Part shown: one piece after another, positions 1 to 43,357 of the stretch
Layout: every line of letters begins with the position of its first letter
Position numbering within the stretch: the stretch's first letter is position 1
Origin: Bacteroidales bacterium
GTDB taxonomy: Bacteria; Bacteroidota; Bacteroidia; Bacteroidales; UBA932
Direction of reading: 5' to 3'
DNA length: 43,357 nucleotides
Assembly: GCA_017415715.1 (NCBI GenBank)
Contig: JAFQFD010000011.1
Coordinates: 1 to 43,357 of the forward strand
The notes under the pieces: model-generated
What the model was told of the DNA's origin: nothing
Databases searched by the model: none
The model's input: only the letters and a program-made list of their open reading frames with translations
Made by a program: the position numbers and the translations under genes

Positions 1-22
1 AGATTCGTTGCTGTTTTTGCTG

Positions 23-130
23 GCGAAGCGTACGAGGGACAGCTGTGATAGGCTTCGCGGACTGGAAAGGTCGGTTTCTGGGATCTTTGGGGTGGCGAAG
101 CGGACGTGGGAGCTCTATGGTGGGCTTCGC
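23..130. repeat. Two-copy direct repeat with internal inverted arms
   Basis: GCGAAGC occurs at 23-29 and 95-101, and its reverse complement GCTTCGC at 52-58 and 124-130. Each unit can therefore form a 7-bp stem, and the two units repeat with an exact period of 72 bp. The sequence between the arms is poorly conserved. It looks like a decayed dispersed intergenic repeat and may be distantly related in style to the repeats at 36541-36672. No function is assigned. Confidence 0.55.
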
Positions 131-181
131 AGGCAGAGAAGGACTTTGGGCGGATTTATGCAAGTTTGTGGGAGAGAAAAG

Positions 182-217
182 AAAGCACGCAGCTGAATCA
201 CTTCGGCCGCGTGCTTT
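182..217. terminator. Probable bidirectional intrinsic terminator
   Basis: AAAGCACGC (182-190) pairs perfectly with GCGTGCTTT (209-217) around an 18-nt loop. A T-rich tract follows on the plus strand (TTTT from 215), and on the minus strand the stem is followed by a pyrimidine-rich tract. It lies about 85 nt past the stop of the minus-strand DUF4783 gene, and it could also end any plus-strand transcript entering from outside the window. Confidence 0.6.
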
Positions 218-302
218 TAACTATAACCCTATTATTAACAACTAAACTAACCGGTTTAGAGATTAAGCAAAGGGTGTGCCAAAATGAAAAAGAATGAAGT
301 TT

Positions 303-713
303 TTACTCCATTCTTTCTATTTTCAGATGCTGTATCTTGTAGGACGAGTCCTTGAAACCGACAAAGATCGTGACCATGAAGTGTTCTCCTCCGGCGGTCA
401 GGGTGCCCAGCGCGTATTTCATGTTGGTCCTGCCGGCCTTGTGGGCTATTTCGAAGGAGCGTGGTGTGTAGGACTTGAAGAAGGACTTCAGCAGCTGGCA
501 AGCCTGGTTGCGGCTGTATTCGTTTGTGCTGGCGAAAATCGTTATCTCAAGGTTGTCGGAGAACCAGGCTGAAAGCTTCTCCGCATCGCCTGCCCCCATA
601 TATTTGGCTATCGGCGTGAAGACTTCGTATCCTCTGCCATGGGCTGATGCCAGCCCGCACATGGACACGAGCACTGCCGCTGTCGCCAGTGTTTTGAACA
701 ATCTCAATCGCAT
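303..713 (-). CDS. DUF4783 family secreted protein
   Basis: This 136-aa exported protein has a signal peptide (basic start MRLRLFK, hydrophobic core, cleavage near ASA-HG). The body matches my recollection of DUF4783, a small Bacteroidetes family with an NTF2/SnoaL-like look: the lead sequence GAGDAEKLSAWF, then NQACQLLKSFF and ALGTLTAGGEHF. The frame stays open for 37 codons upstream, but I chose Met at 713 because it directly precedes the signal peptide and because a promoter-like box lies inside the upstream extension (738-745). The molecular function is unknown; it probably acts in the periplasm. It is transcribed divergently from rlmH and ends at the terminator at 182-217. Confidence 0.8.
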   Translation of the reverse strand: MRLRLFKTLATAAVLVSMCGLASAHGRGYEVFTPIAKYMGAGDAEKLSAWFSDNLEITIFASTNEYSRNQACQLLKSFFKSYTPRSFEIAHKAGRTNMKYALGTLTAGGEHFMVTIFVGFKDSSYKIQHLKIERME

Positions 714-737
714 AAATGAAAATGTACTTAGACGGAG

Positions 738-768
738 CAAAGATACTGCAAATTCCGAACCACGCAAC
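738..768 (-). promoter_or_regulatory. Bacteroidetes-type promoter for the DUF4783 gene
   Basis: Read on the minus strand, TATCTTTG (738-745) fits the -7 consensus TAnnTTTG. A TTG core (765-767) lies 19 bp upstream, at the expected -33 position. The box is about 25 bp before the chosen start at 713, which supports that start over the longer open frame. Confidence 0.55.
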
Positions 769-798
769 ATATTTATACATAGATTGGTAGAGTTTTTG

Positions 799-806
799 TA
801 TATTTG
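799..806 (+). promoter_or_regulatory. Possible -7 box directly before rlmH
   Basis: TATATTTG fits TAnnTTTG and ends only 5 bp before the rlmH ATG. If used, transcription would begin at or next to the start codon. I do not see a well-spaced -33 TTTG, so this is tentative. Confidence 0.3.
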
Positions 807-811
807 TTCCG

Positions 812-1285
812 ATGAAGATAACACTGCTTACAGTCGGAAAGACCGACAGGGATTGGGTGAAGCAGGGCCTGGACATATACACGGCCCGGCTCAAGCATTA
901 TATAAGCTTCAGCATAGTGGAGATTCCCGAACTGAAGAATGTGTCTTCGCTCAGCAAGGAGCAGATCAAGTCGAAGGAGGGCGAGCTCATTCTCAAGAAT
1001 GTGCGCCCGACGGACGACCTTGTGCTCCTGGACGAAAGGGGAAAGGAACATATGTCAGTGGAGTTCGCCAAGCTGCTTCAGGACAAGATCAACTATCTGG
1101 GCAAGGACATAGTCTTTGTGATAGGAGGAGCATACGGATTCTCGGAAGATGTATACAGGAGGGCGGACTCGAAGATGTCGCTCTCGAGGATGACATTCTC
1201 GCACCAGATGGTAAGGGCCATATTCGCTGAGCAGATATACAGGGCCTTCACCATCATGAGAGGTGAACCATACCACCACGAATAG
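812..1285 (+). CDS. rlmH: 23S rRNA (pseudouridine-1915-N3)-methyltransferase RlmH
   Basis: This SPOUT-class methyltransferase transfers a methyl group from SAM to pseudouridine 1915 in helix 69 of 23S rRNA. At 157 aa it has the family's normal length. It starts with the typical MKITLLTVGKT and carries the SAM-binding trefoil-knot signature FVIGGAYGF around residues 103-111. The diagnostic C-terminal block LSRMTFSHQMVRAIFAEQIYRA follows, then a tail ending in HHE. The start is fixed by the conserved N-terminus. The large sensor kinase begins 5 bp downstream, so the two are probably co-transcribed. Confidence 0.97.
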   Translation: MKITLLTVGKTDRDWVKQGLDIYTARLKHYISFSIVEIPELKNVSSLSKEQIKSKEGELILKNVRPTDDLVLLDERGKEHMSVEFAKLLQDKINYLGKDIVFVIGGAYGFSEDVYRRADSKMSLSRMTFSHQMVRAIFAEQIYRAFTIMRGEPYHHE

Positions 1286-1290
1286 CAACT

Positions 1291-4200
1291 ATGTTAAAGG
1301 ACATATTCACATACAAGAGAGTCGCCCTTGGAGGCCTCGTGCTGGCCATGGTGCTCTTCGTCATATCGATGACGGGCGTCGGCGGGGCGGAGGACACCGA
1401 AAGCATAGCCGAGCAGGCGTCGGAGAAGGTGGCCGGCCGTCTGGAGCAGCTTGACGAGCACATAGAGCAGGCCCTCAAGACCCGCGATCAGGATCTGATG
1501 GCCCCTGACAGGATCCCGGAGGACATGGTGATTTATCTCTATGTGAATGATTCCCTTCAGTCATGGAACAACCAGTTTCCGGTACTCAATGACAGAATAT
1601 CCATGGTGGTGCCTTTCGAGAGGCTCACGCCGACCAACAACAGGATCATCTCTCCGCTTGCGGACATAAAGGAGGACCTGCAATATATGAACCTCGGCTC
1701 CAAGTGGTATGTGGTCAAGGCTGTAGAGGGCGAGGCCGGCAAGAAAGTGATTGCCGGACTTGAAATCAAGAACTCCCTCATAGACGACATCAGCAGGAAC
1801 GACAACGGAGTGAATCCGAAGCTCAAGGTGCCCGGAAGATATTCAGTGCATCCTCTTACAGAGAGCGGCGGAAGTTCAGTGAACATAGACGGAAAACCGC
1901 TTTTCAAGATAACATACGACTCCATTCGCCAGCAAAGATTCTTTGATCATTCGGTCCTGCAGTGGTTTGCCCTGATGCTGTTTGTTGCTGCGATGGTGAT
2001 ATTCCTGGCAGGCCACAGGACGATGAAGGCATATATGACCGTCGTCCCGATGCTGACCATCCTGATGGTCGTCTCGCTGGTATGGGGCATGCGTATGGAC
2101 GGCTCGCATACCATATTCGCTCCGAGCATCTTCGCCGACGGCCTGTTCCCGTCCCTGGGAGCGCTCCTGATAGTCAACACTTACATCACGCTTCTGTTCT
2201 TCTGCACATATCTCATCAAGGGAAGGATAACCAAGAGTCTGTGCTCTGACGAAAGAAAGAAGAGGCTGCGTCTCGCGACGTTCGGCATCATTATGCTGGC
2301 CTGCATTGCTGCGGTCATATCATATGCCCATACGACGCTCGTGAGTGTGCTGAACAACTCAAGCATCAGCCTGGAACTCTATCGTATGGGCGATGCCTTG
2401 CTATACAGCGTGCTGATATATGCATCATACACCGGACTCTTCCTGAGCGTCCTGATGATAGTCCAGCTGATGCGCCCTGTCATAATGGAGTTCATGGGGA
2501 AGCATATCAATGTGTTCTCGCGAAACTCAATGGTGGCATTTGCGCTGCTCGTGGCGTCATACTTCAGCATCACCACTTCGTATCATGGATTCCTGAAGGA
2601 GCAGGACAGGACGCAGGTGTGGGCCAACAGGCTTGCCGTGGACCGCGACCTGAGTCTGGAGCTGCAGCTGCGCAGTGTTGAGGAAAGCATATCGTCCGAC
2701 ATGCTGATCGCATATATGACTGCCTTGGACAATTCGTCCGGAATGATTCTGAACAGGATTACGGAATATTATCTCAACCGTACAGGACAGGCGTACAACA
2801 TAGGCGTGCTGGTTTTCCACGAGGGTGACAATACGGGCGAATCCATACTGTACAATATAGTGAACAACGGCGAGCCGATCGCAGACGGCTCCCGCTTCAT
2901 GTTCCTTTCGGACGCATATGGGGCCAACAGCTATGCCGGCATATTCATGTATTACAGGCCGGAGACGGGACTAAACCGCATGATAGTGCAGATAGAGTCC
3001 AACTCCAACAAGGAGGACAGGGGGTATGGCAGTATCATGGGTCGTTTCAGCCGTAGGGGGGATGTCAACATACCATCCTTCTATTCATATGCGAAATACA
3101 AGGATGGACGTCTGACCTCATATAAAGGAAACTTCCCGTATCCTACCATCCCGGATTCTTTTGAGAGAGAGGCGGATGACACGGATGTGATCAGGAATGA
3201 CGGTTATGTCCACTTTGTCAATCAGATAGGGGACTATGAGACAATAGTGATCACGCGTCCTCAGCGCAACATACTCACATATTTCACCTCGTTCTCTTAC
3301 CTGTTCCTGGTGATTCTCCTGCTCGGAATCCTTCTTCCCAAGCGCAAGCCGGGACCAAAGGTGTTCAGAAGCAACTACTTCAGGACGAGGATCAATGTGA
3401 TCCTGTTCCTGTCGTCATTCGTCATCCTGGCGAGCATGGCGGCGGTCAGCATCGCCTTTGTGTACAAGAGGAATGAGAAGAACATGACCAACTTGATGTC
3501 GTCCAAGGTCAGTACCGTGCAGGGCCTGATGGCGGACCAGACAAGGTATGTCCGCGACTGGAGCGAGATGTCGACCCAGGCTTTCGCTGCGGCTCTGGAT
3601 GACATAAGCAATGCCACCAAGGTGGACATCACCCTTTATACTCCAGGCGGCAAGGTCTTCAGGTCCACATCTCCGGAGGTGTTCGAGAAGCTGATTCTCG
3701 GCAGCAGGATCGACCAGGAGGCGTTCTACAAGATCAGAAACAGAAATCAGAGGTTCTATATCAACAGGGAAAGTGTCACAGGATATCACTACTGGGCACT
3801 CTATGCCCCTCTGTTCAACGAGAAGGGAGACATGATCGCCATCATGAGCATCCCGTACACCGACAGGAACTACGACTTCCGTTCGGAAGCCTTCTTCCAT
3901 GCGGCGCTGATCATAAACCTCTTCATCCTTCTGCTGCTTGTGTCGCTTCTCATCAGCACGCGTTTCGTGAATTCTATGTTCGCGCCTCTGGTCGAGATGG
4001 GAAAGAAGATGAGCAATGCCGATATCGACAGTCTGGAGCATATCGTATATGAGAGGGAGGATGAGATTTCATCGCTTGTGGAGGCCTACAACCGAATGGT
4101 CGGGGACCTCAAGGACTCGACCAGAAGGCTGGCCCAGGCCGAGCGCGACAAGGCGTGGAGCCAGATGGCCCGTCAGGTGGCCCATGAGATCAAGAATCCG

Positions 4201-4854
4201 CTGACTCCTATCAAACTGGAGATCCAGAGGCTCATAAGGCTCAAGCACAACAATAATCCTAAGTGGGAGGAGAAGTTCGACCAGGTTGCGGAGGTGATCC
4301 TTGAGCATATCCAGATACTTTCCGATACAGCCAATGATTTCTCGACATTCGCGAAGCTGTACTCTGAGGAACCAGTGCTCATGGACCTTGACAAGACCCT
4401 CAAGGACCAGCTGATGATATTCGACAACAAGGAGAACATAAGGTTCTCATACATAGGCATGGAGGAGGCCTATGTGATGGCTCCGAAGCCGCAGCTCATC
4501 CGCGTCTTCGTCAACCTGATCACCAACGGTGTCCAGGCTGTGGAGATAATGCAGAAAGAAATGGCCGAGGCAGGGGAGACGCCTGTTCAGGGACATATTC
4601 TCATATGCCTCAGGCACAGCACCCGCGACGGCTATTACGATATAGTGTTTGATGATAACGGCCCTGGAGTAAAGGGCGAGAATCTCGACAGACTCTTCAC
4701 TCCGAACTTCACCACAAAGACCGGCGGTACAGGCCTTGGCCTTGCGATCAGCAGGAACATTGTGGAGAAGTGCGGCGGAGAGATAAGTTATAAGAAGTCC
4801 TTCGGACTCGGAGGAGCAAGCTTCACTGTAACCATTCCGGCTTACAGGACATAA
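1291..4854 (+). CDS. Large NtrY-like membrane sensor histidine kinase
   Basis: This 1187-aa membrane kinase has TM1 at about residues 8-28 and a periplasmic domain at about 29-215. A cluster of about six TM helices (221-440) follows, then a second extracytoplasmic region (440-660), TM helices near 663-690 and 701-723, a third sensor segment (724-870) and a last TM (871-893). After that come HAMP (about 893-950), HisKA and HATPase_c. The phospho-acceptor is H965 in ARQVAHEIKNPLTPIK, a motif typical of NtrY-type kinases. The N box is near FVNLITNG (about 1074), with G boxes DDNGPGV and GGTGLGLA. All catalytic motifs look intact. Its 3' end overlaps the convergent response regulator by 13 bp, and that regulator is the obvious candidate partner. 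The signal sensed is unknown. Confidence 0.88.
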   Translation: MLKDIFTYKRVALGGLVLAMVLFVISMTGVGGAEDTESIAEQASEKVAGRLEQLDEHIEQALKTRDQDLMAPDRIPEDMVIYLYVNDSLQSWNNQFPVLNDRISMVVPFERLTPTNNRIISPLADIKEDLQYMNLGSKWYVVKAVEGEAGKKVIAGLEIKNSLIDDISRNDNGVNPKLKVPGRYSVHPLTESGGSSVNIDGKPLFKITYDSIRQQRFFDHSVLQWFALMLFVAAMVIFLAGHRTMKAYMTVVPMLTILMVVSLVWGMRMDGSHTIFAPSIFADGLFPSLGALLIVNTYITLLFFCTYLIKGRITKSLCSDERKKRLRLATFGIIMLACIAAVISYAHTTLVSVLNNSSISLELYRMGDALLYSVLIYASYTGLFLSVLMIVQLMRPVIMEFMGKHINVFSRNSMVAFALLVASYFSITTSYHGFLKEQDRTQVWANRLAVDRDLSLELQLRSVEESISSDMLIAYMTALDNSSGMILNRITEYYLNRTGQAYNIGVLVFHEGDNTGESILYNIVNNGEPIADGSRFMFLSDAYGANSYAGIFMYYRPETGLNRMIVQIESNSNKEDRGYGSIMGRFSRRGDVNIPSFYSYAKYKDGRLTSYKGNFPYPTIPDSFEREADDTDVIRNDGYVHFVNQIGDYETIVITRPQRNILTYFTSFSYLFLVILLLGILLPKRKPGPKVFRSNYFRTRINVILFLSSFVILASMAAVSIAFVYKRNEKNMTNLMSSKVSTVQGLMADQTRYVRDWSEMSTQAFAAALDDISNATKVDITLYTPGGKVFRSTSPEVFEKLILGSRIDQEAFYKIRNRNQRFYINRESVTGYHYWALYAPLFNEKGDMIAIMSIPYTDRNYDFRSEAFFHAALIINLFILLLLVSLLISTRFVNSMFAPLVEMGKKMSNADIDSLEHIVYEREDEISSLVEAYNRMVGDLKDSTRRLAQAERDKAWSQMARQVAHEIKNPLTPIKLEIQRLIRLKHNNNPKWEEKFDQVAEVILEHIQILSDTANDFSTFAKLYSEEPVLMDLDKTLKDQLMIFDNKENIRFSYIGMEEAYVMAPKPQLIRVFVNLITNGVQAVEIMQKEMAEAGETPVQGHILICLRHSTRDGYYDIVFDDNGPGVKGENLDRLFTPNFTTKTGGTGLGLAISRNIVEKCGGEISYKKSFGLGGASFTVTIPAYRT

Positions 4855-5990
4855 TTCCTTACATCTTCAGCTGTGATCTTGCTGCCCGACAGGATGAGCA
4901 GACGCTCGACAACGTTGCGCAGCTCTCTGATGTTTCCTGTCCATGCCTTGTCTATGAGCATCTGCATCGCCTCAGGCTCGACCTCGCGAGGCTGCATGCC
5001 TGTCTCGGAGCATATCTGCTCCATGAAATGACCGACGAGAAGCGGAATGTCCTCCTTGCGGTCGTCAAGGGTCGGCACGTTTATGACGATCACGCTGAGG
5101 CGGTGGTAGAGGTCTTCCCTGAATGTTCCCTTTGCGATCTCTTCCTTGAGGTTCTTGTTGGTTGCAGCCACGACGCGTACATCCACAATGATGTCCTTGT
5201 CGCTTCCGACTCTGGACAGCTTCTTCTCCTGAAGCACACGGAGCACCTTGGCCTGTGCTGAGAGGGACATGTCTCCGATCTCATCGAGGAAGAGCGTGCC
5301 ACCGTCGGCCTGCTCGAACTTTCCCTTATGCTGACGGATCGCTGATGTGAACGATCCCTTCTCATGTCCGAAGAGCTCGCTCTCGATGAGCTCCGAAGGT
5401 ATTGCCGCGCAGTTTACCTCAATATATGGCATTGCTGAACGTGAACTCTTCTGATGCAGGTTGCGCGCGACAAGCTCCTTGCCGGTGCCGTTCGCACCGA
5501 TGATCAGGACGCGCGCGTCTGTCGGCGCCACCTTCTCGATCATCTCTCTGACTGCCTCCATCTTTGGAGACTTGCCGACCATTTCCTGACCGTAGACCTT
5601 CTTCTTGAGGATGCGGGTTTCCTTGACAAGATGTACTCTTTCCTTTGCGTTCTTTACTGTGATGAGGATCCTGTTGAGGTCAAGAGGCTTCTCGATGAAG
5701 TCGAATGCGCCCTTCTTGATGCATTCCACAGCCTGAGTCAGCTCTGCATGTCCGGAAATCATCACTATCGCCGAGTCTATGCCCATGGATGTCAGCCTGT
5801 CCAGGGTTTCCATGCCGTCCATTACAGGCATCTTGATGTCACAGAAAATGACATCGTATTTTTCCTTTTCCACCATCTGGCAGGCCTGCTGGCCGTTTTC
5901 CGCCACTTCTACCTCGTATCCCTCGTCTGAGAGGATCTCGCTCATGGAATTTCTGATGGCCCTTTCGTCATCAACAATGAGTATCTTCAT
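4842..5990 (-). CDS. NtrC-type sigma-54 response regulator lacking a DNA-binding domain
   Basis: This 382-aa protein has a receiver domain (about 1-120: acidic pair D7/D8, phospho-acceptor D51 in FCDIKMP, K101) followed by an AAA+ sigma-54 interaction domain (about 137-370). Walker A is GANGTGKE (165-172) and Walker B is LFLDE with D236/E237. The sigma-54-contacting loop reads GSFTSA (212-217) instead of GAFTGA. It stops right after the AAA+ lid (ending EDVRNYVL), with no Fis-type helix-turn-helix, whereas family members are usually about 440-480 aa. H. pylori FlgR and Chlamydia CtcC are known regulators without this domain. It is probably phosphorylated by the convergent kinase; its target promoters cannot be named. 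Confidence 0.88.
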   Translation of the reverse strand: MKILIVDDERAIRNSMSEILSDEGYEVEVAENGQQACQMVEKEKYDVIFCDIKMPVMDGMETLDRLTSMGIDSAIVMISGHAELTQAVECIKKGAFDFIEKPLDLNRILITVKNAKERVHLVKETRILKKKVYGQEMVGKSPKMEAVREMIEKVAPTDARVLIIGANGTGKELVARNLHQKSSRSAMPYIEVNCAAIPSELIESELFGHEKGSFTSAIRQHKGKFEQADGGTLFLDEIGDMSLSAQAKVLRVLQEKKLSRVGSDKDIIVDVRVVAATNKNLKEEIAKGTFREDLYHRLSVIVINVPTLDDRKEDIPLLVGHFMEQICSETGMQPREVEPEAMQMLIDKAWTGNIRELRNVVERLLILSGSKITAEDVRNYVL

Positions 5991-6032
5991 AATCTGCCTT
6001 AAATTTGTTTCAGGTTGTTTGATATTCGCTTA

Positions 6033-6063
6033 CAAATATCGACATTTTTGGGAGTTTAGACAA
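6033..6063 (-). promoter_or_regulatory. Weak promoter candidate for the response regulator
   Basis: On the minus strand GATATTTG (6033-6040) is one mismatch from TAnnTTTG, and a TTG (6061-6063) lies 20 bp upstream. Its position, about 43 bp before the regulator start at 5990, is plausible. It overlaps the divergent cmk promoter, so the two could interfere. Confidence 0.3.
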
Positions 6064-6078
6064 TATTTTATATTTTTG
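6047..6078 (+). promoter_or_regulatory. Bacteroidetes-type promoter for cmk-ispH-efp
   Basis: A -33 TTTG (6047-6050) and a -7 TATTTTTG (6071-6078) are separated by 20 bp, a near-consensus match to the Bacteroidetes housekeeping promoter. The predicted start site falls near 6084, leaving a leader of about 15 nt before the cmk ATG at 6099. Confidence 0.6.
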
Positions 6079-6098
6079 CTCGATTTTAAGCAAAATCT

Positions 6099-6779
6099 AT
6101 GCAAGTACCAGATATAATAATCGCCATTGACGGCTATTCTTCTACCGGAAAGAGTTCCTTTGCAAAAATCATAGCAAAAGAGCTTTCGTTCCTGTATCTT
6201 GATTCAGGAGCGCTCTACAGAGGCGTGACTTTGTTCGCCATAGAGAACGGCTACATCAGCGACGACTGCACAATAGATGTCCCTGGGCTGGAGAAGGCCA
6301 TGGAGGAACTTGACCTCCATTTCGGCCCGTGCGGCACATACATTGGAGACAGATGCGTCGAGGCTGAGATACGCTCGCTCGCTGTCGCAGGCAAGGTGAG
6401 TCCGATCGCGACCGTTCCTCAGGTGAGGGCCTTCGTGGACAGGAAGCTCAGGGAGTTCGGCAAGGGAAAGCGCGTGGTGATGGACGGACGTGACATCGGA
6501 ACGACCGTCTTCCCGAACGCGGAGCTTAAGATCTTCATGACAGCCGATCCTATGATCAGGGCGGAAAGAAGGGCGGCAGAGATGCGTGCAAAGGGCGATG
6601 ATGTGAATATCGAAGACGTCCTGAAGAATCTTCAGGAGCGTGACTACATAGATTCACACAGGGAGACTTCACCGCTCACTCAGGCAGAGGACGCCATAGT
6701 CCTGGACAACTCCCATATGACCATGGAAGACCAGATGGTATGGCTCAGGGCTGTAATATCCGAGCGTTTCGGATGCTAA
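6099..6779 (+). CDS. cmk: Cytidylate kinase
   Basis: Cytidylate kinase transfers phosphate from ATP to CMP or dCMP in pyrimidine nucleotide recycling. The 226-aa protein has a P-loop IDGYSSTGKSS (residues 10-20, K18), the CMP-binding LDSGALYRG block, the VMDGRDIGT motif typical of Cmk, and a lid rich in Arg (RAERRAAEMRAKG). Length and motif order are normal. ispH begins 10 bp after its stop, and efp follows. A well-placed promoter lies immediately upstream. Confidence 0.96.
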   Translation: MQVPDIIIAIDGYSSTGKSSFAKIIAKELSFLYLDSGALYRGVTLFAIENGYISDDCTIDVPGLEKAMEELDLHFGPCGTYIGDRCVEAEIRSLAVAGKVSPIATVPQVRAFVDRKLREFGKGKRVVMDGRDIGTTVFPNAELKIFMTADPMIRAERRAAEMRAKGDDVNIEDVLKNLQERDYIDSHRETSPLTQAEDAIVLDNSHMTMEDQMVWLRAVISERFGC

Positions 6780-6789
6780 AGACGATAGT

Positions 6790-7752
6790 ATGCTGACTGT
6801 TGATATAGATACCAATTCCGGATTCTGTGCCGGTGTCATCAGCGCCATTGGCAAGGCTGAGGAGTTCCTCAAGGAAGGGGAGCGACTCTACTCGCTTGGT
6901 GCAATTGTGCACAATGACGCGGAGCTTTCGCGTCTTGTCGGAAAGGGTCTTGTCACCATCGACAAGGAGGATCTTGAGGAGATGGTGGCGGCAGAGGGCG
7001 AGGTGCTGCTCATAAGGGCGCACGGAGAGCCTCCGCAGACATATGCGACAGCGGAGAACCTGGGATTCAAGATCATAGACTGCACATGTCCTGTGGTCCT
7101 GAAGCTGCAGCAGAGGATCAAGGATGCATATCTGAAGCACCTGGAATCAGGAAAAGGACAGATCATCATCTTCGGCAAGATCGGCCATGCGGAGGTGCTG
7201 GGCCTGATCGGACAGACAGACGGCACGGCTGTCGTTGTGGAGAATATTGCCATGCTGGAGAACTGTGTAAAGGAAGGCTCCATAAAGCTGGATGTCCCTA
7301 CGGAAGTGTTCAGCCAGACAACCAAGAGCCCGGCAGAGTATTCGAGACTCTGCACAAGGCTTGAGGAGATGATGGCCGGATACAACGAACTTTCAGTGGA
7401 GAGATTCAAGGGCAGGGGACTGCTCACTGTGCATAACACCATATGCTCGCAGGTGGCGACAAGGCACGAGAGGCTCTCTAAGTTCGCCCTCGAGCACGAT
7501 ATCGTGATATTTGTTTCAGGCAAGGCCAGCTCAAACGGCAAGGTTCTTTGCGATCTTTGTAAGTCGCTCAATATCAGAACTTACCATATTGATTCGGTGT
7601 CCGAGATCAAGAGGGAGTGGTTCAGGGCTGACGACAAGGTCGGAGTGTGCGGAGCGACGTCGACGCCGAAATGGCTGCTTGAGGAAGTGGCCGGGTACAT
7701 ACTCGATCTCAACAAGTATGTGCCGGAATGGGAAGAGAAATTCATTAACTAA
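6790..7752 (+). CDS. ispH: 4-Hydroxy-3-methylbut-2-enyl diphosphate reductase (IspH/LytB)
   Basis: IspH is the last enzyme of the MEP isoprenoid pathway. It reduces HMBPP to IPP and DMAPP with a 4Fe-4S cluster. The 320-aa protein has the three expected cluster cysteines: C13 (GFCAG), C100 (CTCPVV) and C219 (NTICSQVATR). The substrate-binding histidine motifs are also present: GAIVHN, RAHGEP and GHAEVLG. The C-terminal GVCGATSTP block corresponds to the usual GxxAGASTP region with a changed centre. It sits in a cmk-ispH-efp operon. Confidence 0.95.
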   Translation: MLTVDIDTNSGFCAGVISAIGKAEEFLKEGERLYSLGAIVHNDAELSRLVGKGLVTIDKEDLEEMVAAEGEVLLIRAHGEPPQTYATAENLGFKIIDCTCPVVLKLQQRIKDAYLKHLESGKGQIIIFGKIGHAEVLGLIGQTDGTAVVVENIAMLENCVKEGSIKLDVPTEVFSQTTKSPAEYSRLCTRLEEMMAGYNELSVERFKGRGLLTVHNTICSQVATRHERLSKFALEHDIVIFVSGKASSNGKVLCDLCKSLNIRTYHIDSVSEIKREWFRADDKVGVCGATSTPKWLLEEVAGYILDLNKYVPEWEEKFIN

Positions 7753-7769
7753 ATAAACTATCATTTTTT

Positions 7770-8336
7770 ATGGCAACAACAGCTGATTTCAAGAACGGAC
7801 TTTATCTTAACTTCAACGGCAAGCCATGCCAGATCGTATGGTTCCAGCACGTGAAGCCAGGCAAGGGTCCTGCATTCGTAAAGACAAAACTCAGAAACCT
7901 CGAGAACGGACGTATCCTCGAGAACACCTTTACAGCAGGTGCAAAGATCGAGACTATCAATGTCGAGAGAAGACCATACCAGTTCCTTTACAAGGATGAG
8001 GACGGATTCAACTTCATGCACGAGGAGACTTATGAGCAGATCCACCTTGACGCTGCTCTCGTTGACAACGCAGACCTCATGAAGGAGGGTCAGCACGTTG
8101 AGATGATGTTCCTCGCTGACGAGGAGCGCTGCCTCACTTGCGAGCTTCCTACATATGTAGAGCTTGAGGTTACATACACTGAGCCTGCAGTTAAGGGTGA
8201 CACAGCTTCAACAAACGCTCAGAAGGAGGTTACCCTCGAGACCGGAGCCATCATCATGGCACCTCTCTTCATCAACATCGGTGAGAGAATCCGTGTAAAC
8301 ACAACAGACCGTTCATACGGCGAGCGTGTGAAGTAA
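7770..8336 (+). CDS. efp: Translation elongation factor P
   Basis: EF-P binds ribosomes stalled on polyproline stretches and promotes peptide-bond formation. The 188-aa protein has the three OB-like domains in order. The KOW-like N-terminal domain carries the tip lysine K32 in the loop PGKGPAF, and the C-terminus shows the family motif NIGERIRVNTTDRSYGERV. Codon choice is strongly biased (GTT/GTA for Val, GCA/GCT for Ala), as expected for a highly expressed gene. It is the last housekeeping gene before the PUL block; the last CATG on this side lies at 8255 inside it. Confidence 0.97.
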   Translation: MATTADFKNGLYLNFNGKPCQIVWFQHVKPGKGPAFVKTKLRNLENGRILENTFTAGAKIETINVERRPYQFLYKDEDGFNFMHEETYEQIHLDAALVDNADLMKEGQHVEMMFLADEERCLTCELPTYVELEVTYTEPAVKGDTASTNAQKEVTLETGAIIMAPLFINIGERIRVNTTDRSYGERVK

Positions 8337-8361
8337 TATTTCTTCAAATATTTTTTAGGTG

Positions 8362-8412
8362 AATCCGCGGTTGGTTTCGTCATTTATGTAAATGACTAAC
8401 TAACCGCGGATT
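8362..8412. terminator. Long hairpin between efp and PUL1 (terminator or leader structure)
   Basis: AATCCGCGGTT (8362-8372) pairs with AACCGCGGATT (8402-8412). An inner stem GTCATTTA (8379-8386) pairs with TAAATGAC (8389-8396), and GTT (8374-8376) pairs with AAC (8398-8400). The result is an almost continuous 51-nt hairpin. It ends one base before the ATG at 8414 and has no T-tract after it on the plus strand. It may end efp transcription, control entry into the PUL1 operon, or occlude the first start codon. Confidence 0.55.
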
Positions 8413-8413
8413 A

Positions 8414-10975
8414 ATGTCAATACACAGAACTCTTTTGGGGCAGGGACGCAGAATCCTTGCCGGTATGCTTTCGGCAGTGATGCTGCTTGGAAGCTTCTCT
8501 TGTGGAAACGAGATCACCCCGGAAGATCCGGATGACAAGCCGGAGACTCCGGTGGGTCCGGATGACAAGCCGGATTTGAATGTCGGTGACCTCGAAATCA
8601 TAGATGGAAAGGCAAGGCTCTATGTCTGTGAGCCTGAAGCTTCGCTCAGAAGCGCCTTCGGAAATCCGATAACAGACTGGTCTGACTATACTGTCACCGT
8701 CGCTGATAAGGAATACAAGGTCCTTGTCGACGACGATGGCAAGGCGTATGTGGATGTGGATGAGTCTGCTGACGGCACCTATGCCGCAGTGCTGACTTCA
8801 GAGGCCTCAGAGCCATACGGCACAGGATATGAGGATGTGCTGCATCCTTTCGCATATGCATATCATACCGCTGCCGGCGTAGTCGCGTCTCTCCCTCAAT
8901 ACGCCTCATACAGCAAGGAGAATGGTGCGGTCCTTACATTCTCGACCGGAATGGCCCTTCTTGAAATCACCCTGAAGGGCACCGCGTCCGTGGCATCCGT
9001 ATATGTGCAGGATCCGTCAGGAAGCCTCCTGGGCGGATCAGGTACCTATGATCCTTCAAATGGCACATTCACAATGGAGAAGGGTGTGGACTTTGTCTCG
9101 CTCAACACCACCAGCAAGGGCAATTTCGTTCCGCTCACCGACGCCGGGACCAGATTCCTGGTGCCGGTCCCTGCAGGAAGCTATCCTCAGGGCCTGGACG
9201 TGCGTGTCTGCGATTCGGAGCATAAGATGTGCTCTGCCAATACAGGCGCGTTCGAGGTGGGATATGACAGGACCCACACCTTCAGGATGGAGTATAGTCC
9301 GGCCAAGGACCTCCTCTTCTTCGAGGGCTTCGACAATTTCGTCTGGGGCGGTGATGTCGTGGGCGGAAGCGCCACTTTCGGTCTCAATCCGAAGGACGAG
9401 ACAGTGACCACGACTTCATTCAGGACCCTTACCGGTTATGAGCAGGGCCTCTATCCTGTGACCTATGACGTGGCAGGCTCGGGATATATCCAGAAATCAT
9501 CTCAGATGAGCGAGATCGCAGGCAAGACCGTGTCCGAGTCCCGCAATCTTTCGTCTTCATATATAAAGAGCCGTAACGTGGGTGACTATGTCGCCCTGTA
9601 CAAGTCTCAGGAGCATCAGGGCTATATAGCTCTCGGCACTGCAGAGTCGTATAACGGCATCTTCGAGCCGGCATTCGGGGGCTCTATGATAACGATGCAG
9701 AGGGATGTGCAGATTAGCTTTGACTTCTGTCCGAGGTCAGACTTCGACGATGACCTGTATTTCACCGCCACCAGCGGTGCCAACATCGTTTCCTGCACTC
9801 TGGACGGCGTGGAGCTTGGAGCAGAGTCATTCAGCAGACTCTTCAAGAAGACTGGCTCGACTGCAAGCATACTCAGGAGCGCAGTGGAGATACCTGCGGA
9901 TATGACCTCTGCAAAGAAGTGGCATAAGGTCGTTCTTACAGTCAGGAACGCCAACGATGCGTCCCTGTTCAATATCTCTACTGCATCATCGCACACAAGA
10001 CCGGGCAGCTACGGCTTCTATCTTGACAATTTCGAGGTAAGGAGCATATATGATGCTTCAAAGAAGAAGAGCACGACTCTCAGAGTACTCTACTGGAACG
10101 TCCAGAACGGAATGTGGGCGGACCAGGACAACAACTACAACAATTTCGTGGCCTGGGTCAAGAAATATAATCCGGATGTATGCGTATGGTGCGAGGGTGA
10201 GACCATCTTCAACACTTCGGGCGACAAGGTCTACGGTACCAACAGGGTTCTTCCTGCAGCCTGGGCCACGGTGGCACAACGTTATGGACATAATTACTGG
10301 AGCAAGAGCGAGGACAGGGACAACTATCCTCAGATCATCACATCAAAATATCCGATAAACACCTTGGCCAAGATAGGACAGATCGGAGACACAGAGGCAT
10401 TTGTAGAGCACGGCTCCGGCCTTTTCGAGGTGACCTTCAACGGTCAAAGTGTATATTTCGTGTCCTTCCACGCGTTCGCGCACGCCTATGACCCAAAATG
10501 TACAAGCTCCGGCACTGACGCCCAGAACGCCTCTGCAGCATTGTATGAAGGTGATTATCATCGTGAAAAAGAGATCAGGTATGTATATGAGCAGACTATA
10601 GAAAAATATCCTTCGCAGTCCAACTGGCTTATGATGGGAGACTTCAACTCCATCTCAAGCCTGGATGCCGAGCATCACACCGGCATCAACGATACAAACT
10701 GGCTCCTGCACGACCATATCCTCGGCAAGGAATATCTGAAGGATATCATTGCGGAGAGGAATGCGCCGGAGGACTTCTTCTCCTCGATCAACGGAGACTC
10801 AAGGAGAATAGATTTCATATATGCATCTCCTGCTATGTATGAACGCATAGAAAGCGCAGCCATAGTCATAGACTCGTGGACGGTCCTCAGCCAGGACAAG
10901 AGCGTCTCTGACAAGGGCTATTTCTGCCGTCCTTCGGACCACAGACCGATTCTCGTGGACTTCAAGATGAACTGA
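8414..10975 (+). CDS. Surface lipoprotein with C-terminal EEP phosphodiesterase/nuclease domain
   Basis: This 853-aa lipoprotein has a signal peptide with lipobox ending at C30 (LLGSFSC) and an acidic Pro-rich linker containing two copies of PDDKP. Unrecognised beta-rich regions follow, including a jelly-roll-like module from about residue 300. A complete endonuclease/exonuclease/phosphatase domain occupies about 555-853, with the expected active-site set: N562 (YWNVQ), E594 (WCEGE), D743/N745 (GDFN) and D842/H843 (SDH). EEP enzymes cut phosphodiesters or phosphomonoesters in nucleic acids, sphingomyelin or inositol phosphates; the substrate here is unknown. The neighbouring gene is a stand-alone paralogue of the catalytic domain. 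Met18 is an alternative start that would give a shorter signal peptide. Confidence 0.82.
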   Translation: MSIHRTLLGQGRRILAGMLSAVMLLGSFSCGNEITPEDPDDKPETPVGPDDKPDLNVGDLEIIDGKARLYVCEPEASLRSAFGNPITDWSDYTVTVADKEYKVLVDDDGKAYVDVDESADGTYAAVLTSEASEPYGTGYEDVLHPFAYAYHTAAGVVASLPQYASYSKENGAVLTFSTGMALLEITLKGTASVASVYVQDPSGSLLGGSGTYDPSNGTFTMEKGVDFVSLNTTSKGNFVPLTDAGTRFLVPVPAGSYPQGLDVRVCDSEHKMCSANTGAFEVGYDRTHTFRMEYSPAKDLLFFEGFDNFVWGGDVVGGSATFGLNPKDETVTTTSFRTLTGYEQGLYPVTYDVAGSGYIQKSSQMSEIAGKTVSESRNLSSSYIKSRNVGDYVALYKSQEHQGYIALGTAESYNGIFEPAFGGSMITMQRDVQISFDFCPRSDFDDDLYFTATSGANIVSCTLDGVELGAESFSRLFKKTGSTASILRSAVEIPADMTSAKKWHKVVLTVRNANDASLFNISTASSHTRPGSYGFYLDNFEVRSIYDASKKKSTTLRVLYWNVQNGMWADQDNNYNNFVAWVKKYNPDVCVWCEGETIFNTSGDKVYGTNRVLPAAWATVAQRYGHNYWSKSEDRDNYPQIITSKYPINTLAKIGQIGDTEAFVEHGSGLFEVTFNGQSVYFVSFHAFAHAYDPKCTSSGTDAQNASAALYEGDYHREKEIRYVYEQTIEKYPSQSNWLMMGDFNSISSLDAEHHTGINDTNWLLHDHILGKEYLKDIIAERNAPEDFFSSINGDSRRIDFIYASPAMYERIESAAIVIDSWTVLSQDKSVSDKGYFCRPSDHRPILVDFKMN
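8527..8574 (+). repeat. In-frame direct repeat in the lipoprotein linker
   Basis: An 18-bp sequence beginning TCCGGATGACAAG occurs at 8527-8544 and 8557-8574, a 30-bp (10-residue) period. It encodes two PDDKP units of an acidic, proline-rich tether just after the lipidated cysteine. In-frame repeats of this kind can change copy number by slippage. Confidence 0.6.
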
Positions 10976-10976
10976 G

Positions 10977-11930
10977 ATGAAGAAGATTATCATTCTGGTA
11001 ATGGCCGCTGTCCTTTCCCTGGCCGTTGCCGATGCTCGGGGAAAGGAACTGAAGGTGCTCTACTGGAACATCCAGAACGGTATGTGGGCCGGTCAGGAGG
11101 ACAACTATGATGCATTCGTGAAATGGGTCAAGGCCCAGGATGCGGATGTGTGCATATGGTGCGAGGCAGAGACCATCTATTACACCGGCTCGTCAAAGCG
11201 CCTGCCTCGCGAGGACCGCTATTTCATCTGGGAAGAGGTGGCTCCGAGGTATGGACATAAACATATATATGTGGCAGGTCATCGTGACGGCTATCCTCAG
11301 GTGATCACGTCGAAGTACCCGATAGAGAACGTGAAGAAGATTGTCGGTGACGACCGGACCGTAGTGACTCACGGAGCGGGGTGGGCGCGCGTGAAGGCCT
11401 ATGGAAAGACCTTCAACATAGTATCGCTGCATACCTGGCCGCAGAAGTCGCATTTCAGGTATAAGGAGGCTTCAAAGGAAGAGCGTGACGCCAGTGCGGC
11501 ACGTAATGAGGGTGATGTCAACCGTCTGGAAGAGATGACCTGGATATGTGAGAATACGATCCTTACGGACCCTCAGGCGGAGGAGAACTACTGGCTTATG
11601 GCAGGTGACTTCAATGCCGTCTCGCCGAAGGACAACTGGGTATACAAGTTCCCCGAGGGAGATTCGAGGCTTCTTGTACACGACTATATACTGAAGAACA
11701 CCCCTTATGTGGATGTCATCTGGGAAAGGCATCCGCGCAATTTCTACACCACTACATTCGAATGCAAGAGGATAGACTTCGTCTACCTGTCTCCGGCCCT
11801 CTATGGGCTTGTGGAGGACGCCCGGATTGTCGAGGATGAGTATACAAGGCCTCACAGACACGCGTCTGTGAAGAACTTCCAGGATCCTTCCGACCATCTC
11901 CCCATCATAGTCAATTTCAAAATCAAATAA
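10977..11930 (+). CDS. Secreted EEP-family phosphodiesterase/phosphatase
   Basis: This 317-aa protein has a type I signal peptide (about residues 1-20, VADA-RG) and one EEP domain filling the rest. Active-site residues are complete: N31 (YWNIQ), E63 (WCEAE), the SLHTW histidine, D211/N213 (GDFN) and D306/H307 (SDHLP). It closely resembles the C-terminal domain of the preceding lipoprotein (shared YWN-QNGMWA and VC-WCE-ETI blocks), so the pair probably arose by duplication. One copy is membrane-anchored and this one is soluble. The start follows the upstream stop with a 1-bp gap, implying translational coupling. The substrate is unknown; a phosphorylated glycan, a nucleic acid or a lipid headgroup are all possible. 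Confidence 0.85.
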   Translation: MKKIIILVMAAVLSLAVADARGKELKVLYWNIQNGMWAGQEDNYDAFVKWVKAQDADVCIWCEAETIYYTGSSKRLPREDRYFIWEEVAPRYGHKHIYVAGHRDGYPQVITSKYPIENVKKIVGDDRTVVTHGAGWARVKAYGKTFNIVSLHTWPQKSHFRYKEASKEERDASAARNEGDVNRLEEMTWICENTILTDPQAEENYWLMAGDFNAVSPKDNWVYKFPEGDSRLLVHDYILKNTPYVDVIWERHPRNFYTTTFECKRIDFVYLSPALYGLVEDARIVEDEYTRPHRHASVKNFQDPSDHLPIIVNFKIK

Positions 11931-11936
11931 TATCTT

Positions 11937-12983
11937 ATGAAGTTAAAACTATCGACATTGATTCCGCTGGCAGTGCTCGGACTTGCCCTTGTGGCGTGCT
12001 CCAAGGACGACCGTAATGCGCCTCGCACGGATGGATTTGAGATCCACGCCCTGGCGGACTGCAGCGATGAGCCTCTGAAGGAGTTCTGCGTGGACGTCCT
12101 TGAAGGCACTTCGGAACTGTACATCAGGACTGATGTGACAGATTTCAACGTGTTCTGGCAGGATGCGGCAGGCACCCCTTGGCTGGAGGTCTCGGCTTGT
12201 AGGAAGACAGATGTTCCTTCTGTCTGGAAAGTGACCCTGAACTACATCGGCAGGTCGGAAGGTGTTCTCTACACCCGCAGGACAGGTACATTGTCCGTGA
12301 CCAAGCCTGAAGCCAATCTCGCGGCGTTCCTGTCCGTACACCAGGGGGCTATCGAAAGGACAGGCAACGATTTCTCGGACTTCAAGTATGGCTCGTGGCT
12401 CCCTGACGATGCGTCAGGTGAGATGCCTTTTGAAAGCTGGTCCGACGCCCTTAAGAAGAAGGGATTCTCTTCTGAAACTGCCCTGGCCTGCTTCGGAAGG
12501 TACGGACACCTGAAGATCGGTGACGAAAACGGCACCAAGGGAAATCTGGTGACTCCTACCAATGGCCTTCACAGATATGACTCCCTCCTTATGGTTTCGT
12601 TCAAGGTCGCTGCTTATCCGGGTGACGACAAGTCGTTCAAGGTGGATGTCGTGGGCGGCGGTGTCATCCGCGATTTCGCTGCGGAAGGCAAGACCAGCCT
12701 CACCCTTGAGACCGTGGACATCACTACCAATGCCGTGACTCAGGAGGGACTCTGGAAGCCGGAGACCAACTTCATAGTCTTCATATCATCTGTGGAGAAC
12801 AATCCTGTGGGTGTGAACACCTGTCTGAAGATTACTTCAGGAGCATCCGGAAACGGCAAGGGATCGCGTCTGTTCATAGATGACTTTTATGTAATGAAAC
12901 TGGTGCATGACCAGGACGTCGACTATTTCCTTATGAACCAGGGAAGCGGACGCGACAGGATTCTTGCCTCTATTAACGACTAA
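11937..12983 (+). CDS. PUL-associated lipoprotein of unknown function
   Basis: This 348-aa protein has a lipoprotein signal peptide ending ALVACSKDD (C21). I do not recognise a named family. The N-terminal 110 residues look like a BACON or other Ig-like domain. The C-terminal half (from about 180: RYGHLKIGDENGTKG ... SRLFIDDFYVMKL) resembles the jelly-roll carbohydrate-binding-like modules common in Bacteroidetes surface lipoproteins. It is 6 bp after the EEP gene and 8 bp before susC, so it belongs to the same operon. A surface binding role is inferred from context only. Confidence 0.7.
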   Translation: MKLKLSTLIPLAVLGLALVACSKDDRNAPRTDGFEIHALADCSDEPLKEFCVDVLEGTSELYIRTDVTDFNVFWQDAAGTPWLEVSACRKTDVPSVWKVTLNYIGRSEGVLYTRRTGTLSVTKPEANLAAFLSVHQGAIERTGNDFSDFKYGSWLPDDASGEMPFESWSDALKKKGFSSETALACFGRYGHLKIGDENGTKGNLVTPTNGLHRYDSLLMVSFKVAAYPGDDKSFKVDVVGGGVIRDFAAEGKTSLTLETVDITTNAVTQEGLWKPETNFIVFISSVENNPVGVNTCLKITSGASGNGKGSRLFIDDFYVMKLVHDQDVDYFLMNQGSGRDRILASIND

Positions 12984-12991
12984 AACACCTA

Positions 12992-15900
12992 ATGATGAAA
13001 CATAATCTGCAAATGAAATGGCTGGCAGTCCTTGCCTTTGCCCTTTCCTGCATCTGTGCATCCGCACAGTCACAGGTGAAAGGTCACGTTTACGACTCGG
13101 CCGGAGAGCCGCTCATCGGTGCCTATGTGACGATCGAAGGCACTACGACAGGCTCCATAACTGACATTGACGGAGCCTATGTCATCACAGCGAAGCCTAC
13201 TGATGTGCTCAAGGCTGAATATATGGGATTCACTCCGGCAACGGAGACCGTAGGCCAGCGCGCTGTCATAGACTTCACTCTTACAGAGGACCAGAATGTC
13301 CTTGAGGACGTCGTGGTCATCGCCTATGGTGCGGCAAAGAAGTCCGACCTTACCGGATCGGTGGCCAATGTCAAGATGGGCGACATCAAGGATGCCCCTG
13401 TGCTCTCGATCGACAACGCTCTCCAGGGACGTATCGCCGGTGCCGACTTTATGTCCACTGACGGTGCTCCGGGCTCGACCACCACAATCCGTATCCGTGG
13501 TACAAGGTCCATTTCCGCATCCAATGAGCCTCTGTTCATCGTGGACGGCATTATGGATGCGATCCACGACCTGAACGACATATCATCTGACGATATCGCC
13601 AGCATCTCTGTCCTCAAGGATGCATCTTCGACAGCGATCTACGGATCGCGTGGTGCCAACGGTGTCATCATCATCACCACAAAGAAGGGCTCCAAGACAG
13701 ACGGAAAGGTCAATATCTCATTCAAGGCGGATTTCAGCCTTTCACAGCTGCCTAAGTCGCTCGACATAATGAACGCTTCCGAGTTCGTGCAGTATCGTAA
13801 CGACTACGCATATTTCGGAGATGACAAGAGTCACGCGAACGTGAATGCGAACACTCCGCTTTCGGGCTCGGTCTATGCGGATCCGTTCAGCTACGGTGAA
13901 GGCACCGACTGGATCGGAAACATCACCAGGAACGCATTCTCGCACAACTATTCGCTCTCTCTGACAGGAGGTAACGAGCACGGATCGTTCTATGCATCTA
14001 TGGCATACAACGACACAGACGGTATCATAGACGGCAGCGGCCAGAGACGTTTCTCAGGCCGTATCAAGGGTGACAGGCAGATCTTCCCTTGGCTCAAGGC
14101 TTCATACAACGGATCATACACCTGGCGTCATACCGATGAGAACAAGGCGACAATCGGAGGTACAAGCTGGTGGAACGGAGCTCAGTACCTGTCTCCGCTC
14201 CTCAAGGTGACCGACTCCGAGAACCCTCTCTATAACCTTGGACAGAAGATCAACACTCCACGTGCTATGATCGATATGAACACCAACCAGACCAAGAGAA
14301 ACTCTATGAATCACGCAGTCAGCGTGGATATCACTCCGGTTGAAAATCTGGTGATCAACAGTACTCTGTCATATTATCTCTACTTCAGACAGCAATACCG
14401 TTATTTCCCTGGCTCTCTCCCTGCAAAGACAGAAAACGAGGGTGGACAGGCCTACAGGGCAGATTATACAGAAAATTCTATGTCGAACGAGACAACCGTC
14501 AGGTATAAGCTCGAGAAGAACGGACATACTTTCCAGCCTTTGCTCGGATTCTCGCTCTATCGTTATTCTGCCGAGAATTTCTCCCTCCAGGGACAGGGCT
14601 ATATGGATGATGAGGTGATGTGGAACAATATGAACGCCGTTCTCGACAAGGAGACCTACAGCGCCGGAACATCATACAGCAGCAAGGCCAAGATGTCTGG
14701 ATTCGCCCGTGCTGACTACAACTGGAAGTCACGCTACTACATCACGGCGACAGGCCGTTTCGACGGTGCGTCGAACTTCGCGGCCAACAACAAATGGGCG
14801 TTCTTCCCTTCAGCTGCGTTGAGGTGGAACATCTCAAACGAGCCGTTTATGGCGAGCGTCGGCTGGATCGACGACCTCTCGCTCCGCTTCAGCGCCGGTC
14901 TGACAGGTAACGACGCCATCAGCGCCTACTACTCTCTGGCAAAGCTTGACAGCACCACGGGAGGATATCTTTTCGACGGCTCACAGCCGGTATCCTTCTA
15001 CAGAAGCCGTCTCGCTGAGCCTGGACTTACCTGGGAGAAGACCGCCTCATATAACCTCGCCCTCGACTGGGCTATGTTCGGAGGAAGGGTTTCGCTCACA
15101 GCTGAGGCTTATCTGTCAAAGACCACTGACCTTCTCCTGCAGGTGCAGGTTGCAGAGCAGACCGGTTATGACAAGAGGATGTGCAACCTTGGAGAAATCT
15201 CTAACAAGGGTGTCGAGCTCTCTCTGGAGACAAGAAACATCGAGCGTCCTGATTTCCAGTGGACGACTTCATTCACCGTTTCCCACAACACCCAGAAGGT
15301 GCTTGACATAGGATCCGAGGATTTCGTTTCTGCGATGAACTGTCCGGGAAACAACAAGTATATGATGTACGGTTACGTTGAGGGATATCCTCTCAACTCG
15401 CTCTGGGGATTCAAGTACGGCGGCATCTGGAAGTCGGATGAGGAGAGGGAAAGGAACAAGCAGACCAGGGCCTATGCGAGCGAAAGCACGAAGTGGGCTG
15501 ACGGTACGCCGAGGTACTATGACATCAATCACGACGGCGTCCTGAATCAGGAAGACCTCGTATACCAGGGAAGTGCGGACCCTATCCTTTACGGAGGTAT
15601 GCAGAATACTTTCTACTACAAGAACTTCAAGCTTGGTGTCTATCTGGCGTATTCTCTCGGCGGAAAGATCTACAACTACGGAGAGTTCTACCAGTCCGGA
15701 GGTATGTACACCAACCAGTTCCGCTATATGCTGAACTCCTGGCATCCTGAGAGAAATCCTGAATCGAACATCCCTCGCGCAGGCTACACTGACGTGGCCC
15801 TCCCGAGCGACTTTATGATTCACGATGCCTCATATCTCAGACTCAAGAACATCAGCCTCGGCTACACCCTTGACCTTTCGAGGAAGTGGAAGGGAGGCAT

Positions 15901-16072
15901 CAAGGATGTCACTCTCACCCTTTCAGGAGAGAACCTCTACCTGTGGAAGAACTACAACGGATTTGACCCTGACGTATCCAGCGAGGGAACATCTTCGACC
16001 CTCCGCCGTGTGGACCTCGGAGCATATCCGAAGCCAAGGACATTCACTTTCAGCATCCAGGTAAGGTATTAA
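12992..16072 (+). CDS. SusC/RagA-type TonB-dependent outer-membrane transporter (PUL1)
   Basis: This 1026-aa protein has a signal peptide (cleavage near CASA-QS). A carboxypeptidase-D-like regulatory domain follows (about 27-107, VKGHVYDSAGEPLIGAYV), then the plug (about 115-235, with the LQGRIAGA and IRIRGTRSI motifs and the FIVDGI signature). The rest is a 22-strand barrel, ending in an aromatic-containing strand (TFSIQVRY). It has no N-terminal STN domain, so it is a plain importer rather than a transducer. With the SusD encoded 18 bp downstream it would form a TonB-powered importer that closes over oligomeric substrate at the cell surface. Confidence 0.95.
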   Translation: MMKHNLQMKWLAVLAFALSCICASAQSQVKGHVYDSAGEPLIGAYVTIEGTTTGSITDIDGAYVITAKPTDVLKAEYMGFTPATETVGQRAVIDFTLTEDQNVLEDVVVIAYGAAKKSDLTGSVANVKMGDIKDAPVLSIDNALQGRIAGADFMSTDGAPGSTTTIRIRGTRSISASNEPLFIVDGIMDAIHDLNDISSDDIASISVLKDASSTAIYGSRGANGVIIITTKKGSKTDGKVNISFKADFSLSQLPKSLDIMNASEFVQYRNDYAYFGDDKSHANVNANTPLSGSVYADPFSYGEGTDWIGNITRNAFSHNYSLSLTGGNEHGSFYASMAYNDTDGIIDGSGQRRFSGRIKGDRQIFPWLKASYNGSYTWRHTDENKATIGGTSWWNGAQYLSPLLKVTDSENPLYNLGQKINTPRAMIDMNTNQTKRNSMNHAVSVDITPVENLVINSTLSYYLYFRQQYRYFPGSLPAKTENEGGQAYRADYTENSMSNETTVRYKLEKNGHTFQPLLGFSLYRYSAENFSLQGQGYMDDEVMWNNMNAVLDKETYSAGTSYSSKAKMSGFARADYNWKSRYYITATGRFDGASNFAANNKWAFFPSAALRWNISNEPFMASVGWIDDLSLRFSAGLTGNDAISAYYSLAKLDSTTGGYLFDGSQPVSFYRSRLAEPGLTWEKTASYNLALDWAMFGGRVSLTAEAYLSKTTDLLLQVQVAEQTGYDKRMCNLGEISNKGVELSLETRNIERPDFQWTTSFTVSHNTQKVLDIGSEDFVSAMNCPGNNKYMMYGYVEGYPLNSLWGFKYGGIWKSDEERERNKQTRAYASESTKWADGTPRYYDINHDGVLNQEDLVYQGSADPILYGGMQNTFYYKNFKLGVYLAYSLGGKIYNYGEFYQSGGMYTNQFRYMLNSWHPERNPESNIPRAGYTDVALPSDFMIHDASYLRLKNISLGYTLDLSRKWKGGIKDVTLTLSGENLYLWKNYNGFDPDVSSEGTSSTLRRVDLGAYPKPRTFTFSIQVRY

Positions 16073-16090
16073 CAGAAAAGAAATCGAGCT

Positions 16091-17587
16091 ATGAACATAT
16101 TCAAAAAGATAATCGGTGCGGTCTTTATGGCCGGTCTGCTCTCGGGAGCGGTATCCTGCTCGCTCGAGGAGGACACTTCGTCCATCTCGACGCCGGATAA
16201 CTTCTTCCGCAACTTTGCGGAGTGCCAGTCTGTGGTGAACGGCTGCTACATTCCGCTCAAGAGCATATACACTTACCAGTATTTCCTCGCTGTGGAGTGT
16301 GTTTCAGATATAATGTATTGTCCTTCAGGTACATTGGACGCACAGCTGGACATCAGTCCGGTGAAGCCGCGCTTCGGCACTACAGTGTGGAAGCAGTGCT
16401 ACCTCGGAGTGCAGAGATGTAATTTCGCTATTCCAGGCATCGAGGGCTGTACGGAGCTTACCGATGCGGAAAGAAACCAGCTCCTGTGTGAGGCAAAGGT
16501 GCTCAGAGCCCTTTATTACTGGCATCTGACCTGTTTCTTCGGAGATGTGCCTTTCTATATGTATGATGTCTCTGACACGGAGACCCTCCTCAAGGTGGCT
16601 GAGCTTCCGCGTATGGATGCCGATCAGAGCCGTGCAGACCTGATCGCAGACCTCAAGGAGATCGCTCCTCTGGTGTCACAGACAAGGACATCCGACAACA
16701 AGGAGCAGCGCCTCGGCGCAGCGACAGCGTGGATGCTCATCGCGAAGTTCGCTGCCTGGAACAATGATTGGGAAGAGGTCGTGAATGCTGTCGACAAGCT
16801 GGAGGAAATCTACGGTGACCTCAATCAGTATCCTCTCGAGGACATCCAGTTCCGTTGCAAGAACACTCCTGAGTCCATCTTCGAGATCCAGCACACTTAC
16901 ACTGAGGGCGGTCTGTCATATGTGTCCAATGTGGCCTGTGTGACGACTCCGGTGAGAAACAAGGATGACATCTATGACGGCGTCCAGATCCCGGAACTCG
17001 GCATGACAGCCAAGACCTGGCAGCCTGCATATGCCAACGTATATTTCTGCCAGGGCCTTATGCCTCGTCGCGGAAAGGACCTCAGGAACTACTACAATGT
17101 GGCCTGGGAGTGGGAAGGAAAGGCATTCGAGAAGGTAACGACGCGTCCTTACCCGGGTCCTAAGTTCTGGTGCCCGAATATGAAGGAAGGCAACGACGAC
17201 AATAACTACAAGGTGTTCCGCTATGCTGACGCGCTTCTTCTCAAGGCAGAGGCTCTGTGCGAGCTCAACCAGCTCTCGGAGTCTGTGAAGTATCTTGATA
17301 TGACAAGACTTCGCGCAGGCCTTGCAGGATATACCCTCCGCACTCAGGTCCGCCTGAGGGAGGAGATCCGCAACGAGAGGGCCAGGGAACTCTTCGGAGA
17401 GTTCCAGCGCAAGTATGACCTCGTACGCTGGGGCATATGGTATGATGCGGTGACAGACTACAGCGACTATCCTTCGCTTGTCAACAATATGAAGCCTTGT
17501 CACAGGTTCTATCCTATTCCGGATACCCAGGTTGTGTACTCGAAGTACAACCTCGACAATAATGAATATGCCCAGTACGGTATGTAA
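16091..17587 (+). CDS. SusD/RagB-type surface substrate-binding lipoprotein (PUL1)
   Basis: This 498-aa lipoprotein has a lipobox ending at C23 followed by an acidic, Ser-rich export-type sequence (SLEEDTSS). It has the typical SusD layout: an N-terminal segment with DNFFRNFAECQSVVNGCY, TPR-like helices (EAKVLRALYYWHLTCFFGDVP), and the C-terminal RNERARELFGEFQRKYDLVRWG and HRFYPIPDTQV blocks. It acts as the lid and binding protein for the upstream SusC. The specific glycan cannot be read from sequence. Confidence 0.94.
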   Translation: MNIFKKIIGAVFMAGLLSGAVSCSLEEDTSSISTPDNFFRNFAECQSVVNGCYIPLKSIYTYQYFLAVECVSDIMYCPSGTLDAQLDISPVKPRFGTTVWKQCYLGVQRCNFAIPGIEGCTELTDAERNQLLCEAKVLRALYYWHLTCFFGDVPFYMYDVSDTETLLKVAELPRMDADQSRADLIADLKEIAPLVSQTRTSDNKEQRLGAATAWMLIAKFAAWNNDWEEVVNAVDKLEEIYGDLNQYPLEDIQFRCKNTPESIFEIQHTYTEGGLSYVSNVACVTTPVRNKDDIYDGVQIPELGMTAKTWQPAYANVYFCQGLMPRRGKDLRNYYNVAWEWEGKAFEKVTTRPYPGPKFWCPNMKEGNDDNNYKVFRYADALLLKAEALCELNQLSESVKYLDMTRLRAGLAGYTLRTQVRLREEIRNERARELFGEFQRKYDLVRWGIWYDAVTDYSDYPSLVNNMKPCHRFYPIPDTQVVYSKYNLDNNEYAQYGM

Positions 17588-17598
17588 AAGGAGGATTT

Positions 17599-18573
17599 AT
17601 GAAGAAGATTGCAATATTTATCACTGCGCTTGCGCTTTTCGCTTCGTGCGACAAGCCTTACAATATGGATCTGCCGCTTTCAGTGGCACAGCGCAACATC
17701 TCCCTCAGCAAGGATGCCGGCTCGACCCACGTCCTTGTATATGCCGACGGAGACTGGACGGCGACGTTCACCGAGCCGGTCGAGTGGGCGAGTCTGAACA
17801 AAGTGTCCGGATATGGAAACAGTGACCTTGTGTTTACCTACAGTGCCAACTACGGCATTGCGCGAAGAGTGGGGATCGTCCTGTCCAAGGACGAGCTCCG
17901 CGACACCGTCGTGATGACCCAGGCAGGTCCGGTAAGTACTCCTATATATGAGCCTCAGGTTACTCAGGTGCCTCTTTTCAATACTGCAGGTACTGCTGTA
18001 ATCAATGCGGTCGGAAACCTTCTGTATTGTGCTGATGCCGTGTATGCATATGCAGTATACACCGAGGCGGACGGCACAGAAGAGACCGTGCTTATCGACG
18101 GCCAGGATGCCGATCCGGCGCACTGGATCACATCTTTCGAGGCGGAACACGACAAGTTCCGTTTCGGTGTGGCAGCTAACGCTTCAGGAGCTCAGAGGAC
18201 TGCCAGACTCAGGATCACCATCTCCAATCCTACCGGTATGACATTCAACAAGTATGTGACCGTCACCCAGAGCGAAGGCAAGGCCGCATTCAAGCTCCCG
18301 GCTCTCGGATATGGCTCTTATGGTCCTGATGCCCAGACTCTTGTGGTCGAGACTTCGGAAAATACAATCTGGCCTTATCAGGACAATATGACCATTACGC
18401 TTCAGGACCCGAACTGGATCACCGATGCCCATATGGTTCCGGGAGGTCTCAGCCTTACACTCACCGAGAACAAGACAGGCAGCCCACGTCAGCAGAATCT
18501 GACCCTGACATACGTCTCTGACGCAGGCGAGATCATCAACGGCAAGTTTACAGTAATCCAGTCAACTAAATAA
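17599..18573 (+). CDS. BACON-domain surface lipoprotein
   Basis: This 324-aa protein has a short lipoprotein signal peptide (ALFASC, C17). At least two BACON-like Ig domains are visible. The first is at about 25-112, with a DGDWTATF core and the closing VVMTQAG. The last is at about 225-324, closing with GKFTVIQS. A third, less clear segment lies between them (ending YVTVTQSEG). BACON domains are common in surface glycan-binding proteins, where they often act as spacers. It occupies the SusE/SGBP position directly after susD, so a surface glycan-binding role is likely. Confidence 0.78.
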   Translation: MKKIAIFITALALFASCDKPYNMDLPLSVAQRNISLSKDAGSTHVLVYADGDWTATFTEPVEWASLNKVSGYGNSDLVFTYSANYGIARRVGIVLSKDELRDTVVMTQAGPVSTPIYEPQVTQVPLFNTAGTAVINAVGNLLYCADAVYAYAVYTEADGTEETVLIDGQDADPAHWITSFEAEHDKFRFGVAANASGAQRTARLRITISNPTGMTFNKYVTVTQSEGKAAFKLPALGYGSYGPDAQTLVVETSENTIWPYQDNMTITLQDPNWITDAHMVPGGLSLTLTENKTGSPRQQNLTLTYVSDAGEIINGKFTVIQSTK

Positions 18574-18578
18574 CAGGA

Positions 18579-20996
18579 ATGAATATGAAGAGAAATATAT
18601 TTAGAGCGTTTTCCGCTTCGGTGGTCTGCCTTGCGGCATTGTCCTGCAGCCTTGACGAGACAGCGGACATAAAGCTGGTTGAGCTGGGAACTCCGCTTGA
18701 AGACAATGTCTGCATCATCGAGGCCGAGGGTGGAGAATACGCACTTGAGATCTATTCCAACGGAAGCTATCATATAGAGATGCTCGATCAGAGCAGCTGG
18801 CTCACTCTCAGCGCTATGAAGGGAAGCGGAGACGGCACTCTGACGCTGACATCCACCGGCAATGATGAGTTCAAGAGAATGACTTCGTTCGCACTGTGCA
18901 GCGACGTGGACGAGCGTCGTGACACAGTATACGTGAAGCAGAAGGGTAAGATCGAGGCAAGTCTTTCGATGGGCAACACCTCTATGGTGGTGCCTGGAGC
19001 AGGCGGTGAGTCAAAGGCTTCGCTTTCCACCAACATCCCGTTCGAGTACTTCAAGGTGAATGTCGACTATAACGATCCGGAGAATGTAGGATGGCTCGAT
19101 CCTGAAAAGGTGTCTATGTCCGGCGATGGTCCGGACAGGACCCTCAGCATCTGGACAGAGCCTAACCCGGATGACGTTTCTGTCCGTACGGCATCCCTCA
19201 ACCTCTCTTTCGTGGACGGATGGGGTGACAAGGTTGCGCTTGACATGATCGTGATGCAGAAGAACTCCAACGAAGGCCTTGGTGTGCTCAAGTCTTTCGC
19301 CGAGATCAGAAGCACCTATCCGAGCGGCGGAGAAGTGACCGAAGACTATATCCTCGAGGGAATCGTAGTCAGCAACACCGAGGGTGGAAATGCCGGTGAG
19401 AACGAGCAGATCAGTGCTTCCGCAATCGACTATACTGTCTCTCAGAGGACTGTATATGTGCAGTCTCTTGACGGAAAATACGGTTTCTCCCTTCTCACCG
19501 AGACAGAAGAGGACAATATCTTCAAGCAGTTCAACAAGGTGCAGGTGCTTCTCAAGGGTACGGAGATCTATCTCTTCGACAATCCGGCCAAGTACTACCA
19601 GATCAAGGGTGTGAAGAAGAGTATGGTCGCTTCCAATGTGAAGGCGGCCGAGTCGGAGATTGTCGTGAAGCAGAAGCATTTCAATGAGCTCACTGATGAT
19701 GACATCTTTACCTATGTCACTCTGAAGGATGTCGAGTTCCCTGTCAGAAAGGGATCCATCTGTCCTATCAACGAAGGATATTCCATTGCCGGAAAATCTG
19801 ACCGTATCGCCAAGTTCCCGCTTCTGGTGCGCGACATCAACGGCGACAGCTTCTATATGTATACAAATACTGTCTGCACATATCGTAACGATGGTACCCG
19901 CGTTCCTCAGGGATCAGGAAACATTTCCGGCGTGATTGTGCACGAGCGCTTCTCGCGCTTCGAGTGGAAGAACGGTATGGACCTCCTCGATATGGAGACA
20001 GACCCAGAGCTCGGAAACATCGGAAGATATCAGATCCGTCACCAGACCAAGGGCGACATCTATGACCAGATGCAGATGGACTTCAAGGACAGCTTCTCGG
20101 AGCTTCTCGTGGAGTACCGCTACTGGAATCCTGACATCGAGCACGGTGTCCAGAGGCCTACATACGGAGATAACGGATGGTTTACCCACACTTACCAGAA
20201 GAAGTATACAGGCACGGAAGCCAAGGAATATACCGAGGAAGTGTATAAGCAGCATATGTCTGCTGAGGTATGTTTCTCATACCTTGGCCCTATCGGTCTT
20301 GCAGGCACTATGTTCGGAGCCAACACCGGCAATGTGAACGGACTTGGCATCGTCCTGGACTCGGACAAGGACCGTTATAATCCTGAAATGTCAGAGTGGG
20401 TAGGCGAGTTCAACGGCACCCGTCAGTGGCTTGCTCCGGAGACATCTATGGCTGATGCTGAGATCCCTATGCGCGTGGCCAACGCCGGTAGCGGTGCAGG
20501 AAAGGGCTGGTGCTCTTCTGACTGCTACTGCGCGTTCAGAAGCCTCAAATGGTGGGATTTCGACCAGGACAGAGGATATGCCTGGATGCTGAACTTCTCG
20601 ACGAAGGGCATCAGCAGCAAGCTCTCGATGCAGATATCAGTGCTCAACTCATCGCAGAGATTCCACTCTCCGCGCTACTGGAAGGCAGAATGGTCTGAGG
20701 TTGACTCTATGGATCCTTCAAAAGACGCCCAGTGGCATCCGATAGGCGAGTATACGGTTCCTGACATTTCACAGTGGACAGGTACGCTCTTCTCGTCAGT
20801 CGTAGGATACAAGGCCATCAATATGGACCTTCCTGCGGAACTCCTCGGAAAGGACAATGTATACATCCGCCTGATGCCGGTCAGCGACCTCTGCAGCAGC
20901 GGCGGAGACTACACCGACACCTTCATCACCGATGATGAGGACGGCGACAAGCACGCGAGCTCTATCGACTACATAGCCATCCGCTACAACAAGTAA
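18579..20996 (+). CDS. BACON-DUF5689 surface lipoprotein
   Basis: This 805-aa lipoprotein (lipobox LAALSC, C23) has a BACON domain at about 40-125 ending DTVYVKQKG. A second BACON-like domain follows (about 130-225, ending MIVMQKNSN), then a DUF5689-type module (about 230-480, opening SFAEIRSTYPSGG). The C-terminal region (about 485-805) looks beta-rich and may bind carbohydrate; it contains many Trp residues, for example SLKWWDFDQ. The start could be Met1 or Met3 (18585). It is 5 bp after the preceding gene. The role is inferred as surface glycan capture; I see no catalytic signature. Confidence 0.75.
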   Translation: MNMKRNIFRAFSASVVCLAALSCSLDETADIKLVELGTPLEDNVCIIEAEGGEYALEIYSNGSYHIEMLDQSSWLTLSAMKGSGDGTLTLTSTGNDEFKRMTSFALCSDVDERRDTVYVKQKGKIEASLSMGNTSMVVPGAGGESKASLSTNIPFEYFKVNVDYNDPENVGWLDPEKVSMSGDGPDRTLSIWTEPNPDDVSVRTASLNLSFVDGWGDKVALDMIVMQKNSNEGLGVLKSFAEIRSTYPSGGEVTEDYILEGIVVSNTEGGNAGENEQISASAIDYTVSQRTVYVQSLDGKYGFSLLTETEEDNIFKQFNKVQVLLKGTEIYLFDNPAKYYQIKGVKKSMVASNVKAAESEIVVKQKHFNELTDDDIFTYVTLKDVEFPVRKGSICPINEGYSIAGKSDRIAKFPLLVRDINGDSFYMYTNTVCTYRNDGTRVPQGSGNISGVIVHERFSRFEWKNGMDLLDMETDPELGNIGRYQIRHQTKGDIYDQMQMDFKDSFSELLVEYRYWNPDIEHGVQRPTYGDNGWFTHTYQKKYTGTEAKEYTEEVYKQHMSAEVCFSYLGPIGLAGTMFGANTGNVNGLGIVLDSDKDRYNPEMSEWVGEFNGTRQWLAPETSMADAEIPMRVANAGSGAGKGWCSSDCYCAFRSLKWWDFDQDRGYAWMLNFSTKGISSKLSMQISVLNSSQRFHSPRYWKAEWSEVDSMDPSKDAQWHPIGEYTVPDISQWTGTLFSSVVGYKAINMDLPAELLGKDNVYIRLMPVSDLCSSGGDYTDTFITDDEDGDKHASSIDYIAIRYNK

Positions 20997-21024
20997 CATC
21001 ATTAACCAACTAATAATAACTATT

Positions 21025-22962
21025 ATGAACAAAAAGTTTTTCATTATGGCCATTGCGGCAGTTCTGGCCATCTTCATCAGCTGTAACAAGGAGGAGAAGA
21101 CTCCTGAGCAGCCGACTCCGCAGATCACAGCGATCTCTCCTTCAAGCGGTCTTGCAGGCATCGCTGCAACAATCACAGGAAAGGACTTCTCGGCTGAGAA
21201 GGACGGCAACGTCGTACTTTTCGGCGAGGCTGTGGCTACTGTGACATCAGCTTCTGCAACATCTCTCGTTGTGATCGTTCCTGAGAACGAGCCTGGCAAG
21301 GTATCGGTTACCGTTGCAGTAGGCGAGAAGGTTTCAACAGGCTTCGACTTCACTTATGAGGTGCCTGTATATCCTGCAGAACTCCACTCACTCAATCCTG
21401 CAAAGGCTCAGATGGGTGCGGAGATTACACTCGTAGGAAAGCACTTCGGTGACGATGCAAGTGTTTATACAGTTCTTTTCGATGAGGACGTTGCCGAGAT
21501 CAAGAGCATTACAGACGAGGCTATCGTAGTTGTCGTTCCTGAGACTCTTGACGAGCAGGCAAATGTCATCCTCAAGAAGGGTGACGAGATGATTCCTACA
21601 GTCCAGCAGTTCACATACGAGTTCCCTAAGACTCTCGCTATGGGTGCAATCACAGGCATCATCTATGAGGCAGGCGCTGACTTCACAGTTCCAGTAGAGA
21701 ATCTTGCAGAGGGTGACGAAGTAAAGGCTGTATTCGTAGGCAAGGACGGCGAAGTCGAGGTTGAGTGCCTCGCAGAGGATGGCGTTCTTACAGTATTCGT
21801 CCCTGCAAAGCTCAAGGGCGACTACAAGCTCAAGGTTTATGTAAAGGGCTGCCTTCCTGTAGAGTCTGCAGCAGAATTCGCAGTATACTATGTTCCTCAG
21901 TATCAGCTTGATCTTACTGATCCTGCAGGATACATCGGAGGATATGGCTCTGGCTCGCACAAGGACGGTGTAGGCTCGGAGGCAAGATTCAACTCTACCA
22001 GCGGCGTTGCTCTGGCTTCAGACGGAATGTTGTGGGTGACTACCATAGGCGGAACAATTTCAAACAACAACGGACACGCTATCCGCAAGGTCAATCCGAC
22101 CACAAAAGAGGTTACAACAGTGATCGAACCAGATGTGTTGACACTTGGCGGTACCCAGAATATGTATCCATACCACGGAGCTTTCGCTTCAAACGGTGAC
22201 TTCTATGCAGCTTGCAAGAACGGAAAGTTTATGATCGGTAAGGTATCTGCTGCCGACAATACCTGGTCAGTATTCGAGTGTACAAACACTCCTGCAAAGT
22301 ACAATGACGCAAAGGGTATCAACTTTATGAATCTCATCCTTGACGCTCAGGACAATATCTATGTGTGCGACCGCGACCAGAGCCGTATCCTCAAGGTGAA
22401 CGCCGGCTCTACTGACGTTGCTGCCACAATCCAGGTCAAGGCTACAATCAACGGTGAGGAGAACAACATCCAGATCAACCATTTTGTCTGGGGAAAGAAC
22501 AAGGAGCAGTTCATTGTTTCAGGCTCTGACGACCTCGTGCTTGTTCTCGCGGATATGAGCGGAAACGGAACGGTAATCGCCGGAAATGGTCTGAAGCCTC
22601 ATTATTATGATGGCACTAATACTAACAAAACGGGAGATGCAGAGAATGTGAATTTCACTGACGGTGAGCCTGGTAATCCTCTTTCTGTAACAATCGGTCA
22701 GATCGGAGGCATATTCTACGACGAGGCAGACGGTTACATCTACTTCAACGATGTCAACTCAAAGGCATTCAGAGTGCTTGTTCCAGGTGTAGGCGGCGAC
22801 TATACCAAGGGCGCTGTGAAGACTCTCCTCGGACATCCGCTTCTGTCAGCATCCAAGGAAGGTGCGCTAGGCAATCTTGGCGGACTGGTAAGAATGTCTG
22901 ACGGCTCTTTCTATATCGCAGCAAACAAGGCAATAAGCAAGGCATCTCCGGTATTGGAGTAA
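21025..22962 (+). CDS. IPT/TIG-repeat lipoprotein with C-terminal NHL-like beta-propeller
   Basis: This 645-aa lipoprotein (IFISC, C20) has a Pro/Glu linker followed by two clear IPT/TIG domains (about 34-115 and 120-200, each with an AISPSSGLAG-like or SLNPAKAQMG-like start). A third Ig-like segment follows (about 210-290). The C-terminal half (about 300-645) has propeller repeats typical of NHL/SMP-30-like domains, for example DGVGSEARFNSTSGVAL and DAQDNIYVCDRDQSRILKV. Similar proteins sit at SGBP positions in Bacteroidetes PULs. Codon use is closer to efp than to the neighbouring genes, which suggests high expression. The 28-bp AT-rich gap upstream is the longest inside the operon. Confidence 0.78.
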   Translation: MNKKFFIMAIAAVLAIFISCNKEEKTPEQPTPQITAISPSSGLAGIAATITGKDFSAEKDGNVVLFGEAVATVTSASATSLVVIVPENEPGKVSVTVAVGEKVSTGFDFTYEVPVYPAELHSLNPAKAQMGAEITLVGKHFGDDASVYTVLFDEDVAEIKSITDEAIVVVVPETLDEQANVILKKGDEMIPTVQQFTYEFPKTLAMGAITGIIYEAGADFTVPVENLAEGDEVKAVFVGKDGEVEVECLAEDGVLTVFVPAKLKGDYKLKVYVKGCLPVESAAEFAVYYVPQYQLDLTDPAGYIGGYGSGSHKDGVGSEARFNSTSGVALASDGMLWVTTIGGTISNNNGHAIRKVNPTTKEVTTVIEPDVLTLGGTQNMYPYHGAFASNGDFYAACKNGKFMIGKVSAADNTWSVFECTNTPAKYNDAKGINFMNLILDAQDNIYVCDRDQSRILKVNAGSTDVAATIQVKATINGEENNIQINHFVWGKNKEQFIVSGSDDLVLVLADMSGNGTVIAGNGLKPHYYDGTNTNKTGDAENVNFTDGEPGNPLSVTIGQIGGIFYDEADGYIYFNDVNSKAFRVLVPGVGGDYTKGAVKTLLGHPLLSASKEGALGNLGGLVRMSDGSFYIAANKAISKASPVLE

Positions 22963-22981
22963 TTAATAAGAATATATTCGT

Positions 22982-25042
22982 ATGAATATCAGACTATTGT
23001 CATTGACAGTCGGCGTGGTGCTTCTGGCAAGCGCCGGCTGTTCTTCTCATCAGCCGGCTGGTGATGTCGCTTATCCTGTCACTCAGGAGCATAGGGACAG
23101 GGCTGCAGAGCTGGTGAGCCAGATGACCCTTGAGGAGAAGTGTGCCTATGTGGGCGGCTCGGAGGATGGATTCTATATCCGTCCGGTGGAGCGTCTGGGC
23201 ATTCCTCTCATCAGGATGGCAGACGGTCCTCAGGGCGTGCGCAACAACACCAAGAGTACGCTTTTCGCTTGCGGAGTGGCGGCTGCCGCTTCGTGGAACG
23301 AGGACGTGACCTATGAAATGGGTGTGGCTCTCGGTCATGATTCCCGCGCAAGGGGAGTGCACATACTTCTCGGTCCGGGCGTCAACATCTACCGCAGCCC
23401 TCTCTGCGGCAGAAACTTCGAGTATATGGGTGAGGATCCGCTTCTTGCATCCAGGACTGCTGTCCAGTACATCAAGGGTGTGCAGTCTCAGGGAGTTATG
23501 GCGACAGTGAAGCATTTTGCCCTCAATAATCAGGAATTCAACCGCCACCACGTGAGCTCGGATGCGGATGAACGCACGATGAACGAGATCTACTTCCCTG
23601 CATTCAAGGCTGCAGTAGATGCTGGCGTCGCTTCGGTGATGAGCAGCTACAACCTTGTGAACAATGTGCATTCGGCAGAGAACGAGTGGCTCCTCAAGGA
23701 GACCCTCAAGGGTGAATGGGGCTTCGACGGATTCGTGATGTCGGACTGGACATCTACATATTCGACTCTCGGATGCGTACGCAGCGGACTGGACCTGGAG
23801 ATGCCGAAGGGATTCTGTATGAACTATAAGAACATCAAGCCTCTCATCGAGACAGGTGTGGTGCGTGAGAAGGATATCGACGAAAAGGTCGAGACCATCC
23901 TTGCCATCCTCATAGCTTACGGCTTCCTGGACCGTCCTCAGCTGGATACGACCATAAAGGAGGACAATCCATATTCACGTGAAGTCGCCTACAGGCTCTC
24001 CTGCGAGTCAGCAGTGCTCCTGAAGAACGATGGCGCGCTCCCTCTCCAGAAGGGTGGAAAGATCGCCCTTATGGGTCCTCGTGCCGACGTAATTCCTTGC
24101 GGAGGCGGCTCAGGTGCAGTAGATCCTCTCTATTCGATTTCCCTTCTCCAGGGTATGAACGGCCTCGGGGAGGACTTCCCTGTGACTTATGTAGAGGATT
24201 ACGCCAAGAATGCAGATATGCTCAAGGATGCGTCTGCAGTGGTGGTTTCGGTGGGCTTCGACAAGCACACCGAGAAGGAGGACCACGACAGGACATTCGC
24301 CCTTCCTGAAGGTCAGGACGAGATGATCGAGTTCGCTCTTGAGAATAACGACAACGTGATCGTAGTCGTATATTCAGGCGGCGGAATAGATATGAGCCGC
24401 TGGGGCGACAAGGTGTCAGCCATTGTTATGGGCTGGTATCCTGGTCAGGAAGGCGGACAGGCGATCGCGCGTATGCTCGCCGGCGAGTTCTCGCCATCGG
24501 GCCGTCTGCCGTTCACTATTGAGGCAGCCGCAGAGGAAAATCCTACATATACGAACTATTATGTGGAGAAGCCTCTGACAAAGCGCGGCCATTCGACTCT
24601 CAACGTGACTTACGGAGAGGGTGTGTTCGTGGGCTACAGGGGATATGAAAAGAACGGAGTATGCCCTGCCTATGCGTTCGGACACGGCCTTACATACACC
24701 ACATTCGAGTATTCGGACCTCAAGGCTGTAAAGGCCGGTGACGGATATGATGTGACATTCACGGTGACTAACACAGGTGACTTCGACGCAGCTGAAGTGG
24801 CTCAGGTCTATGTCGGCGAACAGAATCCTGTCGTTGTCCGTCCTGCAAAGGAACTCAAGGGATACGACAAGGTGTTCGTGAAGGCAGGCGAGTCGGCAGA
24901 GGTGAAAGTTCATCTTCCTGAGTCGGCGTTTGCATACTATGACGTGGATATCCACGGATGGAATGTGACCCCTGGAATGTTCAATATTATGGTCGGAGCC
25001 GCTTCTGACGATATCAGACTTCAGACCGAAGTGAAAATGTAA
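22982..25042 (+). CDS. Glycoside hydrolase family 3 lipoprotein (beta-glucosidase/xylosidase type)
   Basis: This 686-aa lipoprotein (LLASAGC, C20) has an N-terminal (beta/alpha)8 domain (about 35-320) with the KHFALNNQE motif and the catalytic nucleophile D255 in FVMSDW. An alpha/beta sandwich domain follows (about 345-560, GQDEMIEFALENNDNVIVVV), then an Fn3-like C-terminal domain (about 580-680). GH3 enzymes are retaining exo-hydrolases that release glucose, xylose, arabinose or GlcNAc from beta-linked oligosaccharides. Sequence alone does not decide between these. Lipid anchoring points to action in the periplasm or at the surface on products of the PUL. Confidence 0.9.
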   Translation: MNIRLLSLTVGVVLLASAGCSSHQPAGDVAYPVTQEHRDRAAELVSQMTLEEKCAYVGGSEDGFYIRPVERLGIPLIRMADGPQGVRNNTKSTLFACGVAAAASWNEDVTYEMGVALGHDSRARGVHILLGPGVNIYRSPLCGRNFEYMGEDPLLASRTAVQYIKGVQSQGVMATVKHFALNNQEFNRHHVSSDADERTMNEIYFPAFKAAVDAGVASVMSSYNLVNNVHSAENEWLLKETLKGEWGFDGFVMSDWTSTYSTLGCVRSGLDLEMPKGFCMNYKNIKPLIETGVVREKDIDEKVETILAILIAYGFLDRPQLDTTIKEDNPYSREVAYRLSCESAVLLKNDGALPLQKGGKIALMGPRADVIPCGGGSGAVDPLYSISLLQGMNGLGEDFPVTYVEDYAKNADMLKDASAVVVSVGFDKHTEKEDHDRTFALPEGQDEMIEFALENNDNVIVVVYSGGGIDMSRWGDKVSAIVMGWYPGQEGGQAIARMLAGEFSPSGRLPFTIEAAAEENPTYTNYYVEKPLTKRGHSTLNVTYGEGVFVGYRGYEKNGVCPAYAFGHGLTYTTFEYSDLKAVKAGDGYDVTFTVTNTGDFDAAEVAQVYVGEQNPVVVRPAKELKGYDKVFVKAGESAEVKVHLPESAFAYYDVDIHGWNVTPGMFNIMVGAASDDIRLQTEVKM

Positions 25043-25048
25043 AGACAG

Positions 25049-26134
25049 ATGCGAAAGCTTTTTATTTCATTATTAGTTGTATTGGTGAGTGCCGGTGCGT
25101 CAGCCCAGCAGCGTTATGTAGATGCTGCTGAACTGACCGTTATCGGCCAGCCTGTGCCGACGGACCGTCCTTTCGCAAGGGTGGATACCTCGGTGTACAA
25201 GTTCAACGATGCCACAATCGACCGTTATGCCAATTATTCCACCGGCCTTGCCGTGCTGTTCACGACAGACTCGCGGAATATTAAGGCACGATGGGAGACA
25301 TCCGGAGCAAATTCCGGCTCCAATATGGCGGCGATAGGCCAGAAGGGCCTGGACCTCTATATAAAGAAGGATGGCGAATGGGTGTTCGCCGGTGTAGGCT
25401 CACCCGCTATGAACAAGGCGCCATACGACAGACACGAAAGCACTTTAGTGGCTCATATGGAGCCGGGAGTCAAGGAATGCCTTCTTTATCTTCCTCTCTT
25501 CGACAAGGTGGACAATCTTGAGATCGGAGTGGATCAGGAAGCATTCATCAGGCCTCTCGCGAATCCGTTCCGCCACAAGATCGTGGTAAAGGGCTCAAGC
25601 ATCACTCACGGAGCTGCTGCGAGCCGTCCGGGTATGACATATGCAGCCCGGTTCGGCCGTGACAACGGATTCTACTGCATCAACCTCGGATTCAGCGGCA
25701 AGTCCAAGCTGCAGAAGGAATATGCCCTTCTGCTCGCTGACATCGAGGATGTGGATGCATTCATATTCGACACTTTCTCCAATCCTTCGGCAGAGGATAT
25801 ATACGGACGTTTCGATGAGTTTGTGGACATAGTACGCGCAGCTCACCCGGATGTTCCGATGATCTTCCTGCAGACGGAAAGACGCGAGACCAGAAACTTC
25901 AACACCGACAGGGAAGCCTTCGAGGCGGCGAAGCAGAAGGCTGCAGCGGAGAAGGTGCGTCAGAGGATGAAGACAGACCGCCATATCTATTTCATCACAT
26001 CGGAAGATTTCCTCGGCGATGAGCATATAGCTACTGCAGACGGGACTCATCCGACGGACCTCGGATTCACATATATGCTTGAGAGCATATCTCCGAAGAT
26101 AAAGAAGATATTGAAGAAATACGGGGTCAGATAG
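25049..26134 (+). CDS. Secreted SGNH/GDSL-family hydrolase with GxDLY-type N-terminal domain
   Basis: This 361-aa protein has a type I signal peptide (AGASA-QQ). An N-terminal beta-sandwich of the SGNH_hydro_N type carries the GLDLYIKKDGEW motif (about 95-110). The SGNH domain has catalytic S184 in GSSITHG and the D331/H334 dyad in DGTHPTDLG; the oxyanion Gly is near LGFSGKS. Such proteins are often carbohydrate esterases that remove acetyl groups. It is the last gene of the PUL1 operon. It converges on susD of PUL2 with a 1-bp gap, and its terminator lies inside that gene. Confidence 0.85.
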   Translation: MRKLFISLLVVLVSAGASAQQRYVDAAELTVIGQPVPTDRPFARVDTSVYKFNDATIDRYANYSTGLAVLFTTDSRNIKARWETSGANSGSNMAAIGQKGLDLYIKKDGEWVFAGVGSPAMNKAPYDRHESTLVAHMEPGVKECLLYLPLFDKVDNLEIGVDQEAFIRPLANPFRHKIVVKGSSITHGAAASRPGMTYAARFGRDNGFYCINLGFSGKSKLQKEYALLLADIEDVDAFIFDTFSNPSAEDIYGRFDEFVDIVRAAHPDVPMIFLQTERRETRNFNTDREAFEAAKQKAAAEKVRQRMKTDRHIYFITSEDFLGDEHIATADGTHPTDLGFTYMLESISPKIKKILKKYGVR

Positions 26135-26135
26135 A

Positions 26136-27446
26136 TTACTGATACATAGCCGAGGCAGCATCCCAGAGCGGGTGCTGCTTCAGTTTTTTATTGAGGGTGA
26201 GTTCGCGTGCCGGGATAGGGAGGACTGTGTACTTGGTGCCCAGGCCGGTCTTCCGCTCATATCTGCCTGTACGCACGAGATCAAACCATCTGAATCCTTC
26301 TCCGAAAAGTTCAAGCCGCCTTTCTTCCAGCACTGCATCGAGGAATTCCTCCTCATCAGCAGGACTTACTGCCGGAAGCCCCCTGAACTTTCTGAGTTCG
26401 TTGAGCCTGTCCAGACCTCCCTGCAGCCCCTGGCCTTCCGCGCTTATGAGGTACATCTCCGCAAGGCGTATCATATACAGCGGATCCTGCCCGGCATCTC
26501 CGCTGCAGTATTTGTTCACTACATTGTTGTTGCTCTGGACATCGACGGAAATGTCTTTCCTCTTGTCTGAAGGTCCGAACATATCCATAGCCTCCTGGGT
26601 CGGGCAGAACGTATATGAGCCTCCCACCGGTGACTCCTTCGTGTAATAATACGAACTCATATTCACCCTTCCTTCGTGGATGAGGTTGGCGAATGTGAAT
26701 ATCTCTTCCTTGTTCTCTCCGCCTCTGAAGATGGTCTCGAAGTCAGCCAGAGCGAAGTCCGGGTCAGTTATCAGTTCTTCAGCGAGAGCTGCCGCTTCCG
26801 CTTTTCTGCCCATAGCCAGGTATGTCCTTGCCAGAAGCGCCTTGGCAGCCTGACGGGATACGAGATTCTTATGGGTGAAGTCTGCAGAATATTCCACAGC
26901 TTTACGGAGCTCGGATACCACGAATTCCCAGGCCTGCGCCTCGGGAGTCTGTCCGACTTCTTCGGTCTCGTTCCCGGTGATGATCGGCACATCCCTCCAT
27001 CGGGCGACTATGTTGTAGTAATACAGTCCTCTGAAGAAATGTCCCACTCCGAGATATTCATTCTTGTCCGGTGATTCCGGCAGCCCCTCGATGATGCTTA
27101 TATACCTGTTGATCTGGTACATGCCGGCATAGAATCCGTTCCACGGGCTTGTGACGATGCTCTGGTTGGGGGCGATCGCCATCTCCACCAGGAGCTTTGG
27201 CGTGTTCACGCCCGACGCTCCCGGACGGATCAGGTCGGAGCCTATGATGTCGAACAGTGCCCATCCGTTGAACGTCGGCTTGTACTGTGCGATGTTGTAT
27301 ATGCCGTTCATCAGCAGCTGTGCGTGTTCATATGTGACCTGGTCGTCGGGCACGGCATTGTGAGGATACTGGTTCAAGTATCTGTCACATCCTCCTGCGG
27401 CAAGCAGAAGGACTATACCTGTTATGATAATGCCTGTCTTCTTCAT
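26136..27446 (-). CDS. SusD/RagB-type surface lipoprotein (PUL2)
   Basis: This 436-aa lipoprotein (LLAAGGC, C20, then DRYLNQYPHNAV) is shorter than the PUL1 SusD. It shows the SusD helices (GHFFRGLYYYNIVARWRDVP, AAKALLARTYLAMG) and the C-terminal EERRLELFGEGFRWFDLVRTG and YTVLPIPARELTLN blocks. It is paired with the SusC ending 4 bp upstream. The last ~12 codons overlap the PUL1 terminator on the other strand. The substrate is unknown. Confidence 0.94.
   Translation of the reverse strand: MKKTGIIITGIVLLLAAGGCDRYLNQYPHNAVPDDQVTYEHAQLLMNGIYNIAQYKPTFNGWALFDIIGSDLIRPGASGVNTPKLLVEMAIAPNQSIVTSPWNGFYAGMYQINRYISIIEGLPESPDKNEYLGVGHFFRGLYYYNIVARWRDVPIITGNETEEVGQTPEAQAWEFVVSELRKAVEYSADFTHKNLVSRQAAKALLARTYLAMGRKAEAAALAEELITDPDFALADFETIFRGGENKEEIFTFANLIHEGRVNMSSYYYTKESPVGGSYTFCPTQEAMDMFGPSDKRKDISVDVQSNNNVVNKYCSGDAGQDPLYMIRLAEMYLISAEGQGLQGGLDRLNELRKFRGLPAVSPADEEEFLDAVLEERRLELFGEGFRWFDLVRTGRYERKTGLGTKYTVLPIPARELTLNKKLKQHPLWDAASAMYQ
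26155..26189 (+). terminator. Intrinsic terminator of PUL1 embedded in the opposing susD
   Basis: GCAGCA (26155-26160) plus CCC (26162-26164) pair with GGGTGCTGC (26170-26178), with one bulged T and a 5-nt loop. A TTTTTT run follows at 26184-26189. It lies about 20 nt after the SGNH hydrolase stop and inside the last codons of the minus-strand susD, so the same DNA encodes that protein's C-terminus. Confidence 0.7.
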
Positions 27447-27450
27447 ACCG

Positions 27451-30400
27451 CTAGAATTTAAGTGTCATTCCCAGAGAGAATGTCCTCGGCTGAGGTGTCC
27501 ACATACAGTCCAGACCCATTCTGGTGGCATCAAGACTGGTATTCACTTCGGGATCTATATATCTGTAAGGAGATATCAGGAAAAGATTGTCTGCCTGCAG
27601 ATAGACGCGCAGGGACTCCAGACCTGCCTTCTTCATTATGCCTGACGGGAGGCTGTATCCCAACGACAGACTTCTGCAGCGCAGATATGAGGCATCGTGG
27701 AGATATCTGGTGGTCTTGAACAGCGTCGAGTTCCACATCATTCCGTATATGGCTCTCGGCACCGTGTTGCTCGTGCCCGGTCCCGTCCAGCGGGCGAGCG
27801 CTTCCGAGCGCTGCGCCGGCCACTGTCCGTTGCCGAGCCTCAGACCTCCTGTCCAGGTCTGATAGAGCTGGTTTCCATAAGAGAATGTGAGGAAAATGTT
27901 GAGGTCGAGTCCGCGCCATTTGAATGTGTTGCTGAAGCCTCCTGTAAACAGCGGGTTGGCAGATCCGACGAACTGGCTGTCGTTGACTGTGTCTATCCTG
28001 CCGTCTCTGTTGACGTCTTCATATCTGATGTCACCTGCCCTGACCCCTTCCTTGTATAGCGTTTCAGGCACTTCTTCATCAGTCTGATAGATGCCGAGCA
28101 TCTTTATGAGATAGAAACTGCCGACTTCTTCGCCGACCTTGAGGGCGTGGTAGTCGTCGGTGGTCAGGATGTCGTCATCGTCCGTGAGCGATGTGAGCCT
28201 GTTCTTGACAAAGGCTATGTTGAAGTCGCCTGTCCATCTGAAGTCGCTGTATGAGAGGTCGCCCCCGAGCGTGATCTCCAGACCGCGGTTGCGGATGGAG
28301 CCGATGTTGCTGGTCTTCATCGTAAATCCTGTCGTGGCAGACGTCGGCTTGTTGTATAGCAGGTCCTTGGTGTCCTTCTGGAAGATGTCGACGGTGACCT
28401 TGAAGGAGTTGGAGAAGAGTGACAGGTCCATACCTATGTCATATTGATGCGCCTTCTCCCACTTGAGGTCCCTGTTGCCCTGGGTCATCAAGGCTATTCC
28501 GTTCTCATTCAGGTAGTTGTATCCGCCGTTGGCAAGAGCCTGATATGCATATGAGCCGATGCCTCCCTGATTTCCAGTAGTTCCGTAGCTTGCGCGCAGC
28601 TTGAGGTCCGTCCTGCCGTCCTTCCAGAAATCTTCCTCCGAGATCTTCCATCCCGCCGAGACGGAAGGGAAGAATCCGTACCGGTGCTCAGGTGCGAACT
28701 TGGACGATCCGTCCGCACGTGCGGACAGTGTAAGAAGATATTTTCCGCGGTAGTTCAGTGTACTTCGCAGCAGGAACGACTGCAGGGCCCAGGATGACAG
28801 ACCTGTCGTCACGTCTAAGTATTCCGCCGCCACGGAGTTGACGTCAAAGTCCTCGGACGGGAATCCCTGTCCGGTCTGTGATGCTGTAGAGGATGCATCT
28901 TTCTGGAAAGAATGTCCGAGCATCACGTCAAAGGAAAGACCGCACTTCGCGTGATGCTTGTATGTAAGGATATTGTCGACGATTATTGAAGTATATGCCT
29001 TGCGGGCGTCTGTCAGTTTTCCGATAGAGTTGCCGTACATATGCTTCGCGCTGTAGTAGATGTGGTCTTCGGCATACATAAAGTCGCCTCCGACACTGGT
29101 CTTGAATGTAAGCCCGTCAATGATGCTGAACTGCAGGAATCCGCTTCCGTACATCCTGTAGCTGCGGTTGTATACCTTCTGCTCCCTGATGGCCTGCAGC
29201 AGGTTGTAGTGCAGCAGGTCCACATCCTTTATCGTATAAGACCCGTCCGGGCGGAACGGTGTGTCCCAGGGACGGTGCTCGAGGGAGTGAGTCAGGATGG
29301 ATGTGCCCATATTTCCGTCCGGCACCCTGTTGTTGTGGGTGTATGTTCCGCTGACATTGATGCCGGCAGACAACCATTTCTTTATATCTGTAGCTACATT
29401 GGCCCTGACACCGAACTTGTCCATACGGTTTCCGATGACAACTCCTTCATTCTGCCGCGCATTCGCCGAGATATAGTAGCGGCTTTTGTCCGAGCCTCCC
29501 GATATGGATGCGTTGGCTTTCCAGGTCACGGCGGTCCTGAACATCAGGTCCACCCAGCTGAACTGCTCTCTGTCCGGGTATGGATTCACCATATGGGCCA
29601 CGGAAGCTCCGGTCTGGCGGTTGTAGTTGTCTATGGCCTCGTTCTGCACTTCGAGATACAGGTCGGCGTCGGCGACTGCCAGCTTGTCCAGGGACGGTAT
29701 ATATGCCAGACTCATAGAAGCGTCTGCGCTCACCCTCGGCCTTCCCTTCTGTCCGGACTTTGTGGTGATGAGGACTACTCCGTTAGTGGCCCTGGAGCCG
29801 TAGATGGCGGCCGATGCGGCGTCCTTGAGCACCTGGATGGACTCTATGTCGTCCGGATGTATGTCCGTCAGGGAGTTCAGGGCCTCTCCGCCCCATCCTC
29901 CGGCATCACCGGTGGTGTTGCTTATAGGCACTCCGTCCACGACATATAAAGGCTCGTTGCCTGCGGTGAGCGATCCTATACCTCTGATGCTGACCCTGTT
30001 ACGTGATCCGGGCGTTCCGGACGAGCCTGTGATGTATACTCCGGCGATCCTGCCCTGAAGCAGGCCTTCCGGACTTTGAGTCGTCATCTCGACCCTCTCA
30101 TCTGTGCGGTATGTGCTGATTGCCGATGAAATCTCCCTCCTCGGCATAGTTCCGTATCCGACCACTATGGCCTCTTCCAGCAGATTGACAAATTGATCAT
30201 CCTCTTCCTTTGCCATCTTGTCGAGCAGGTCCTTCTGCGCATCGACCGGCATAATTATGAGGATCATCCTGCCCTGGAATATGGCCTGCATACCTGTGCC
30301 GTCAAGTATTGATGCCATAACAGCGTCCAGGCTTCCTTTCTCGGGCAGACTGACTTTCTCCTCGACGTTGAGAAGCCCCTCGTTATAAGCCACAGTATAT

Positions 30401-30546
30401 CCGCTCTGCGCCTCGATATGCTCGAACACCTTGCGCAGCTTCATACTTTCACGCGGGAATGTCACCGTCTGCTCCTGTGCATCAAGACTGAGAACAGACA
30501 GCATCCCGGCAAGGATACATAAGGTGGCTGTGAGATATGGTCTCAT
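27451..30546 (-). CDS. SusC-type TonB-dependent transducer with STN domain (PUL2)
   Basis: This 1031-aa protein has a signal peptide (LSLDA-QE) and an STN (secretin/TonB N-terminal) domain at about 26-100 (LRKVFEHIEAQSGYTVAYN ... MILIIMP), the part that contacts a FecR anti-sigma factor. A linker with a TonB-box-like EEAIVVGYG precedes the plug (LLQGRIAGVY, VSIRGIGSL, LYVVDGVP) and the barrel. The carboxypeptidase-D-like domain that normally lies between STN and plug is absent; only about 25 residues bridge them. It starts 6 bp after fecR, so signalling and transport genes are co-transcribed. Confidence 0.93.
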   Translation of the reverse strand: MRPYLTATLCILAGMLSVLSLDAQEQTVTFPRESMKLRKVFEHIEAQSGYTVAYNEGLLNVEEKVSLPEKGSLDAVMASILDGTGMQAIFQGRMILIIMPVDAQKDLLDKMAKEEDDQFVNLLEEAIVVGYGTMPRREISSAISTYRTDERVEMTTQSPEGLLQGRIAGVYITGSSGTPGSRNRVSIRGIGSLTAGNEPLYVVDGVPISNTTGDAGGWGGEALNSLTDIHPDDIESIQVLKDAASAAIYGSRATNGVVLITTKSGQKGRPRVSADASMSLAYIPSLDKLAVADADLYLEVQNEAIDNYNRQTGASVAHMVNPYPDREQFSWVDLMFRTAVTWKANASISGGSDKSRYYISANARQNEGVVIGNRMDKFGVRANVATDIKKWLSAGINVSGTYTHNNRVPDGNMGTSILTHSLEHRPWDTPFRPDGSYTIKDVDLLHYNLLQAIREQKVYNRSYRMYGSGFLQFSIIDGLTFKTSVGGDFMYAEDHIYYSAKHMYGNSIGKLTDARKAYTSIIVDNILTYKHHAKCGLSFDVMLGHSFQKDASSTASQTGQGFPSEDFDVNSVAAEYLDVTTGLSSWALQSFLLRSTLNYRGKYLLTLSARADGSSKFAPEHRYGFFPSVSAGWKISEEDFWKDGRTDLKLRASYGTTGNQGGIGSYAYQALANGGYNYLNENGIALMTQGNRDLKWEKAHQYDIGMDLSLFSNSFKVTVDIFQKDTKDLLYNKPTSATTGFTMKTSNIGSIRNRGLEITLGGDLSYSDFRWTGDFNIAFVKNRLTSLTDDDDILTTDDYHALKVGEEVGSFYLIKMLGIYQTDEEVPETLYKEGVRAGDIRYEDVNRDGRIDTVNDSQFVGSANPLFTGGFSNTFKWRGLDLNIFLTFSYGNQLYQTWTGGLRLGNGQWPAQRSEALARWTGPGTSNTVPRAIYGMMWNSTLFKTTRYLHDASYLRCRSLSLGYSLPSGIMKKAGLESLRVYLQADNLFLISPYRYIDPEVNTSLDATRMGLDCMWTPQPRTFSLGMTLKF

Positions 30547-30552
30547 AAACCT

Positions 30553-31446
30553 TTATCGGATATAGATGTCCTTTCCTTCGATTGTATATTCCATTCCAGG
30601 AACGAGATGGCATACGGCGGTGAGGACCTCCTCGAGAGACTCGCCGTTGATGAATTTGGCAGTGAGCACTGCCTTGTCGTATGCGTCTGTAGTGAGATGT
30701 ATGCTTACATCGAACTTCCTTGCTACCATCCTGAACGCCTCTGCTACAGGCTGTGAGATTATGCATAGATGACCGTCCTTCCAGGCTGTGAGGTCTTCCG
30801 GAGAGGTCTGGGTCATGACGACGGCACCGCTGCTTCTGTCCAGAGAGTATGTGTCGCCCGGCTTGAGCTCGGCCTTCTGTCTTCCGGAGGTCCTTTCCAC
30901 GCTGACTGCACCGCTGCAGAGCGTTGTGCTTGCAGAATGTCCGTCCGGATATGCATTCACGTTGAATGTCGTTCCGTGAGCTGTGACTCTGATGTCCTGA
31001 GTCCTGACTGTGAACGGATGTGACTTGCTCGATGTCACTTCGAAAAGCGCCTCACCTTCGAGTTCCACAATCCTCTTCCTTCCGAATGATTCCGGATATT
31101 TCAGGACCGATCCTGCGTTGAGGGTCACCTTGGAGCCGTCAGGAAGGACGACCTCGGTGGTTTCTCCGTTGTCAGTGCTCCTTTCGAGCCCTGCGGTCAT
31201 TCCGGCATCCTTGCGGCTGTCATACAGATGTATGCCCACAGGGATCATTATGAGCGCAGCTGCAGCGGCCGCCCAGGCTATGACTCTCCTGAATACGGGC
31301 CTCTTCACTGTCGCTGTCTTCTGTCCGTACGCATTCTCGATTTCCCTGATCTTGGACTGCACGGCAAGGTATGAAGCCTCGACCTCACTGGTCGTGACTT
31401 CAGATGTGTCTATGTTTTCCCATCCCTTGAATTTATATGCAGTCAT
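30553..31446 (-). CDS. FecR-family anti-sigma factor
   Basis: This 297-aa protein has a cytoplasmic N-terminal segment (about 1-53), one TM helix (about 54-76, RVIAWAAAAAALIMIPVG), a periplasmic FecR domain (about 90-190, EVVLPDGSKVTLNAGS, VTAHGTTFNVNAYP) and a C-terminal DUF4974-type STN-like domain (about 225-297). It is expected to hold the upstream-encoded ECF sigma factor until the STN domain of the SusC signals substrate binding. The cytoplasmic part lacks the usual long N-terminal helical domain but has normal length for Bacteroidetes. Confidence 0.92.
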   Translation of the reverse strand: MTAYKFKGWENIDTSEVTTSEVEASYLAVQSKIREIENAYGQKTATVKRPVFRRVIAWAAAAAALIMIPVGIHLYDSRKDAGMTAGLERSTDNGETTEVVLPDGSKVTLNAGSVLKYPESFGRKRIVELEGEALFEVTSSKSHPFTVRTQDIRVTAHGTTFNVNAYPDGHSASTTLCSGAVSVERTSGRQKAELKPGDTYSLDRSSGAVVMTQTSPEDLTAWKDGHLCIISQPVAEAFRMVARKFDVSIHLTTDAYDKAVLTAKFINGESLEEVLTAVCHLVPGMEYTIEGKDIYIR

Positions 31447-31458
31447 ATTTTCTCTGTA

Positions 31459-31470
31459 TCAATATATTGA
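31459..31470. promoter_or_regulatory. Perfect 12-bp palindrome upstream of fecR
   Basis: TCAATATATTGA lies 13-24 nt before the fecR ATG in the 45-bp sigma-fecR gap. It could be an operator or a small RNA hairpin. An AT-rich palindrome this short can also arise by chance. Confidence 0.25.
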
Positions 31471-31491
31471 CGAAAGACAGTCCCTCTTTAC

Positions 31492-32034
31492 CTAAAGGAA
31501 AATCGCAATCGCCTTCGTTATTTTCCTCAGTTCGCACAGGGCGAGGTAAATGTGGTTCTCGACTGTCTTCCGGGAGATGCCGAGTTCCTGGGCGATCTCC
31601 CCGTTGGACTTACCCTCAAGACGTGAGAGGATGAATATCCGTCTCCTCTTCTTAGGCATCCGGCGTATCATCTCCGCCACCTGGATCTCCGTCTCCTTGG
31701 CGAAGAATTCGCTTTCAGTTCCGTATGGGTTGTCTGTCTCGCTGACGTCGGTGAGCGGTATGCTGACCTTGTTGGTGCGGCCGTAGTCTATGGCCGCGTT
31801 GCGGCTCATAGTATATAGATAGGCTCCGAATGACTTGATCATAGGAAGCAGTTCCCTGTGGAGCCAGATCTTCACGAAAATGTTCTGTGCCAGGTCCATA
31901 GCATCGTCCTTGCTGGAAATGAAATGCCCGAGGAAGCACCTCACCTTGGGGTAATAATGCTCGAAGACTCTTCTGAAAGAGCCTTCGTCCCCCTTGGCGA
32001 TTGCCTCGAGCAGTATTTTTTCGTTTTCCAGCAT
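31492..32034 (-). CDS. ECF-type RNA polymerase sigma factor (PUL2 regulator)
   Basis: This 180-aa sigma-70 family factor carries region 2 (about 20-85: DDAMDLAQNIFVKIW, AYLYTMSRNAAIDYGR) and region 4 (about 120-172: MPKKRRRIFILSRLEGKSNGEIA, then the recognition helix ISRKTVENHIYLALCELR). It belongs to the Bacteroidetes PUL-associated ECF group. The next gene downstream is its FecR anti-sigma factor. It starts only 12 bp after the der stop with no visible promoter between, so basal transcription may come from the housekeeping operon. Confidence 0.94.
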   Translation of the reverse strand: MLENEKILLEAIAKGDEGSFRRVFEHYYPKVRCFLGHFISSKDDAMDLAQNIFVKIWLHRELLPMIKSFGAYLYTMSRNAAIDYGRTNKVSIPLTDVSETDNPYGTESEFFAKETEIQVAEMIRRMPKKRRRIFILSRLEGKSNGEIAQELGISRKTVENHIYLALCELRKITKAIAIFL

Positions 32035-32046
32035 AGATGTGTCGTG

Positions 32047-33354
32047 CTATTTCTGTCTGAAGAATATGTGGACAGGGCATCCGAGGAAGTCGAACTTCGA
32101 GCGGAGCTTGTTTTCCAGGAATCTTCTGTATGGCTCGCGGATGTACTGCGGCAGGTTGCAGAAGAACGCGAATGACGGAGAGCGTGTCGGCAGCTGGGTT
32201 ATGTACTTGATCTTGATGTACTTGCCCTTCCATGCAGGTGGAGGGTAGTTCTCGATCTCCGGCAGCATCTCTTCATTGATCTTTGATGTAGGGATCTTGC
32301 GTGAGTAGTTTTCGTATACGTGTGCAGCTGCGTCGAGCACGTCCATGATCCTCTGCTTGTTGATCACCGATGTGAAGATGATCGGGAGGTCGTTGAACGG
32401 TGCGAGGCGCTCCTTGATGGCAATGGTATACTCCTTCATTGTGTTGCTGTCCTTCTCAATGGTGTCCCACTTGTTCACCACGATCACGCAGCCCTTCTTG
32501 TTGCGCTGGATCAGGTTGAAGATCGCCATATCCTGCGCCTCGATGCCGGTCTGCGCATCCACCATGAGGATGCAGACGTCAGAGTGCTCGATCGCGCGGA
32601 TGGATCTCATCACCGAGTAGAACTCCAGGTCTTCGTGTACCTTCGCCTTCTTTCTCATTCCGGCTGTATCCACGAGCATGAATTCGTGACCGAACTTGTT
32701 GTAAAGCGTTGCTATGGAGTCACGTGTAGTTCCGGCTATTGGAGTGACGATGTTCCTCTCCTTGCCGAGCAGGGCGTTTGTCAGCGATGACTTGCCGACA
32801 TTCGGCTTTCCTACGATGGTGAAGTGAGGAAGGTCAGGACGCTCGTCCTGGTCAGGATCTTCTGCAGGAAGCTCCTTGACTATGGCGTCCAGAAGGTCTC
32901 CCGTGCCGCCTCCGTTGGCAGCAGAGATGCTGTAAACCTCTCCAAGACCAAGTGAATAGAACTGGAACGAATCGAATATCTTCTCTCCTGAGTCGATCTT
33001 GTTCACTGCAAGGACAACCGGCTTGCCGCTCCTTCTGAGCAGGTCTGCGATCTCCTCGTCATAGTCAGTGATGCCGGTGCCGGCCTCAACCATAAAGAGC
33101 ACGACGTGAGCTTCCTCAATGGCCAGTACCACCTGCTTGCGGATTTCCTCTTCGAAGATGTCGTCTGAATTGGAAGTGTATCCGCCGGTGTCGACAACAG
33201 AGAACTCTGTTCCGCACCACTCACATCTTCCATAATGTCTGTCGCGGGTCACACCCGCGGTCTCGTCTACGATCGCCTGTCTCATTCCGACAAGGCGGTT
33301 GAAAAGTGTGGACTTACCCACATTGGGGCGTCCAACAATAGCTAAAAGGCTCAT
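32047..33354 (-). CDS. der: Ribosome-assembly GTPase Der (EngA)
   Basis: Der is an essential double-GTPase needed for 50S subunit maturation. The 435-aa protein has two tandem G domains with P-loops GRPNVGKS (start of protein) and GKPNVGKS (about residue 180), G3 motifs DTGG and DTAG, NKxD-type motifs (NKID, NKWD) and a C-terminal KH-like domain ([16 protein letters not shown]). The frame extends 8 codons upstream, but Met at 33354 gives the conserved N-terminus [16 protein letters not shown]. It contains the first CATG sites right of the depleted block. Confidence 0.97.
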
Positions 33355-33418
33355 AATAAATAGTTTAATTGTTAACATCCCGCCTCACGGCGGAATCGCT
33401 CATCCCTATCCGGGAACG

Positions 33419-33664
33419 TTATCTGCAGTCGGCTCCGCAGCTTGCGCAGCCTCCTTCGTCACACTTAGGGGTCCCGTCTTCGTTCTTGGGACCCCAAAGT
33501 CTGATTTCTTCTTCTTTGGCGCACTTGATGCCTCTCTTGCGCATCTCCTTGTTGTTCTCGATCTCAGTCTCGGGAAACTTTCCGTCCTTCCTGAAGATGA
33601 TGTTGAAGCAAAGGCCTATGACGCAGAATGCAACCAGTGCGAGTGCGGCAAGAAATATCTCCAT
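33419..33664 (-). CDS. Small single-TM membrane protein with Cys-rich tail
   Basis: This 81-aa protein has one N-terminal TM helix (about 4-22, LAALALVAFCVIGLCFNII), a charged middle (KEEEIRLWGPKNEDGTP), and a tail with four closely spaced cysteines (KCDEGGCASCGADC) that could bind a metal or a cluster. Its ATG overlaps the prs stop by one base (TAATG on the minus strand), which indicates coupled translation. I recognise it only as a conserved-looking hypothetical protein; no function is assigned. Confidence 0.75.
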   Translation of the reverse strand: MEIFLAALALVAFCVIGLCFNIIFRKDGKFPETEIENNKEMRKRGIKCAKEEEIRLWGPKNEDGTPKCDEGGCASCGADCR

Positions 33665-34614
33665 TACTTGATGAAGCTTGAGCTGATCTCCTCGTAGTTG
33701 TACACCTTGTCGATGATATCGGCGAAGATGCCTGACATTGAGAGTACTGTGATCTTGCTGGTATCCTTGTCAGCGTCCTTTGTCAATGGAATGGTGTCTG
33801 AAACGATCACTTCCTCGAGCGCTGAATTGGCGATTCTTTCATATGCAGGGCCTGAGAACACAGGGTGTGTAGCGCATGCACGAACGCTGAGCGCTCCCAT
33901 TTCCTTGAGGACATTGGCTGCCTTTGCAAGTGTTCCGGCTGTGTCGATCATGTCGTCAACAATCACGACATTCTTGCCCTGGACGTCTCCGATGGCTGTG
34001 ATCGAACCGACCACGTTCGCCTTCTCGCGTGACTTGTGGCAGATGATGACCGGGCACTCGAGGTATCTTGCGTATGCGTTGGCTCTCTTTGCACCACCCA
34101 TGTCAGGAGCGGCGATTGCAAGGTTCTCGATGTTCATTGCCTTTAGATATGGAAGGAATACTGCGCTTGCGTAGATGTGGTCAACAGGGAAGTCGAAGAA
34201 TCCCTGGATCTGGTCTGCGTGAAGGTCGCATGTCATCACACGGTCGCATCCTGCTGCTTCCAGCATGTTGGCTACAAGCTTTGCTCCGATAGAGACTCTC
34301 GGCTTGTCCTTGCGGTCCTGTCTTGCCCAACCGAAGTATGGCATTACGGCGATGACCTTGTGAGCCGATGCTCTCTTTGCCGCATCGATCATCAGGAGAA
34401 GCTCGAAGATGTTGTCTGTAGGAGGGAAAGTGGACTGGATGATGAATACTGTCGCTCCGCGGACACTCTCGTTGTAGCAAGGCTGGAACTCGCCGTCGCT
34501 GAATGTGAGTACGTCAGACTCTCCAAGCTTGAGTCCGAGCTTTGTTGCTACCTTCTCGGCAAAGTCTCTTGAGGCCTTGCAGGTGAAAACCTTGATTTTA
34601 TGTTCGTCGTGCAT
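33664..34614 (-). CDS. prs: Ribose-phosphate pyrophosphokinase
   Basis: Prs makes PRPP from ribose 5-phosphate and ATP, the entry point for nucleotide, His and Trp synthesis. The 316-aa protein has the expected motifs: FSDGEFQP near the start, YFGWARQDRKDKPR, DLHADQIQGFFDFPVDH and the PRPP loop VIVDDMIDTAGT. The frame extends 22 codons further upstream, but Met at 34614 (MHDEHKIKVFTC) gives the family's normal length. It lies between engB (19 bp upstream) and the small Cys-rich gene (1-base overlap). Confidence 0.96.
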   Translation of the reverse strand: MHDEHKIKVFTCKASRDFAEKVATKLGLKLGESDVLTFSDGEFQPCYNESVRGATVFIIQSTFPPTDNIFELLLMIDAAKRASAHKVIAVMPYFGWARQDRKDKPRVSIGAKLVANMLEAAGCDRVMTCDLHADQIQGFFDFPVDHIYASAVFLPYLKAMNIENLAIAAPDMGGAKRANAYARYLECPVIICHKSREKANVVGSITAIGDVQGKNVVIVDDMIDTAGTLAKAANVLKEMGALSVRACATHPVFSGPAYERIANSALEEVIVSDTIPLTKDADKDTSKITVLSMSGIFADIIDKVYNYEEISSSFIK

Positions 34615-34633
34615 ATGATATGAGGGTTTTGTG

Positions 34634-35242
34634 TTAATTGTTTTCTTTGATGCTTTCCAGAACGGATTCGATGTAGTCAAGAATCTCTTCTCTGCCCAGG
34701 CCTGTCTCGGATGAACTGATGAATGTCGGAGGGAGTTCCTCCCACAGCTCGAGGATCTGCTTCTTGTTCTTCTCTACCTGTTCTGCAAGGGCGTTCGGGC
34801 CGCTCTTGTCGCCCTTTGTGAATATGATCGCGAAAGGAATCTGGCCCTGGCCGAGCTCTACGAGGAAGTCCATGTCGACCTTGCCTATGTCGTGACGCGA
34901 GTCTATCAGGACGAACAGCATCACCATGTCTTCGGAGAAGTTGAGATAGTTGCGGATGACCTGCTCGAGCTTCTGCTTTGCTGTAGCGGACATCTTCGCG
35001 TATCCGTATCCGGGAAGGTCAACAAGATACCACTCCCTGTTGATGAGGAAGTGATTCACCAGTCTGGTCTTGCCTGGCTTGCTCGAGGTCATTGCAAGCT
35101 TCTTGTTGCGGCAGAGCATGTTGATGAGGGACGATTTGCCGACATTCGATCTTCCGATGAATGCGAATTCAGGGAATTTCTGCTTCGGCTTTTCCGAAAC
35201 TCTCGTGCTGCTGCCTGAAAAAAGGGCCTCGGTGATCTTCAT
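34634..35242 (-). CDS. engB: Ribosome biogenesis GTPase EngB/YsxC (YihA)
   Basis: EngB is a small TrmE-Era-like GTPase needed for 50S subunit assembly. The 202-aa protein shows P-loop GRSNVGKSS, switch region SSKPGKTR, the G3 motif DLPGYGYAK typical of the family, and the G4 motif FTKGDK. It is the first gene of the minus-strand operon engB-prs-small protein-der, with a -7-like box 30 bp upstream. Confidence 0.96.
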   Translation of the reverse strand: MKITEALFSGSSTRVSEKPKQKFPEFAFIGRSNVGKSSLINMLCRNKKLAMTSSKPGKTRLVNHFLINREWYLVDLPGYGYAKMSATAKQKLEQVIRNYLNFSEDMVMLFVLIDSRHDIGKVDMDFLVELGQGQIPFAIIFTKGDKSGPNALAEQVEKNKKQILELWEELPPTFISSSETGLGREEILDYIESVLESIKENN

Positions 35243-35271
35243 AAAAACTTGTCTACCTTTTGAAACGTGCG

Positions 35272-35279
35272 CAAAGATA
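35272..35279 (-). promoter_or_regulatory. -7 box candidate for the engB operon
   Basis: On the minus strand TATCTTTG, identical to the box upstream of the DUF4783 gene, lies 30 bp before the engB start. No clear TTTG is found at the -33 position, so the call rests on the -7 element and location. Confidence 0.4.
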
Positions 35280-35333
35280 TGAATTTTTCTTTTATTTCTT
35301 AAGCAGGATAGGTGGATGTGTGAGGTTTTTTGC

Positions 35334-35341
35334 TAAATTTG
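35334..35341 (+). promoter_or_regulatory. -7 box candidate for xseA and the glycogen genes
   Basis: TAAATTTG fits TAnnTTTG and ends 16 bp before the xseA ATG at 35358. The -33 region has no clear TTTG. It is the only promoter-like element I find before the continuous plus-strand run xseA to GH57. Confidence 0.4.
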
Positions 35342-35357
35342 TTGCGGTAGAAAGAAA

Positions 35358-36575
35358 ATGGGTATGGAAAAGCAGTTTATTGACCTGTTCGAGTTGCAGA
35401 CAAGACTTAAGAGGGGGATAGAATCGCTTTTTCCGAACCGTCTGTGGATCAAGGCCGAAGTCAGCGCCGTAAAGGCTCGGAACGGAGGCCATTGTTATCT
35501 GGAGCTGTCCCAGAGCGACGACTCGGGGCTTGTGGCGAAGTCAAACGCCATCATCTGGAGCTCGAAATACAGATTCATCGCGCCATATTTCGAATCGGTG
35601 ACAGGCTCTCCCATACAGGAGGGCATGACTCTTTTGGTGGAAGTACAGGTGAATTATAGTCAGTTGTATGGATTTTCGCTGATAATCAACGATATAGATC
35701 CGGAATTTTCTCTCGGAGTCAAGGAGATGGAGAGACAGAAGACCATTGAGAGACTGCAGAAAGAGGGCCTGATGGACATGCAGAAGGGCCTCGTGCTGCC
35801 GGCTCTGCCGTATGACCTGGCGGTCATATCGGCCTCCGATGCAGCCGGCTACAGGGACTTCATCCGTCACCTGGACGAAAATCCATACGGATTCAAGATC
35901 GCTCCGGAGCTTTACCCAGCCTTGATGCAGGGAGCCGACTGTCCGTCTTCGATAATCGCAGCACTGGACGCCGTGCTGGATTCCGGCAAGGAATATGATG
36001 CGGTGCTCATCCTCAGAGGCGGCGGCTCGAAACTTGATCTGGCATGCTTCGATGACTATGAAATGGCTGCAGTGATAGCGCAGTATCCGCTTCCTGTCCT
36101 GACGGCCATAGGCCATGACCAGGATTTCCATGTATGCGACATGGTCGCCCATGAATATGTGAAGACACCGACAGCTCTGGCTGACTTCATTTTGGGATTT
36201 TATGAGGATGAGGACGAGAGGCTTTCGACGTATGAAAGCCGCATGAGGCTCGCGGTTTCAAACATGCTTTATCGTGAGGAAACCTTGATAGAGTCGCTTG
36301 CGGCAAGGGTGAAGAGCGCTTTTTCTCTGAAAATTGCGGCTATGGAGTCTGGATTGCAGGTGCTGCAGGCGAGGATCGAGTCGGCTGATCCGCGCAAGAT
36401 CATGGAGCGCGGATACGCCTTGGCGACAGATGCGGACGGAGTGGTCCTGAAGGGGGCGACGGGCCGCAGACCCGGGGACCGTGTGGCGGTTATGTTCGCC
36501 GACGGCACACTGAACTGTGCGGTGCAAGACGTCATCCTGAAAGATTGCCACGGCTTCGTTGAAGCCTCGCAATGA
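35358..36575 (+). CDS. xseA: Exodeoxyribonuclease VII large subunit
   Basis: XseA is the catalytic subunit of ExoVII, which degrades single-stranded DNA from both ends. The 405-aa protein has an N-terminal OB fold (about 8-105, LWIKAEVSAVKARNGGHCYLEL), then the nuclease domain with the SASDAAGYRDF, LILRGGGSKLDLACFDDYE and TAIGHDQDFHVCD motifs (D and H residues as in the family), and a long coiled-coil region. The C-terminus has DPRKIMERGYALA. The last eleven residues (KDCHGFVEASQ) are encoded by a dispersed inverted repeat and the stop lies inside it. Met1 or Met3 may be the start. Confidence 0.94.
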   Translation: MGMEKQFIDLFELQTRLKRGIESLFPNRLWIKAEVSAVKARNGGHCYLELSQSDDSGLVAKSNAIIWSSKYRFIAPYFESVTGSPIQEGMTLLVEVQVNYSQLYGFSLIINDIDPEFSLGVKEMERQKTIERLQKEGLMDMQKGLVLPALPYDLAVISASDAAGYRDFIRHLDENPYGFKIAPELYPALMQGADCPSSIIAALDAVLDSGKEYDAVLILRGGGSKLDLACFDDYEMAAVIAQYPLPVLTAIGHDQDFHVCDMVAHEYVKTPTALADFILGFYEDEDERLSTYESRMRLAVSNMLYREETLIESLAARVKSAFSLKIAAMESGLQVLQARIESADPRKIMERGYALATDADGVVLKGATGRRPGDRVAVMFADGTLNCAVQDVILKDCHGFVEASQ

Positions 36576-36576
36576 C
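36541..36576. repeat. Dispersed inverted repeat overlapping the xseA 3' end
   Basis: ATTGC (36544-36548) and GGCTTC (36552-36557) pair with GAAGCC (36561-36566) and GCAAT (36569-36573) around a 3-nt loop. On the minus strand the element reads CGTCATTGCGAGGCTTC and so on, a form I recognise from dispersed intergenic repeats in many bacterial genomes. Here it contributes the last codons and the stop of xseA. Confidence 0.65.
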
Positions 36577-36582
36577 GTATGC

Positions 36583-36672
36583 GTCATCCTGAGGGACCGG
36601 CAATACTGTCATCCTGAGGAGCCCGGCAACATTGTCATCCTGAGGAGCCCGGAGGGCGACGTGAGGATCTGA
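36583..36672. repeat. Three tandem GTCATCCTGAGG repeats between xseA and xseB
   Basis: GTCATCCTGAGG occurs at 36583, 36608 and 36634 (spacing 25 and 26 bp), each followed by a variant of a (G)AGCCCGGCAAC-like spacer. The last copy ends in GTGAGGATCTGA, whose AGGAT (36664-36668) can pair with ATCCT (36637-36641). GTCATCCTGA also occurs inside xseA at 36531-36540. This matches the look of the common GTCATCCTGAG...GGATCT dispersed repeats. Confidence 0.7.
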
Positions 36673-36682
36673 TATAAGATAT

Positions 36683-36859
36683 ATGACTGAGAAATTTGAC
36701 TATGCAAAGGCGGTAGAGGAGCTGGAGGCGATCGCCGCCAAGGTGGAGGACCCGAAGACGGGTGTGGATGATATTGACAGATATGTGAAGCGTTCCAAGG
36801 AGCTGCTGGAGGCATGCCGTGCATACCTCCGCGGAGCCCGTGAAACTGTAAAATTATAA
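36683..36859 (+). CDS. xseB: Exodeoxyribonuclease VII small subunit
   Basis: This 58-aa gene begins MTEKFDYAKAVEELEAIAAK and continues with VEDPKTGVDDIDRYVKRSKE, then LLEACRAYLRGARETVKL. This is the XseB pattern: an E-L-E-x-I helix, a short turn, then a second helix with LLxxCxxxL. XseB forms the rod that regulates XseA. Its place after xseA confirms the call. It is separated from xseA by about 107 bp of repeat sequence rather than overlapping it, and glgB starts 2 bp after its stop. Confidence 0.9.
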   Translation: MTEKFDYAKAVEELEAIAAKVEDPKTGVDDIDRYVKRSKELLEACRAYLRGARETVKL

Positions 36860-36861
36860 AT

Positions 36862-38874
36862 ATGAGTGCAAAGAAGAATAAGATGATCTATGACGCCGAC
36901 AAGTGGCTCAAGCCGTACAAGGATGTCATTGACAGACGTCACGAGATGATCCTTGCCCTCAAGGACAGGCTGTCTGTGGACGGCTCCTTGAGCAGAGGAA
37001 TGAATAACCATGTATATTACGGACTTCACCGTGATGCAAAGGGCAACTGGGTGTTCCGCGAGTGGGCTCCCAATGCCACCAAGATATATCTGATCGGTGA
37101 GTTCAACAACTGGAAACGTACGGAGGCATATGCCCTGAAGCCGCTCGGAGGCGGAAACTGGGAGATTGTGCTTCCGTCCATGTTCCTGGATCATGGCAAT
37201 CTGTATAAGCTATACATAGAGTGGCCGGGTGGAGGCGCCGAAAGGCTCCCTGCATATGTCACAAGGGCGGTCCAGGACCCTCATACGAAGACGTTCTGCG
37301 CTCAGGTGTGGGACCCTGCTCCATATGAGTGGAAGCATCCGAAGCCGGGCAAGCGTCCGCATCCTCTCATCTATGAGTGCCATATCGGAATGGCTGCGGA
37401 GGAGGAGAAGGTGGGAACATTCGAGGAGTTCCGCCTGAATGTGCTTCCTAAGGTCGCGGACCTGGGATATGACACCCTTCAGATCATGGCCCTCCAGGAG
37501 CATCCATATTATGGTTCATTCGGCTATCAGGTAGCCAATTTCTATGCGCTCAGTTCGCGCTTCGGCACACCTGAGGAGTTCAAGGCTCTTGTCGACGAGG
37601 CTCATGCCCTCGGCATCGCTGTTGTCATGGACATAGTTCATTCGCACTCTGTGGACAACGAGGCAGAAGGCCTTGGCAACTTCGACGGAAAGGAGACTCT
37701 CTACTTCTATGACGGCTGGCAGGGAAGGCATCCCGCATGGGGCTCGCGCTGCTTCGACTACGGAAAGGACGAGACCAAATATTTCCTCCTGTCCAACTGC
37801 AAATACTGGATGGAAGAGTACCATATCGACGGATTCCGCTTTGACGGCGTGACCAGCATGCTGTATTGGGATCATGGCCTCGAGAAGGCGTTCGTGGGAT
37901 ATGAGAACTACTTCAATCAGGGCGTGGACGAGAATGCGATAGCATATCTGGCGCTGGCCAACATCCTCATCCACGAGATGAACGAGGACGCATTCACCAT
38001 AGCCGAGGACGTCAGCGGCATGGCCGGACTGGCCGCTCCGCTCGAGCAGGGCGGTGTCGGATTCGACTTCCGCATGAGCATGGGTGTGGCCGACAACTGG
38101 ATCAAATGGATCAAGGAACTGTCTGACGACCAGTGGAGCGTCGGAGAGATATGGTGGCAGCTCACCAACAAGCGCGCTGACGAGAAGACCATCAGCTATG
38201 CCGAGTGCCACGACCAGGCGATGGTGGGCGACAAGACCATAGCCTTCCGTCTGATGGACGCCGAGATGTATACTTCCATGAACAAGGAGTCGCAGTCGCC
38301 TGTCGTTGACAGGGGCATGGCTCTTCACAAGATGATACGTCTTGTGACCATGGCGACCTGCGGCGACGGATACCTCACGTTCATGGGCAACGAGTTCGGG
38401 CATCCGGAGTGGATCGACTTCCCTCGCGAGGGAAACGGATGGTCATACAAGCATGCCAGAAGGCAGTGGTCACTGGCTGAGCCTGACTATCTGAGATACA
38501 GATACCTGAGGAATTTCGACAAGGCTATGGTGGAACTGGCTCGCCAGGAGTCCATCCTTGATGAGGCTCCTGAACTTTTTGTGCAGGATGAAGAGAAAAA
38601 GATACTGATATTCAAAAGAAAAAGTTGTATCTTTGCGCTGAATTTCAACCCGACCTCTTCGTTCGCCGATTACGGCTTTGCCGTACCGGCAGGAAAATAC
38701 GAAATGGTGCTGAACTCAGACGAAAACGAATTTGACGGCTTCTCCAGACTGAAGACTGGAGAGGTACATTTTAGTGTATCGTCCAAGAGTGAGAACGGAA
38801 ACGGCAAATATGACGAGACGCTCTTCCTCTATCTGCCGTCACGTTGCGCGGTTGTGCTGAAAAAGATTGATTGA
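36862..38874 (+). CDS. glgB: 1,4-alpha-glucan branching enzyme (GH13)
   Basis: This enzyme transfers alpha-1,4-glucan segments to make alpha-1,6 branches in glycogen. The 670-aa protein has an N-terminal CBM48 domain (about 60-150, VFREWAPNATKIYLIGEFNNW) and a GH13 barrel with D328 as nucleophile (GFRFDGVTSMLY) and E382 as acid/base (TIAEDVSG). The region IVHSHS and the AECHDQAMVGDKT block follow the eukaryotic-type GBE1 pattern rather than E. coli GlgB. A C-terminal beta domain ends in VVLKKID. It begins 2 bp after xseB. Confidence 0.94.
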   Translation: MSAKKNKMIYDADKWLKPYKDVIDRRHEMILALKDRLSVDGSLSRGMNNHVYYGLHRDAKGNWVFREWAPNATKIYLIGEFNNWKRTEAYALKPLGGGNWEIVLPSMFLDHGNLYKLYIEWPGGGAERLPAYVTRAVQDPHTKTFCAQVWDPAPYEWKHPKPGKRPHPLIYECHIGMAAEEEKVGTFEEFRLNVLPKVADLGYDTLQIMALQEHPYYGSFGYQVANFYALSSRFGTPEEFKALVDEAHALGIAVVMDIVHSHSVDNEAEGLGNFDGKETLYFYDGWQGRHPAWGSRCFDYGKDETKYFLLSNCKYWMEEYHIDGFRFDGVTSMLYWDHGLEKAFVGYENYFNQGVDENAIAYLALANILIHEMNEDAFTIAEDVSGMAGLAAPLEQGGVGFDFRMSMGVADNWIKWIKELSDDQWSVGEIWWQLTNKRADEKTISYAECHDQAMVGDKTIAFRLMDAEMYTSMNKESQSPVVDRGMALHKMIRLVTMATCGDGYLTFMGNEFGHPEWIDFPREGNGWSYKHARRQWSLAEPDYLRYRYLRNFDKAMVELARQESILDEAPELFVQDEEKKILIFKRKSCIFALNFNPTSSFADYGFAVPAGKYEMVLNSDENEFDGFSRLKTGEVHFSVSSKSENGNGKYDETLFLYLPSRCAVVLKKID

Positions 38875-38901
38875 AAAAAGGTTAACTAAACACATATTCA
38901 T

Positions 38902-40839
38902 ATGGCTTTTCTTAAATTCAACAAGTCCGAGCTTGTCAACCTGGAATATTCGCTCAAGCGTGAGATCATCGCTGCGAATGAGACAGGAGCGTACTGCAAC
39001 ACGTCCATCGTGACCTGCAATACGAGACGCTATCACGGACTGCTTGCAGTCCCTGTTGATGAGCTGGGTGGCGGAAAGTACATGCTGCTGTCCGCTCTGG
39101 ATGAAAGTCTGGTCCTCCGAGGCAAGCAGTTCAACCTCGGAATCCACTGCTACGGCGACACTTATGATCCGAAGGGACATAAGTACATCGTGGATTTCGA
39201 CATGAACCCTGTGCCTGTAGTTACATACAAGGTCGGAGGAATCCTGTTCACTAAGACTATCATGATGGTCCCTGACAACGATCAGGTGCTCATCAAGTAC
39301 GAGTTGCTTGAGGCTCCGTCAAAGCTTACGCTTATGCTGAAGCCTTTCCTTGCGTTCAGAAGCGTTCACAGCCTTACCAGCCAGAATCCTGAGGCTTACA
39401 CAGGATATGACGAGGTCGACGGCGGTGTCGCATTCAGACTTTACAATGGCTTCCCTTATCTCAACATGCAGATTTCGGGACAGTCGGCATTCAAGTATCA
39501 GCCATATTGGTACAGCGGGGTGACATACTCTGACGAGTACCGTCGCGGATTCGACTGCAGGGAGGACCTTTTCGTTCCCGGCATCTTCTCGCTCGAGATG
39601 AAGCCAGGTGATTCAGTAGTGTTCTCTGCATCAGTAAACGAAATCAACCCTAAGGGCCTGAAGAGAAAGTTCACCGACACTCTCAAGAAGATGGATGTCA
39701 TCGAGGATCACTATGACCTCCTCAGACACAATGCCGAGATGTTCAAGTGTCATGCAAACGGCAAGGCACGCATCAATGCCGGCTTCTCTTGGCTTGAGAC
39801 AGGTCTTCTCCGCGAGACCATAGCATCGCTCCCTGGCCTTACACTTTATGCAAACGGAGACTGCGAGGAGTTCGAGAAGATCCTCGACACCCTCATTGAA
39901 GATGAGCAGGACCGTCTCTTCCGCCGCACCACTCAGTGCGAGGCTCCTTTGAGACTGACTGATACCATCCAGCAGTACATCCGCTTCAGCGGCAAGGAGA
40001 AGCAGATATGGAAGAAATACGGCGAGACTCTCAAGAAGATCATCGAGAGCTACGCCCCTGGCTGCAGAAAGGAGATTGCAATGCATCCTAACGGACTCCT
40101 CTGGGCGCAGATGGACGGCGTGGCGCTTTCTTGGATGAACGCCTATGTATATGGAAACCCTGTGACAGAGAGAGCAGGCTACCAGGTGGAGACAAACGCA
40201 TACTGGTACAACGCCCTCTGCTTCGCAATAGACATGGAGAACAAGTACGGACCTAAGAGGAGCGCATTCGTGGAGCGCTGGAGTCCTGTACGCGATCTCG
40301 TGAAGGAAAACTTCCAGCCTACATTCTGGAGAGAAGAGTGGGGCTATCTCGTGGACTATGTGGGCAACGGCCCGGTAGGCCAGGCGGTAAGACCTAACAT
40401 GCTCATCCCTGCATATCTGGAGTATTGTCCTGTAGACGACGAGATCATCTCAGCAATAGTAATGACTATAAATGACGAGCTTCTCACCAAGAGGGGACTG
40501 AGGTCGCTCTCGCCAAGAAACGAGGCATACAGAGGCGTATACGAGGGATCGCAGATCGACCGCGACCTTGCTTATCACCAGGGCTGCGCTTTCCCTGACC
40601 TCCTCGCTCCATACATCGACCTCTGCTTCAGGATGATGGGATCGACATTCTATGGAAGAGCGAAATATCTCGTCGAGGGATTCTTCGAGGACATCAGCAA
40701 GCACGGTGTAGGAGCATTCTCCGAGCTTTATGACGGAGACCCTCCACACGAGCCGCACGGTGCGATCGCTTCTGCGATGAGCACGGCCGCTCTCCTGCAT
40801 ATAGCATATGTTATGAACCAATATAAGAAGGAGGACTAA
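38902..40839 (+). CDS. Glycogen debranching enzyme (amylo-alpha-1,6-glucosidase, GDE family)
   Basis: This 645-aa cytoplasmic enzyme has the N-terminal GDE domain (LEYSLKREIIAANETGAYCNTSIVTCNTRRYHGLL, given here only as its start and end blocks LEYSLKRE and RRYHGLLAVP). The C-terminal (alpha/alpha)6 amylo-alpha-1,6-glucosidase domain has NGLLWAQMDG, GYQVETNAYWYNAL and the end block GDPPHEPHGAIASA. It removes alpha-1,6 branches from glycogen. It lies 27 bp after the branching enzyme and 3 bp before the glycosyltransferase. Confidence 0.88.
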   Translation: MAFLKFNKSELVNLEYSLKREIIAANETGAYCNTSIVTCNTRRYHGLLAVPVDELGGGKYMLLSALDESLVLRGKQFNLGIHCYGDTYDPKGHKYIVDFDMNPVPVVTYKVGGILFTKTIMMVPDNDQVLIKYELLEAPSKLTLMLKPFLAFRSVHSLTSQNPEAYTGYDEVDGGVAFRLYNGFPYLNMQISGQSAFKYQPYWYSGVTYSDEYRRGFDCREDLFVPGIFSLEMKPGDSVVFSASVNEINPKGLKRKFTDTLKKMDVIEDHYDLLRHNAEMFKCHANGKARINAGFSWLETGLLRETIASLPGLTLYANGDCEEFEKILDTLIEDEQDRLFRRTTQCEAPLRLTDTIQQYIRFSGKEKQIWKKYGETLKKIIESYAPGCRKEIAMHPNGLLWAQMDGVALSWMNAYVYGNPVTERAGYQVETNAYWYNALCFAIDMENKYGPKRSAFVERWSPVRDLVKENFQPTFWREEWGYLVDYVGNGPVGQAVRPNMLIPAYLEYCPVDDEIISAIVMTINDELLTKRGLRSLSPRNEAYRGVYEGSQIDRDLAYHQGCAFPDLLAPYIDLCFRMMGSTFYGRAKYLVEGFFEDISKHGVGAFSELYDGDPPHEPHGAIASAMSTAALLHIAYVMNQYKKED

Positions 40840-40842
40840 GCA

Positions 40843-42138
40843 ATGAGAGTATTGATGTTTGGATGGGAGTTCCCTCCTCATATCGCAGGCGGTCTGGGTA
40901 CAGCCTGCTACGGAATGACCAAGGGTCTTGCCTACAATGATGTGGATGTGCTCTTCGTGATGCCTTCGGCTTCGGGTGACGAGGACGAGAGCGCTGTGAA
41001 GATCATCAACGCCAGCGACGTGGCTGTGGACACAGTCAGCGCGACCGTAGACGAGTTCCTCGGCAAGGTTCAGTTCGTGCATATCGGAACAAACATGGTC
41101 CCTTATGTGGATCCTCAGGACTTCAAGACAATGGTCGAGGAGGAGCGCAAGAGGCAGATCAAGAGCTTCCGTGTGCAGTATGGTCAGAAATATAAATTCT
41201 CCGGAAAATACGGTGCGAACCTCATGGAAGAGGTTGCACGCTATGCTATGGTCGGCGCGACCATAGCGATGCAGTATAAGGACCAGTTCGATGTGATCCA
41301 CGCCCATGACTGGCTCACTTATCTTGCCGGAATCGCTGCAAAGCAGCTCACAGGCAAGCCGCTCGTTGTCCATATGCATGCAACATCATACGACCGCGCA
41401 AGCGACGATCAGGTCGATACACGAGTAGTAGACCTCGAGACAAAGGGTATGATGGCTGCAGACAAGGTGATGGCTGTGAGTGAACTTACAAGAAACATCT
41501 GCATCAACCGTTACGGAATCGATCCTGATAAGGTGGTGGCAGTGCACAATGCCGTAGACTTCAGCGGACGCGAGAAGCTCGAGGTCGAGAGGAACGTGAA
41601 GGAGAAGGTCGTGACCTTCCTCGGCCGCGTTACCTACCAGAAGGGTCCTGAGTATTTCATCGAGGCTGCGGCAAAGGTCCTCAAGAGGTGCAACAACGTG
41701 CGCTTCGTGATGGCCGGCAGCGGTGACATGCTCAACAGATGTATCCGCCACGTCGCACGTCTGGGCATTTCCGACAGGTTCCATTTCACCGGCTTCCTCC
41801 GCGGAAAGGAGGTGCACAAGATGTTTGCGCTGTCGGATGTATATGTGATGCCTTCTATCTCGGAGCCGTTCGGCATCTCGCCGCTCGAGGCCATGCAGAC
41901 CAACGTGCCGTCCATCATTTCAAAGCAGTCAGGCTGCGCTGAAATCCTCAAGTACGCCCTCAAGGTTGACTTCTGGGATGTAGACGCGATGTCTGACGCG
42001 ATCTACGGCCTCCTCCAGTATCCGGCAATCTCGCAGCTCGCTGCGCGTTGCGGCTACGACGAGGTGAACAGCATCAAGTGGAACGATGTTGCCGCTAAGA
42101 TCAAGGGTATTTATCAGGAAGTAATTGACAAAAACTAA
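40843..42138 (+). CDS. GT4/GT5-type glycosyltransferase, probable glycogen synthase
   Basis: This 431-aa GT-B protein has a GT5-like N-terminus (FGWEFPPHIAGGLGTACYGMTKGL) and the HAHDWLTYLAG block (about 148-158). The C-terminal Rossmann half carries FLGRVTYQKGPEYFIEAA and the E-x7-E motif EPFGISPLEAMQ. Position inside a branching-debranching-GH57 cluster suggests glycogen chain elongation from a nucleotide sugar (UDP- or ADP-glucose). Sequence alone does not settle the donor. Confidence 0.85.
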   Translation: MRVLMFGWEFPPHIAGGLGTACYGMTKGLAYNDVDVLFVMPSASGDEDESAVKIINASDVAVDTVSATVDEFLGKVQFVHIGTNMVPYVDPQDFKTMVEEERKRQIKSFRVQYGQKYKFSGKYGANLMEEVARYAMVGATIAMQYKDQFDVIHAHDWLTYLAGIAAKQLTGKPLVVHMHATSYDRASDDQVDTRVVDLETKGMMAADKVMAVSELTRNICINRYGIDPDKVVAVHNAVDFSGREKLEVERNVKEKVVTFLGRVTYQKGPEYFIEAAAKVLKRCNNVRFVMAGSGDMLNRCIRHVARLGISDRFHFTGFLRGKEVHKMFALSDVYVMPSISEPFGISPLEAMQTNVPSIISKQSGCAEILKYALKVDFWDVDAMSDAIYGLLQYPAISQLAARCGYDEVNSIKWNDVAAKIKGIYQEVIDKN

Positions 42139-42152
42139 ATTAACCAAATATT

Positions 42153-43357
42153 ATGAAAAAGAGTATATGTCTGTATTTTCAGGTACATCAGCCTGCAAGG
42201 TTGAGGCTATACAGATTCTTTGACATCGGAAAGGATTCGCATTACTATGACGATTTCGCTAACAGGACCATCCTTCGCAGAGTAGCTCAGAAGTGCTATC
42301 TCCCTATGAACGCTCTCCTTCTCGAGCTCATCGAGGCGAACAAGGGCGCATTCAAGGTGGCCTTCTCTATCTCGGGTACAGTCCTCGAGCAGTTTGACAG
42401 ATATGCTCCGGAAGTGATCGAGAGCTTCCGCAAGCTCGCTCAGACAGGATGCGTGGAGTTCCTTTCAGAGACTTACTATCACTCTCTTGCAGCACTTGCA
42501 TCAGAGGCTGAGTTCAAGCATCAGGTGCTCAAGCACAAGGCTGCCATCGAGCACTACTTCGGCGTGACTCCGAAGGCGTTCCGCAACACCGAGCTCATTT
42601 ATTCTGACGCAATCGGCGAGATGGTATACGAAATGGGATTCAAGACAATGCTTACAGAAGGCGCAAAGCACATCCTCGGATGGAAGAGCCCTAACTTCGT
42701 ATACAGCGGAGCCACTGCACCTAAGCTTAAGCTTCTTCTCAAGAACTCAACACTCAGCGACGACATAGCATTCCGTTTCTCTGACAGAGGATGGTCAGAC
42801 TGGCCGCTCACAGGTGAGAAATACCTCTCTTGGGTGAAGGCTTCTGCTCAGAACGACGAGATCGTGAACCTTTTCATGGACTATGAGACCTTCGGCGAGC
42901 ACCAGAAGGCATCAAGCGGCATCTTCGACTTCATGAGATATTTCCCTCAGGAAGTCCTCAGAGACGGTGAGTTCGAATTCGTTACTCCATCAGAGGCTGC
43001 CAAGAAGCATCGTCCGGTAGGCGATCTTGATGTAATGGACCCTATCTCATGGGCAGACGAGGAGCGTGACGTTACTGCATGGCTCGGAAACGAGCTCCAG
43101 AACGACGCTTTCAACAAGCTTTACGAGCAGGTGGAGAAGCTCGGCATCCTCAATGACGAGGCGCTTTGGGCTGACTTCGGTCATCTCCAGGAGAGCGACC
43201 ACTTCTATTATATGTGTACAAAGTTCTTCTCAGACGGAGCTGTGCATAAATATTTCAACCCGTATGATACTCCATATGAGGCGTTTATCAACTATATGAA
43301 CGTTTTAAGTGATTTTATTTTGCGAGTTGATGATGCAATTTCCGTTTCAGATGTTAA
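42153..43357 (+). CDS. GH57 family alpha-glucan enzyme (partial, cut by window end)
   Basis: The open frame runs 401 codons to the window end without a stop. It begins MKKSICLYFQVHQPARLR, the conserved GH57 start. The nucleophile region has E147 (FRNTELIYSD) and the acid/base region has D243 (FMDYETFGEH). GH57 enzymes include alpha-amylases, 4-alpha-glucanotransferases and branching enzymes; the Bacteroidetes glycogen cluster usually carries an alpha-amylase-type member. It begins 14 bp after the glycosyltransferase. The C-terminus is not visible. Confidence 0.9.
   Translation, partial: MKKSICLYFQVHQPARLRLYRFFDIGKDSHYYDDFANRTILRRVAQKCYLPMNALLLELIEANKGAFKVAFSISGTVLEQFDRYAPEVIESFRKLAQTGCVEFLSETYYHSLAALASEAEFKHQVLKHKAAIEHYFGVTPKAFRNTELIYSDAIGEMVYEMGFKTMLTEGAKHILGWKSPNFVYSGATAPKLKLLLKNSTLSDDIAFRFSDRGWSDWPLTGEKYLSWVKASAQNDEIVNLFMDYETFGEHQKASSGIFDFMRYFPQEVLRDGEFEFVTPSEAAKKHRPVGDLDVMDPISWADEERDVTAWLGNELQNDAFNKLYEQVEKLGILNDEALWADFGHLQESDHFYYMCTKFFSDGAVHKYFNPYDTPYEAFINYMNVLSDFILRVDDAISVSDV

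Follow-up and report, generated by a model that had tools for sequence, protein, structure and literature searches.

Foreign DNA is usually found by its G+C content or by broad k-mer use, and exchange between close relatives can be missed. For the avoidance of Type II restriction sites, Shaw, Rocha and MacLean (2023) reported that plasmids and core did not differ significantly for 4-bp palindromes (PMC10359461). IceA recognises CATG (PMC12366791) and iceA1 is 52% identical to NlaIII (PMC2749054). No description of CATG-free blocks or of CATG avoidance in Bacteroidales was found in the open-licence literature, which was covered by titles and the first lines of abstracts, so that this absence is a weak one.

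The window analysed here is the whole stretch of 43,357 nucleotides and constitutes the entire contig C4 of a draft metagenome-assembled genome (MAG) of a ruminant-gut bacterium (2.58 Mb, 56 contigs, completeness 86%). Between efp and der it carries a block whose content, as predicted from Pfam, is that of a polysaccharide-utilisation locus (PUL), with two SusC/SusD pairs, an ECF/FecR pair, a GH3 enzyme and a GDSL esterase. We consider it likely that this double PUL was acquired from a CATG-avoiding congener, in which CATG was lost, most likely by self-restriction of a restriction-modification (R-M) system, and that it entered at the efp-der junction. Pfam matches were obtained for 13 of the 14 block genes, of which ten lie on the plus strand and four on the minus strand, as listed in the first-pass annotation, an earlier reading of the letters. 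The features are given below with the basis of each assignment.

8339..32047 (23,709 bp), unstranded: inserted block, from blastn against contig C81 of the sister genome G641, which is without the block
8259..32230, unstranded: CATG-depleted stretch with six sites (12906, 17002, 19244, 23336, 27120, 30814), from the CATG count
7770..8336, plus strand: efp, left host flank, from annotation and comparison with G641
8414..10975, plus strand: endonuclease/exonuclease/phosphatase-fold protein of 853 aa with PF03372 at the C end (Pfam)
10977..11930, plus strand: endonuclease/exonuclease/phosphatase-fold protein of 317 aa, PF03372 (Pfam)
11937..12983, plus strand: 348-aa protein with no match in the Pfam search
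12992..16072, plus strand: SusC-like TonB-dependent transporter of PUL 1 (Pfam)
16091..17587, plus strand: SusD-like protein of PUL 1 (Pfam)
17599..18573, plus strand: BACON-domain protein (Pfam)
18579..20996, plus strand: DUF5689 and BACON protein (Pfam)
21025..22962, plus strand: IPT/TIG-domain protein (Pfam)
22982..25042, plus strand: glycoside hydrolase family 3, GH3 (Pfam)
25049..26134, plus strand: GxDLY/GDSL esterase (Pfam)
26136..27446, minus strand: SusD-like protein of PUL 2 (Pfam)
27451..30546, minus strand: SusC-like transporter of PUL 2 with a weak STN match (Pfam)
30553..31446, minus strand: FecR anti-sigma factor (Pfam)
31492..32034, minus strand: ECF sigma factor (Pfam)
32047..33378, minus strand: der (EngA), right host flank, from annotation and comparison with G641
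11001..23000, unstranded: centre that is CATG-poor in the window, in the congener G437 and in G641, from DNA identity per kb

The window contains 107 CATG sites, 44 up to position 8258, six in the block and 57 from 32231 on. The first-pass annotation had placed the six at exactly these positions and had put the flank counts at about 44 and more than 50. Under a maximal-order Markov model, 120.7 sites were expected in the block (observed/expected ratio, O/E, 0.05; z -20.5), 59.0 in the left flank (O/E 0.75) and 78.5 in the right flank (0.73), and CATG is the lowest of the 256 tetramers in the block. Finding six sites or fewer there has a Poisson probability of about 2e-43; with the genome's own rate as reference, the value is 6e-32. 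The block has a G+C content of 0.524 and the flanks have 0.515 and 0.521, the compositional contrast with the host at the block edges being sharp in CATG and absent in G+C. Chance and G+C were ruled out as causes of the CATG loss by the Markov expectation and the equal G+C. The edges set independently by the empty site of G641 are 84 and 184 bp away from the outermost CATG of the flanks. As the first-pass annotation had stated for GATC and other palindromes, GATC stays common in the block (O/E 0.83), as do most other 4-base palindromes. CTAG is also low there (0.08), but it is low throughout the sampled own genome (0.17), so that its shortage is not specific to the block.

The loss of CATG passed through synonymous codons. 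In 1000 within-gene synonymous codon shuffles, 88.3 ± 6.4 coding CATG (lowest 69) were expected in the 14 block genes, which hold six, and 95.4 ± 6.4 in the 14 flank genes, which hold 96. Codon use was ruled out as the cause by this shuffling, and the word is depleted in the block beyond both lower-order composition and codon use. Synonymous choice in more than one frame, with few C-ending codons before Met and with CAC for His before G, had been proposed from the letters; all three frames proved to be affected in the block. In the C-ATG frame, NNC precedes ATG in 4 of 99 NNY-Met pairs of the block, against 68 of 94 in the flanks and 196 of 265 in the control (NNC before Ile). In the CAT-G frame, 2 of 36 His-before-G pairs of the block use CAT and 34 use CAC (CAT in flanks 17/42; control 56/91), and in the CA-TG frame NCA before TG falls to 0/43 (flanks 11/24; control 460/1818). 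Loss of the word with the protein left intact points to selection acting on the DNA site.

The congener G643 carries an orthologous PUL, matching window 8335-26134 (78.7%) and 26162-31278 (75.7%); the 43 kb read of its contig contain 264 CATG for 316 expected. In the columns aligned with the block (78.9% identity), 129 CATG were found in G643 only, five in the window only and none in both; in the control, the flank compared with locus L104 (81.1%), 25 are common and 19 and 21 are unique. The homologous PULs of G643, L104, L108 and L113 are CATG-normal. At the 129 G643 sites, the window states include 40 TATG, 16 CCTG, 12 CATA and 11 CACG. That TATG and CATA are together the commonest states (52/129) and that CATA/TATG is in excess in the block (O/E 1.39) would be compatible with a mutational process in the donor, such as the deamination of methylated cytosine at CATG or a bias in mismatch repair, which would have erased the word without restriction. 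Among the one-change neighbours, however, CATC/GATG are raised even more (1.45), and C-to-T change alone does not explain the use of CAC in 34/36 His-before-G pairs or the 0/43 NCA before TG; erasure by mutation alone therefore appears decidedly unlikely.

Through SusC of PUL 2, 41 homologous loci were found, 37 of them longer than 10 kb. In 4-kb windows, eight of the 37 mix CATG-free and CATG-normal stretches, one is free throughout, 23 are normal and five are intermediate, some of the loci being near-duplicates and the mixed locus L141 belonging to Parapedobacter; without the two Parapedobacter loci, 7 of 35 loci longer than 10 kb are mixed. L128 holds 0 CATG for 53 expected in 16 kb.

The rest of the host genome was sampled in 58 further stretches (1,031,161 bases, 40%). 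Their pooled CATG O/E is 0.767, and the host itself is therefore mildly low in CATG, which is the second lowest tetramer there after CTAG. Among 1536 own-genome windows of 5 kb, values below 0.37 occur solely at L010, an RHS-repeat locus on contig C10 (about 7.1-12.95 kb), which is the one other stretch of comparable depletion in the 1.03 Mb sampled. Of the thirty SusD matches of the genome, 28 lie outside the window; these include two pieces of one gene and have an O/E of 0.34-1.10, so that a depletion like that of the block is not a general trait of the host's PULs. These 28 matches, together with the PULs of G643 and L104, rule out a PUL-wide avoidance of CATG. The fact that the depletion stops at the block edges could reflect selection in the present host on the block alone, by regulation or phase methylation at CATG. 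This is exceedingly improbable, since the depletion affects 14 genes, on either strand and in each of the three frames, since the other SusD matches are not depleted to the same degree, and since the sister genome lacks the block. That the block resided for long in the present host, one of the two origins offered by the first-pass annotation, is disfavoured by the O/E of the sampled genome and by the search for three R-M proteins (an ICEA-family nuclease, an N6_N4 methylase and a D12 methylase), none of which was found in this 86%-complete MAG; coverage of other methylase families there was slight and gave one N6_Mtase (PF02384).

The insertion site was defined by comparison with G641, a roe deer rectum MAG (genome of locus L105, record JAFUJQ010000041.1). 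On its contig C81 (locus L282), blastn aligned window 2349-8338 with positions 1-5990 and window 32048-36541 with 6128-10581; efp and der are thus neighbours, 137 bp apart, and window 8339-32047 is absent there. The flanks are 90.6% (2349-8338), 92.5% (32048-36541) and 96.1% (36845-43357) identical, and the 137-bp spacer has chance-level matches to the window only. The block is foreign to the host genome. Five further congener loci (L104, L108, L111, L112 and L113) have the order der-ECF-FecR-SusC-SusD-GDSL-GH3; four of them show normal CATG over their full length, and L111 includes a low stretch. The place beside der can therefore house a PUL, and exchange through shared flanks would be a simple way into it. 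The Pfam matches of the block genes (13/14 matched) include no integrase or conjugative gene, no tRNA was found, and the longest direct repeat common to both edges is 8 bp, the same as in shuffles. Such attachment features would be dispensable if the entry took place by homologous recombination. An assembly or binning chimera, in which a piece of a CATG-free genome was joined to the MAG, would be favoured by the incomplete draft (86%, 56 contigs) and by the left efp-block junction, which is in no other genome seen. It is nevertheless very improbable, as both edges fall at gene ends and the der-ECF-FecR-SusC order recurs in the five loci cited above.

Some genomes of the genus are almost devoid of CATG. 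Among 400 of its genomes, the density of CATGAA on the forward strand ranges from 9 to 626 per Mb and is below 50 in 22, below 75 in 32 and below 100 in 45; the own genome has about 436 per Mb, and 306 of the 400 are lower. Genomes with fewer than 75 CATGAA per Mb were taken as depleted. In G437, 16 readable stretches (233 kb) hold 90 CATG for 1007 expected, 48 of the 90 on one 8.4-kb contig; eight stretches have none and the other eight have 2 to 48, with 0 to 2 in 11 of the 16. In 13 chosen stretches, from which the CATG-richer L171, L173, L175 and L181 were left out, CATG reaches z -54 and the next word, CTAG, z -18. Low counts against expectation were also obtained for G384 (4 vs 83 and 4 vs 44), G291 (9/94, 29/94, 4/79 and 4/73), G570 (0/17), G542 (2/28), G637 (0/39) and G318 (6/32), and in G555 one 3.7-kb contig, unlike these, carries 20 CATG for 28 expected.

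A search for CATG R-M systems in relatives revealed in the CATG-poor G437 an operon of the NlaIII/IceA family, encoding an ICEA-family nuclease (PF05315, E 6e-117), an N6_N4 methylase and a D12 methylase, the three proteins that were sought in the own genome. The CATG specificity of the G437-type enzymes is predicted from their family. PF05315 occurs in four of the 400 genus genomes (G384, G437, G286 as a contig-end part, and G611), and the N6_N4 methylase also in four (G384, G411, G437 and G611). The nuclease of G437 and G384 adjoins the N6_N4-type methylase, with the D12 methylase on the other side, and the D12 gene of G384 is cut by the contig end. D12 methylases with 61-75% identity to that of G437 were detected in G634, G286, G411, G382, G611 and G384, and 17 further genomes gave D12 matches below 40% only. 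In G411 the place of the nuclease is taken by an ORF of 422 aa that gave no confident Pfam match, and in G634 the D12 gene is the only one of the three seen. Five of the seven genomes with the D12 methylase (at least 60% identity) are depleted, against 27 of the 393 others (Fisher 4.5e-5, ignoring phylogeny). The system is thus present, whole or partial, in G437 and four other depleted genomes, and two carriers are not depleted, G611 with all three genes (263 CATGAA/Mb) and G382 with the D12 gene only (202 CATGAA/Mb). The recognised proteins were not found in 27 of the 32 depleted genomes. A general methylase explanation for these failed: PF01555 was rarer in depleted than in CATG-rich genomes (4/20 vs 11/20), as was PF02086 (3/20 vs 9/20), in two hand-chosen sets of which the depleted one was drawn from the 27 and consists also of less complete genomes. 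The acquisition of the block from a CATG-restricting background, as put forward in the first-pass annotation, is supported by the empty site in G641, the nearly CATG-free congeners and the operon in G437, and a CATG restriction system probably shaped the donor DNA.

The centre of the block is nearly identical in this R-M carrier. Locus L107, found via SusC of PUL 2, belongs to G437. Window 9299-25020 is 91.4% identical overall to contig C32 of G437 and 93-97% in kb bins between 11 and 23 kb, and the centre is 93-99% identical per kb to G641, except for 84% in the bin at 14001. Other matches between the window genome and G437 (n=13, at least 400 bp, sampled parts) are at 64-81%, and the left flank as far as lytB is 65-75% identical, with higher values for efp (90%) and der (84%). 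The centre is therefore closer to G437 than the rest of the genome is; for the ECF-to-GH3 part, no close CATG-free relative was found among the sequences searched. Plasmid records gave no near match to window 14000-22500. Towards L107, identity in 500-bp bins is 94-98.6% at 17.5-22.5 kb of the window and then 92, 84, 82, 75% and lower, the 92% standing just before GH3 and the values from 84% downwards within and beyond it. Inwards of its position 16911, which lies within GH3, L107 becomes rich in CATG, and the identity drop versus G437 starts about 1 kb ahead of this switch.

Over the 50 kb read, C32 of G437 has 96 CATG for 241 expected, and in its PUL two CATG-rich parts, at about 81-90 and 103-110 kb, enclose the CATG-poor centre. 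This copy is 97.9-99.5% identical to those in G641 and L106. Both ends are CATG-rich around a CATG-poor centre in G437 and G641, unlike the window version, which is CATG-poor over its whole length. G437 was set aside as direct donor because its copy is a mosaic common to G641; it is a witness rather than a proven donor and may itself be a recipient. The best reading of the donor is an unsampled CATG-avoiding congener. From the sequence comparison, a CATG-avoiding source of the centre is probable, with later movement between three species or more. Within it the window has three CATG and G437 four, none at common positions; these numbers are small, and are as expected if CATG re-formed separately after transfer.

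A CATG-poor centre common to the own genome, G641 and G437, one of which has the CATG-type R-M operon, would also fit an avoidance in transit, the PUL being a mobile cassette that passes through many hosts restricting CATG and comes under selection of its own to shed the word. We regard this as unlikely, given that the homologous PULs of G643, L104, L108 and L113 are CATG-normal, that the Pfam matches in the block include no mobility genes and that the loss in G437 extends beyond the PUL, as the 11 stretches with 0 to 2 CATG illustrate. The occurrence of this centre in three species, of which one carries the CATG-type operon, agrees with a broader and rather doubtful proposal, that gain and loss of CATG restriction form a gene-flow valve through which purged PUL segments pass into restricting and tolerant species and spread preferentially; the CATG-rich ends beside the centre in G437 speak against its strict form. 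Should such a valve exist, the missing word would record the donor, the edges and the rough age of each transfer.

If the double PUL was acquired from a CATG-avoiding congener, as we prefer to read it, an NlaIII/IceA-type CATG R-M system of the donor would have punished every incompletely methylated CATG, and during long residence in the donor lineage selection would have stripped the word through synonymous codons. The block would then have entered the mildly CATG-poor host at the efp-der junction by horizontal transfer, probably through recombination of a donor tract at a site where congeners also carry a PUL beside der. After the transfer, a few CATG sites would have begun to re-form, and such sites may act as a clock. 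One purged word that outlines a transfer between congeners of equal G+C would be a readable stamp of origin. As the genus spans nearly CATG-free to CATG-rich lineages and mixed loci, the effect of restriction on gut gene flow becomes directly testable.

The block resembles Type II restriction-site avoidance (PMC10359461) in that a short palindromic target is depleted well beyond composition and its depletion partly tracks carriage of a matching system. In contrast to that survey, a 4-bp word is here nearly erased from one chromosomal block of a tolerant genome, with sharp edges. The likeness to NlaIII and IceA1-HpyIM lies in the nucleases of G437, G384 and G611 and the partial one of G286, all in PF05315, whereas two methyltransferase genes, N6_N4 and D12, stand beside the G437-type nuclease. 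With acquired Bacteroidales PULs the inserted block shares SusC/SusD pairs, ECF sigma and anti-sigma factors, GH3 and an esterase; it differs from them in having no conjugative or integrase Pfam match and in being recognised by one lost word and not by G+C. Site avoidance and gene transfer are already known, and what is new is a one-word watermark that outlines transfers within a genus.

The arrangement seen in the window, a CATG-depleted stretch at 8259-32230, is found in mirror image in a nearly CATG-free congener (G437), in which two CATG-rich islands were located:

G437, locus L107, 8484-16911: CATG-rich island
G437, PUL contig C32, about 103000-110068: CATG-rich island

One edge of these islands falls in the glycoside hydrolase gene GH3. 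A second CATG-poor stretch was detected in the window's own genome, and this RHS locus is perhaps another import out of a CATG-avoiding lineage:

Own genome, contig C10, locus L010, 7118-12952: RHS-repeat locus with domain matches to DUF6443, RHS_repeat and Tox-URI2

A 1.03-Mb sample of the own genome shows strong depletion of CTAG, with an O/E of 0.17, as do chosen stretches of G437 (O/E 0.22).

Comparison of the host genes flanking the block with contig C101 of G437 revealed identities of 90% for efp, 84% for der and 75% for lytB, which adjoins efp. The efp and der flanks may also have been exchanged, or they are merely more conserved. An inverted repeat (8362-8412; arms of 15 nt, loop of 21 nt) lies directly ahead of the first block gene and is perhaps a terminator or control hairpin.

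Recognised R-M proteins are missing from 27 of the 32 strongly CATG-depleted genomes in the genus sample, many genomes being incomplete (examples are G403, G570, G542 and G637). The following loci are related to, or differ from, the CATG-type operon (ICEA-family nuclease, N6_N4 and D12 methylases):

G411, contig C26, locus L206, 239-1507: 422-aa ORF in place of the ICEA nuclease, flanked by the operon's two methylase genes
G634, contig C22, locus L204, 1495-2499: D12 methylase alone, in a CATG-depleted genome
G555, contig C2, locus L260, 50-2334: PDDEXK_13/REase-ARP nuclease with a D12 methylase downstream of it; this genome, too, is CATG-depleted

The G411 ORF has only EVE and RE_Alw26IDE matches, both sub-threshold, and a nuclease swap is possible. 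At the G634 locus, nuclease and second methylase are both absent and the D12 gene has the same neighbours on both sides as in G437, which we take to be aminotransferase-like and LptF/G-like genes; this methylase is possibly an orphan remaining after nuclease loss. The D12 methylase of G555 is unlike that of the operon, and the pair is a candidate for another system.
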